A DNA stretch of 64,000 nucleotides from Astropecten irregularis (lineage: Eukaryota > Echinodermata > Asteroidea > Paxillosida > Astropectinidae), in assembly GCA_963971285.1 (NCBI GenBank), contig OZ020254.1, positions 17,576,932-17,640,931 of the forward strand, read 5' to 3'. The notes under the pieces were generated by a model, which saw only the letters and a list, made by a program, of their open reading frames with translations, was not told the origin of the DNA and searched no databases. Positions 1 through 64,000 of this stretch are shown piece by piece; position 1 is the first letter of the stretch, and every line of letters starts with the position of its first letter. The position numbers and the translations under genes were made by a program.

Positions 1-526
1 AACATTTCTGTTTCGGTATGCTACCAAAGTATGATAGTACCTTTAAATGCTGATCAACCAGAGTTTTACATTTACTGCAAGTGATCTATTCACACGCAGC
101 GCAATCTGAGCAAAACAACGCTTGGAACTCGCTGTACTTAAACACCTTAACTTCCTCTTATACGCTATTCAGAATGCAGCTCCTGCGGTCATACTATCGT
201 ATGTCTTGAAGTCGGTATAACTAATGCGATCATTTTGAATATTCTTTGTCAGCTTGTCATCGTATTAGCGTTATCAGCGAGATTCTGTCATCGTAACAGC
301 TTGACAGTTGTATAATGCAATCACTATCGGATCTCAGTGATAAGAAAGGTCGCTGGTAGCTTAAAGTGCAATACAATTAACATCATTTGAAGAAGTCATC
401 TCAGAATCACGAATTTATAAAGGAAAACAAATCAAACAGATCAATTGGAGCGGGATTCCAACCAGCCACCTCCTCTTATTGTTTGTGGCAGATAAAGATC
501 ATATCGTGTATAGGGGTAATTTCACG

Positions 527-690
527 GTAACGTAAGTTACCTGTTAAGTGACTTTGACCTATTCCTTGATCAATCATTCTTGAAAGACTCCAATTTCAAT
601 ATGTTTTATTGGAATCAGAAATTGTATACCACTTATGGTTACTTAGAAATGCATGCAAATATTCACACAAAACGAGGTAACTTACGTTAC
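527..690. repeat. short inverted-repeat element
   Basis: A 16-base sequence GTAACGTAAGTTACCT at 527-542 recurs as its exact reverse complement at 675-690. The 164-bp unit looks like a very small foldback or MITE-like element. It has no coding capacity. Chance is unlikely for a 16-base perfect match at this spacing, but I see no second copy in the window. Confidence 0.45.
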
Positions 691-1019
691 AAAATGTCCC
701 CAAGCCGTGGAAATGTAGGCTAATAAACGTGACCTCTATTGCAGCCGGACCTGAAGATAATTTGCACATAAATTATTTCTGTCCTATCACTGCCTAAGGG
801 CCTTGTCACATTATGGAGCAATTGATTACAGGTAAGGTGGATGCAAAGTGATTTGTTCCTTAGCCAGTGTCTTATTTTGCTCAAGAAAACCATATGGAAA
901 TGAAAAAAACGTGGAAGTTAATATCGTCTCGTTTGACATGTCCCTTCAAGGTATAACATGGAATTGGCAACACACCCAAATGGAAATCTTCACAGATTTT
1001 CAGGATAACTTTCAGGATA

Positions 1020-1310
1020 TGAAGATGGTGCTCGTAGAAGCATAGCATTAAAATCATTTCTACTTGAAAGGATTTATTTATCCAGAAATGAGTTAAACAA
1101 AGACTGAAAACAATTTTGATTCCTGGGTAAGATCAAACCATTCTTTATGTTTTATAAGAACAATTGAGTTGGGGTTTCGCTATTTTCCCGTGACTCAGAT
1201 GTCCGATTGAGCACATTTCCACAGGTTTATCATTTCATGCAAATGCTGGATCAGACAAAGTGTGAGAACTGTTCTGCGAACTTTACCACATTATTAAACA
1301 TGATTAGACA
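1020..1310 (+). repeat. dispersed repeat family, copy 1
   Basis: This segment is clearly related to 8935-9115 in the same orientation (shared ATGAAGATGGTGCT start and TTATGTTTTATAAGAA further in). It is also related to 9305-9430 in reverse complement (ACAAAGTGTGAG against CTCACACTTTGTCT). It is an old interspersed repeat of unknown class with no visible protein. Confidence 0.55.
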
Positions 1311-2069
1311 GTCGGCAGATTTAAGAGGATTCGATCATTACAACTTGCATCAATAATTGCGATTTGTTTAATACTCTTCTGATATTATTTTCTTCCAGAC
1401 AAATGTGGTAAGGATTGTATCCCTTGTTGATTCAAGGAAAAGATGATTGACTCAACTCGTTCACGTTGAGAATGACTCCATTTGTATTCTCATGTGAAAA
1501 ATTGATTTTCCGTTTTAGTAAACACATTTTGACCCTGAATAATCTTGCTGAAAGAAGTCAATGACATATTGAACAATTTGATCAACATAATTATGAAAAT
1601 AACGGCCTTCCTGAATTTTCACCACCTCTGTGGTTCAATCTACTACAAAATATCAAAAGATATAGAATAATTATGGAGAATAAGGAAGACTGCTGAAAGT
1701 CTGGAAACTAACCTATTTCTAAAATTCAAATAACAGCAAAGATTTCTGTCCATGACTTAAATGTTTAAAGAAAAGAGCATTTGAAGACATGCAAAATCCT
1801 TCCAGTTGCTATGGGTGAAAGGATCACAATGAAGTGCAATTTAAACGTGCGTACAAACGCCTACAAAAACCTCAAACATGGATGCCGTCGTTATTTTTCT
1901 CAACAGGTTGTGATAGTTTTATGATATGTTTCTTGATAACCTGGTGATTGGAATGAGTTCTCTCTTTAGAAAGCACGTCTACCATCTTTACAAAGTCAGC
2001 GTCAATGCCGACTTCTTTGCCACTCTTTTGGAACATTTCTACGGTTTTAATAGAACAAAGGATATTTAC

Positions 2070-4070
2070 CTGTATGAGGATCAGCACAAACACCATGAAA
2101 AGCTGCACACTGGGTGAGATAAACCGAGGTCGTCCAGCAGACTTCTTACCAGCTCTGAAGATACGATAGATCCTACTCACTTTGAGTAAGGTCGGTGCGT
2201 ACGTTAACGTGAAGCTCAAACTAACCAAAGACTTGGATAAGCAACAGGTGGCAGAAGTGGGATTCGATAGCAGCAGAAAGGTAGAGACGAAGGCTAGGAA
2301 GAGACCGATGACATTGACGGCGCTCAACTCACGACTGGTTGCTTTGATTACACTGTGGTTACGGTAAACAGTCATGCCAAATGCTATCAGCCCTGCCAGA
2401 AAAAAACCGACGCATGATAGGATTAAAATAGATAGGTGAAGTGTGTCAGTCCAGTCAGTTACTTTTGGAATGATCGGGATACAAGACAAACGGTCCTCAT
2501 CAGGCCACTCGGTCTCCTCACAATCCATACATTCTGTATTATTGACAACAACAGCATACGCCTCACATTGGAAACAACCAAAGCAGCATTTTTCTTCCAA
2601 TGGAGCAAGTCTGTAACCTGCTTGGCAGACGTCTACACACGTTGAAGCTGGGACTTCAGTCGAACCCGATGGCCAGATGACACCTTGGTACAATGTCAAA
2701 CGCCGTTCTGGAGGAGCTGTTGCATCCCACAGACCCACAACCGTCAACAGGAACTCCCCGTCCACAACCCGTGCGTTGTGTACGAGGTATTTGCCCTCCA
2801 TGTCTCCGAGTGAGTTGAACTCAACCTGTCCTCTTGCTCCGGTGAAACTGACATGCTTCAGGTAGTCCAACAGTTCATCCCCGTTGAGAGTACCAATATC
2901 TGATGAGTTCATGAAGGAATGGATTGCATACGCAAATGCATACACCGCATCAATGACAGGGGACATGAAGCTTCCTTGGTTGTACTGCTCAAGGTGAGGC
3001 ATACCACAACGTTCATCAACCCACACGGTGCAATTATGTTGTGTTTCCCAGTTCATCAAGTAGTGTTCGAACCAGGGGTTGTCGGCAATATCGCTCCTCT
3101 GCAAGCCCGATAGGAAGTCGAAGAACCCTTGAGGTTCAGGATTGTGGAGGCCGAGGAACAAAGACCCCGTTGGAGGAACACTTGTCGGAGGGGATATACC
3201 ATGGGTCCAACTTTCGCTGCCGAACCAAATGAAATGTCCCTTACCGTTTTCGTTCTCTACCGCTTCAACGATCAAATCAGCAGTATCTTGCGAGGCAAAC
3301 ACCACAAGCACCCGGGCCTTTTTGGCCTCCTTCAAGGACAGTGAAATACCTTGCAGTTCAGAGGAGGTTGGTGTTCTCTGAACAGGTAGGGACCGAGCCA
3401 CGCAGATGCCTCTACTCTCAGCTAGTCCCACTAAAGCATGAGCACCTCGAATCCCATAGGTATCGGCTAGGTATATGATAGATACATACTTCCATCCCAT
3501 GTAACTGATGATGTCCACCATGGCCTGAGCTTGTAAACTATCTGGAGGCACGGTCCGGAGGAAGTATGGGAACCTCCCCTTATCACTTAACTCATCACTC
3601 GTGGCACCCACAGCCACCATGGGTACACTGAACAGATCAGCAACAGCTCCAACAATTATACTGACAGTGCTCATGACAGGACCGACAATTCCAATCACCT
3701 TCTCTGACAGATCTTGAGACGAATTGGCGACCGACGGCCGAGTGGCATCCACCTGCATCAACGATAATGCCGACCAAAGTGCAAAGTCTTCGTGGAAACA
3801 ACTGTCTCGGATGTCAAAACCAAGATTGATGTTGGGCAGCAGGTCGCTCCTGTTGTTCACCTCTTCGATGGCAAACACCATGGCCTGACCGAGTTGCAGT
3901 GACCATGTGTTCGGGACGGACTCACAGTTACCGAAGTGGAAAGGAAACAGTCCGCCGAGATTTATGTCTCCATATCGGGCATACGACAGCTGATCTGCCG
4001 GTAAGAACACCGCCGGGACTACACACATCGCCAGCAGAGAAAATCCCAGCTCAATCCGTACGTGAATCAT
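2070..4070 (-). CDS. mGluR-like class C GPCR, variable exon A (VFT-CRD-TM1-4)
   Basis: This is a 667-codon exon. I start at 4070 because that Met opens a signal peptide (MIHVRIELGFSLLAMCVV) just before the conserved YGDINLGGLFP start of the VFT domain; an in-frame Met further upstream gives no better signal. The order is VFT, nine-cysteine domain, then TM1, TM2, TM3 and half of TM4. The exon ends CAG|GTAAAT at 2070/2069. Without splicing, the frame stays open for 65 more codons to 1872, longer than in any other member. It is the most divergent VFT of the set and lacks the loop cysteine that links mGluR subunits. It lies 3' of the constant exon at 21 kb, so it cannot be spliced to it in cis. 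Its TM5-TM7 exon must be left of the window, or the exon is stranded. Confidence 0.88.
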
Positions 4071-6289
4071 GATTGATCTGTGTGTGTTGTATTTCTCCGT
4101 TGAACACAAATTCTGCACGCAGGCAACTGAGCCGACGATGAGATAAATGCGACGTCCGAACGGCACAAGCAGCAAGATAAGACTGTGAGCAACGTAGCCG
4201 CGTCTGCCAACTGAATCCCCTCGGCTTATCCACTCACCCTATCCACTGTCATGTGTTATCTCATCCTTCCCCTATCCAATACATATCAGCGTTGACATGC
4301 GTATATAAGAATCTTAAACGCTTGGTTGCCTTAGAAACACACACTGATGCCTCGTTTCCACGCAAGGAAGTTCGTATACATGTAATAGAGCAATAATATT
4401 GAATACATGTAATTGTGATGAGGCATTTTGTTGTATGCTTTTTCAGGTATACAAGTATTTCACATGTCTTATACTGTGTACTTATACTGTGACTTATCTT
4501 ATATAAAGGGTGTCCGGAAACCATTATGTTAAAATTGAACTGTTTATCACTTCAAGATTCAGTTATAGGATAAAGCCATGTTATGGCTATTACCATGTCA
4601 AATTTGAGCAAAATCGGGCTGAAATTGGGAAAAATATGACCAATTGAAAGAATACTCTTGAAATTTGTTTTTGTAGTATTCCAGAATAAATGGTCAATGC
4701 ACACATAAATGTGTATTGAAAGAAAGATGAAAATCGGGTTTTGAGGTTGGGTAATTCAGTCTTAGTTTTTTCCCACAATTTCAGTCCAATTTTGCTCAAA
4801 TGGTTGTATCACATATCTGAATCTTGAAGTGGTAATTTCAGTTTAATCATGACGGAAAATCTCCATTAAAGCTCCCTACCCCTTTTTCATCACGCTTGAG
4901 AGAACCCGATTAGTCCAGAATCAGATAAGCGAATTACCGACTCTGGAGATAGTATAAACAATGTTGTCCTCACGGAACTATTTGTTTAAGGTGAAAGTCC
5001 ATACGCAGTAAGGGATGTACTGACCATGCATGTACGTATTCTATGTACATGTACACTGTTATGCAAGAAGACATGTGAACAGAAGTGATTGGTTAAGTTG
5101 TTGTAGTTGCAGTGCATGGTAGCCGATCTTTAACTTGACTTTGTGATTTACAGTGACTGCATGAAGCTCGCTCATTGTGTATTTTAAAATAAACTCCAAG
5201 CATTTTTCGTTTATATTTAAACGTATTCCTAAAACAGATTTATTTGGCCGAACAAGATTTTTGTTCTAGAAAGCATCGATTGAAACTGTGATAAAAGAAA
5301 TTAAAGGAATTGTTTTGACCCATTATGATATTTTTCAGCTGGTTATTTTTATGACATCCATAATTATAACCATTTATATTAGATGGATTCACTCATATGT
5401 AAAAAACCAAAAAAACAAAAAACAAATCAAACCCAACCAATCCACAGCCCATATCTACCGGCAACCCCAAGAGGAATTTAAACAAATTAAAACAATACTG
5501 GACTGGATGGATATGACAATACAATGAAGCACGCTAATTACCGCGCAGACAGTCTTGATAATTTGAGCAGTTTTATTAACGTTTCAAAAACATTCAATGT
5601 CCACTTATTTTGCAATGTGTAACAGAAACAGGCATCGTATAATTATTCATTTAAGCAAAGTGATTGGTCAAATAAATTTCATGTGAGAATGATACAAGAG
5701 ATACAAATTTTATAAATAATTCTTACAATTAGGCCTACTTATTTTTTTTTTTTTCAATGCATCGTTATCTAATTCTCGTTTAGCAATGCAACATAATTTT
5801 AATAAGTATCATGAAGCTGATGACAGTCCTCATTATCCTCAAATATAGGCCATTTGGGCAGTCTGATTTCAGACTAATTTTTGTTACATCTCATATAGGA
5901 CTACATAAAAGCATGGCCTCTGGCAATACTCTTCTCCTATGCAGGACAATGCTATACAATGTAGGGTATAGGTTTGCCTCAAATAATATTGTATGAACGC
6001 CTGGCCCATGGATCCTGTATTTTAATACTGACATTTACAGAGACCCCAAGATTGTACAAGCAAACTACACAGGGACCATTATGAAAAATAAATAGAGCGA
6101 AATCAGCGGTATAGTTTTGAATACAACAGCCAAACAAAATCAAAATATGAACAAGGAAATCATAACCAAGGCAAATGTGTTAAAGAATGCACGACAGAAT
6201 GTAGAATTACATAAATTAGTAACAGCACCAAATGCAGCAAATAAAATCAGAACAGATTCATGAATTAAAACATTCCACATCCCTGTCAT
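4071..6289. other. non-coding, 5' side of exon A
   Basis: This stretch is AT-rich with no supported gene. It should contain the promoter of exon A if that exon is an alternative first exon, but I cannot point to a specific element. A foldback element lies at about 4505-4860. The rest shows only scattered A/T runs and TACATGTACA motifs. Confidence 0.5.
4505..4860. mobile_element. foldback MITE-like element, copy 1
   Basis: The element folds on itself: ATCACTTCAAGATTC near 4547 is mirrored by GAATCTTGAAGTG near 4822. Further inside, AAATTTGAGCAAAATCGGGC is mirrored by a TTTTGCTCAAATGG stretch. A related copy lies at 11930-12350. There is no protein, so this is probably a non-autonomous DNA element. 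Confidence 0.55.
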
Positions 6290-6610
6290 CACTATGAAAC
6301 AGTCAGTTTCAGAGAAAAAGGCTTTTAAAAAATGCAGAGGTTACGTAAGACAAGGGACACACAGTGCAAAACCACTGAGCCGAACATAATTGGTGGCTAT
6401 AACGTAAACAAATGGGAGCAGCTACTCCAGTGTACAGGGAAAGGCATACATATAATTATCTCAAAGTGCATGGTGGTTTTGCCATGGAGCTAGGAAAAAC
6501 ATGAAGCAAAGAAAGTGCAGAACTGGATGATCGGCGAGAATGATTACTGTCTAATAGTATACCTCAAATGAACGTGTATAAATAAAGAATTGAACTTCCT
6601 AATTATTTTT
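6290..6610 (+). repeat. left flank repeat of the satellite block
   Basis: It matches 8255-8615 in the same orientation. Shared blocks include TTACGTAAGACAAGG, GCTATAA followed by TAAACAAA, and TGATTACTGT ... CCTCAAATGA ... GTATAAATAAAGA. The satellite of 6655-8185 is therefore enclosed by direct copies of one sequence. No coding content. Confidence 0.6.
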
Positions 6611-6654
6611 GGGGGTCTCAAAAGTTATATCATCCCACCCATCTCAGTATACAT

Positions 6655-8185
6655 ATACCTAAAATGGACCTGTAGCTAAGGAGTTGAATTTGAATATTTG
6701 TTATGGGTCACACCTTCCACCCATCTCAGCACAAAGAGACTCCAGGATCGTACAATAAAATGTAACCACCCATTCTCAATGTATGAGCTCCAGGATCGAG
6801 GAATGCGATATTACTATAATTATCTAATACCTAAAATGGACCTGTAGCTAAAGAGTTGAGTTTGATTTTTTTTATGAGTCACACCTTCCACCCATCTCAG
6901 CACAAAGAGACTCCAGGATCGTACAATAAAATGTAACCACCCATTATCAATGTATGAGCTCCAGGATCGAGGAATACGGTAATACCTAAAATGGACCTGT
7001 TGCTATAGAGTTGAATTTGATTATTTTTTATGGTTCACACCTTCCACCCATCTCAGCACAAAGAGACTCCAGGATCGTACAATAAAATGTAACCACCCAT
7101 TCTCAATGTATGAGCTCCGGGATCGAGGAATACGGTAATACCTAAAATGGACCTGTAGCTATAGAGTTGAATTTGATTATCTTTTATGGGTCACACCTTC
7201 CACCTACATCTCAGCACAAAGAGACTCCAGGATCGTACAATAAAATGTAACCACCCATTCTCAATGTATGAGCTCCGGGATCGAGGAATACGATATTACT
7301 ATAATTATCTAATACCTAAAAATAAAATGGACCTGTAGCTAAAGAGTTGAGTTTGATTTTTTTTTATGAGTCACACCTTCCACCCATCTCAGCACAAAGA
7401 GACTCCAGGATCGTACAATAAAATGTAACCACCCATTCTCAATGTATGAGCTCCAGGATCGAGGAATACGGTAATACCTAAAATGGACCTGTTGCTATAG
7501 AGTTGAATTTGATTATTTTTTATGGGTCACACCTTCCACCCATCTCAGCACAAAGAGACTCCAGGATCGTACAATAAAATGTAACCACCCATTCTCAATG
7601 TATGAGCTCCGGGATCGAGGAATACGGTAATACCTAAAATGGACCTGTAGCTATAGAGTTGAATTTGATTATCTTTTATGGGTCACACCTTCCACCTACA
7701 TCTCAGCACAAAGAGACTCCAGGATCGTAGTCATCGTACAATAAAATGTAACCACCCATTCTCAATGTATGAGCTCCGGGATTGAGGAATACGATTACTA
7801 TAAATCTAATACCTAAAATGGACCTGTAGCTATAGAGTTGAATTTGATTATTTTTATGGGTCACACCTTCCACCCATCTCAGCACAGAGAGACTCCAGGA
7901 TCGTACAATAAAATGTAACCACCCATTCTCAATGTATGAGGTCCAGGATCGAGGAATACGATTAATAAATTATATCTAATACCTAAAATGGACCTGTAGC
8001 TAAAGAGTTGAATTTGATTTTTATGGGTCACACCTTCCACCCATCTCAGCACAAAGAGACTCCAGGATCGTGCAATAAAATTAATGTAACCACCCATTCT
8101 CAATGTGAGCTCCGGGATCGAGGAATACGATTAATATATCCATAGAGCTATGATATATCTAATACCTAAAATGGACCTGTTTATA
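6655..8185. repeat. ~160-bp tandem satellite, about ten copies
   Basis: The anchor AAAATGGACCTGT recurs near 6661, 6833, 6987, 7144, 7325, 7479, 7637, 7815, 7985 and 8167, giving a period of roughly 153-180 bp. Each unit also carries CACACCTTCCACC, CTCAGCACAAAGAGACTCC and two GGATCG-containing segments. Copies differ by substitutions and by small indels next to AATACGATATT. Short open frames inside are by-products of the repeat. Confidence 0.9.
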
Positions 8186-8254
8186 GAGTTGAATTTACGA
8201 CAGAACAAGTTATATAAGTTCCAGTTCCACCCAAGAATTTCAACCCCTGCCATC

Positions 8255-8615
8255 ACCACAAAAAATCAGGTTCCCAGCAGAAGGCTATTTCTTAAAACAA
8301 AAAATGCAGAGCGTTACGTAAGACAAGGCACGCACAGTGCAAAACTACTGAGCCAGAATTAATAGCTGGCTATAAGATAAACAAAATGTAGGAATCAGCT
8401 ACACTAGTCTATTATATCCTTGTTCTATCTAGGGAAAGACCATCAATACAATAAAGTGGTGGCTTTACTTTTTAGAAAAAAGAAACAAATTTCATTTCCC
8501 TCACAACCAATGTTCAATGTGCAGAAATGGAGGATCTGCGTAAATGATTACTGTGTCTATTACCTCAAATGATTAACCTGTATAAATAAAGAGTTGAAAT
8601 TGCTGATTATTTTAT
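8255..8615 (+). repeat. right flank repeat of the satellite block
   Basis: This is the direct repeat of 6290-6610, diverged by substitutions and small indels. Together with the left copy it brackets the satellite, as if the tandem array grew inside an older element or between two duplicated halves. Confidence 0.6.
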
Positions 8616-11115
8616 CACCGTCTCTCAGTATAGTTTTATCCTCTCAGCATAAGAGATATGTAACCGCCCATTCTCACTGCGCAGAGCTCCCAGAGCGAGG
8701 ATTATAATAACTGTCTAATATTAATAATGATGATAATATGTACCTAAAATAACCTGTAGAGGAAAGATTGAATTTATTGATTTTTTAAGGGTTCTTATAA
8801 TTGCAATGTAGTACAAATTTTCCTGCTGTTCCTTTTCATCTCCATCCCCATTAAAGGTACATACAGGATTTGTAACATCTCTTTAATAGCTCCATGCCCA
8901 CTGACAGAGATGTTCACCGTACTTATAATTTTCTGGGTATGAAGATGGTGCTAGTAGAAACATACCGTTGAAATAAGTCTGCATGAAATGAGTATTTAGT
9001 CCAAAAATCAGTCAAACAAAGGCCGAAAGGCGAAAGCAAAGTTGATCTCGGGGTAAGATAAGGGTTTATTAATTATGTTTTATAAGAAAAAATGAGTCGG
9101 GTTTTCGGTTTTTTTCTTGTTACTTACTTACTCACTTCAACCACGCTATTAAAATCAGTTTCCGAAGTCTCTGCTATTACTACAAGCTTTTACATACAAT
9201 TCAATTTCAATTATAAATCTGTGGAAGTAAGGCCTAGTAATAGCAGACAATGTAATGATATAAAGTCACTTCAAAGGTTCAATACATGATTGGTAAAGGT
9301 CACAGGACTGCACTCACACTTTGTCTGATCAAACAGGTACATGAAATAATAAACCTGTGAAAATTTGAGCTCAATCGGACATCTGAGACACGAGAAAATA
9401 GCGAAAACCCGACTCGATTTTTGTTAGAAAACATGAGGAATAGTTTTGTTCCAACAATTGTTCGGACGAACGATCTTTGGAAAAAGACACTAAATCTTGA
9501 TTTCCTTGAAAAGCCCAGCATCTGATGAACCAAGATTTTCCATGGTGACTGTATGCACTGTTTACGAACTGTTGAGTCCACTGTCGATGTCTCGAACTCA
9601 ATAATGTTTTCTGGAGGCCTTGCAAATCCTGTACGTTACGCTCCCTTTAAATTCAACATTGCCATGCAGCTGGTCTATGTACTATAGGACGTCTCATCAG
9701 TTTGTGTGAGCCTTACAGGGTCCTCCTCCAATGGAAATTGGTGTTGTCCTTTGTTCCATTAATGAAGACTTTTTCTTGAACTTGATGATCCGATATGGCA
9801 GATTGGCAGGAAATACACACAATTGAGAGATGTCCTGTCCAATGAGTTCGGCCCAATGAGTGGAAAGTCAGCGCGTCAATCTTGAGTAGGATGAAGCTGG
9901 AAAACGAACCAATACTTTCACAATTAATTCCAGCCGAAATTTGTAAAACGGGAGGAGGAACGTCAACATTAAAACTATGCAATATCAAGTATTCCAAGCG
10001 TTGAAAATGAATACCCATCTTGAAATATAGTCAGTTCAAATAAAATTTTCAAAAACATTGCCAAACAATAAAAAAAAAAAAAATGTCCGGCCCGCGGGTT
10101 ATTGTTATGCCCTACTTTCCAAGTCCTCTTCTTGGACAAAGTCTTCCACTTCCAGCTCTGCGGTTTTACTTAAAAAGTCAGTTCAACATGGAAAAATTTC
10201 TCCATGTTCAGTTCGACATTTAAAAATGACTTTCAGACTTACGTGAAATTCGTTGAAATTTGCTGGAACGGAGCGTTTACAATGTCCAGGGTATCGATAA
10301 TCCAGGTATGGCACAGCCCCAGTCGGGAAATGACGAAATGAAGTTACCATTCCGTATGATCACATGTATTGATCATGGAGGAAGATATCCACAGGTTGCA
10401 TGTATGTTTCAAAAATGATATTTGCCGCCATTATATTTCCCAGTCCCAGTTGACACCTAATTGTGCAACAGCTTTCAACATGCAAGCACACTATGCATAT
10501 TACATGTATCTGAACCTTGCTCTGTAATAGGAGGTGCAGCAGTCTCAAAATGAAGAAAGTCAACGCTAGAAAAAAGTTCCTTTCACAGTGAACTCAATAC
10601 AATTTTTCCATTATGTAAGAGCATGGTATACCTACACTGTACATGTATAAGGGGTTTCATCACATAAACCAGGATTCCTCCGCTACCAGTGACCACCCTA
10701 TGTGCCCTGGAGCACCTATTAGCCAGTTCACCTGACAAAGTAAACATTTTGGTGTAGATAGGAGCGTTTGTTTAGACGTTCTTCCGCTTGAATTAACAAG
10801 GGGTGAAATGCCGCTTTTGCCTCTAGCACCCCACTTCTGTGCACAGAAAGTGGGGTAGAGTTTTAATGGGAGTTGGACGGCATGTAGTTCCATAAAATAG
10901 TTCTCGCAAAGTGTTGCGTGTTTTGGAGGGACACCCTGCATTAGTGCTATTTGTGGAATATTTTGTGGAATGTACTTCTTTGATAAAAAAAAGTATGATA
11001 CTACCTTTAATCACAGGCCTCCATAAAACATCCTGAATTTTCCCGCCAGAACTGCGTCATATAATATTATCAGTGGGTCCAAACATTGGTGGAAGGAAAT
11101 CCTAAAAAAAAACAT
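8616..11115. other. non-coding interval
   Basis: No supported gene. It contains a dispersed repeat (8935-9115) and its inverted relative (9305-9430). The remainder has a few short open frames with no recognisable domain, no conserved splice pattern and no repeat support. Confidence 0.5.
8935..9440. repeat. dispersed repeat family, copy 2 with inverted arm
   Basis: 8935-9115 resembles 1020-1190 directly. 9305-9430 resembles 1155-1310 in reverse complement. Near 9090, TGAGTCGGGTTTTCG faces CGAAAACCCGACTC near 9400, so this copy can fold back on itself. No protein is encoded. Confidence 0.5.
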
Positions 11116-11193
11116 TGGGAGACTTTGGAGAACCGGTCTTCAAGTCAACAGCGTGCGCTGTTGACTTGAAGACCGGTTCTCCAAAGTCTCCCA
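11116..11193. repeat. near-perfect 78-bp palindrome
   Basis: Two 38-base arms (11116-11153 and 11156-11193) are exact reverse complements separated by the two bases TG. The arms begin TGGGAGACTTTGGAGAACCG and run into GTCTTCAAGTCAACAGCG. A related hairpin with a longer loop lies at 20038-20160, so this is a mobile or repeated foldback unit and not a unique site. Confidence 0.85.
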
Positions 11194-13107
11194 TTGCTAA
11201 AACCTCGGGAATGTACTCATCAACTCAATGCACGATTATGTTCAGATATATATACAAGGGCTGTACCGTATACAGCAGAAATAATTTTTAGCGATTCTAT
11301 TTGCTTGTCAGACACGTTAGCGATAGATCTTTTGCCGAGGGGAAAAAACATCGCCTCCCAATTCGGCCTCGTCTCAGATATTCAGCACTAGAAGATTCTG
11401 TAATAGCGCCATCAAGCGTTTGGCAAATCTAGGTAATTGTAAACTCGTTTTAGTTACATTACGAACCTAAGATTGTATAAATATTTCGTGAAATGATAAC
11501 AATAATTTAAGAGGTGAGGGATGAAATATTCCATTCCACATTCATTCTTTTTTATACCAATGTCGCATAAGTAATATCTGATATCTTCTTCTCATGTTAG
11601 CAAAACAAAAATATGGTCCCGGCATATTGAACTTCCATTTTCACAGGTTCGTGTTTAATACTAGCGCGAGCGCCACCTACCGTTAGGATAGTACCAGGAA
11701 AATTGTATTGAACGGTATCCGTTGAATAGAATGAATAATTAAGTGACATGTGATCAAGATGCACAAATCAGATGACGGGATTCACGCAGGCATGGTATAA
11801 TTAGGGAATGTGGAAAATATTATATAGAACATGTCTTCCTTTGTCACAAAAGAACCATTGAGGTTAAAATGTTTCAAATTGCCTCTCCAAACATCGTATG
11901 GACGGCAGAAATATTCTGATATACAGGGTGTCTCCCCCAAAAAACCCACTTTGTTTCGAGAACTATTATATAAAAATTAAACTGTTTATCACTTCAAGAT
12001 TCGAATATGTGATACAACCATGTCTTGGCTAGCATCATGTAGAAATTGAGCAAAATTGGCCCGAAATTGAGGGAAAAAACTAAGACAGAATTATCAAACC
12101 TCAAAACCCGATTTTCATCTTTCTTTCAATACACATAATGTGTCTATTGACCACTTATTCTTTAATACTGCTAATTTGTTTTTAAAAAGTACTTTTTAGA
12201 TTGGTCATATTTTCGCTAATTTCAGCTCAATTTTGCTTAAATTCTACATGGTGATAGCTAAAACGTGTTTGTATATCATACATGTCATATAAGTGAATCT
12301 TGAAGTGATGAATCGTTGCCTTTTGGGGGCACTCGCTGTATTTCGAATGTCATACATACTGCTTAGTTTGACTGATGCATCTAGATCTCAATTTGGAAGA
12401 GATACACACCTCCGTGCGATAATTAATTGACTCGTTTTATCAAGAAGTACCGTATGTATTTCTGTTTTGAACGCATTTCTGACTGTTCGACAATCAGACC
12501 TCTCGAGAACCTGTGTTGTAAATGCTTATGAACATGAAATATTTCAGGTGTTGTTGGTGAAATACCGAAGGACTGAGTAGTTACTGAGTAGATCTTATTA
12601 CACATTTTGTATAATGCGGTCATTAACCCACTTCTTCCACGACTTTTACCAAAAACATCTCGTCGTAAAACGTACAATCAATCGTAGGACCTATGATGCA
12701 TTGTGTCCCTACGTCGGTTTAGGTCCCCTACGATGGGTTATCCTTCGTAACTCGAGTTACGATCGATCGTAGGGCTTCGTGAAATTGACCCCTGGTGACT
12801 CTAACATTTTCATTCTTCTTGAAAAAGTAAAGTAACACGTAGGTCGCACTAAGATTGGCCCATTGATTGCAATTGTGGTGATGGGAGCGGTTGGAAAGAC
12901 TTGATAAATTCCTACCTATTTACATAAACGAGGATGGGACCTTAGGGAGACTTTCCCATAGGTTCGTGCACAAACTTTACTTGCTTATTTATAAACATCC
13001 TCCAAAAACCAAAGAACTTGAAATTGACATATGTTCATATTGAGAGCCTTCTTTGTCTTCTATTAAAATATGGACATAAAATATGTCTTTATAAGGTCGC
13101 TGGTACC
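11194..13107. other. non-coding interval with foldback element
   Basis: No supported gene. It includes the second copy of the foldback element (11930-12350) and small palindromes such as CGTAACTCGAGTTACG near 12747. Confidence 0.5.
11930..12350. mobile_element. foldback MITE-like element, copy 2
   Basis: It is related to 4505-4860. The outer ends look like imperfect terminal inverted repeats: ACAGGGTGTCTCCCCC near 11931 against GGGGGCACTCGCTGT near 12325. Inner arms CACTTCAAGATTCG and GAATCTTGAAGTG mirror each other. No open frame. Confidence 0.55.
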
Positions 13108-13160
13108 TTAGGGAGACATCGAAAAGTCTCCCTAAGTCCCGATGTCTCCCTAATGTCCAC
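13108..13160. repeat. short compound hairpin
   Basis: TTAGGGAGACATCG is followed by AAAAGTCTCCCTAA and then CGATGTCTCCCTAA, so the first arm can pair with either of the next two. The GGGAGAC core is shared with the palindromes at 11116 and 20038, which suggests the same family of foldback sequences. Confidence 0.5.
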
Positions 13161-13249
13161 TTTTAGATGCTAACGTGTCTCCCTAATACCCCCATTTGTA
13201 ACTATTATGCCTATGTACTATTGGTATGGCTTACCATACGTTGAGTCTC

Positions 13250-13530
13250 TTCGTCATAATCCGTCATGGTTATAATCCGCCATGGTTATAATCCGTCATG
13301 GTTATAATTCCGCCATGGTTATAATCCGTCATGGTTATAATTCGTCATGGTTATAACCCGCCATGGTTATAACCCGCCATGGTTATAACCCGTCATGGTT
13401 ATAATCCGTCATGGTTATAATCCGTCATGGTTATAATCCGCCATGGTTTTAATCCGTCATGGTTATAATCCGCCATGGTTATAATCCGCCATGGTTATAA
13501 TCCGCCATGGTTATAACCTGTCATGGTGTC
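13250..13530. repeat. 16-bp minisatellite
   Basis: About 17 head-to-tail copies of CATGGTTATAATCCGY, with occasional T/C changes and a one-base insertion in one unit. CCATGG gives each unit local dyad symmetry. No coding function is apparent. Confidence 0.92.
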
Positions 13531-14319
13531 AGCATCCATTCATATAGGAGAACCGTCTCATTTGCTATAACTATTTACCAAACGATGACTGTACGAAATC
13601 CACATCATCGAGTTTAATATCTCCTTGTCCTCTGTAACAACAGAATCGGTAGGCCTAATCATACTGTGGAACAAGCTGACATACACGTCCCAAAAGCAGC
13701 GGGAAGGAAATCTGTCTAGTGTCTTATATCGTCTCGAAATCTCTTAAATTATTGCTGAAGCACAACCATTCGTATGTTGCAGGACACATCTCTTCATGCG
13801 AGTTCGACTGACAGCAAAGTGAGTGAATTTGCACCGTTCACCAGCCTTATATAGATGCATACACCCATTAAGGAATACATACACCGACTTTCATTGTGTC
13901 TAAATGACTAATGATGTATGTCTTGACGCCTGTGTACACAATGCATGACATTGATATACACTTCAGTTTAAAAAAGAAACATAAAACATAGCGCAGCCGC
14001 CAAGTACTTTCTTTGATTTGTTTTCCATTTTGATTTTAACGTAATTATGTTACATTTTTGTATTAGAGTTAAGCATAGCGGCGCCGTACTGATAATGGAT
14101 ATTACTTCATTTTGAAGGACATGTGTCGTCAGATTCAATGAAACTGCCTCTGTTTTGCTTTAAAACGCTTCGTCTTTATTTTTGTCTACGTCCGACAGTT
14201 TGTATTGATTTGTATACATTAAGCCATGGGAACTTTTAGACTTTTAGAGTAAGTGGAGTATTCGCCAAGGTGACTGTTTGTGATGATTCTCAAAATAACG
14301 TGTTTTTAACTTTCCCCGT
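13531..14319. other. non-coding interval
   Basis: I see nothing beyond ordinary non-coding sequence between the minisatellite and the pentanucleotide tract. Confidence 0.5.
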
Positions 14320-15037
14320 TTTAGCTTAGCTTAGCTTAGCATAACTTAGCTTAGCTTAGCTTAGCTTTGCTTTGCTTTGCTTTGCTTTGCTTTGCTTTGC
14401 TTTGCTTTGCTTTGCTTTGCTTTGCTTTGCTTTGCTTTACTTTACTTTGCTTTGCTTTGCTTTGCTTAGCTTAGCTTTGCTTTGCTTTGCTTAGCTTTGC
14501 TTTGCTTTGCTTTGCTTTGCTTTGCTTTGCTTTGCTTTGCTTTGCTTTGCTTTGCTTTGCTTTGCCTTAATTGCTTTGCTTTGCTTTAATTGCTTTGCTT
14601 TGCTTTGCTTTGCTTTGCTTTGCTTTGCTTTGCTTTAATTGCTTTGCTTTGCTTTAATTGCTTTGCTTTGCTTGAATTGCTTTGCTTTGCTTTGCTTTGC
14701 TTTGCTTTGCTTTGCTTTGCTTTGCTTTGCTTTGCTTTGCTTTGCTTTGCTTTGCTTTGCTTTGCTTTGCTTTGCTTTGCTTTGCTTTGCTTTGCTTTGC
14801 TTTGCTTTGCTTTGCTTTGCTTTGCTTTGCTTTGCTTTGCTTTGCTTTGCTTTGCTTTGCTTTGCTTTGCTTTGCTTTGCTTTGCTTTGCTTTGCTTTGC
14901 TTTGCTTTGCTTTGCTTTGCTTTGCTTTGCTTTGCTTTGCTTTGCTTTGCTTTGCTTTGCTTTGCTTTGCTTTGCTTTGCTTTGCTTTGCTTTGCTTTGC
15001 TTTGCTTTGCTTTGCTTTGCTTTGCTTTGCTTTGCTT
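14320..15037. repeat. (TTTGC)n pentanucleotide tract, about 720 bp
   Basis: It starts as TTAGC units, then becomes almost pure TTTGC for about 140 units. Interruptions such as TTTAATTGC, TTGAATTGC and TTTAC cluster in the first half, while the second half (from about 14680) is essentially uninterrupted. Long open frames of repeating Cys-Phe-Ala-Leu-Leu on one strand and Lys-Gln-Ser-Lys-Ala on the other arise from the repeat and are not genes. Confidence 0.97.
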
Positions 15038-15039
15038 TC

Positions 15040-15731
15040 TATTGCCATTTAAAAAGTAAACGTACTGAATTTTACACTTTGAACTATTTATAAAGAACGA
15101 AAGTACAAACATACATTTTCCAGTTGAATTGTGCAATTTTATTTCACAAACACATAAATAAATAAGTCCTAAATTATATATCTGTGCGGAATAGATTGGG
15201 AGATCATCGACTTTTAACCGTTTTATAACAGATAAAATAATTAACCATATCAGATTGAGATTGGGAGTTTGCCACATTTTCATTAACCTCATTGACAATT
15301 TTGAAATGGCAGCAAATAATTCAACATTGTTTATGTTGTCGAAAAACTAGAGTTGGTACGCCAAACTATTCACGGATTGAAATCACTATTAACCCACGAA
15401 GCTGGAATTTCTGAACTGGTATGAAATTGTTCAGATACAAAGCCGGACAGACAGACAAGGCATCCCTGTCTACATTTTTGGAGGGACATAAAATGCCCTC
15501 TTTTCAGAATAGGCCCGTATGATCCATATTTAAAATAAAGGATAAATATGAAATGGTGTTATATCACATGATACAATATGATACACGAAGATAAACGTTC
15601 AAAATAAAACAAGGTATTAGCTTTCAGCATAACGTGAATTTAACTAGTTTGCATTACGTGGCAAGATACCTAAAGAAATTACTTGGTTAACTTTGAAACT
15701 ATACCCTTGATTGACAACAATCACCAACAAA
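15040..15731. other. non-coding interval
   Basis: No gene or clear repeat is visible. Confidence 0.5.
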
Positions 15732-16315
15732 TTAAAGGGTTCATGCAGTGGTTTTTTTTCAGTCAGGTTATTTTATTGCCTTCAGACAGAGAATATACTG
15801 ACAGATAATGAATGGCAAGTCTTAGTTTGGTTTCAAGCAAGCATTTGGTTTTCATTTGAATGGCTTTGCAAAATGGGGGATTTTCATTCATGCTCATGCA
15901 GGCAACGAAAAGCAAAAGTATCATGAGAAAAACATAAACAATAAAGAGGCAAACTTCACCCACAGAAATTAACTTGACCCACATAAATGGTTTGGCCAAA
16001 AACTTACACCACCAGTTGAGTGAAAGGAACATACTTGGCACAATAAAACCCATTGAGAGGGAAAGGTCTGTCAGAAAACCTATAAAACAACCCCAACTTT
16101 GTGGGCACAAATCAATTGGGTTACTGCTCTCAGTTATTCTGTTGACATTACAGTTTTGCTCATGAATATGGAAATTCAAATTAGCATACAAAGCAAAAAA
16201 CCTGCTGTTAACCCTGGAACAATGTGAGGTTGTGGGTAAAATCTCAGGCCCCATAAAACAGTTGCTTTTTGACAAATGTTCAAGCCATAATATTCCTATT
16301 GCAGAGACCCTTTAA
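15732..16315. mobile_element. TTAA-flanked MITE candidate
   Basis: TTAA occurs at both ends (15732-15735 and 16312-16315). Just inside, AGGGTTCATGCAG at the left mirrors TTGCAGAGACCCT at the right, an imperfect terminal inverted repeat. TTAA target duplication is characteristic of piggyBac-type elements. A 170-codon open frame on the minus strand (15763-16275) lies inside. It has hydrophobic stretches but no domain I recognise, and I treat it as chance within the element. Confidence 0.5.
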
Positions 16316-16861
16316 GCATCTTAATTAAGCAATAAGCATCTTTTAGTTGAATTCGAAGACAGTCGTCCTACAATGATTCAATAAGAAGTGTGATCATTAG
16401 AACTCACGTCAAAGAGCTGCTTAAGCACCAAAATGTCAACTAGAATAGGTTTGTCAGCCCAGTTTCTCCAAGATAGATCTGCTTAGCAAAATAACAGCTG
16501 TACACATTCAAGTCAAAAGCAATGAACATCTATTTAAATTTGATGGTGATGCTTACACACTTTCCCTTCAATGTGACGTTTTAAGCAACCTAATGACATG
16601 TGCTTGAAAAAAACTATCTGCGAACAAAATCTCAAAGTGACATTTTAAACCATTATGAATTAATAACATATTTTGTGTTTGATTATTAATGCTGAATGCA
16701 TGGAATCGGTACGGACGATTGCGCCTCCTATGGTTTGCAATGCGCTGACCAATCACAATGCGCATTTAGAAAGGGTCGACAGATTCTGCGCATTGAAATT
16801 GGCCAACGCATTCCAAACTCTTGGCGGCGCACTACTTAGAATCCCCCATTTTGATACGATT

Positions 16862-17013
16862 TAAGGCCGTGTCCCAATTCTCTGGCTGCGGCCGCAAATA
16901 ACACACAAGTACACATGTATATGGATATGGCTGCAGTCACTGGCTAGTGTCTGCCATAGGTACATGTACATGCGTAATTTGCGGTCGCAGACAGAGATTT
17001 GGGACACGGCCTA
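16862..17013. mobile_element. ~152-bp MITE with ~40-bp inverted ends
   Basis: The left end TAAGGCCGTGTCCCAATTCT continues into CTGGCTGCGGCCGCAAAT. The right end is its near reverse complement (ATTTGCGGTCGCAGACAGAG running into GGGACACGGCCTAA). The central part contains TACATGTACATG. The compact hairpin shape without coding sequence is typical of a non-autonomous DNA transposon. Confidence 0.75.
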
Positions 17014-17344
17014 AGATTCTAATAGTACACTGAGTAGGGGCCTAGTCTAAATGGCATTCACATTTTCCAATTGACAATATATTTGACGTTTAAGCAACAA
17101 TAATTCACAAAACATAATTTATTTGCTGTTAGGTAACTCTCATACATATACTGATTCTTATAATCCGTTGTCAATATAACCAATAAATGTGAACACAATG
17201 TGACAATGTAAAGCTTTAAGGATTTGTTAATACAGCACACAACTGTTTTGAATGTGTTGAATATAATTTGAACCACTATTATAACAGCCAATTACGACGA
17301 AATTTGCCTCAAGGATGCCACTACAAACATTTTATCTGAATTTA

Positions 17345-17480
17345 CGTGACACAATATGACACAAATTGACACAATATGACACAAATTGACACAATATGAC
17401 ACAAATTGACACAATATGGCACAAATTGACATAGTATGACACAATATATGGCACAAATTGACAAAATATGACACACTATG
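17345..17480. repeat. 20-bp tandem repeat
   Basis: Alternating TGACACAATA and TGACACAAAT units repeat about seven times with drift towards the right end. A looser series of TGTGACAC-like units follows at 17560-17620. Confidence 0.85.
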
Positions 17481-20037
17481 CAAAGACGCAATGTTAGGTG
17501 CTAAATTTAGGACATTATATTAGATGTTTCAATCTGTTCATTCGAAATTCGATTAGGTGACACAATGTGACACGGTGTGACACGTTGTGTCACGGTGTGA
17601 CATTATGTAACACAATATGATATGAGTAGAATTGATTGGTTTGAAATTAGACAACTTTATAACAATGTGCCAACATGTGGCAGGAATACGATCGGCTCAT
17701 AGAAACCTGGATAATATATTACATGAGGTAGAGTTGCTGACATGAACTGTGACAATGTTACATTGGACTTACTTCTGTGTATTTTTCTTCTTTTACTTAA
17801 CTACTGCAATTTAGCAAACACTTTATTCAATAATATCAATGTTTCCACATTCATTTAATAATACTACAGTCAGTTAGGATTAACATCACAGTACCTACTT
17901 TTAGAATATTTCAAATTCAACTTTCCAGTGCTATTGAATGTAGATAGAAAAGCACGAATTGTAACTCTTTAATCAACCTGGTTAGTATCATGTAATTATC
18001 TGTGAAGAAATTGTGTCACTTAAACCGTGCTCAAAATATCTGGATGCAATTTATAATGAGAACGAAATACGAATAATACAGTACATGTTCATAACTCGAC
18101 TTGTTTTTCATTTGGCCAATTATAACTTAAGTTTAATTTCTAGTTGAAAGTGCAGGATAATCTTGTCTTGTCTGTGCATCTGTGTTTTAACAATTACCAC
18201 CATTCATGCATGATCTAGATCAGTTTCGCCATTTTGAATAGTAGCCTCATTTCTGATGTTCTACTCGAATAGTAACAATACATGAAAATAACTATCCACT
18301 TGTGATAAATGATACTTGAAATGAATATGGTGTACTGGAAAGATGTGTAGTTCATAGGGCGTGCCCACCAATTACTTGACAATTACTTGATTGTTATAAC
18401 ATAGAGCTTTATCATATATCGTCGGTCTATTTGCATTTTTTACAAAGGCCAATTTCACGGCCCTGCTTAGCACGGAAATTTGTTGACCATAAAATGTATG
18501 TCTTATTAAGAAAAACGGCATTTACAACCACATTTTCATGTGTTGTGTATCACTCGTGATTGTTCTTTGGCTGTTGTTCACTGACAAGACATCTTGTGCT
18601 AAACATTTATATTGTGCTTAACAGCTCCATGAAATTGGTCCCAGGTCGTTTAGCTAACTAAAACTTTTTACGAACATTTCTAGTTAAAAGTGTATCATAG
18701 TCGTTTTTCTCTCGCAATTTGCATATACATGTAATAATTATTGTGTATAGGGGTCTCGATCCGTTTCTTATGTCATTCAGCGCTGTGTGTCGCCACGGTA
18801 GTATGACGTCATGTCTTATTTTCCTCTGCGGGGTTTCCCCTCATGAGCAACGCCGTCTTGATATGTCATTGTCAACAGAACTAATTTGCATGGTGTTTTT
18901 TTGCAATTTTGCATTTTGACCTCGGAGAAACTCCCCTACGCGGTCGACTTATAGTTCCGTTTAAACAAACACCATACAAATGTAAACAATAAGTACTGAA
19001 ATATGTAAGCTGTTCTTAATTAATCTTAACTAGTATTATCTATCTCGGTTTTATACATGGTTGCATGTGAATGTGATGACTACAATACAGAATAATGTCT
19101 GACGCGGAGCGTCTCACTCTTATAGTATTCTTCCGCGTCACGTCTTCCTTTCAGGAAGATGAAGACAGCCACTTGCCTCGTGTGCACGTTCGTACAATGT
19201 ACATGTACAATGTAATGCACGTACGCACTGTATACATTGGACCGCCATCATGCCTGTAGCTGTTGTGTGAGTGTACTGGAAGGTCTATTGCAGCGGCATT
19301 TCTTGATGACTAGAGTGAAGTTCCAGTATTATGGGGTGAGTGTCTACTACCTAAATGATTATAGACCTACTGTGTCTGTTTTATACTGTCAGTCATGAGT
19401 GCAGTAAGCATGAATAACGTTTAGATACATGTAATTTTCATTGAGCTGTCGACCGTTGATTTGTGTTTGAGTGAGCCCTCGTGCATATTTCTGTATAGGC
19501 CTATTGTGTATTGTATGCAGTGTGGCCTATTACATTGACAACCGTCCAACTTTAAAGGGACTATGTCCAGTTCCCCGATGGTAGGGTAAAGTTTTAAATA
19601 GACTGAACATGACTTATAATGACCGTGGCTTCTAGAAACACCCTAGAATGAACTCGAACAATAATTATTGAGGTGTAGGCCTACGTATTTTTAATTTGTG
19701 TTGTAGGGGTCTTTCAGGATCAAGTCAGTGTCATGTAAAATGAAGTCGTGTAAAGTCAAGTCAAATGAAGTCAAGTCATTTTATAATGGACTTGTTAGCC
19801 TCTAATTTTCTGGTCATGTTTGTCGTATGTCTCTCTGCGGTGTACGTAGCATAACTTAAATATTGTGTACTTCATTTGCCATTATGTAAATATAATTTTC
19901 AACAATGTGTAAGAACACTATTCTGCTGTCTACAAGCACGTCTGCTTCTTGGGGACCTCTTCCACTTCTGTAAATTAATTCCTTCAAAAAATCTCAATCA
20001 TTAAATGTACTGCTTTGACTTGCATATTACTTTAACG
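17481..20037. other. non-coding interval
   Basis: Apart from degenerate GTGACAC repeats near 17560 and short local palindromes, I see no supported gene. The stretch around 19080-19260 is somewhat richer in CpG but carries no convincing exon. Confidence 0.5.
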
Positions 20038-20160
20038 GGAGACATTGGAGAACCGGTCTTCTAGTCAACAGCGCACGCAGGCTCGCAAAACAACACGCAA
20101 ATGCCCACAATTAGTGCGCGTGCGCTGTTGACTTGAAGACCGGTTCTCCAAAATCTCCCA
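20038..20160. repeat. foldback element related to the 11116 palindrome
   Basis: The left arm begins GGGAGACATTGGAGAACCGG. The right arm (from about 20121) is its near reverse complement and ends CCGGTTCTCCAAAATCTCCC. The roughly 50-base loop is unlike the two-base loop of the other copy. The arm sequence is nearly the same as at 11116-11193. Confidence 0.75.
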
Positions 20161-20230
20161 TTGGAAAATAAAATGAGATGAACTGAACTAAACTAAGTCA
20201 AATCAGATTATTATGTCTTCCCTGAATAGA

Positions 20231-20655
20231 CCGATCCAGTAGGCCACGCCCACCATAGCAACGGCCAAGTAACGACGCGCACGCGCACTGTACCTGCACA
20301 ACGCGTCATGATCGCCCACACGCGACGAATTTTATAGGCTCAACTTCCAAAAGCACTTTTCTCATATGGACTTTGGTTTTGGAAAAGGCAAAAATGTACA
20401 TTTTCTTTCAGCTAGGGCATCCAGAGTCAGCGATACAATAAATATATAAACACCGCCTGACCACGGTTAAGGATAAAACTCGGGTTGTAAAAGAATAGCC
20501 TTGTACATACAAAACAAAAGTAACCTCAACTAAAAGTGTGTAGTAAAGAATAACAAAAATACCTTTTTGTCGGACAAAATGACGGCAAGTTGTCGGACCT
20601 TAAATAACATGTTGTAATTGGTCAATTTGTCAAGGGGCGTGGCCTACTGGATCGG
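20231..20655. mobile_element. 425-bp MITE candidate
   Basis: CCGATCCAGTAGGCCACGCC at 20231 is mirrored exactly by the reverse complement ending at 20655 (21 perfect bases, with weaker matching outwards). The interior is AT-rich and non-coding. It lies about 0.4 kb beyond the stop of the constant exon, so it may fall in or near the 3' untranslated region of the receptor transcripts. Confidence 0.65.
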
Positions 20656-21053
20656 TGTATTCCTGCACTGTACGTGGAATCTTCTTTCAGGGATTGCTGC
20701 TTTGATTGACAGTCTTTTTTCAAGTGTGATAATCACACCAAATTCCCTATAGTCAAATTTGTCATATTAGGGTGTGACGTTGAATCCCATTCGGAGATTT
20801 TTTTTTCCCTCCAAAATTGAATTCAACCAATAGATTACATGGGAATATTTGGCTATGTAAATTAAGAGTCAAAGACACTATTGTTAGTATTGTAACGAGG
20901 AAGACACGTCCCCGTTCAGATTAATGATAACATTATATGACTTCTCTTTTGTTAGGGTAGAACGTACCGTCACACCACGTATTCGATTGGATTGCATTCT
21001 TATTATGATTGTTTTTAATACCAGGAAAGGTTTCAGAAGTAACAACAACTATC
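20656..21053 (-). other. 3' flank of the constant exon
   Basis: This is non-coding sequence directly downstream of the receptor stop codon and the expected place for the 3' untranslated region. Reading the minus strand there is an ATTAAA hexamer at 21019-21014. Confidence 0.5.
21014..21019 (-). terminator. possible poly(A) signal (ATTAAA)
   Basis: On the minus strand ATTAAA, the commonest variant of the poly(A) hexamer, occurs 35 bases after the stop codon of the constant exon. A very short 3' untranslated region would follow. A motif this short can occur by chance in AT-rich DNA. Confidence 0.3.
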
Positions 21054-21548
21054 TTAAAGGGTTTGCTGAGATCCAGCTGAGGTGGCAGGCTGGATGCGAT
21101 TATTAGTAGAAGCTAAGTTGGTACCTTGGGTCTGAATCATAGATGGGCGTTCTCCGGACGATGCAATGAATTTGATGGCGTATAGCTTTGGCACGTAGAC
21201 GCAAACGGCAGTGAGATACGCATTGAGCAGCACGGCCAAGCAGATGGAAGCCACTTTCTGTGACGCATCGCGCGAGGTGAGGTAAACCGGTATGGCCGCC
21301 AGGCATGCCAGAAGGGTAGAGTACACGCTGACACCAATGAACTTAGACTCGTTGTAGTTGTCTGGTACCTTACGAGCCAAGAAGGCGAAGATGCAGCAAG
21401 CCAGGATGATCAGTAGGTTATAGGCGCAGGATACCAGGAAACCAGTGCTCAACTCGCAGTATAATTCAAGATGGTTGTCTCTAGGTATGCTGAACAAGGG
21501 CTTGGGCTCGCAGTGGCCCAGAGCTGATGTCACGATGACGCAGATGAC
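21054..21548 (-). CDS. shared class C GPCR 3' exon (end of TM4, TM5-TM7, C-tail)
   Basis: This exon encodes 164 residues and a stop (TAA). On the minus strand a pyrimidine-rich tract and CTAATACAG precede it, so the exon begins at 21548 with Val in phase 0. That fits every CAG|GT donor of exons B to K. Residues 1-11 complete TM4. Cys31 is the extracellular-loop-2 cysteine expected to pair with TM3. TM5 spans about 36-57, the third intracellular loop holds RKVPDNYNESKF (59-70), TM6 spans about 73-91 and TM7 about 98-120. VPKLY (119-123) is the class C end-of-TM7 motif. The tail of about 40 residues is short for an mGluR. It supplies all predicted G-protein contacts except those of intracellular loops 1 and 2. 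It is the only such exon I can find in the window, 1.1 kb 3' of exon B. Confidence 0.92.
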   Translation of the reverse strand, partial: VICVIVTSALGHCEPKPLFSIPRDNHLELYCELSTGFLVSCAYNLLIILACCIFAFLARKVPDNYNESKFIGVSVYSTLLACLAAIPVYLTSRDASQKVASICLAVLLNAYLTAVCVYVPKLYAIKFIASSGERPSMIQTQGTNLASTNNRIQPATSAGSQQTL

Positions 21549-21961
21549 CTGTATTAGGTACACGGAAAAAGAAGGCAAAATATGACGTTTACTTAAAGTT
21601 TTAGAAATGAAGAATAGAGATACATGTGTGTTTTTTTACCACAGACGTTTATAAACTGCATTGAACACCAGCCAGACTTGTTATACAAAGTCTTCGGTAA
21701 CTATGTAAACGTTGGGTTTTTGTCTTCTTGCTTTTTCTCTAGACGCAGCATTCATAGACTGTTGTCTGGCTTTCAAGTCATCACAAAAACCCAATATCTG
21801 AAAGAAGATTGGAATCTGAGGTTATAATGGTAGAAAATCACGGACACGAGTATGAGGGCCTGCAAATAAACTGTAAAACAGCATAATGTACTTCAGGGAT
21901 ATGATATGATTCCAATTTTAAAAAAAACTCCCCTAAAATCCTACGTAACATTACGTTTGCT

Positions 21962-22062
21962 TCCACATACAGGATGTTTCCTTTTATTTCCTTTTATTTT
22001 CACAAACGACATCCTATTCCACATACAGGATGTTTCCTTTATTTCCGTTATTTCACAAACAA
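21962..22062. repeat. ~53-bp tandem duplication
   Basis: CCACATACAGGATGTTTCCT followed by TTTATTTCC and TTTCACAAAC occurs twice in direct succession with small length differences. It lies in the intron just upstream of the constant exon. Confidence 0.8.
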
Positions 22063-22112
22063 CATGACAAAATCGGCCAACGTCTACAAACTGCAGGATT
22101 AATTATACTTGG

Positions 22113-22226
22113 CGTAGGAGTTGGTTGGCATACGAGTTGGTCGGCGTACGAGTTGGTTGGCGTACGAGTTGGTCGGTGTATGAGTTGACCAAACGGCGTA
22201 CGAGTTGGTCGGCATACGAGTTGACC
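22113..22226. repeat. 16-bp tandem repeat in the last intron
   Basis: Seven imperfect units of GGCGTACGAGTTGGTC, with GGCATACGAGTTG variants. GTAC gives partial dyad symmetry within each unit. On the minus strand the units read as repeated CCAACTCGTACGCC, about 0.6 kb upstream of the shared acceptor. Confidence 0.85.
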
Positions 22227-22652
22227 AGCTTCGATTTATTTAACTGCAATGCATATTCGAGAGAATCCTTAAGTTAAATCGAAAACGTCTTTGGAAAAAC
22301 AAAGACCAAGTAAAATAAAAAGTTTACTTCATTGTAATTATGTGTTTTTTCTTCTCATAATCTGAAATATCTTTAACGTTTAGTTGGGCTGCACGGACAT
22401 AACCTACACACTGTGGACTTAAGAACAAGTATTAAAAAGGACGTCCACATAATGCAGGATCCAAAGACGTTATGTGGACTTGCACACGAAAAGTCCAAAG
22501 GACACATGTTCAATGCGTCTTTACATTTCGCAAACCTCCCTTGAGACGCGAATACATATTTCGCGAGTAATCGATAAACTATACATTGTATGAATGTAAA
22601 ATGCTGCTAGTACCATCACGACACTGGGCATGTGGACAAGATTTCTCTTTAC

Positions 22653-24671
22653 CTGCACAAGGATAAGCACAAACACCATGAAGAGCTGCACGCCGGGTGA
22701 GATAAACCGAGGCCGTCCAGCAGACTTCTTACCAGCTCTGAAGATACGATAAATCCTACTCACTTTGAGTAAGGTTGGAGCGTAGGTCAATGTAAAGCAC
22801 AGATTAACCATGGCCTTGGATAAACAACAGGTGGCAGAAGTGGGATGCGATATCAGCAGAAAGGTAGAGACGAAGGCTAGGAAGAGACCGATGACATTGA
22901 CGGCGCTCAACTCACGGCTGGTTGCTTTGATTACACTGTGCTTACGGTAAACAGTCATACCAAATGCTATCAGCCCTGCCAGAAAAAAACCGACGCATGA
23001 TAGGATTAAAATAGATAGGTGAAGTGTGTCAGTCCAGTCAGTAGCTTTTGGAATGATCGGGATACAAGACAAACGGTCCTCATCAGGCCACTCGGTCTCC
23101 TCGCACTCCATACATTCTGTATTATTGACAACAACAGCATACGCCTCGCATTGGAAACAACCAAAGCAGCATTTTTCTTCCAATGGAGCAAGTTTGTAAC
23201 CTGCTTTGCAGACGTCTACACATGTTGAAGTTGGAACATTGCTTGAACCAGATGGCCAGATGATATCTTGATACATTTCCAGACGCCGCTCTGGAGGAGC
23301 CAATGCATCCCATATGCCCACCGTAACCACTCTGAACTTGCCGTCATCAATCTGTACATTGAGTACTTGGTATTTGCCCTCCATGTCGCCATCTTGGTTG
23401 AACTGAAAACGTCCTCTAACTCCTTCAAAGCTGACTTGCTTGAGATGGGTCAGAAGGTCTTTTCCGTTCAGAGTGCTGGTAGCTGATGAATTTACGAGGG
23501 ATTGTATTGCATAGGCAAATGCGTATACAGCATCGACTACTGGAGCCATGAGGGATCCTGTGTTGTATTGCTCGAGATGGGGCATACCACAACGTTCGTC
23601 AACCCACACGGTGCAATTATTGACTGTCTCCCAGTTGCTCAAGAAGAGCTCAAACCAGGGGTTCTTCTCAATTGCACGTCTCTCCAAGTTTGATAGATAA
23701 TAGAGGAAGCCTTCGGGCTCCGGATTGTGAAGGCCGGTGAACAGGGATCCTTTTGGCGCCCCATCAGAAAGACTCAACGCCCAATAATCACTACCAAACC
23801 ATATGAAATGCCCCTCCTTACCGTTATCTCCTTCTACAGCTTTGACGATCATTCGCGCTAAAGTTGGTTCCGCAAAGACAACGATAACACGAGCCTTTTC
23901 AGCCTCCCACACCAAAGTGGAAACTTCCTCCAGTTCGGAGGTTGTAGGGGACAACTGAATAGGAAGAGACAGAGCTACGCAGATGCCTCTACTCTTAGCT
24001 AGTATCTCTACAGCGTTGGCACCTCGGATTCCATATGTGTCTGCCATGTATAAAATCACTATAAAGTCCCATCCCATGTGGGAGATGATGTCTACTATGG
24101 CCTGAGCTTGTAAACGATCTGGAGGAACAGACCGAAGGAAAAATGGAAATCTTGTTTTATCGCTGAGTTCGTCACTCGTTGCACCGTATGATATCATTGG
24201 TGTCTGGTACAGATCTGCAACTGCTCCAGTGACTATACTTCTCGTGCTTGTTAACGGACCAATGATTCCTGGCACCTTTCTGGACGTTCCATGGGATGAG
24301 TTCGCGCTCTTAGGAGAATGGTCTGGCTGACTTATGCATGTTGAATCTGCCTGAACCACAGACAATGCAGCAAACAAAGCATCGTCCTCAGTTCGGCAAC
24401 TGTCTCGGATTTCAAAACCAAGATTGATGTCGGGCAGCAGGTCGCTCCTGTTGTTTATCTGATCGATGGCAAACACCATGGCCTCAGCAAACTGTACAGA
24501 CGACATCGATGGAACATCTTCACATCTGTCAGACCTTAAAGGAAATATTCCACCGAGTTGGATGTCTCCCTGGCGAATATACACTAACTCAGATGACAGT
24601 CTTGTTGTTTCCACGTCCATAGTCAGACCAAATAGTAATGATATGCACAGCGTTATGTTTACGGACAACAT
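22653..24671 (-). CDS. mGluR-like class C GPCR, variable exon B
   Basis: This is a 673-codon exon; joined to the constant exon it gives an 837-residue receptor. The start at 24671 opens a signal peptide (MLSVNITLCISLLFGLT) before YIRQGDIQLGGIFPL. The VFT keeps the class C backbone-binding positions (LTST, GATSDELSD, PPDRLQ, ADTYGIRG) and has Asp in FGSDYW. The loop cysteine is displaced (STCISQ instead of DHCPKS). The CRD has nine cysteines, then TM1 to mid-TM4. The donor is CAG|GTAAAG. It is the variable exon nearest the constant exon and the most conventional gene model. Read-through would add 43 residues to a stop at 22521. Its 5' end resembles exon C and not the MSGTQ type. Confidence 0.93.
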
Positions 24672-25692
24672 GATGTTCCTTTTGGTACTATTAACATTCG
24701 CTGATGAAGCTAAAAATTTTAATAAAAATATAACTGCTCAAAAAGATACCCTAGTGCTGTTTTGATCAAGGCAGTATCAGAAAGGGCCAGCAAGCTTTCT
24801 CTAGTCAAACTGGAGCTCCCATCTCTTATACAACCGGGTTTTGCGAAATGAATGATGCTTGAGGAAGATGGTACTGTACCTTATACATGATATCCAATCG
24901 AGATGGAAGCGCATTGTGTGTGTCTATTGAATGAACAGCAAGATCAACAAAAACTAATCAAAATAAATCTAATTCTGCATTGAATCACAAATCTCATGCT
25001 GGATCTGCGGCAGGATAATTCGGCTGCTTTGAAATTTCGTTCTTTTGTTTCGTTATTCAGATATCAAAAACAGTACGTACAAAGGATGTTCGCCAAAGGT
25101 TAATAACGAGGACGTAATTGATATGTGCTGGAGAACTTGTACCGCGGGACGTTCGGCGAAGATAAGATTAATGTTGTAGAGTTAGAAGTAGCATAATACA
25201 AAATCCCTTCTTATTATTGAAGGACAATTGCAAGAACTGAGGCTGAGAAATGTAATGGAATCTGCAATTTCCCTGAGAGTCCAGGCAATGAAGTCAGTGA
25301 CTCCAACTCTCTCCCCTTCTTCCTTATCGAATCAATACCACTATTCACTGCTGCTCATAGATCATTGACTGGGTAGTCAAGTCTACAAGACTGTAGTGTG
25401 TGCATGTATCTTCAAGTTTGTGTATTTATTCAGAGTGAAAAGTGTCAATAAATTTCTCGATAGAAATGGCTGTCCCTGAAAACGCGTGCTGTAACGAACT
25501 TTGTGTTGCATTTGGTATGTACACATGACAGTGAAATCCGTCTTTGTGCCAAATTTGAGATCGTAAACTTGAAACAAAGAGGAGTGCTTCGTACAATTAT
25601 GTAAAAACGTTCTTTGGGATGAGAGGGCTCTGACACTTAAAGAGCAAAACCACAATGAATATGCAAACAAAGTCTGAGGTTTGCCATTTTAC
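24672..25692. other. interval between exons C and B
   Basis: No exon here and no TM5-TM7 coding sequence on the minus strand. It should include the promoter of exon B. On the minus strand TTATATTTTTATTAAAA lies some 50-70 bases before the start codon, a possible TATA-like element. Short open frames in 25383-25670 are unrelated to the family. Confidence 0.5.
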
Positions 25693-27720
25693 CTGTATCA
25701 GGATCAGCAGAAACGCCATGAAGAGCTGCACGCCTGGTGAGATCCAACGAGGCCGTCCAGCAGACTTCTTACCAGCTCTGAAGATACGATAGATCCTACT
25801 CACTTTGAGTAAGGCTGGAGCGTAGGTCAATGTATAGCACAGACTAATCATAGCCTTAGAGAAGCAACAGGTGGCAGAAGTGGGATGTGATATCAGCAGA
25901 AAGGTAGAGACAAATGCTAGGAAGAGACCGATGATATTGACGGCGCTCAGCTCACGGCTGGTTGCTTTGATTACACTGTGGTTACGGTAAACAGTCATAC
26001 CAAATGCTACTAGCCCAGACAGAAGGAAGCCGACGCATGATAGGATCACAATAGACAGGTGTAGTGTGTCAGTCCAGTCAGTAGCTTTTGGAATGATCGG
26101 GATACAAGACAAACGGTCCTCATCAGGCCACTCGGTCTCCTCACAATCCATACATTCTGTATTGTTGACAACAACAGCATACGCCTCGCATTGGAAACAT
26201 CCAAAGCAGCACTTTTCTTCCAATGGAGCAAGTCTATAACCTGCTTGGCAGACATCTACGCATGTTGAAGCTGGAACTTCGGTTGAACCAGATGGCCAGA
26301 TAATATCTTTATACATTTCCAGACGCCGTTCTGGAGGAGCCAATGCATCCCATATGCCCACCGTAACCACTCTGAACTTGCCGTCATCAATTTGTACATT
26401 GAGTATTTGGTATTTGCCCTCCATGTCGCCATCTTGGTTGAACTGGAAACGTCCTCTAACTCCTTCAAAGCTGACTTGCTTGAGATGGGTCAGATGGTCT
26501 TCAGACTCATTCAGAGTGCTGGTATCTGATGAATTCACGAGGGAATGAATTGCATACGCAATTGCGTATACGGCATCGATTACTGGAGCCATGAGGGATC
26601 CTGTGTTATATTGCTCGAGATGAGGCATACCACAACGTTCGTCAACCCACACGGTGCAATTATTGTTTGTCTCCCAGTTGCTCAAGAAGAGCTCAAACCA
26701 GGGGTTCTTGTCAATTGCACGTCTCTCCAAGTTTGATAGATAATCGAAGAATCCTTTCGGCTCCGGATTGTGAAGGCCGGTGAACAGGGATCCTTTTGGT
26801 GCGTCTTGGGAAAGTTTGAAAGCCCAACCGTCACTGCCAAACCATATGAAATGCCCCTCCTTACCTTCATCTCCTTCTACAGCTTTGACGATCATTTCCC
26901 CTAGGGATGAACCCCCGAAGACAACTACCACGCGAGCCTTTTGTGCCTTCCATACCAAGCTGGAAACTTTCTCCAGTTCCGAAGTTGTTGGTTTCTTTTG
27001 CACAGGTACTGAAAGAGCTATGCAGATTCCCCTTCTCTCAGCTAGTTCTTCTAAAGTGTGGGCACCTCGGATCCCGTACGTGCTCGCCGTGTATACAACT
27101 GATATATAATCCCAGCCGATATAGGTGATGACATCTACCATTGCCTGAGCTTGTAAACGATCTGGAGGCACAGACCGAAGGAAAAATTGAAATCTTGTTT
27201 TATCGCTGAGTTCATCACTCGTTGCACTGTATGATACCATTGGTGTCTCGTATAGATCAGCAACTGCTCCAGTGACTATACTTCTCGTGCTTGTTAACGG
27301 ACCAATGATTCCTAACACCTTTCTGGGCCTTCCATGGGATGTGTTCGCGCTCTTAGGACAAGGGTCTGCTTGAGTAACGGATGTTGTATCTGCCTGAACC
27401 ATAGACAGTGCAGCGAACAAGGCATCGTCTTCAGACTTGCAACTGTCTCTGATTTCAAAACCAAGACTGATGTTGGGCAGCAGGTCGCTCCTGTTGTTTA
27501 TCTCTTCGATGGCAAACACCATAGCTTCCACAAGCTGTACAGACCACATCGATGGAACAGCTTCACATCTGTCAGACCTGACAGGGAAAAGCCCACCGAT
27601 TTGGATGTCTCCCTGACGTATGTAGAATATGTGAGACGGCAGTCGGGTAGTTTCCGTTATCATTATCATGCTAAAACTGGCAAAAAGTAATGATACGCAT
27701 TGGATGCACATGAACAACAT
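25693..27720 (-). CDS. mGluR-like class C GPCR, variable exon C
   Basis: This is a 676-codon exon. I prefer the Met at 27720 (MLFMCIQCVSLLFASFSMIM signal peptide), which aligns with exon B, over the in-frame Met ten codons upstream. The VFT keeps the backbone-binding motifs and has Asp in GSDGW, the same residue mGluR1 uses at position 318. The loop cysteine corresponding to the mGluR inter-subunit disulfide is present (ADPCPKS). The CRD has nine cysteines, then TM1 to mid-TM4. The donor is CAG|GTAAAA at 25693/25692, 4.1 kb from the shared acceptor. With B it forms a 5'-end type distinguished by the ETTRL segment after the signal peptide. Confidence 0.92.
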
Positions 27721-29119
27721 GTTGGTATTTTTGTTATCACAAACATTCACTGATTCAGCTTAAACGTATGCAATTAGCACGAAGAGTGAAATAAACTTCG
27801 CCTAAGAGACATACATCGATGCAGTTTACATGACAAGACTAGCACTAGCAAAAGGTCTGCAGTGTAATACTATGCAGGCATCTCTTGTCTATTATTATAT
27901 ACTCATCCGAACGACTGGTTTTCAAAGGGAGTAATGCTTGCTGATGAGCACGAAGGACATTAAATATTGGACATCAGCCCGGAAAAGGAAGCAGAGACAT
28001 CCTCTGGGTACGTCTATCGAATAAAATAAAAGGCATCACATTGAAAGCAGATTATTTCTGCTTTCAAACGCAGACCTTATGCCGGATTAATTAAAGGCAG
28101 GAAAAGCCCACTGCCTTGACATTTCTATATTCTTTTCATAATGTAGATTTCACCGTCCAGAACGGAAACTGCGTATTCCCAAAGTGATACAATCCGCCCG
28201 TAATTGCTAGTCTATTGAAAAACATGCATGCACCACGGGAATTGCAGAAAACGGGTTTGTAGAGCAGTCACAAAACAGTCTACACAATTAATCGTTTCAT
28301 AATTCAAGAGTGATGCATCGATTTACCTAACGGTCTTGAATGGAATGTGCTATTCCTTCGAGTCTTGTCAATGACATAAGTGATTTTAAGTCTGATTCAT
28401 GCAAGCTTTGTCCAATAAACTTGTGTTCCTTGTAATACAGCGCAGATGCTTCAAATGATTTTATCTTCATCGCAACGCAAGCCACATCGTTTACAACGAC
28501 TTAGACCAAGAAAGCATTTGTGTCGTTTTGCAAATAATTAGAAAAACATATTAAAAATATCTTGAGATGGAAATTTTATCTTTAAGTACTTCTGCGTGAT
28601 TCTAGCAACCGAACTCGTTAAAACAATAGTTTTTTTCGTACATTTCTCCTGATCAAACATGAGTTTTAAACAGATTATTTGAATATGAATACATTTAGCT
28701 TACACTAGCCACAATGAACTCGTTTAGGTTTTGATGACAATTTACAACAGTGAAAATAAAGATTTCTATGCAGGGAGCGAACTTTGATCTTTCCATTTTG
28801 CAAAACGCGAATAATTCATGTACAATAAAAATAACCCGGAGTGAACAGTACCAATTACTTTCTTGACAAACAGAGATGTTTCTGAAGAAACGTGTGCTTT
28901 AATTGACGGTGCGTTATTTCGGTTTGTACATTAAAATCCGTACTTGTGTCGAAATTTGATAACATAATCTTTAAAGTTCCTTGAAAAAAAGGTGTTCCGA
29001 TTATTATTGCTACAATCATGTTAAAACATTCCTGATGATGAGTGGCTGAGAGCTCTTTAAACCTTGAAGTGAAAAACCACCATGAACATTCACGAAAAGT
29101 CAGAGATTTGAATGTTTAC
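27721..29119. other. interval between exons D and C
   Basis: AT-rich, with no family-related coding sequence and no TM5-TM7 exon. A short hairpin (TGAAAGCAGA ... TCTGCTTTCA) lies near 28040-28070. The promoter of exon C would lie at its left end. Confidence 0.5.
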
Positions 29120-31132
29120 CTGTATAAGGATCAGCAGAAACACCATAAAGAGCTGCACGCCGGGTGAGATCCAACGAGGCCGCCCAGCAGACTTCTTACC
29201 AGCTCTGAAGATACGATAGATCCTACTCACTTTGAGTAAGGTTGGTGCGTAGGTCAATGTAAAGCACAAATTAACAAAAGCCTTGGATAAACAACAGGTG
29301 GCAGAAGTGGGATGCGATATCAGAAGAAAAGTAGAGACGAAGGCTAGAAAGAGACCGATGACATTGACGGCGCTCAACTCACGACTGGTTGCTTTGATTA
29401 CACTGTGGTTACGGTATACAGTCATACCAAATGCTATCAGCCCAGATAGAATAAAGCCGACGCATGATAGGATCACAATAGACAGGTGTAGTGTGTCAGT
29501 CCAGTCAGTAACTTTTGGAATGATCGGGATACAAGACAAACGGTCCTCATCAGGCCACTCGGTCTCTTCGCACTCCATACATTCTGTATTGTTGACAACA
29601 ACAGCATACGCCTCACATTGGAAACAACCAAAGCAGCATTTTTCTTCCAATGGAGCAAGTCTGTATCCTGCTTTGCAGACGTCTACGCATGTCGAAGCTG
29701 GAACTTCAGTCGAACCAGATGGCCAGATGATATCTTGATACATTTCCAGACGCCGCTCTGGAGGAGCCAATGCATCCCATATGCCCACCGTAACCACTCT
29801 GAACTTTCCGCCATCTCCTTGTACATTGAGTATTTGGTATTTGCCCTCCATGTCGCCATCTTGGCTGAACTGAAAGCGTCCTCTAACTCCTTCAAAGCTG
29901 ACTTGCTTGAGATGGGTCAGAAGATCTATTCCGTTTTGAGTGCTGATATTTGATGAATTTACGAGGGAATGTATTGCATAGGCAAATGCGTATACGGCAT
30001 CGATTACTGGAGCCATGAGGGATCCTGTGTTGTATAGCTCGAGATGAGGCATACCACAACGTTCGTCAACCCACACGGTGCAATTATTGACTGTCTCCCA
30101 GTTGCTCAAGAAGAGCTCAAACCAGGGGTTCTTCTCAATTGCACGTCTCTCCAAGTTTGATAGATAATCAAAGAATCCTTTGGGCTCCGGATTATGAAGG
30201 CCGGTGAAGAGGGATCCTTTTGGTGCCCCTTGGGAAAGATCAAAAGCCCACGCCTCGCTGCCAAACCAAATGAAATGCCCCTCCTTACCTTCATCTGCCT
30301 CCACAACTTTGACTATCATTTCTCCTAGGTTTGAACCACCGAAGACAACTACCACGCGAGCCTTTTGTGCGTTCCATACAAAGCTGGAAACTTTGTCAAG
30401 TTCGGACGTTGTAGGTTTCTTTTGAACAGGCAGAGACAGAGCTACGCAGATGCCCCTTCTCTCAGCTAGTACCTTTAAAGCGTGGGCACCTCGGATCCCA
30501 TAGGTGCTTGCCGTGTATATGACAGATATATAGTTCCAGCCCATGTAGGTGATGACATCCACCATGGCCTGAGCTTGTAAACGATCTGGAGGAACAGACC
30601 GAAGGAAAAATGGAAATCTTGATTTATCGCTGAGTTCATCACTCGTTGCACCGTATGATATCATTGGTGTCTGGTACAGATCGGCAACTGCTCCAGTGAC
30701 TATACTTCTCGTGCTACTTATCGGACCTATGATTCCCTGTACCTTTCTGGGCGTTCCATGGGATGTGTTCGCGCTCTTAGGACAATGGTCTTCTTGAGTA
30801 ACGGATGTTGTATCTTCCTGAACCATAGACAGTGCAGCGAACAAGGCATCGTCCTCAGTCCGGCAACTGTCTCGTATTTCAAAACCAAGACTGATGTTGG
30901 GCAGCAGGTCGCTCCTGTTGTTGATCTGTTCAATAGCAAACACCATGGCCTCAGCAAGCTGTAAGTTCCCCATCGAAGGAACAGCTTCACATCTGTAGGA
31001 CCTCAATGGAAAGATCCCACCGAATTGGATGTCTCCCTTTCGGGTGTATAATACCCGAGCTGCTGGTAAAGCAACCACTATTGCCGCACACAGGAGTAAT
31101 GACACACCCAAGACCATCTGAGTACCTGACAT
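29120..31132 (-). CDS. mGluR-like class C GPCR, variable exon D (reference member)
   Basis: This is a 671-codon exon; the start at 31132 gives the signal peptide MSGTQMVLGVSLLLCAAIVV. The VFT spans about 30-475, with C117 in the dimer-cysteine loop, T141, T163, D183, Y211 and E293 at the mGluR1 positions S165, T188, D208, Y236 and D318. Position 59 is Leu where mGluR1 has Arg78, and the Lys409 position (397-398) is Ser/Thr. The CRD cysteines are 482, 486, 499, 500, 503, 506, 518, 521 and 534. TM1 spans about 546-570, TM2 586-605, TM3 613-638, and intracellular loop 2 RIFRAGKKSAGRPRW precedes TM4, cut after Q671. The donor is CAG|GTAAAC. Spliced to 21054-21548 it gives 835 residues. Its ectodomain is nearly the same as that of exon G. 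Confidence 0.93.
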
Positions 31133-31180
31133 GATTTCCTTCAATCTGTTTGCTGTAGTATGGTAGAAAATTACTAACGA

Positions 31181-31210
31181 AGAGAAACGATAGAGTGTTT
31201 GCAAACTTAA
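31181..31210 (-). promoter_or_regulatory. conserved upstream box 1, exon D
   Basis: On the minus strand TAAGTTTGCAAACACTCTAT followed by CGTTTCTCT lies about 49 bases before the start codon. The same box at nearly the same distance precedes exons E (35629-35658), G (44481-44510) and K (61464-61493). It may be part of a core promoter or a 5' leader. Shared descent alone could also explain it. Confidence 0.4.
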
Positions 31211-31287
31211 TCACATTTTTTATCCTGAGAGTCTCGAGTTTCAGTTATCTCTTTAATTCCTCGAAGGTTGAAGATCTGCGCCTATAT

Positions 31288-31304
31288 CCTATTGGAGATT
31301 TCAC
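31288..31304 (-). promoter_or_regulatory. conserved upstream box 2, exon D
   Basis: On the minus strand GTGAAATCTCCAATAGG lies about 156 bases upstream of the start codon. Close copies lie upstream of E (36069-36085), G (44923-44939) and K (61552-61568). Confidence 0.35.
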
Positions 31305-33566
31305 TTTCCTTTATCCTTCCAGAGATATTGATGTTTGTCCGACATGGATATTCACTTGAACTCCTGGCTATGACTGCGATACAGACTGTGTGGGATGTAA
31401 TGCCTATGCAGCAAGTCAGACGAGTTGACGAAAATCCATTTCGTTCAGTGAAGTATCTCCTTGATAAAGGCACCTGCTATGTATACATCACCCGAACCGC
31501 AATCACAACGCGAGTGAACCGTCAATAGAATCGCACAGCTTTAAGTTCCATGATATACCAAGGAAAAATATCCTTCAAAGACCTGCCAATTTTCTTGAAA
31601 AACCTCTACTGCCTTCATACAAGCTACATTGATTGTGTAATGCTACAGCAATATCCAACACAAAATAGTCTGTGTCTGCGGTTTGTAATTTTCCCCTCTG
31701 ATTGGCTGCTAGAACCATTCACATAAACGTATACCCATTTTCATTATTTGATCATTTTTACTTGTTTATATTTTTATTATTGATTTTCTTATTTCGTTAG
31801 ATGTCTCCTAGGTATAATTTCGAGTAGAATTCTTTCAAAACGCCCTCTTTTCGCTGCACTGGCGAAAATTTAATGCAAAGAAAATTCAATTTGTAACCTT
31901 TAGGGGCATTGTCCACATAGTACATTGTGTATTCAATTTATTTCAATTTCTTTATTGTAGGAAAGAATTTCTATGGAGTGTGTTTTGTATCTATATCTTC
32001 GAACACTGCAGTCACGGACAAAAAGACCTATTGGAATTTATTCAATTTAAATATTAAACAATAGAACAGAAACAATCTTACGGATGCCGAACTGTGCACA
32101 CCATAGATATATTGAACCATACACCCGTGCCACATAAGTTAATTTACAGGCAATTAACGTTCCATGGAATCTTTAAGGGGAAATTTCATTCATCTTGAAA
32201 TTTTCCTGGGGCAGTAATAATTACTACTATAGCAAAATGACGTTTGTACAAGCAATACTTTCCTCTTACATGCGTTGTATAGTTAGTTGTTTCCTATAGT
32301 TGCCTGTAAAAGTAACCTCGTGTTACATGGCCATAGATAGATATACCTGCACACGGGTTCTGACAATTTGGCCAAGTTCAAACGCACATTTTGTTTCTGC
32401 ATTAAGATCACTTCATAAGTGACAGGAAAAATTTGCAACTGTTTTAGACCGTTTAGCGGATGAGCCGGCAGTAATCAGTGAAGGTTGGCCTAATGGAGAA
32501 ATGCGTTGTCTGGTGGTTTGCGCTAAAAAAATTAATATACACGAAATCCCATAGACCGGATATCCACGAAAGAGTCTATTTGCTTGGCCTTATTCACGTG
32601 ACCTTTTATATAGCGCTACAATAAACGACAAGACAAGGTTGAATGTAGTCTTGGTTCACGACGTTGTTATTACTCAACGTGCGAACCGATTCCCCTCACC
32701 GACCCGAACGCATGTACATGAACGTAAAGACCTATTATAACAACGTCTTGGGAATCCTGTAAAATCCCCCATCGAAAACCTTGGGGGACACACTGCAAAT
32801 GCGTTACTTTCGAAGCCAGATCACCTGTACGTAGGCCACAAGTCTTATGGGGTCGTGTATTAGGTATTTGTGTGGTAGACTAGTAATCATGTCGAATTGG
32901 TCGGTAGTTCATTGTATGATTGAGGTTGAATGTGCTACATCTATTGGCAAGCACTTAATATTGGCCGTAGCTTGATGTGTCTTTTGCCTGTAGTACTCGT
33001 CCTCACCTGGTAGTTCTGTCTAAAATGTATGTTACGCTATTACTACTAGTAAACCACATGTGTAACTGTTTCTGAGCACAGCCTGTCATGACTTACAGGT
33101 TCGTCACCAGAATATCCCGTAATACTAGAAAAAGGGTTGCAAGACTAAGAATCAGAATCTTGTCTGACTTGGTCTGGAGGTCGTGAAAGGTTGCCAAGGA
33201 CAGCCCCCAATTCTCCCAACAATTATCCAGACTGCAGTACCATGTACTGTGAGTCAAAGGCAATTAAGATTTGAAAGGTTACATGATGAATTAGCAACAA
33301 AAAAGCAAAGCATTCTGTTAAACACGTCCATTTAAACGTAATTTTAACTTTAAATCTTAACACCATACTTCAAAAGTGATGCCATCAAGAGACAAACCTG
33401 TCATGCTATCAGGGTCAAGGTAATGCATTTCCTCGTACGGTTTACACAAATGTTATGTTAACTGCGTGACGTTAAAGCTTTACAAAGCTGTGGATATTAT
33501 TAATCTGTTGCCGATAAAGAAATGGTTCAAAGTGAAAATTGAAATGACCAGCGTATCAATGTTTAC

Positions 33567-35579
33567 CTGTATAAGGATCAGCAGAAACGCCATAAAGAGC
33601 TGCACGCCTGGTGAGATCCAACGAGGCCGTCCAGCAGACTTCTTACCAGCTCTGAAGATACGATAGATCCTACTCACTTTGAGTAAGGTTGGAGCGTAGG
33701 TCAATGTAAAGCACAGATTAACCACAGCCTTAGAGAAACAACAGGTGGCAGAAGTGGGATGCGATATCAGCAGAAATGTAGAGACAAATGCTAGGAAGAG
33801 ACCGATGACATTGACGGCACTCAGCTCACGGCTGGTTGCTTTGATTACACTGCGGTTACGGTAAACAGTCATACCAAATGCTATCAGCCCAGACAGAATA
33901 AAGCCGACGCATGATAGGATTACAATTGACAGGTGTAGTGCGTCAGTCCAGTCAGTACCTTTTGGAATGATCGGGATACACGACAAACGGTCCTCATCAG
34001 ACCACTCGGTCTCCCCACAATCCATACATTCTGTATTATTGACAACAACAGCATACGCCTCACATTGGAAACAACCAAAGCAGCATTTTTCTTCCAATGG
34101 AGCAAGTCTGTAACCTGCTTGGCAGACGTCTACGCATGTTGAAGCTGGAACTTCAGTCGAACCAGATGGCCAGATAATATCTTGATCCATTTCCAGACGC
34201 CGTTCTGGAGGAGCCAATGCATCCCATATGCCCACCGTAACCACTCTGAACTTGCCGTCATCAATCTGTACATTGAGTATTTGGTATTTGCCCTCCATGT
34301 CGCCATCTTGGTTGAACTGAAAACGTCCTCTAACACCTTCAAAGCTGACTTGCTTGAGATGGGTCAGAAGGTCTTTTCCATTCAGAGTGCTGGTAGCTGA
34401 TGAATTCACGAGGGAATGTATTGCATAGGCAAATGCATATACGGCATCGACTACTGGAGCCATGAGGGATCCTGTGTTGTATTGCTCGAGATGAGGCATA
34501 CCACAACGTTCGTCAACCCACACGGTGCAATTATTGACTGTCTCCCAGTTGCTCAAGAAGAGCTCAAACCAGGGGTTCTTCTCAATTGCACGTCTCTCCA
34601 AGTTTGATAGATAATCAAAGAATCCTTTGGGCTCCGGATTGTGAAGGCCGGTGAACAGGGATCCTTTTGGTGCCCCGTCGGAAAGCCCTGACGCCCAAAA
34701 CTCACTACCAAACCAAATGAAATGTCCCTCCTTACCGCCATCTCCTTCTACAGCTTTGACTATCATTTCCCCTAGGGTTGAACCCCCGAAGACAACTACC
34801 ACGCGAGCCTTTTGTACCTTCCATACCAAGGTGGAAACTTTCTCAAGTTCGGACGTTGCAGGTTTTTTTTTAACAGGCAGAGACAGAGCTACGCATATTC
34901 CCCTTCTCTCAGCTAGTACCTCTAAAGCGTGGGCACCTCGGATCCCATAGGTGCTCGCCGTGTATATGACAGATATATAATCCCAGCCCATGTAGGTGAT
35001 GATATCAACCATGGCCTCAGCTTGTAAACGATCTGGAGGCACAGACCGAAGGAAAAATGGAAATCTTGTTTTATCGCTGAGTTCATCACTCGTTGCACCG
35101 TATGATACCATTGGTGTCTCGTACAGATCGGCAACAGCTCCAATGACTATACTTCTCGTGCTACTTATCGGACCAATGATTCCTAGCACCTTTCTGGGCG
35201 TTCCATGGGTTGAGTTCACATGTTGAGGACAATGGTCTTCTTCAGTAACGGATGTTGTATCTGCCTGAAGCATAGACAGTGCAGAGAACAAGGCATCGTC
35301 CTCAGTTCGGCAACTGTCTCGTATTTCAAAACCAAGACTGATGTCGGGCAGAAGGTCGGTTCTGTTGTTTACCTCTTCGATGGCAAACACCATGGCCTCA
35401 GCAAGCTGTAAGTTCCCCATCGAAGGAACAGCTTCACATCTGTAGGACCTCAATGGAAAGATGCCACCGAGTTGGATGTCTCCCTGTCGGATGTATAATA
35501 CCCGAGCTGCCGGTAAAGCAACCACTAGTGCCGCACACAGGAGTAATGACACACCCAAGACCATCTGAGTGCCTGACAT
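33567..35579 (-). CDS. mGluR-like class C GPCR, variable exon E
   Basis: This is a 671-codon exon; start at 35579 (MSGTQMVLGVSLLLCAALVV). The VFT motifs are conserved: ISST, GATSDELSD, PPDRLQ, STYGIRG, and Glu in FGSEFW. The loop cysteine is present (DHCPQHV). In the CRD, CGETEWSDED replaces the usual CEETEWPDED, the only member with this change. TM1 to mid-TM4 follow, then CAG|GTAAAC at 33567/33566. The last intron would be 12.0 kb. The donor type groups it with D. Upstream lie conserved box 1, a SINE, and box 2 on the far side of the SINE, followed by a truncated relic of another exon. Confidence 0.92.
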
Positions 35580-35730
35580 GATTTCTTTCAATCTGTTTGC
35601 TGTATTATGGTAGAAAATGAATCATGAAGAGAAACGATAGAGTGTTTGCAAACTTAATCAAGTTTTTCTATCCGGAAAGTGTCGACCTTTTGGTAATCTC
35701 TTTAATGCCTAGAAGGTTGAAGATCTGCTA

Positions 35731-36066
35731 TGGGGGCATAGGTGGCAAGTGTGTTAGGCACTTGCCTCTCACCAATGTGGCCCGGGTTCGAATCCGGCCT
35801 GGGCCATATGTGAGTAGAGTTGTGCGTTGGTTCTCTCCTATGCAACGAGGGTTTTTGTCGTGGTTCTCCGGTTTCCTCCCTCCACAAAAATCAAACCCTT
35901 TCCATCTCAGGCTGTACTCCGTGATCATATATGTGTTGATGTGGCTGGCAGCCAAGGGCGCCCATGAAAGCCTGCTACTCGATCACGTTGGAGTCTCATC
36001 CTTCGCAATTCAGCACCCCAGCTGCGAGTAAGGATGATTAGCCTCCCAAATTATTATTGTTATTAT
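35731..36066 (+). mobile_element. tRNA-derived SINE, copy 1
   Basis: A tRNA-like head carries a good B box (GGTTCGAATCC at about 35788). A conserved body (TTGGTTCTCTCCTATGCAAC ... GGTTTCCTCCCTCCACAAAA) and a tail of TTATTATTGTTATTAT follow. Exons D and K have the same upstream sequence without the element. The copy at 44582-44922 sits at the equivalent site, so insertion preceded that duplication. I could not define a clean target duplication. Confidence 0.8.
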
Positions 36067-36496
36067 ATCCTATGGGAGATTTCACTTTCCTTTATCCTTC
36101 CAGAGATATTGATGTTTGTCCGACATGGATATTCACTTGGAAAGGATTCTCCTGACTATGACTGCGATGCAGACAGTGCGGAATGCATATGCATTAAGTT
36201 ACACGAGCAAACGAAACATCTCGTTATGAAGTATCACCTTGATAAAGGCTACTGCTATGGACACATCATCCGAACCGAGGCCAGGATGCGATTGGACAAT
36301 CAATTGTTTCGCACTGCTGCAAATTCCGTAATGTGTGAAATATGACATGCCAATTCTCCAGAAATGTCATCTACGGCAACTATACAAGCCGGATGTGAAT
36401 GTATTATGCTACAGAAACATCCAACAGAAAAATAGTGTGCAATTTCCTCATCTGATTGGTTGGTATCACCAATCACATCAATTAAACATTAATTAG

Positions 36497-36732
36497 CAGG
36501 TTACACCTGTTGTTCACCTCTTCGATGGCATACACCATATGCTTCTGGTAACTGTAGAGCCCACATCGTTGGAAGTTTTTCACATCTGCGTGCCCTTATA
36601 GGAAAGAGCCCGCCGAGTTTGATGTCCCCATTCCGAGTGTACGACAGTTGAGCCATTGGCGGTATGACATTCGTTTCCATGCTCATATCGAAAAGTAACA
36701 CTACAAACAGTGATTATGTGTACGGGCATCAT
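36497..36732 (-). pseudogene. truncated 5' relic of a variable exon (upstream of E)
   Basis: It reads like the first ~75 codons of exons H and I (NVIPPMAQLSYTRNGDIKLG ... WALQLPEA) and then stops matching right after the NNR-S-LL segment. It has a one-base insertion in the signal-peptide region and a two-base insertion at the MVYAIEE segment, so it cannot encode a start of the receptor. The rest of the exon is missing. Confidence 0.85.
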
Positions 36733-38025
36733 GATGGTTCCTTCGGTATTATTGAGTCCCAATGAACTGATATAATCCACAGAGTATTAAACATATACTA
36801 TCATAAAATCAGCTGCTGATCAATATTGTTTTTATGCTTTTTTTCACAAGTACACAATACAATCCGCACTAAAACTGCTTGCGTCTCTCACACATAGGTC
36901 CAAACGTCTGACTTTGAATCATGCTGTAAGATTGTTTATTACACAGGAACTCGGTTTATATGCTGAATATAGGAAGGAATTGAAGCTTTTAATGTTCCGA
37001 TATAAAAACTGAGCACGAACCACGCATTCATCCCTGGCTTTATTAATAGGATTACAAGAGATGTCAATCGAAGACCTTGTCTGAGTTGCATTCAGGTGAA
37101 GGTTTCTGCAATTAAATTGCCTCCCCTTTCCATTAGCGAGCTAGATAACAAAGGAAGATGACAATTTCTCAAGATTTAACCGAATATCAAATTCTATAGA
37201 CCCATTTTATGTGTACATGTACATTTAATGCCATCCTTGTACAGGCCTATGGGGGACTGCCGAGATGGCAACTACAACGAAGGCTCTTGACAATTATCAT
37301 GTTTTGCATCGCAGTCCAGATTTCTGCAACATAGAAACTTGGCATCATGTCAACGGCAGACAAACAGGTTTCAACGGAAAACAAAAAACTGCAGCGATCA
37401 CTTTCTCTAATTTTTCGGCGAACGTTTCTTCAGTTGAGCTTTATTGCACCAATTACATACAGACTCCGGTTTAATGGAGTTGTAGCAGTTTACTTATAGA
37501 ACAGTTTCATCTTGACATCCTTGGAGTAAGTCTTATGGCTGTTTAAGTCAATCTATCACGTTTACGTCATCATGAATATGTCGAGGATGTTTAACAAACA
37601 TTCACATGGACACATACATGCATGATACATAAACGTAATACTACATGCATTATGCACAAGCTTCAAGATGTATTTTAGGGTCTTTGACTTCAGACAATAT
37701 ATTGTGTAACGATTCACTATAGATATCCAAACACACTTGGTGATGGAGATGATGCCATCAAGCGATAGACCTGTCAAACTTGCATGTCGAAGTAATGCAT
37801 TTCCTCGAAAAGTTTACTCACAGTCACTTGTTATGTTAACTAAGTGAAGCTTAAGCTTTACAAAGGTGGAGATTTTATCAATTCTTTGCCAAATTGATAA
37901 AAGATATTTGTTCAAAACACATTATTGTAGTGAGCAGCGTCTGATGGCCGTAAATAGCTTATTTCTGTTTATTATTTTGTTACTCTTATAGTTTAATAAT
38001 TGGCAAAATAAAGAGATGTTTTTAC

Positions 38026-40038
38026 CTGAATAAGGAGCAGCATAAACACCATGAAGAGCTGCACGCCTGGTGAGATCCAACGAGGCCGTCCAGCAGACTT
38101 TGTACCAGCTCTGAAGATACGATAGATCCTACTCACTTTGAGTAAGGTTGGTGCGTAGGTCAATGTAAAGCACAGACTAACCATAGCCTTGGATAAACAA
38201 CAGGTGGCAGAAGTGGGATGCGATGTCAGCAGAAAGGTAGAGACAAAGGCTAGGAAGAGACCGATGACATTGACGGCGCTCAGCTCACGGCTGGTTGCTT
38301 TGATTACACTGTGGTTACGGTATACAGTCATACCAAATGCTATCAGCCCAGACAGAATAAAGCCGACGCATGATAGGATTACAATAGACAGGTGTAGTGT
38401 GTCAGTCCAGTCAGTAACTTTTGGAATGATCGGGATACAAGACAAACGGTCCTCATCAGGCCACTCGGTCTCCTCGCACTCCAAACATTCTTTATTATTG
38501 ATAACAACAGCATACGCCTCACATTGGAAACAACCAAAGCAGCATTTTTCTTCCAACGGAGCAAGTCTGTAACCTGCTTGGCAGACGTCTACGCATGTTG
38601 AAGCTGGGACTTCGGTCGAACCAGATGGCCAGATAATATCTTGATACATTTCCAGACGCCGTTCTGGAGGAGCTAATGCATCCCATATACCAACCGTTAC
38701 CACTCTGAACTTCCCGTCATCAATCTGTACATTGAGTATTTGGTATTTGCCCTCCATGTCGCCATCTTGGTTGAACTGAAAACGTCCTCTAACTCCTTCA
38801 AAGCTGACTTGCTTGAGATGGGTCAGAAGGTCTTTTCCATTCAGAGTGCTGATATCTGATGAATTCATGAGGGAATGTATTGCGTACGCAAATGCGTATA
38901 CGGCTTCGACTACTGGAGCCATTGGGCGTTCTGTCCTGTATTGGTCAAGATGGGGCATACCACAACGTTCGTCAACCCACACGGTGCAATTATTGACTGT
39001 CTCCCAATTGCTCAAGAAGAGCTCAAACCAGGGGTTCTTCTCAATTGCACGTCTCTCCAAGTTTGATAAATAGTCAAAGAATCCTTGGGGCTCCGGATTG
39101 TGAAGGCCGGTGAACAGGGATCCTTTTTTTGCTCCTTTGGAAAGACTAAACGCCCAAGCCTCACTACCAATCCAAATGAAATGTCCCTCCTTACCGCCAT
39201 CTCTTTCTACAGCTTTGACGACCATTCGCCCTATGTTTCCTCCCCCGAAGACAACAACCACGCGAGCCTTTCGAGCTTTCCAAACCAAGGTGGAAACTTG
39301 CTCCAGTTCGGAGGTTGTAAGTGAGTGAATAGGCAGAGACAGAGCTACGCAGATGCCCCTTCTCTCAGCTAGTACCTCTAAAGCGTGGGCACCTCGGATC
39401 CCATAGGTGTTCGCTGTGTATATGACAGATATATAGTTCCAGCCCATGTAGGCGATGACATCTACCATAGCCTCAGCTTGTAAACGATCTGGAGGAACAG
39501 ACCGAAGGAAAAATGGAAATCTTGTTTTATCGCTGAGTTCGTCACTCGTTGCACCGTATGATATCATTGGTGTCTCGTAAAGATCGGCAACTACTCCAGT
39601 GACTATACTTCTCGTGCTCGCAAACGGACCAATGATTCCTAGCACCTTTCTGGACGTATCGCGGGATGAGTTCGCGCTCTTCATAGGAGAATGGTCTGCT
39701 TGACTTATGCATTTTGTATCTGACTGAATCATAGACAGTGCAGCGAACAAGGCATCGTCCTCAGTTTGGCAACTGTCTCGGATTTCAAAACCAAGATTGA
39801 TGTCTGGCAGCAGGTCGCTCCTGTTGTTTATCTGTTCGATGGCAAACACCATGGCCTCAGCAAGTTGTAAGTTCCCCATCGATGGAACTCTTTCACACCT
39901 GCCGGACTTCAAAGGAAAGATCCCACCGAGTTGGATGTCTCCCTTTAGGGTGTATAATACCCGAGCTGCCGGTAAAGCAACCACTATTGCCGCACACAGG
40001 AGTAATGACACACCCAAGATCATCTGAGTGCCTGACAT
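38026..40038 (-). CDS. mGluR-like class C GPCR, variable exon F
   Basis: This is a 671-codon exon; start at 40038 (MSGTQMILGVSLLLCAAIVV). The VFT motifs are conserved: FAST, GATSDELSD, PPDRLQ, NTYGIRG, and Glu in IGSEAW. The DHCPKS cysteine is replaced by Ser, but a cysteine appears nine residues earlier (TKCISQ), as in B. A DQYRTERPMAPV segment is shared only with J. The CRD has nine cysteines (with NNKECLEC), then TM1 to mid-TM4. The donor is CAG|GTAAAA at 38026/38025, 16.5 kb from the acceptor. The 3' flank is nearly identical to those of H and J. Its 5' flank diverges from D, E, G and K about 45 bases upstream of the start and lacks conserved box 1. Confidence 0.92.
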
Positions 40039-40391
40039 GATTTTGGTCAATCTGTTTGCAGTAGTATGGGTAGAAAACACGATCTCGTGATGAAGAATCT
40101 CCTTGATAGGGGCACCTGCTATGGACACATGCATCATCCGAAGAATACGATCAGTGCGCAGTCAATAGCCTACAGTCGTACTGCTAAAATACATAATGTA
40201 TAAATGATCACAAGCCAAGGATAAATATCTGTTCAAGAATTGTCAATTCTTCTGAAATGCCCTCTACGGCGTTTATACAAACCGGATGCATGGATTGTGT
40301 GATGCTACAGCAAGATCCGACAGAGAATCGTCCGTGTGTGCAATTTTCACATCTGGTTGGTTGGCATCGCCATTCATACGAATTAAAAATT

Positions 40392-40552
40392 GAGCAGTAG
40401 GTCACTCCTGTTGTTCACCTCTTCGATGGCATACATGTACATCATGGCTTCTGGAAACTGTAGAACCCGCATCAATGAAAGTTGCTCACATCTGCGTGTC
40501 TTTATATGAAAAAGCCCGAAGAGTTTGATGTCCCCATTCCGAGGGTATGGTA
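40392..40552 (-). pseudogene. truncated 5' relic of a variable exon (upstream of F)
   Basis: It matches the YTRNGDIKLGG to EEVNNRSDLL part of the H/I type but has lost the signal-peptide segment: the match jumps from the NGDIK region straight to flanking sequence (GGTACCACAAGTACAC). The same deletion is present in the relic at 56396-56553, so those two share ancestry. Confidence 0.8.
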
Positions 40553-41779
40553 CCACAAGTACACACTACAATCTGCTGTAAAACTAAGCTCACGTCTCTC
40601 ACTCACGTCGAAGCATCTGACTTTGAATCATGCTGTAGGCTCTTTTAAAATTACGCAGGAACTCGGTTTGTAAGCTAAATATAGAAAGGACTTGCAGCTT
40701 TTAACGTTAAACTGATAAACTGAACATGAACCATTCATCCATGGCTTCATTAATATGATTACATGGACTATCAATGCAAGACCTTGTCTGAGTGTCATTC
40801 AGGAGAAGGTTACTGCAACGTATTTCCTTTCCTTTCCATTCGCGAGCGAGATAACAAGGGAAGAGGACAATTTCTCAAGGGTAAACCTAATATCAAATTC
40901 TATAGGTAAATTTTATGTTTACAGTTAATGCCATCCTTGCACAGGCCTATGGGGGACTGCCAAGATGGCAACTACAATGAAGGCTCTTCACAATTATACA
41001 TTTCAGTCAAAGGATGTGTGTAAGAAAGTGAATTTACCAACCATCTTGGGATTTGTAAATGTACGAACTTGGAGCTTGAAGGCATGCTTTGAACCAATGC
41101 TCGTTAATATTAGATTGGTATGCCGTATGAGGAATTGTAGCTTGAAGAAACCAGCAGAAAAAGTCCATATTGTGTAAATGAGATTTGAAAGTTTGTGTGG
41201 TGGGCGCACAATGTAGGACTAAGTGTTTGTGCTTGGTGACGCCATGTTTTAAACTCTCCTGAGGCTGACTGTGGCTCTAAGAAGAGCCGCTAACTATATA
41301 ACTGGATTTTCTTGTGCGTTTTAATCCCACGGTATCACTCTATCAGTTGCCCATGTTTCCACGTAAATTCACCATTAATCTTCAGCTATTATTCTAGTAG
41401 TGAAACGTGTTTCTGATGTGTATAGTGGGTGTCACATGGAGTCGCGTGGTTTAGCTTATTCAACATTCTTATAAATGTATTGTTCTTAATTGTTATGTAC
41501 CTATCGTTCCGTCTGAAATTCCGAAAGTAAAATTCCTCAATAATCTTACCCGAAATTGTCAAAATTCATAGTTGGCACGTGTAATCCTCCGATCATTGCT
41601 TAGCTAGTATCTTCTTAAATTATGCTTATTATTGTTAAATTCGTGAATATCTTGTAAAGTTAGCAGATGATGCTACCCGAGCACAACCCTTCGACTCTTT
41701 TCATTGATAATTATATCGGTATCACATATGCACGAACAAAATAAAATTGACAAATTTCCATTCTGTTTTACACATGCAG

Positions 41780-41892
41780 TTGGTGTTAACCTCCTTGTGA
41801 AATGGTCTCTAACATCACTGGACGACACCGACTATCTGGTAGTAATTGGTGTGCTAGTCAAGGAACGCCTGCACCATTTTGTGTTTAATGAG
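41780..41892 (+). other. 113-nt exon-like block, copy 1
   Basis: The block is preceded by a pyrimidine-rich stretch ending CACATGCAG and followed by the strong donor sequence GAG|GTAAGATC. In the frame that reads through, it encodes SLTSLDDTDYLVVIGVLVKE and more. Copies of exactly 113 nt with the same flanks lie at 50103-50215 and 58819-58931; the last has an in-frame stop. It may be a captured exon fragment or a chance match carried along by duplication. Confidence 0.35.
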
Positions 41893-42419
41893 GTAAGATC
41901 AATTTGTTTTCCGTCATTTAAGAGTCACATTTTTACAGTGTTTATGAAGCCAAATACTGTTATCAATTTACCCGCAATCTAATAGAGTTCCCTACTATGT
42001 TCGTGTCGATTGGTTTATAGAATTTAGAGTGTGATTTTGAAGACTTTTTGGTGATGTTTGAGTCAAATTTAATGCACGTGTATTACGCATACTGTTTAAC
42101 ACGTCTATGTTAATATATAATTCACTATAGATATCCAAACACACTGGCGATGGAGATGATACCATCAAGCGATAGACCTGTCACACTCACATGTCCCAGT
42201 AATGCATTTCCACGTAGAGTTTACTCACAGTCACTTGTTTATAACTGAATGAAATGTAGGCTTTACAAAGCTGGATATTTTATCAATTCGTTGCCAAATT
42301 GATAAAATGGACAAAATAGTTCAAACCACATTATTGTAGTTAGCGTCTAATGGCCGTAAATGACTTATTTTTTATTCTTTTGTTACTCTTTAATAATTGG
42401 TAAAAAAAGAGGTTATTAC

Positions 42420-44432
42420 CTGTATAAGGATAAACAGAAACGCCATGAAGAGCTGCACGCCTGGTGAGATCCAACGGGGCCGTCCAGCAGACTTCTTACC
42501 AGCTCTGAAGATACGATAGATCCTACTCACTTTGAGTAAGGTTGGAGCGTAGGTCAATGTGAAGCACAGACTAACTATAGCCTTGGATAAACAACAGGTG
42601 GCAGAAGTGGGATGATATGTCAGCAGAAAGGTAGAGACAAAGGCTAGGAAGAGACCGATGACATTGACGGCGCTCAGCTCACGGCTGGTTGCTTTGATTA
42701 CACTGTGGTTACGGTAAACAATCATACCAAATGCTATCAGCCCAGATATAATAAAGCCGGCGCATGATAGGATCACAATAGACATGTGTAGTGTGTCAGT
42801 CCAGTCAGTAGCTTTTGGAATGATCGGGATACAAGACAAACGGTCCTCATCAGGCCACTCGGTCTCTTCGCACTCCATACATTCTGTATTGTTGACAACA
42901 ACAGCATACGCCTCACATTGGAAACAACCAAAGCAGCATTTTTCTTCCAATGGAGCAAGTCTGTAACCTGCTTGACAGACGTCTACACATGTTGAAGCTG
43001 GGACTTCAGTCGAACCAGATGGCCAGATGATATCTTGATACATTTCCAGACGCCGTTCTGGAAGAGACAATGCATCCCATATGCCCACCGTAACCACTCT
43101 GAACTTTCCGCCATCTCCTTGTACATTGAGTATTTGGTATTTGCCCTCCATGTCGCCATCTTGGCTGAATTGAAAACGTCCTCTAACTCCTTCAAAGCTG
43201 ACTTGCTTGAGATGGGTCAGAAGGTCTTTTCCATTCAGAGTGCTGGTATCTGATGAATTCACGAGGGATTGTATTGCATAGGCAAATGCATATACGGCAT
43301 TGATTACTGGAGCCATGAGGGATCCTGTGTTGTATTGCTCGAGATGAGGCATACCACAACGTTCGTCAACCCACACGGTGCAATTATTGACTGTCTCCCA
43401 ATTGCCTAAGAAGAGCTCAAACCAGGGGTTCTTCTCAATTGCACGTCTCTCCAAGTTTGAAAGATAATCAAAGAATCCTTTGGGCTCCGGATTATGAAGG
43501 CCGGTGAAGAGGGATCCTTTTGGTGCCCCTTGGGAAAGATCAAAAGCCCAAGCCTCGCTGCCAAACCAAATGAAATGCCCCTCCTTACCTTGATCTGCCT
43601 CCACAACTTTGACTATCATTTCTCCTAGGGTTGAACCACCGAAGACAACTACCACGCGAGCCTTTTCTGCCTTCCATACCAAGCTGGAAACTTTGTCAAG
43701 TTCGGATGGTGCAGGTTTCTTTTGAACAGGCAGAGACAGAGCTACGCAGATGCCCCTTCTCTCAGCTAGTACCTTTAAAGCGTGGGCACCTCGGATCCCA
43801 TAGGTGCTCGCTGTGTATATGACAGATATATAGTTCCAGCCCATGTAGGTGATGACATCCACCATGGCCTGAGCTTGTAAATGATCTGGAGGAACAGACC
43901 GAAGGAAAAATGGAAATCTTGTTTTATCGCTGAGTTCATCACTCGTTGCACCGTATGATATCATTGGTGTCTGGTACAGATCGGCAACTGCTCCAGTGAC
44001 TATACTTCTCGTGCTACTTATCGGACCAATGATTCCCTGCACCTTTCTGGGCGTTCCATGGGATGTGTTCGCGCTCTTAGGGCAATGGTCTTCTTGAGTA
44101 ACGGATGTTGTATCTCCCTGAACCATAGACAGTGCAGCGAACAGGGCATCGTCCTCAGTCCGGCAGCTGTCTCGTATTTCAAAACCAAGAGTGATGTTGG
44201 GCAGCAGGTCGCTCCTGTTGTTAATCTGTTCAATAGCAAACACCATGGCCTCAGCAAGCTGTAAGTTCCCCATCGAAGGAACAGCTTCACATTTGTAGGA
44301 CCTCAATGGAAAGATCCCACCGAGTTGGATGTCTCCCTGTCGGGTGTATAATACCCGAGCTGCCGGTAAAGTAACCACTATTGCCGCACACAGGAGTATT
44401 GATGCACTCAAGATCATCTGAGTGCCTGACAT
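42420..44432 (-). CDS. mGluR-like class C GPCR, variable exon G
   Basis: This is a 671-codon exon; start at 44432 (MSGTQMILSASILLCAAIVV). The ectodomain is nearly the same as D (shared DHCPKS cysteine, ISST, LKVLAERRGIC, VQGDGGKFRV), although D is 14 kb away and several exons intervene. PPDHLQ replaces PPDRLQ. The CRD has nine cysteines, then TM1 (with SCAGFIISGL) to mid-TM4. The donor is CAG|GTAATA at 42420/42419, of the type shared with I and K. Upstream lie conserved boxes 1 and 2, separated by the second SINE copy, then a truncated relic. Confidence 0.92.
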
Positions 44433-44581
44433 GATTTCTTTCTTTCCGTTTGCTGTAGTATGGTAGAAAATGAATCATGAAGAGAAACGATAGAGTGTTT
44501 GCACACTTAATCAAATTGTTCTATCCGGAAAGTGTCGACCTTTTGGTAATCTCTTTAATGCCTCGAAGGTTGAAGATCTGC

Positions 44582-44922
44582 TATGGGGGCATAGGTGGCA
44601 AGTGTATTTGGCACTTGCCTCTTACCAATGTGGCCCGGGTTCGAATCCGGCCTGGGTCATATGTGAGTAGAGTTGTGCGTTGGTTCTCTCCTATGCTACG
44701 AGGGTTTTTCTCCAGGTGATCCGGTTTTCCTCCCTCCACAAAAATCAAACTCTTTCGATCTCAGGCTGTACTCCGTGATCATATATGTGTTGATGTGGCT
44801 GGCAGCCAAAGGCGCCCATGAAAGCCTGCCACTCGATCACGTTGAAGTCTCATCCTTCGCAATTTAGCACCCCAGCTGCGAGTAAGGATGATTAGCCTCC
44901 CAAAATTGTATTTTTATTATAT
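44582..44922 (+). mobile_element. tRNA-derived SINE, copy 2
   Basis: This is the duplicate of the element at 35731-36066, with the same B box (GGTTCGAATCC) and body, and a tail of ATTGTATTTTTATTAT. It was carried along by the segmental duplication and is not an independent insertion, because both copies sit at the same position relative to the receptor exon. Confidence 0.8.
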
Positions 44923-45354
44923 CCTATGGGAGATTTCACTTTCCTTTATCCTTCCAGAGATATTGATGTTTGTCCGACATGGATATTCACTTGGAAAGGA
45001 TTCTCCTGACTATGACTGCGATGCAGACAGTGCGGAATGCATATGCATTAAGTTACACGAGCAAACGAAACATCTCGTTATGAAGTATCACCTTGATAAA
45101 GGCTACTGCTATGGACACATCATCCGAACCGAGGCCAGGATGCGATTGGACAATCAATTGTTTCGCATTGCTGCAAATTCCTTAATGTGTGAAATATGAC
45201 ATGCCAATTCTCCAGAAATGTCATCTACGGCAACTATACAAGCCGGATGTGAATGTATTATGCTACAGAAACATCCAACAGAAAAATAGTCCGTGTGTGC
45301 AATTTCCTCATCTGATTGGTTGGTATCACCAATCACATCAATTAAACATTTATT

Positions 45355-45591
45355 AGCAGGTTACTCCTGTTGTTCACCTCTTCGATGGCATACACCATGG
45401 CTTCTGGTAACTGTAGAGCCCACATCGTTGGAAGTTTCTCACATATGCGTGCCCTTATAGGAAAGAGCCCGCCGAGTTTGATGTCCCCATTCCGAGTGTA
45501 CGACAGTTGAGCCATTGGCGGTATGACATTCGTTTCCATGCTCATTTCGAAAAGTAACACTACAAACAGTAATTATGTGTACGGGCATCAT
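45355..45591 (-). pseudogene. truncated 5' relic of a variable exon (upstream of G)
   Basis: It is nearly the same as the relic at 36497-36732 but keeps the PEAMVYAIEEVNNRS segment in frame. The one-base insertion in the signal-peptide region is present, and all sequence beyond about codon 75 is missing. Confidence 0.85.
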
Positions 45592-46871
45592 GATGGTACC
45601 TTCGGTATTATTGAGTCCCAATGAACTGATATAATCCACAGAGTATTAAACATATACTATCATAAAATCAGCTGCTGATCAATATTGTTTTTATGCTTTT
45701 TTCTCAAGTACACAATACAATCCGCACTAAAACTGCTTGCGTCTCTCACACATAGGTCCAAACGTCTGACTTTGAATCATGCTGTAAGATTGTTTATTAC
45801 GCAGGAACTCGGTTTATATGCTGAATATAGGAAGGAATTGAAGCTTTTAATGTTCCGATATAAAAACTGAGCACGAACCACGCATTCATCCCTGGCTTTA
45901 TTAATAGGATTACAAGAGATGTCAATCGAAGACCTTGTCTGAGTTGCATTCAGGTGAAGGTTTCTGCAATTAAATTTCCTCCCCTTTCCATTAGCGAGCT
46001 AGATAACAAAGGAAGATGACAATTTCTCAAGATTTAACCGAATATCAAATTCTATAGACCCATTTTATGTGTACATGTACATTTAATGCCATCCTTGTAC
46101 AGGCCTATGGGGGACTGCCAAGATGGCAACTACAATGAAGGCTCTTGACAATTATCATGTTTTGCATCGCAGTCCAGATTTCTGCAACATAGAAACTTGG
46201 CATCATGTCAACGGCAGACAAACAGGTTTCAACGGAAAACAAAAAACTGCAGCGATCACTTTCTCTAACGTTTCTTCAGTTGAGCTTTATTGCACCAATT
46301 ACATACAAACTCCGGTTCAATGGAGTTGTAGGAGTTTACTTATAGAACAGTTTCATCTTGACATCCTTGGAGTAAGTCTTATGGCTGTTTAAGTCAATCT
46401 ATCACGTTTACGTCATCATGAATCTGTCGAGGATGTTTAACAAACATTCACATGGACACATACATGCATGATACATAAACGTAATACTACATGCATTATG
46501 CACAAGCTTCAAGATGTATTTTAGGGTCTTTGACTTCAGACAATATATTGTGTAACGATTCACTATAGATATCCAAACACACTTGGTGATGGAGATGATG
46601 CCATCAAGCGATAGACCTGTCAAACTTGCATGTCGAAGTAATGCATTTCCTCGAAAAGTTTACTCACAGTCACTTGTTATGTTAACTAAGTGAAGCTTAA
46701 GCTTTACAAAGGTGGAGATTTTATCAATTCTTTGCCAAATTGATAAAAGATATTTGTTCAAAACACATTATTGTAGTGAGCAGCGTCTGATGGCCGTAAA
46801 TAGCTTATTTCTGTTTATTATTTTGTTACTCTTATAGTTTAATAATTGGCAAAATAAAGAGATGTTTTTAC

Positions 46872-48839
46872 CTGAATAAGGAGCAGCAGAAACACCATGA
46901 AGAGCTGCACGCCTGGTGAGATCCAACGAGGCCGTCCAGCAGACTTTGTACCAGCTCTGAAGATACGATAGATCCTACTCACTTTGAGTAAGGTTGGCGC
47001 GTAGGTCAATGTAAAGCACAGACTAACCATAGCCTTGGATAAACAACAGGTGGCAGAAGTGGGATGCGATGTCAGCAGAAACGTAGAGACAAAAGCTAGG
47101 AAGAGACCAATGACATTGACGGCGCTCAGCTCACGGCTGGTTGCTTTGATTACACTGTGGTTACGGTATACAGTCATACCAAATGCTATCAGCCCAGACA
47201 GAATAAAGCCGACGCATGATAGGATTACAATAGACAGGTGTAGTGTGTCAGTCCAGTCAGTAACTTTTGGAATGATCGGGATACAAGACAAACGGTCCTC
47301 ATCAGGCCACTCGGTCTCCTCGCACTCCATACATTCTGTATTATTGACAACAACAGCATACGCCTCACATTGGAAACAACCAAAGCAGCATTTTTCTTCC
47401 AATGGAGCAAGTCTGTAACCGGCTTGGCAGACGTCTACGCATGTTGAAGCTGGGACTTCGGTTGAACCAGATGGCCAGATAATATCTTGATACATTTCCA
47501 GACGCCGCTCTGGAGGAGCTAATGCATCCCATATACCCATCGTAACCACTCTGAACTTGCCGTCATCTCCTTGTACATTGAGTATTTGGTATTTTCCCTC
47601 CATGTCGCCATCTTGGTTGAACTGAAAACGTCCTCTAACTCCTTCAAAGCTGACTTGCTTGAGATGGGTCAGAAGGTCTTTTCCATTCAGAGTGCTGATA
47701 TCTGATGAATTCACAAGGGAATGTATTGCATAGGCAAATGCGTATACGGCATCAACTACTGGAGCCATGACGGATCCTGTGTTGTATTGCTCGAGATGAG
47801 GCATACCACAACGTTCGTCAACCCACACGGTGCAATTATTGACTGTCTCCCAGTTGCTCAAGAAGAGCTCAAACCAGGGGTTCTTCTCAATTGCACGTCT
47901 CTCCAAGTTTGATAAATAGTCAAAGAATCCTTGGGGCTCCGGATTGTGAAGGCCGGTGAATAGGGATCCTTTTGGTGCTCCTTTGGAAAGACCAAAAGCC
48001 CAACCCTCGCTACCAAACCAAATGAAATGTCCCTCCTTACCGCCATCTCCTTCTACAGCTTTGACGACCATTCGCCCTATGTTTCCTCCCCCGAAGACAA
48101 CTACCACGCGAGCCTTTTGAGCATTCCACACCAAGGTGGAAACTTTCTCCAGTTCAGAGGTTGAAAGCGGCCAATGAACAGGCAGAGACAGAGCTACGCA
48201 GATGCCCCTACTCTCAGCTAGTACCTCTAAAGCGTGGGCACCTCGGATCCCATAAGTATCTGCTTGGTAAATGACAGATATATAATCCCATCCCATGTAG
48301 GTAATGACATCCACCATTGCCTGAGCTTGTAAACGATCTGGAGGAACAGACCGAAGGAAAAATGGAAATCTTGTTTCATCGCTGAGTTCGTCACTCGTTG
48401 CACCGTATGCTATCATTGGTGTCTCGTAAAGGTCGGCGACTGCTCCAACGATGGTACTCACAGTGCTTGTTTGTGGACCAATGATTCCAAGCACCTTTTT
48501 GGGTTGGTCATGGTTGGTCGCCTGGACCAGAGATAATGCAGACCAAAGTGAAATGTCATCGTTATAGCAACCGGCTCTTAATTCAAAGCCGAGACGGATG
48601 TTGGGCAGCAGGTCACTCCTGTTATTCACCTCTTCGATGGCATACACCATGGCTTCTGGTAACTGTAGAGCCCACATCGAGGGAAGTTCACATCTGCGTG
48701 CACTTATAGGAAAGAGCCCGCCGAGTTTGATGTCCCCATTCCGAGTGTACGACAGTTGAGCCATTCGCGGAATGACATTCATTTCCATGCTCATATCGAA
48801 AAGTAACACTACAAACAGTGATATGTGTACGGACAACAT
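46872..48839 (-). CDS. mGluR-like class C GPCR, variable exon H
   Basis: This is a 656-codon exon, the shortest intact member. The start at 48839 opens MLSVHISLFVVLLFDMSM; two in-frame Met codons further upstream are less likely. The 5' type (MAQLSYTRNGDIKLGG) is shared with I and with the four relics, while the 3' end and donor (CAG|GTAAAA at 46872/46871) match F and J. About 15 residues are missing from the lobe-1 loop (VQATNHDQPKKVLG), taking away the dimer cysteine and its surroundings. The other VFT motifs (QTST, GATSDELSD, PPDRLQ, ADTYGIRG, GSEGW), the nine-cysteine CRD and TM1 to mid-TM4 are intact. Confidence 0.92.
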
Positions 48840-50729
48840 GATGAATACCTTCGGTATTATTAAGTCCCAATGAACTGATATAATCCACAGAGTATTAAAC
48901 ATATACGATCAAAAAATCAGCTCCTGATCAATATTGTTTTGTATGCTTTTATCACAAATACACACTAAAACTGTTTGCGTCTGTCACACATAGGTCCAAA
49001 CGTCTGACTTCGAATCATGCTGTAGGCTTGTTTATAACGCAGGAACTCGGTTTGCAAGCTGAATATAGCAGGGACTTGCAGCTTTTAAATTTCCGATAAA
49101 CTGAGGACGAACCATTCATCCATGGCTTCTTTAATATGATTATAGGGGGTGTCAATCAAAGACCTTGTCTGAGTTTCATTCAGGAGAAGGTGTCTGCAAT
49201 TAAATTTCATTCCCTTTCCATTAGCGAGCGAGATAACAAAGGAACATGAGAATTTCACAAAGGTTAACCGAATATCAAATTCTATAGACCCATTTAATGT
49301 GTACATTTAATACCATCCTTGCAGAGGCCGATGGGGGACTGCCAAGATGGCAACTGCAATGAATTTACCAACCATCTTGGGATTTTTAAATGTAGGGACT
49401 TGGAACTGAAAGGCATGCTTTGAATCAATTCTCATTAATGTTAGTTTGGTACGCCGTGTGAGGAATTGTAGCTGAAGAATCCAGCAGAACAAATTCGTCT
49501 TATGTAAATGAAATTTGACGGTTTGCGTGGTGGATGCATGCACAATGGAGGATGTTTATGCATGGTGACGCCATGTATTAAACTCTCCTGAGACTGAGTG
49601 TGGCTCTACGAAGAGCCGCTAACTCAATCACTGGATTTTCTGGTGTGTTTTATTCCCACGGTATCACTCTATCAGTTGCACGAGTTTCCACGTAAATTCA
49701 CCTTCAATCTGGAGCTATTATTCTTGTAGTGAAACGGTTTTCTGATGTGTAGTGGGTGTCACCTGGAATCTCAAGGTTTAGCCTTATTGAACATTCTTAT
49801 ATAGCTGTCGTGTTCTTAATTGTTATGTATTGTTCCGTCTGAAAATCCGAAAGTAATATTCCTGAATAATCTTACCCGAAACTGTCAAAATTCATAGTTG
49901 GCACGTGTAATCCTCCAAACATTGCTTAGCTATCTACTTAAATTATCCTTATTATTGTTCAATTCGTGAATATCTTGTAAACTTAGCTGATGATGCTACC
50001 CGAGCACAACACTTAAACTCTTTTCATTGATAAATATATCGGTATCACATATGCACGAACAAAATAAAATTGACAAATTTCCCTTCTGTTTTACACATGC
50101 AGTTGGTGTTAACCTCGTTGTGTACCTTTCTCTAACCTCACTGGACGACACCGACTATCTGGTAGAAATTGGTGTGCTAGTCAAGGAACGCCTGCACCAT
50201 TGTGTGTTTAATGAGGTAAGATCAATTTGTTTTCCGTCATTTTAAAGTCACATTTTTACAGTGTTTATGAAGCCAAATACTGTTATCAATTTACCCGCAA
50301 TCTATTAGAGTTCCCTACTATGTTCGTGTCGATTGGTTTATATAATTTAGAGAGTGATTTTGAAGACTTTTTCGTGATGTTTGAGTAAAATTGATTGCAC
50401 GTGTATGCACATGTTAATATATAATTCACTATAGATATCCAAACACACTGGTGATGATGATGATGCCATCAAGTGATAGACCTGTCACACTCACATGTCT
50501 CAGTAATGCATTTCCGCGTACAGTTTACTCACAGTCACTTGTTAAAAATTGAATAACATGTGCGCTTTACAAAGCTGGATATTTTATCAATTTGTTGCCA
50601 AATTGAAAAAATAGAAAAAATAGTTCAAACCACATTATTGTAGTTAGCAGCGTCTAATGGCCGTAAATAACTTATTTGTTATTATTTTGTTACTCTTTAA
50701 TAATTGGTATAATAAAGAGAGGTTATTAC
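48840..50729. other. interval between exons I and H
   Basis: It contains the 5' flank of H and the 3' flank of I with the second 113-nt exon-like block (50103-50215). Unlike the G/F and K/J intervals it has no exon relic, because an intact exon of that type (H) stands in its place. Confidence 0.65.
50103..50215 (+). other. 113-nt exon-like block, copy 2
   Basis: Same flanks and length as the block at 41780-41892, and open in the same frame (VYLSLTSLDDTDYLVEIGVL). Retention of length and of both splice-like borders across copies is suggestive only. Confidence 0.35.
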
Positions 50730-52736
50730 CTGTATCAGGATCATCAGAAACGCCATGAAGAGCTGTACGCCTGGTGAGATCCAACGAGGCCGTCCAGCAG
50801 ACTTTGTACCAGCTCTAAAGATACGATAGATCCTACTCACTTTGAGTAAGGTTGGAGCGTAGGTCAATGTAAAGCACAGATTAACCATAGCCTTAGAGAA
50901 ACAACAGGTGGCAGAAGTGGGATGCGATATCAGCAGAAATGTAGAGACAAATGCTAGGAAGAGACCGATGACATTGACGGCACTCAGCTCACGACTGGTT
51001 GCTTTGATTACACTGTGGTTACGGTAAACAGTCATACCAAATGCTACCAGCCCAGACAGAAGGAAGCCGGCGCATGATATGATCACATTAGACAGGTGTA
51101 GTGTGTCAGTCCAGTCAGTAACTTTTGGAATGATCGGGATACAAGACAAACGGTCCTCATCAGGCCACTCAGTCTCCTCACAATCCATACATTCTGTATT
51201 ATTGACAACAACAGCATATGCCTCACATTGAAAACAACCAAAGCAGCATTTTTCTTCCAATGGAGCAAGTCTGTAACCTGCTTGGCAGACGTCTACACAT
51301 GTTGAAGCTGGAACATTGCTTGAACCAGATGGCCAGATAATATCTTGATACATTTCCAGACGCCGTTCTGGAGGAGCCAATGCATCCCATATACCCACCG
51401 TAACCACTCTGAACTTGCCCTCATCAATCTGTACATTGAGTATTTGGTATTTGCCCTCCATGTCGCCATCTTGGTTGAACTGAAAACGTCCTCTAACTCC
51501 TTCAAAGCGGACTTGCTTGAGATGGGTCAGAAGGTCTTTTCCGTTCAGAGTGCTGATATCTGATGAATTCATGAGGGATTGTATTGCATAGGCAAATGCG
51601 TATACGGCATCGATTACTGGAGCCATGAGGCTTTCTGTGTTGTATAGCTCAAGGTGAGGCATACCACAACGTTCGTCAACCCACACGGTGCAATTATTGA
51701 CTGTCTCCCAGTTGCTCAAGAAGAAATTAAACCCGGGGCTCTTCTCAATTGCACGTCTGTCCAAGCTTGAGAAAAATTCATAGAACCCTTGGGGCTCCGG
51801 ATTGTGAAGGCCGGTGAACAGGGATCCTTTTGGTGCTCCTTGGGAAAGATAAAAGCCCCAAGCCTCACTCCCAAACCAAATGAAATGCCCCTCCTTACCG
51901 TTCTCTCCTTCTACAGCTTTGACGATCTTTCGCCCAAGGAATGAATCTCCAAAGACAACTACCACGCGAGCCTTTTGAGCCTTCCATACCAATGTGGAAA
52001 CTTTCTCCAGTTCGGAGGTTGTAAGGGGCGAGTGAACAGGCAGAGACAGAGCTATGCAGATGCCCTTACTTTCAGCTAGTACCTCTAAAGCATGGGCACC
52101 TCGGATCCCATAAGTATCTGCTTGGTAAATGACAGATATATAATCCCATCCCATGTAAGAGATGACGTCTACCATGGCCTGAGCTTGTAAACGATCGGGA
52201 GGAACAGACCGAAGGAAAAATGGAAATCTTGTTTTATCGCTGAGTTCATCACTCGTTGCACCGTATGCTATCATTGGTGTCTCGTATAGGTCGGCGACTG
52301 CTCCAACGATGGTACTCACCGTGCTTGTCTGTGGACCAATGATTCCAAGCACCTTTTGGGTTTGATCATGGGATGAGTTGTCGTGCTGAAGAGGAGAATT
52401 AGATTCAGTATTCGCCTGGACCAAAGATAATGCAGACCAAAGTGAAATGTCATCGTTATAGCAACCGACTCTTATATCAAAGCCAAGACTGATTTTGGGA
52501 AGCAGGTCACTCCTGTTGTTCACCTCTTCGATGGCATACACCATGGCTAGTGGTAACTGTAGAGCCCACATCGTTGGATGTTTCTCACATCTGCGTGCCC
52601 TTATAGGAAAGAGCCCGCCGAGTTTGATGTCCCCATTCCGAGTGTACGACAGTTGAGCCATTGGCGGTATGACATTCGTTTCCATGCTCATATCGAAAAG
52701 TAACATTACAAACAGTAATATGTGTAGGGACAACAT
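50730..52736 (-). CDS. mGluR-like class C GPCR, variable exon I
   Basis: This is a 669-codon exon; start at 52736 (MLSLHILLFVMLLFDMSM). The 5' type is that of H; the 3' end and donor (CAG|GTAATA at 50730/50729) are those of G and K. The dimer-loop cysteine is absent (NSPLQHDNSSHDQTQKV). A segment of VFT lobe 2 is distinctive: FYEFFSSLDRRAIEKSPGFN replaces the FFDYLSNLERRAIEKNPWFE of the others, which may alter the cleft or lobe interface. Backbone-binding motifs are intact, with Glu in FGSEAW. The CRD has nine cysteines, then TM1 (LSNVIISCAGFLLSGLVAFG) to mid-TM4. The last intron would be 29.2 kb. Confidence 0.92.
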
Positions 52737-54030
52737 GATGTATACCTTCGGTATTATTAAGTCCCAATGAACTGATATAATCCACAGAGTATTAAACATA
52801 TACTATCATAAAATCAGCTGCTGATCAATATTGTTTTTATGTTTTTTTTCACAAGTACACAATACAATCCGCACTAAAACTGCTTGCGTCTCTCACACAT
52901 AGGTCCAAACGTCTGACTTTGAATCATGCTGTAAGATTGTTTATTACGCAGGAACTCGGTTTATATGCTGAATATAGGAAGGAATTGAAGCTTTTAATGT
53001 TCCGATATAAAAACTGAGCACGAACCACGCATTCATCCCTGGCTTTATTAATAGGATTACAACAGATGTCAATCGAAGACCTTGTCTGAGTTTCATTCAG
53101 GTAAGGTTTCTGCCATTAGATTTCCTCCCCTTTCCATTAGCGAGCTAGATAACAAAGGAAGATGACAATTTCTCAAGATTTAACCGAATATCAAATTCTA
53201 TAGACACATTTTATGTGTACATGTACATTTAATGCCATCCTTGTACAGGCCTATGGGGGACTGCCAAGATGGCAACTACAATGAAGGCTCTTGACAATTA
53301 TCATGTTTTGCATCGCAGTCCAGATTTCTGCAACATAGAAACTTGGCATCATGTCAACGGCAGACAAACAGGTTTCAACGGAAAACAAAAAACTGCAGCG
53401 ATCACTTTCTCTAATTTTCCGGCGAACGTTTCTTCAGTTAAGCTTTATTGCACCAATTACATACAGACTCCGGTTCAATGGAGTTGTAGCAGTTTACTTA
53501 TAGAACAGTTTCATCTTGACATCCTTGGAGTAAGTCTTATGGCTGTTTAAGTAAATCTATGACGTTTACGTCATCATGAATCTGTCGAGGATGTTTAACA
53601 AACATTCACATGGACACATACATGCATGATACATAAACGTAATACTACATGCATTATGCACAAGCTTCAAGATGTATTTTGGGGTCTTTGACTTCAGACA
53701 ATATATTGTGTAACGATTCACTATAGATATCCAAACACACTTGGTGATGGAGATGATGCCATCAAGCGATAGACCTGTCAAACTTGCATGTCGAAGTAAT
53801 GCATTTCCTCGAAAAGTTTACTCACAGTCACTTGTTATGTTAACTAAGTGAAGTTTAAACTTTACAAAGGTGGAGATGTTATCAATTTTTTGCCAAATTG
53901 ATAAAAACAAAATTGTTCAAACCACATTATTGTAGTGAGCAGCGTCTGATGGTCGTAAATAGCTTATTTCTTTTTATTATTTTGTTACTCTTATAGTTTA
54001 ATAATTGGCAAAATAAAGAGATGTTTTTAC
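52737..54030. other. interval between exons J and I
   Basis: It is close to identical to the right-hand parts of 35580-38025 and 44433-46871 (3' flank of the F/H/J type) and then runs directly into the 5' flank of I. No relic is present because the intact exon I occupies that position. No TM5-TM7 exon. Confidence 0.7.
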
Positions 54031-56038
54031 CTGAATAAGGAGCAGCAGAAACACCATGAAGAGCTGCACGCCTGGTGAGATCCAACGAGGCCGTCCAGCA
54101 GACTTTGTACCAGCTCTGAAGATACGATAGATCCTACTCACTTTGAGTAAGGTTGGAGCGTAGGTCAATGTAAAGCACAGACTAACCATAGCCTTGGATA
54201 AACAACAGGTGGCAGAAGTGGGATGCGATGTCAGCAGAAAGGTAGAGACAAAGGCTAGGAAGAGACCGATGACATTGACGGCGCTCAGCTCACGGCTGGT
54301 TGCTTTGATTACACTGTGGTTACGGTATACAGTCATACCAAATGCTATCAGCCCAGACAGAATAAAGCCGACGCATGATAGGATTACAATAGACAGGTGT
54401 AGTGTGTCAGTCCAGTCAGTAACTTTTGGAATGATCGGGATACAAGACAAACGGTCCTCATCAGGCCACTCGGTCTCCTCGCACTCCATACATTCTGTAT
54501 TATTGACAACAACAGCATACGCCTCACATTGGAAACAACCAAAGCAGCATTTTTCTTCCAACGGAGCAAGTCTGTAACCTGCTTGGCAGACGTCTACGCA
54601 TGTTGAAGCTGGGACTTCGGTCGAACCAGATGGCCAGATAATATCTTGATACATTTCCAGACGCCGTTCTGGAGGAGCTAATGCATCCCATTTACCAACC
54701 GTTACCACTCTGAACTTCCCGTCATCAATCTGTACATTGAGTATTTGGTATTTGCCCTCCATGTCGCCATCTTGGTTGAACTGAAAACGTCCTCTAACTC
54801 CTTCAAAGCTGACTTGCTTGAGACGGGTCAGAAGGTCTTTTCCATTCAGAGTGCTGATATCTGATGAATTCATGAGGGAATGTATTGCATACGCAAATGC
54901 GTATACGGCATCGACTACTGGAGCCATTGGGCGTTCTGTCCTGTATTGGTCAAGATGGGGCATACCACAACGTTCGTCAACCCACACGGTGCAATTATTG
55001 ACTGTCTCCCAATTGCTCAAGAAGAGCTCAAACCAGGGGTTCTTCTCAATTGCACGTCTCTCCAAGTTTGATAAATAGTCAAAGAATCCTTGGGGCTCCG
55101 GATTGTGAAGGCCGGTGAACAGGGATCCTTTTGGTGTCTTGTGGGAAAGACCAAAAGCCCAATACTCACTACCAAACCAAATGAAATGCCCCTTACCGCC
55201 ATCTCCTTCTACAGCTTTGACGACCATTCGCCCTGTGTATGATCCCCCGAAGACAACTACCACGCGAGCCTTTTGAGCTTTCCACACCAAGGTGGAAACT
55301 TGCTCTAGTTCGGAGATTGTAAGTGGCGAATGAATAGGCAGAGACAGAGCTACGCAGATGCCCCTTTAAAGCTAGCACCTCTAAAGCGTGGGCACCTCGG
55401 ATCCCATAGGTGCTCGCTGTGTATATGACAGATATATAGTTCCAGCCCATGTAGGTGATGACATCTACCATGGCCTGAGCTTGTAAACGATCTGGAGGCA
55501 CAGACCGAAGGAAAAATTGAAATCTTGTTTTATCGCTGAGTTCGTCACTCGTTGCACCGTATGATATCATTGGTGTTTCGTAAAGATCGGCAACTGCTCC
55601 AGTGACTATACTTCTTGTGCTTGTAAACGGACCAATGATTCCCCGCACCTTTCTGGACGTATCGTGGGATGAGTTCACGCTCTTAGGACAATGGTCTACT
55701 TGAGTAACGGATGTTGTATCTGCCTGAACCATAGACAGTGCAGCGAACAAGGCGTTGTCCTCGTTCCAGCAACTGTCTCGTATTTCAAAACCAAGATTGA
55801 TGTTGGGCAGCAGGTCGCTCCTGTTATTAATCTGTTCGATAGCAAACACCATGGCCTCAGCAAGCTGTAAATACCGCATCGATGGAACTCTTTCACACCT
55901 GCCGGACTTCAAAGGAAAGATCCCACCGAGTTGGATGTCTCACTTTCGGGTGTATAATACCCGAGCTGCCGGTAAAGCAACCACTATTGCTGCACAAAGG
56001 AGTAGTGATGCACCCAAGATCATCTGAGTGCCTGACAT
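54031..56038 (-). pseudogene. mGluR-like variable exon J, broken
   Basis: Start and signal peptide are intact (56038, MSGTQMILGASLLLCAAIVV). A G-to-T change then turns the Gly codon of the RKGDIQLGG segment into TGA (55942-55940), and a two-base deletion near 55365 shifts the frame in the EVLAERRGIC segment. Everything 3' of that, including lobe 2, the nine-cysteine CRD, TM1 to mid-TM4 and the donor CAG|GTAAAA, is open and well conserved. Sequence and 3' flank are closest to F and H. It keeps the DHCPKS cysteine. It could still serve as a donor in gene conversion. Assembly error at one site is possible, but two independent lesions make that less likely. Confidence 0.9.
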
Positions 56039-56395
56039 GATTTTGCTCAATCTGTCTGCAGTAGTATGGGTAGAAAACACGATCTCGTGATGAAGAATCT
56101 CCTTGATAAGGGCACCTGCTATGGACACATGCATCATCCGAAGAATACGATCAGTGTACAGTCAATAGCCTACAGTCGTACTGCTAAAATACATAATGTA
56201 TAAATGATCACAAGCCGAGGATAAATATCTGTTCAAGAATTGTCAATTCTTCTGAAATGCCCTCTACGGCGTTTATACAAACCGGATGGATTGTGTGATG
56301 CTTCAGCAAGATCCGACAGAGAACCGTCCGTGTGTGTAGTTTGTAATTTTCCAATATAATTGGTTGGTATCGCCATTAATACGAATTACAAATTG

Positions 56396-56553
56396 AACAG
56401 CCGATCACTCCTGTTGTTCACCTCTTCGATGAGATACACCCTGGCTTCTGGTAACTGTAGAGCCCACATCAATGGAAGTTTCTCACATTGTGCGTGTCCT
56501 TATATGAAAAAGCCCGCCGAGTTTGATGTCCCCATTCCGAGGGTATGGTACCA
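56396..56553 (-). pseudogene. truncated 5' relic of a variable exon (upstream of J)
   Basis: It shows the same deletion structure as the relic at 40392-40552 (no signal peptide, ends after the NNRSDLL region), with additional substitutions that break the MVYAIEE segment. Confidence 0.8.
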
Positions 56554-56924
56554 CAAGTACACTCTACAATCTGCTGTAAGACTATGCTCATGTCTCTCAC
56601 TCACGTCGAAGCATCTGACTTTGAAACATGCTGTAGGCATGTTTATAATTACGCAGGAACTCGGTTTGTAAGCTGAATATAAGAAGGACTTGCAGCTTTT
56701 AATGTTCTGATCAACTAAGCCCAAACCATCCATCCCTGGCTTTATTAATATGATTACATGGACTATCAATCGAAGACCTTGTCTGAGTTTCATTCAGGAG
56801 AAGGTAACTGCAATGTGTTTATTTTCCTTTCCATTTGGGAGTTAGATAACAAAGGAAGAGGAAATTTTCTCAAGGGTAAACGTAATATCAAATTCTATAG
56901 AAACATTTTATGTTTACACTTAAT

Positions 56925-57992
56925 ATAGGTTTTCCCGGTCATTTTCGGCAAATGAGCGGGCAATTTAAACGCTGCGTCATTCCGTTTCGCGTGAAACTGT
57001 AAGGCACCTCAAAAATGTCATTCGATTTCATTTTATGTGCAAGCAAATGTTCACAAGGGTCAGGCGATTAAATAGAATCGCCTTTCACTTAAAAAATTCC
57101 ATTCGAATAGCATTCAAATTCGCAACGACTTTTGGCAGTGTGCGCTTAGTCATTCGAATTCGTTTTGGGGCAGGCATTTCTGTGAATTGTTCAGCAAATT
57201 TAGCGTTCTGTCAGAAATTATGAATGTACCGCAAGAATAAAAAGGGTATAGAATGGTTCACTTCTTGTATTGGAAACCACTTATGTGATGTCCCCTGACG
57301 ACAATTGTTTGTAATTGAAAAATCCTCGAAAATAATGGCAGCTTTCGGTCGATGTACGAGGGAATATCTAATGTTGACGGTTGATTGATGCATTCGAATG
57401 ATTTAGATTACATTGAGCTTGCAGTCAATTTGAACATCAACACCATGATTTTCAAAACACATCTATGGCACCAATCCTCTCTTGAGAATAAACAAATAAC
57501 AAATCAAAGAAATATAGACATTCATGGAAAGGGAAAATGACACAAGATACAAAGAAATAAACATGTGTAAAAGGGTTTGCATTTGTTTGCTTATGTTGCA
57601 TTGTCGCAACGTATTTGAGATCCGGACGAAGAGAGAGGTTGGTCAGAGGAGGGGCTATTCATTTCAAAATGGATGATGAGATGCGACACCATTGCAATAA
57701 AGGGGTTTGCATTTGTTTGCTCATTTTGCGAAATTGGTTGTCTCAAAACGAAAACGTAAGTAACGATCTGGTATAAATCGTTGTTTGCGGTTACTCTGCT
57801 AAATTGAATGCCGATTTTGCATGGCTAAACTGAACGACAGTTGAATTTAATTGAATGCAATGCTATATAGATACGGATGCATCAAAGTGAAATCGAGTGA
57901 CGGTTTCAACCGAGGAGGCAAAATCACGTCAACACGAATGCATGAAAATGAAATTGGCCGCTCATTTGCCGAAAATGACCGGGAAAACCTAT
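56925..57992. mobile_element. ~1.07-kb DNA transposon with 35-bp perfect inverted ends
   Basis: The left terminus ATAGGTTTTCCCGGTCATTT (35 bases to 56959) is matched exactly by the reverse complement at 57958-57992. The paralogous flanks at about 40930 and 49313 run uninterrupted from TTAAT to CCTTGC at this point, so the element is an insertion. There is no transposase, only short frames, so it is a non-autonomous element. The target duplication is ambiguous. Confidence 0.9.
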
Positions 57993-58818
57993 CCTTGCAC
58001 AGGCCTACGGGGGACTGCCAAGATGGCATTTACAATGTGAAGACTCTTCACAATTACATTTCAGTCAAAGGATGTGTGTAAGAAAGCGAATTTACCAACC
58101 ATCTTGGGATTTGTAAATGTACGAATTTGGAGCTTTAAGGCATGCTTTGAACCAATGCTCGTTAATATTAGATTGGTATGCCGTATGAGGAATTGTAGCT
58201 TGAAGAATCCAGCAGAAAAAGTTCATATTGTGTAAATGAGATTTGAAAGTTTGTGTGGTGGGCGCACAATGTAGGACTAAGTGTTTGTGCTTGGTGACGC
58301 CATGTTTTAAACTCTCCTGAGGCTGACTGTGGCTCTAAGAGGAGCCGCTAACTCAATCACTAAATTTTCTGGTGTGTTTTAATCCCACGGTATCACTCTA
58401 TCAGTTGCCCGAGTTTCCACGTAAATTCACCTTCAATCTGGAGCTATTATTCTTGTAGTGAAACGGGTTTCTGATGTGTAGTGGGTGTCACCTGGAATCT
58501 CAAGGTTTAGCTTATTCAACATTCTTATAAATGTATTGTTCTTAATTGTCATGTATTGTTCCGTCTGAAAATCCGAAAGTAAAATTCCTGAATAATCTTA
58601 CCCGAAATTGTCAAAATTCATAGTTGGCACGTGTGATCCTCCGATCATTGCTTAGCTAACTTAAATTATCCTTATTATTGTTCAATTCGTGAATATCTTT
58701 AGCAGATGATGCTACCCGAGCACAACACTTCGACTCTTTTCATTGATAATTATATCGGTATCACATATGCACGAACAAAATAAAATTGACAAATTTCCCT
58801 TCTGTTCTACACATGCAG

Positions 58819-58931
58819 TTGGTGTTAACCTCGTTGTGTAACTTTCTCTAACATCACTGGACGACACCGACTATCTGGTAGTAATTGGTGTGCTAGTCAA
58901 GGAACGCCTGCACCATTTTGTGTTTAATGAG
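58819..58931 (+). other. 113-nt exon-like block, copy 3 (interrupted)
   Basis: Third copy with the same borders (CATGCAG| and GAG|GTAAGATC). It has TAA in the frame that is open in the other two, which argues that the block is not under coding constraint here. Confidence 0.35.
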
Positions 58932-59400
58932 GTAAGATCAATTTGTTTTCCGTCATTTTAAAGTCACATTTTTACAGTGTTTATGAAGGCAAATACTGTT
59001 ATCAATTTATTTAAGTTCCCTACTATGTTCGTGTCGATTGGTTTATAGAGTTTAGAGAGTGATTTTGAAGACTTTTTGGTGATATTTGAGTCAAATTGAA
59101 TGCACGTGTATTACGCATACTGTTTAACACGTCTATGTTAATATATAATTCACTATAGATATCCTAACGCACTGGTGATGATGATGATGCCATCAAGCGA
59201 TAGACCTGTCACACTCACATGTCTCAGTAATGCATTTCCTCGTACAGATTACTCATAGTCACTTGTTAATAACTGAATGAATGTAAGCTTTACAAAGCTG
59301 GACATTTTTGTTGCCAAATTGATAAAATTGGCCGTAAATAACTCATTTCTTTTTATTATTTTGTTACTCTTTAATTGGTTTAATAAAGAGAGGTTATTAC

Positions 59401-61416
59401 CTGTATCAGGATCAGTAGAAACGCCATAAAGAGCTGCACGCCGGGTGAGATCCAACGAGGCCGTCCAGCAGACTTCTTACCAGCTCTGAAGATACGATAG
59501 ATCCTACTCACTTTGAGTAAGGTTGGAGCGTAGGTCAGTGTAAAGCACAGACTAACTATAGCCTTGGATAAACAACAGGTGGCAGAAGTGGGATGAGATG
59601 TCAGCAGAAAGGTAGAGACAAAGGCTAAGAAGAGACCGATGACATTGACGGCGCTCAGCTCACGGCTGGTTGCTTTGATTACACTGTGCTTACGGTAAAC
59701 AGTCATACCAAATGCCATCAGCCCTGATAGAATTAAGCCGACGCATGATAGGATTACAATTGACAGGTGTAGTGTGTCAGTCCAGTCAGTAGCTTTTGGA
59801 ATGATCGGGATGCAAGACAAACGGTCCTCATCAGGCCACTCAGTCTCCTCACAATCCATACATTGTGTATTATTGACAACAACAGCGTACGGGTCACATT
59901 GGAAACAACCAAAGCAGCATTTTTCTTCCAATGGAGCAAGTCTGTAACCTGCTCGGCAGACGTCTACACATGTTGAAGTTGGAACATTGCTTGAACCAGA
60001 TGGCCAGATAATATCTTGATACATTTCCAGACGCCGTTCTGTAGGAGCTAATGCATCCCATATACCCACAGTAACCACTCTGAACTTTCCGTCATCTCCT
60101 TGTACATTGAGTATTTGGTATTTGCCCTCCATGTCGCCATCTTGGTTGAACTGAAAACGTCCTCTAACTCCTTCAAAGCTGACTTGCTTGAGATGGGTCA
60201 GAAGGACGTTTCCATTCAGAGTACTGATATCTGATGAATTCACAAGGGAATGTATTGCATAAGCAAATGCGTATACGGCATCGACTACTGGAGCCATGAG
60301 GGATCCTGTGTTGTATTGCTTGAGATGAGGCATACCACAATGTTCGTCAACCCACACGGTGCAATTATTGACTGTTTCCCAGTTGCTCAAGAAGAGCTCA
60401 AACCAGGGGTTCTTCTCAATTGCACGTCTCTCCAAGTTTGATAAATAGTCAAAGAATCCTTGGGGCTCCGGATTGTGAAGGCCGGTGAAGAGGGATCCTT
60501 TTGGTGTCTTGTGGGAAAGACCAAAAGCCCAAGCCTCGCTCCCAAACCAAATGAAATGTCCCTTCTTACCGCCATCTCCTTCTACAGCTTTGACGACCTT
60601 TCGTCCTGTGGATGATCCCCCGAAAACAACTACCACGCGAGCTTTTTGAGCCTTCCACACCAAAGTGGAAACTTGCTCCAGTTCGGAGGTTGTAAGTGGC
60701 GAGTGAACAGGCAGAGACAGAGCTACGCAGATGCCCTTACTTTCAGCTAGTACCTCTAAAGCGTGGGCACCTCGGATTCCATAAGTATCTGCTTGGTAAA
60801 TGACAGATATGTAATCCCATCCCATGTAAGAGATGACATCTACCATGGCCTGAGCTTGTAAACGATCTGGAGGAACAGACCGAAGGGAAAATGGAAATCT
60901 TCTTTTATCGCTGAGTTCATCACTCGTTGCACCGTATGATATCATTGGTGTCTCGTACAGATTGGCAACTGCTCCAGTGACTATACATTCCGTACTTGTG
61001 AACGGACCAATGATTCCCTGCACCTTTCTGAGTGAATCGTGGGATGTGTTCTGGTGCTGAGAATATTGGTCTAGTTGGCTATAAACGGATGTTAGATCTC
61101 CCTGAACCATAGACAGTGCAGAGAACAGGGCTTTATCCTCATTCCAGCAACTGTCTCGGATTTCAAAACCAAGACTGATGTTGGGCAGCAGGTCGCTCCT
61201 GTTGTTTATCTGTTCGATGGCAAACACCATGGCCTCAGCAAGCTGTAAATACCGCATCGATGGAACTCTTTCACACCTGCCGGACCTCAAAGGAAAGATG
61301 CCACCGAGTTGGATGTCTCCCTGTCGGGTGTACTCTAGCTGAGCTGCCGGTAAAGCAACCACTACTGCCGCACATAGGAGTAAAGACACACCCAAGATCA
61401 TCTGAGTGCCTGACAT
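59401..61416 (-). CDS. mGluR-like class C GPCR, variable exon K (farthest upstream)
   Basis: This is a 672-codon exon; start at 61416 (MSGTQMILGVSLLLCAAVVV). The dimer-loop cysteine is missing (YSQLDQYSQHQNTSHDSLRK), but an extra cysteine occurs in the next helix (TSTECIVTG), unique in the set. A DEHCGMPH segment replaces DERCGMPH, and the CRD has QCDPYAVV for QCEAYAVV; the nine cysteines are kept. VFT motifs GATSDELSD, PPDRLQ and ADTYGIRG are intact, with Glu in FGSEAW. The donor is CAG|GTAATA at 59401/59400, so its last intron would be 37.9 kb. Conserved boxes 1 and 2 lie upstream without a SINE, and no exon relic follows. It is probably the 5' end of the array. Confidence 0.92.
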
Positions 61417-62646
61417 GATTTTGGTCAATCTGTTTGCTGTAGTATGGATGGCAACTAAATACTGAAGAGAAACGGTAGAGTCTTTGCAAACTTTACCAAG
61501 TTTTTTTTATCTTTCCGGAAAGTCTCGACTTTCAAAAATCTGCCGTTGTGTCCTATGGGAGATTTCACGTTTCGTTATCTTTGGTCTGCTCAATGTCCAT
61601 AGAGATTAATGTTTGTAAAACATGAATTTTTACACGGAAATAAGTAAGCTTGTAATAGGTGACGGATATGTAGACTGTATAGATTGTTATGCGTATCCTC
61701 TTGAAGTACGGCGTTTATATAAGCCGTGTGGTACAGCAATTACATACACCAGAAAATAGTTTGTGTGTGCTGTTTGTAATTTTCCCATCTGATTGGTGGG
61801 CAGCAATATCCACGTAAATTTATATAACTTGACACTCCTTTCATTATTTTGAATTCCTCAAAACAAAATTGCATGTCAGCAATAAAAAAAAAATTGTTTG
61901 AAAACTCCTTCGTGCTTCACATCCACGTATGTCGATAATAAAAACTGTATATTTTCACAATTCTTTTCATGGTGGTTTTCCAAGGACTTGAACAACACGA
62001 ACCCAATTCTAGACAGACAGAATCGTAATTTGTCGAGAATGACATAGTTATAATGTCTCCCGCTAGATATAATTCTGACTAGAATTCATTGAATCGCCCT
62101 ATTTTCGTTGCACCAACGGAATATTAATGCAAAGGAAATTTAATTTGGATCAAGACTTTAGAAACGAGAAACTATAAGGAATTGTTAGGCCTGAAAATTT
62201 TACAGGTCTCCATTCACCCAAATGTAGGAGTTTTGGCGCCACAGGAGTTATTAAATACATGCATCTTCTCAAATTTATTCAATGATATTTTCAGTGAATT
62301 GACTGATTGTAGGAGTGTAATTCTATTGACTATATTATGTATCTAGAAGGAAATTCAATATCTGATACACGTCGTTCAAATTGTGTAGGCCCTACACAAA
62401 ACCCCTGTCATTCTCCACATGAGTAGAACACATCTTTTCACGTACCCACAAGGCTTCATCCCTTCTCAAGAATACTGGTTATTCCAGTGCACACTTCCAT
62501 TCATCCACTATCCATAGCAATGAAACGGATTATGGATACAACATGATAAAGCTGTGCCAGGCAGACATTTCATAACTATGTAGAGACTGAAGTTTCTGAA
62601 AACATCTGAGTTTCATCAAAATTCCTTTGAGTGCTAGTCATGTATT
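61417..62646. other. 5' flank of exon K and array boundary
   Basis: Box 1 (61464-61493) and box 2 (61552-61568) are present close to the start codon. Similarity to the other 5' flanks fades by about 61810. Beyond that I see no receptor-related sequence, so the array seems to end here. Confidence 0.55.
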
Positions 62647-62866
62647 GGCCTTCACGAAATGAGGCTTGAGGCTAGGCTTGGCATTTATTTTGCTACTGCC
62701 ATTTTGTGCCCTACATTAAATGAAGGGCTTGAGATACATGGTGAAGCTGAAGCCTTTCTTCGGCTTCGTCATGTGGCCCAGTCCCTTCATTTGGTTTTGT
62801 GGGTCTCAAATGGCGGTAGCAAAATAAGTACCAAGCCTAGCCTCAAGCAACGTTTCGTAAAGGCCA
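62647..62866. repeat. ~220-bp foldback element
   Basis: GGCTTGAGGCTAGGCTTGGC near 62662 is mirrored by CCAAGCCTAGCCTCAAGC near 62831. The pairing extends to GGCCTTCACGAAAT against TTTCGTAAAGGCC at the outer ends and to TTTTGCTACTGCCATTT inside. An open frame across it is a by-product of the palindrome. Confidence 0.8.
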
Positions 62867-63167
62867 TTATGATTCACGTGAACATGCGCATTTCGGTTTA
62901 TTTTCACTATGGTGATTTGCGTGTAGCTTGTTCACAAACGCGCGCGCCGCTCGCGACGCGTGGTGACAAAAGCGTATACGCCCGGAATACAACCAAATGT
63001 TTTAGTCAACACAAAAGTCATATCGTGTGTGATTGTGTTGTTTGAATCTGTGCGCTAAGGAAAGGCAAGCGTAGTGTGTAGTGTTTGTGGGTGCCCGAGG
63101 CAAAGTTTGTCCTGGATTTTGCCGTAGGGAACCCACTTGCAGCCCCGAACATCTTAGCCTATCAGTT
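62867..63167 (+). promoter_or_regulatory. CpG-rich upstream region
   Basis: This segment is much richer in CpG than the rest of the window, with a run CGCGCGCCGCTCGCGACGCG near 62940. It lies directly before the likely first exon at 63168, so it may be its promoter and 5' leader. No TATA box is obvious. Confidence 0.4.
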
Positions 63168-63447
63168 ATGGCCAAGCTACACGGGGTAATACATTGCCTT
63201 GTCATCCTTGCCACATTCTCTGCAATCGGTACCATCACACCATGTACTGCCGCTGGGGAGAGCTCTAGCGTGAATGCTAAACCACCATCACCCGGTCATG
63301 GCGTCGGGCGGACCGCCGGTGGTCTCGCTTCACGGTGGGTGCTCTTTGGAGGGGAGTTCGATGAGGATTTAAGATGGCTGCTCGGCTCCTATGCGGAACT
63401 TGCAAAGGAATTTGTCTACAAGATAACACCAGATGGATTTCCATGGG
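63168..63447 (+). CDS. putative first exon of an unidentified secreted or membrane protein
   Basis: The Met at 63168 opens a good signal peptide (MAKLHGVIHCLVILATFSAI) followed by a Ser/Pro/Gly-rich linker and then a more structured segment (RWVLFGGEFDEDLRWLLGSY, ELAKEFVYKITPDGFPWG). The frame stays open to the likely donor GGG|GTGTGTAA at 63447/63448 (phase 1); donors two or four bases later are also possible. The GC-rich, CpG-rich context differs from the receptor array, and the gene runs the opposite way. I do not recognise the protein. The remaining exons would lie beyond the window. Confidence 0.5.
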
Positions 63448-64000
63448 GTGTGTAATACAAGTCGTGAGATAATTATGTCTAACGTTAGTTTTCTACTTCT
63501 TCTTTCGTGTCCACTAATCCACTAATCACTTTATTGGAGCTCGGGTAGACAGGTAGATGTGGTTCATCCACAGTTCAACACATTGTTGTTCTTTCACATT
63601 AAACTCTACTACCAGTAGGGGGCGTCTCGAGAGGTGCTCCATGAGCCGATTTCGGAAACTTACGCAACATTTTCAACCTACCTTCGTTGCACATGTTATG
63701 CTCGTTTCAAGAAACTTTCGCAACATTTGCACCTTGCGTAAGTTACGCAACATTGTTGTGAATTCGGCTGCTGTTCTACGCAAAATAAACCTCGCCATTT
63801 GCTCACTGAATAAGCATACATGTATTTAGCATGTTAAAGGGTTTGAAGGCCATTATCACAAATATTCGCTAGTAATCACATAATCGATTCCAGATGAGAG
63901 AAATTCCGATTTCGCTTTTTTTAAGGATTGTATAAACATAATGAAGGCACTTTCTAAATATTTACGTAATACCAAAGTGTTCCTCTCTAGCACAGAGTGC
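63448..64000. other. probable intron
   Basis: AT-rich, with no further exon recognised. Around 63650-63750 a short motif of the form AACTTACGCAACATTT recurs in three variants. Confidence 0.4.

What the first reader, a model, noticed from the sequence alone, without database searches (positions are those of the whole stretch)
21054..61416. Ten class C GPCR sensor exons share one TM5-TM7 exon: a protocadherin-like receptor locus
Seen: ten same-strand exons of 656-676 codons (one broken) each carry a start codon, signal peptide, VFT, nine-cysteine domain and TM1 to mid-TM4, and each ends at a phase-0 CAG|GTAA donor. A single downstream exon begins in phase 0 after a good acceptor and supplies the end of TM4, TM5-TM7 and tail. 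I looked for another TM5-TM7 exon in every interval and found none. Known: clustered protocadherins use alternative first exons spliced to constant exons. Inferred: each exon is an alternative first exon with its own promoter, giving up to nine receptors with different ectodomains and one signalling half. I know of no GPCR locus described with this design.
Basis: partly seen in the sequence, partly recalled or inferred. Interest (0 to 1): 0.96.

Follow-up and report, generated by a model that had tools for sequence, protein, structure and literature searches.

The report
Sea-star receptor array sharing one exon
In what appears to be a sea-star genome, ten side-by-side copies of the sensing part of a glutamate-receptor-like protein share a single copy of the part that completes it, which suggests that several sensors are made by splicing different fronts onto one common back, a layout known from protocadherins and insect taste receptors.

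Summary
Ten minus-strand exons (nine open, 656-676 codons; one broken) end at phase-0 CAG|GTAA donors; one downstream exon supplies 7tm_3 positions 131-251, the four N-exons scanned supply 2-129. A profile of 87 C-halves finds no other such exon in the array. Purifying selection (mean dN 0.094, dS 0.258) and nine surviving frames argue that the exons work without a C-exon of their own. The genome (unnamed; by protein matches a sea star) holds a second array, 8:1, on a separate branch, while 12 related N-exons pair by position with 12 C-exons. Divergence concentrates in the ligand-binding domain; the membrane half is homogenised. Best explanation: a variable-first-exon/constant-exon class C GPCR locus, working like protocadherins, UGT1 or, most closely, Drosophila Gr39a. 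Splicing and promoters are inferred; no transcript was available. New variant of a known kind.

The parts
21054..21548 (-). Constant exon (164 codons + stop): end of TM4, TM5-TM7, C-terminal tail; acceptor ...CCTAATACAG|GTC, phase 0
22653..24671 (-). N-exon A, 673 codons, donor CAG|GTAAAG
25693..27720 (-). N-exon B, 676 codons, donor CAG|GTAAAA
29120..31132 (-). N-exon C, 671 codons, donor CAG|GTAAAC
33567..35579 (-). N-exon D, 671 codons, donor CAG|GTAAAC
38026..40038 (-). N-exon E, 671 codons, donor CAG|GTAAAA
42420..44432 (-). N-exon F, 671 codons, donor CAG|GTAATA
46872..48839 (-). N-exon G, 656 codons, donor CAG|GTAAAA
50730..52736 (-). N-exon H, 669 codons, donor CAG|GTAATA
54031..56038 (-). 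N-exon I, broken (nonsense + frameshift), donor still CAG|GTAAAA
59401..61416 (-). N-exon J, 672 codons, donor CAG|GTAATA; 37,852 nt from the constant exon
2070..4070 (-). N0: neighbouring N-exon of the same subfamily, downstream of the constant exon; its C-exon (C0) lies outside the window at C18:17571153-17571644
36484..36658 (-). Decayed 5'-exon fragment (G/H type) upstream of D
40388..40552 (-). Decayed 5'-exon fragment upstream of E
45344..45517 (-). Decayed 5'-exon fragment (G/H type) upstream of F
56388..56550 (-). Decayed 5'-exon fragment upstream of I

Best explanation
This is a class C (mGluR-like) GPCR locus with a variable/constant organisation. Each N-exon is an alternative first coding exon with start codon, apparent signal peptide, ligand-binding domain, cysteine-rich domain and TM1 to mid-TM4; its phase-0 donor is spliced in cis, over up to 37.9 kb and past the other N-exons, to one shared exon that completes TM4 and supplies TM5-TM7 and tail. 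Up to nine receptors with different ligand-binding lobes and a common signalling half result, probably amino-acid-type chemoreceptors. New variants arise by duplicating and recombining N-exons without duplicating the C-exon; recombination homogenises the membrane half while the lobes diverge. SHOWN: exon anatomy, phases, absence of other C-exons, purifying selection, mosaic divergence, a second array, and 12 N-exons with 12 C-exons elsewhere. INFERRED: the splicing itself, where transcription starts, and the sensory role. The confidence given is for splicing of several N-exons to the shared C-exon, whichever promoter they use.
For: Donors 10 of 10 phase 0, and N- and C-exon carry complementary parts of 7tm_3. 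Annotated Patiria proteins P0001 and P0002 run through the same joint colinearly...IQ-V... (by eye; their exons were not seen). Only one C-exon in the array. Mean dN 0.094 and dS 0.258 over the 36 pairs of nine intact exons. In a neutral-decay simulation the chance that all nine frames lack stops is 1.9e-22, or 1.4e-16 counting one of each close pair, zero results being set to 0.00025. Seven of the nine intervals between N-exons share homologous stretches (for example E>D against G>F, 97% over 2,453 columns) and hold no C-exon, so those units duplicated without it. Second array B, C18:5088924-5124449: 8 N-exons (7 open), 8 of 8 phase-0 donors, one C-exon, on a separate branch. The other 12 large N-exons pair with 12 C-exons by coordinates and strand.
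Against: No transcript. Array A donors lack the consensus G at +5 (10 of 10). AATAAA/ATTAAA hexamers occur within 600 nt after 9 of 10 donors, so truncated transcripts are possible, while 1.5 kb after the constant-exon stop has only two ATTAAA. Acceptor-like sites 17-45 nt before the ATG in 5 of 10 exons. Among 24 annotated echinoderm proteins no pair has an identical C-half with a different N-half. Recent copies in array B (B2-B6) have dN/dS 0.40-0.80 on few changes. Two intervals (C>B, B>A) share no homology with the others at the threshold used.
Confidence: 0.82

Rival explanations
1. Only exon A, next to the constant exon, makes a full receptor; the upstream exons are orphaned half-genes on the way to decay.
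For: Exon I is broken and four 5' fragments are decayed; no transcript shows long-range splicing.
Against: Eight upstream exons keep open frames, start codons and donors at pairwise dS 0.10-0.37 with dN/dS 0.25-0.46; neutral survival is improbable; array B likewise keeps 7 of 8 frames and 8 of 8 donors.
Confidence: 0.07
2. Upstream exons make truncated proteins (ligand-binding domain plus TM1-4) by intronic polyadenylation or read-through, as decoys or dimer partners.
For: AATAAA/ATTAAA within 600 nt downstream of 9 of 10 donors; short open tails after the donor.
Against: Read-through tails differ in length and sequence between exon types while donor GTAA is kept in 10 of 10; an unfinished TM4 would be an odd end; array B keeps GTGAGT or GTAAGT in 8 of 8.
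Confidence: 0.06
3. A variant of the best explanation: one distal promoter and a common untranslated leader exon, with mutually exclusive splicing into each N-exon, rather than one promoter per exon.
For: Coarse scan finds acceptor-like sites 17-45 nt before the ATG in exons C, D, F, I, J; no 5' ends are known.
Against: No such site at that distance in A, B, E, G, H; upstream sequences fall into several unlike classes.
Confidence: 0.15
4. Assembly artefact: C-exons between N-exons were collapsed, or N-exons falsely duplicated from haplotypes.
For: B4 and B6 differ by dS 0.006 and some intervals are 97% identical.
Against: The window holds no N; the nine exons differ by dS 0.10-0.37, too much for alleles; the pattern recurs in two places while 12 related N-exons have C-exons.
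Confidence: 0.03

Closest known systems
Drosophila Gr39a (also Gr23a, Gr28b, Or69a); PMC2204066 abstract and introduction read, PMC3011837 passages read
   Same: Large alternative exons, each with most of a 7TM chemoreceptor and a donor; shared short 3' exons give the last TM and tail; exon gain, loss and pseudogenisation under purifying selection.
   Different: Insect chemoreceptors are not GPCRs and lack a large extracellular ligand domain (recalled); no such family matched here. Four large exons (a fifth in other flies) and three shared exons versus ten and one; the split falls after TM6, not in TM4.
Clustered protocadherins alpha and gamma (PMC1885805, passages read)
   Same: Tandem large variable first exons joined to constant exons; gene conversion between neighbouring variable exons.
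   Different: Cadherins, not class C receptors; constant exons encode only cytoplasmic sequence (recalled); promoter choice is unknown here.
UGT1 and GCNT2 clusters (PMC1885805 passages read; PMC3325998 start of abstract in a listing)
   Same: Tandem variable first exons and a shared set of downstream exons.
   Different: Enzymes; gene conversion reported not to be predominant there.
Echinoderm mGluR-like receptors, e.g. Patiria miniata P0001/P0002 (60-63% to N-exon C)
   Same: Same domains, colinear through the N/C joint.
   Different: Annotated as separate proteins; no identical C-half with a different N-half among 24 proteins compared.

Membership tests
Class C GPCR, mGluR-like | ANF-receptor ligand-binding domain and nine-cysteine domain above Pfam cut-off | tested here: met
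   4 of 4 N-exons scanned (of 9 intact): ANF_receptor 227-238 bits against 25.4, NCD3G 39.1-40.8 against 38.9
Class C GPCR, mGluR-like | Complete 7tm_3 domain | tested here: met
   Complementary parts 2-129 and 131-251 in separate exons; whole only if spliced
Class C GPCR, mGluR-like | Alpha-amino-acid contact residues (positions recalled from mGluR structures) | tested here: met
   S, T, D, Y equivalents invariant in 9 of 9 intact exons and N0; D or E at the fifth (alignment to mGluR7)
True glutamate receptor | Basic residues contacting the distal carboxylate (R78- and K407-type; recalled) | tested here: not met
   Replaced by L/F and by L/P/V/F in 10 of 10 (nine intact exons and N0), so glutamate is unlikely as ligand
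Class C GPCR, mGluR-like | G-protein coupling | not testable with these tools
   needs expression
Variable-first-exon / constant-exon cluster (protocadherin, UGT1, GCNT2, Gr39a type) | Tandem same-strand variable exons with same-phase donors and one downstream constant exon set | tested here: met
   10:1 here, 8:1 in array B
Variable-first-exon / constant-exon cluster (protocadherin, UGT1, GCNT2, Gr39a type) | Variable exons lack their own acceptor | tested here: inconclusive
   coarse scan: acceptor-like sites close to the ATG in 5 of 10
Variable-first-exon / constant-exon cluster (protocadherin, UGT1, GCNT2, Gr39a type) | Own promoter per variable exon | not tested
   no 5'-end data
Variable-first-exon / constant-exon cluster (protocadherin, UGT1, GCNT2, Gr39a type) | Transcripts joining different variable exons to the constant exon | not testable with these tools
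   no RNA data for this animal
Clustered protocadherin | Cadherin domains | tested here: not met
   no cadherin match in the Pfam scan of four N-exons and the constant exon
Insect Gr/Or chemoreceptor | Insect chemoreceptor Pfam families | tested here: not met
   only class C families above cut-off; Peripla_BP_6 and COX14 below cut-off

The most novel reading that the evidence does not exclude
Sea stars evolved, at least twice in one genome, a germline variable/constant system for GPCRs in which one promoter among many is chosen per sensory cell, so that each cell shows one ligand-binding lobe on a common signalling half, while recombination among N-exons keeps making new lobes.
Probability: 0.2. 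Interest if true: 0.9.

Novelty: new variant of a known kind. Interest (0 to 1): 0.68.

Why it matters
It would show that the variable-first-exon solution, known for adhesion molecules, detoxifying enzymes and insect chemoreceptors, also arose in a GPCR class, twice in the same genome next to ordinary two-exon relatives. That gives a natural experiment in how such loci form: duplicate the sensor exon, keep one signalling exon. It fixes the signalling half, so ligand specificity can be compared on a constant background, and it warns that gene counts of echinoderm chemoreceptors may miss such receptors or call them half genes.

Tried and rejected
Another C-exon: tblastn at E up to 10 and a C-half profile with filters off gave only noise. 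A decayed array: not borne out by dN/dS and simulation, except for exon I and B7; the simulation takes half the smallest pairwise dS of each copy as its neutral branch, and gene conversion and shared branches make it approximate. The design in other echinoderms through annotated proteins: of 24 proteins taken, no pair has an identical C-half. The nearest cases within a species are Amphiura P0189/P0191 (C-half 93%, N-half 82%) and Acanthaster P0013/P0195 (C-half 90% over 103 residues, N-half 47%); the database is clustered at 90%, so close isoforms may be hidden. Two unnamed ENA ORFs, P0121 and P0125, have near-identical TM1-4 with different ectodomains (by eye), possibly a similar array elsewhere; not followed. 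A conserved promoter motif: upstream sequences align only within classes, not pursued. No structure was predicted: a joined protein would not count as the window's own, and it would add little. The C14 gene (60% to N-exon C) was fetched after the tree and is not in it.
Full report
WHAT IS THERE. The window is C18:17576932-17640931 of a 475.7 Mb genome in 168 contigs. The best protein matches to N-exon C are sea-star proteins (Patiria miniata, 63% and 60%, 120 of 292 matches listed), so I take the animal to be a sea star; no tool names it. All ten large exons are on the minus strand; nine are open over 656-676 codons from the ATG to a phase-0 donor, and exon I carries an early nonsense codon and a frameshift. 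Nine of nine intact exons have an in-frame stop 14-42 codons upstream of the ATG. The donors are CAG|GTAA in 10 of 10. The constant exon, 21548-21054 with stop, follows a CTAATACAG acceptor in phase 0. Four of the nine intact N-exons were scanned with Pfam: each has ANF_receptor, NCD3G and 7tm_3 positions 2-129; the constant exon has 7tm_3 131-251. The best solved relatives of N-exon C are metabotropic glutamate receptors 7, 4 and 8.

ONE C-EXON ONLY. tblastn of the constant exon against 164 kb around the array finds it, C0 (82% identical, C18:17571153-17571644) and a third at 17516812-17517219. A profile built from 87 C-halves of database proteins, run without filters on six frames of four regions, finds the same three in this region, one in array B, three in the trio at 7.48 Mb and one at 18.74 Mb, all above 169 bits, and nothing else better than E 1.4. 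So there is neither an intact nor a recognisably decayed C-exon between the N-exons. Of the nine intervals between N-exons, seven (J>I to D>C) share homologous stretches with one another (for example E>D against G>F, 97% over 2,453 columns); C>B and B>A do not at E 1e-5 and 80 bases. For those seven, the duplicated unit held an N-exon and its flanks but no C-exon.

CENSUS OF THE GENOME. A genome-wide search with N-exon C (66 of 129 candidates scored, so counts are lower bounds; 67 matches) gives 30 N-exons that match over at least 540 of 670 residues, counting exon I by its two pieces; the other matches are fragments or more distant genes, some with 7tm_3 unbroken in one frame. The search with the constant exon (44 of 44 scored) gives 26 matches. 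By position and strand I pair 12 N-exons with 12 C-exons, one each: N0, the 17.53 Mb gene, the 18.73 Mb gene, the trio at 7.48 Mb, 7.76 Mb (all C18), C14, C16, C21, C29:12.80 Mb and C12:20.49 Mb. Donors were looked at in N0, the trio, the 18.73 Mb gene and C14 (phase 0 in 6 of 6), an acceptor only for C0; the other pairings rest on coordinates. The remaining 18 N-exons lie in two arrays: ten here on one C-exon, and eight at C18:5095677-5124449 on one C-exon at 5089448-5088924. The other 12 of the 26 matches lie outside both arrays. In array B, 7 of 8 frames are open (B7 has a frame break), donors are phase 0 in 8 of 8 (seven CAG|GTGAGT, one CAA|GTAAGT), and introns would be 6.2-33.0 kb.

TWO BRANCHES. 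A FastTree tree of 45 N-halves (22 from this genome; exons I and B7, C14 and some other single genes not included) puts the nine intact array-A exons in one clade (support 0.999), N0 next, then Patiria P0001 and P0002; the seven open array-B exons form another clade (1.000) beside Patiria P0122 and Acanthaster P0123. The trio with three C-exons is a third branch. N-exon C is 36-41% identical to array-B exons. The simplest reading is that N-exons multiplied onto one C-exon separately in A and B; exchange within arrays could hide older events.

SELECTION. Among 36 pairs of the nine intact exons mean dN is 0.094 and mean dS 0.258 (dS 0.103-0.368; pairwise ratios 0.25-0.46). In a simulation of neutral decay over half the smallest pairwise dS of each exon, the chance of no stop is at most 0.031 for any exon, 1.9e-22 for all nine and 1.4e-16 with one member per close pair, zero results being set to 0.00025. 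This is rough, because branches are shared and conversion occurs. In array B the distant pairs have dN/dS 0.30-0.43; the recent copies B2-B6 have 0.40-0.80 on few changes, which does not show constraint by itself.

WHERE THE EXONS DIFFER. With borders set by motifs in exon C, mean dN is 0.207 in lobe I, 0.111 in lobe II, 0.047 at the end of the ligand domain, 0.028 in the cysteine domain and 0.039 in TM1-4; dS is 0.468, 0.333, 0.153, 0.170, 0.161. Fourfold-degenerate divergence declines along the exon, though not evenly (r = -0.18 over 363 sites, permutation p = 0.0005). Since silent sites show it, the 3' part seems homogenised by recombination or conversion, not only constrained. Exons E and G illustrate it: 56% identity in the first 150 columns, 98-99% in about the last 500 of the exon, and 93-100% through the following interval. 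N0 has mean dS 1.571 to the array in lobe I but 0.162 in the cysteine domain and 0.320 in TM1-4. Decayed 5'-exon fragments nearest to G/H lie upstream of D, E, F and I, which I read as footprints of such exchanges. PMC1885805 (passages) reports prominent gene conversion among protocadherin variable exons and not in UGT1.

LIGAND. Following the alignment to mGluR7, the residues that in mGluRs hold the amino-acid backbone (positions recalled, not from a call) are kept in the nine intact exons and N0, with D or E at one of them, while both basic residues for the side-chain carboxylate are replaced by L/F and L/P/V/F. I infer amino-acid-like ligands other than glutamate. A sensory role is inferred from the family: in Acanthaster two mGluRs are among the differentially expressed receptors, one of them male-biased in sensory tentacles (PMC6267866, passages).

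HOW IT MOST LIKELY WORKS. Alternative first exons, each spliced over the others to the constant exon. Shown: anatomy, uniqueness of the C-exon, selection, recurrence. Inferred: splicing and transcription starts. Results against: no +5 G in array A donors; polyadenylation-like hexamers within 600 nt of 9 of 10 donors, and only ATTAAA at +37 and +1361 in 1.5 kb after the constant exon; acceptor-like sites before five ATGs; no identical C-half with a different N-half among 24 annotated echinoderm proteins.

WHAT IS KNOWN. Drosophila Gr39a has four large exons, each with six TM domains, alternatively spliced to three small shared exons, with donors on the large exons and the first acceptor at the shared block (PMC2204066, abstract and introduction); long N-terminal exons joined to shared C-termini occur in other fly Or/Gr genes (PMC3011837, passages). 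Protocadherin, UGT1 and GCNT2 clusters have the same logic (PMC1885805, passages). The listings of ten answered paper searches (several capped, for example 12 of 82 and 15 of 56) showed no GPCR locus of this design; the library lacks most subscription papers. So it works like Gr39a and protocadherins, is a class C GPCR by domain, and is a new variant of a known kind.

Noticed in passing
G000:C18:5088924-5124449: A second array of eight N-exons (one broken) sharing one C-exon, 36-41% identical to N-exon C of the window.
   Followed up: yes
window 2070-4070: N0, an eleventh N-exon whose C-exon lies about 5.3 kb beyond the window start; its cysteine and membrane parts are much closer to the array at silent sites than its ligand lobe.
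   Followed up: partly
window 36484-36658, 40388-40552, 45344-45517, 56388-56550: Decayed 5'-exon fragments upstream of exons D, E, F and I, nearest to G/H-type ends: probable relics of exchanged exon fronts.
   Followed up: partly
window upstream of D (about 35700-35880) and the matching stretch upstream of F: A stretch with a TTCGAACCCGGG sequence, perhaps a tRNA-derived repeat, seen before D and F but not before the other aligned exons.
   Followed up: no
window about 6649-8196 and 14589-15346: Tandem repeat blocks in the 17 kb between the constant exon and N0, one of them a 15-base unit read as KAKQS.
   Followed up: no
P0121 and P0125 (unnamed ENA contigs of 20.6 and 23.6 kb): Two ORFs related to array B with nearly identical TM1-4 and different ectodomains, both running past the joint: possibly a similar array in another echinoderm.
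   Followed up: no
P0004 (Acanthaster planci, 1041 aa): The annotated protein carries a second, nearly complete 7TM region after its first; looks like two neighbouring genes merged by annotation (by eye).
   Followed up: no
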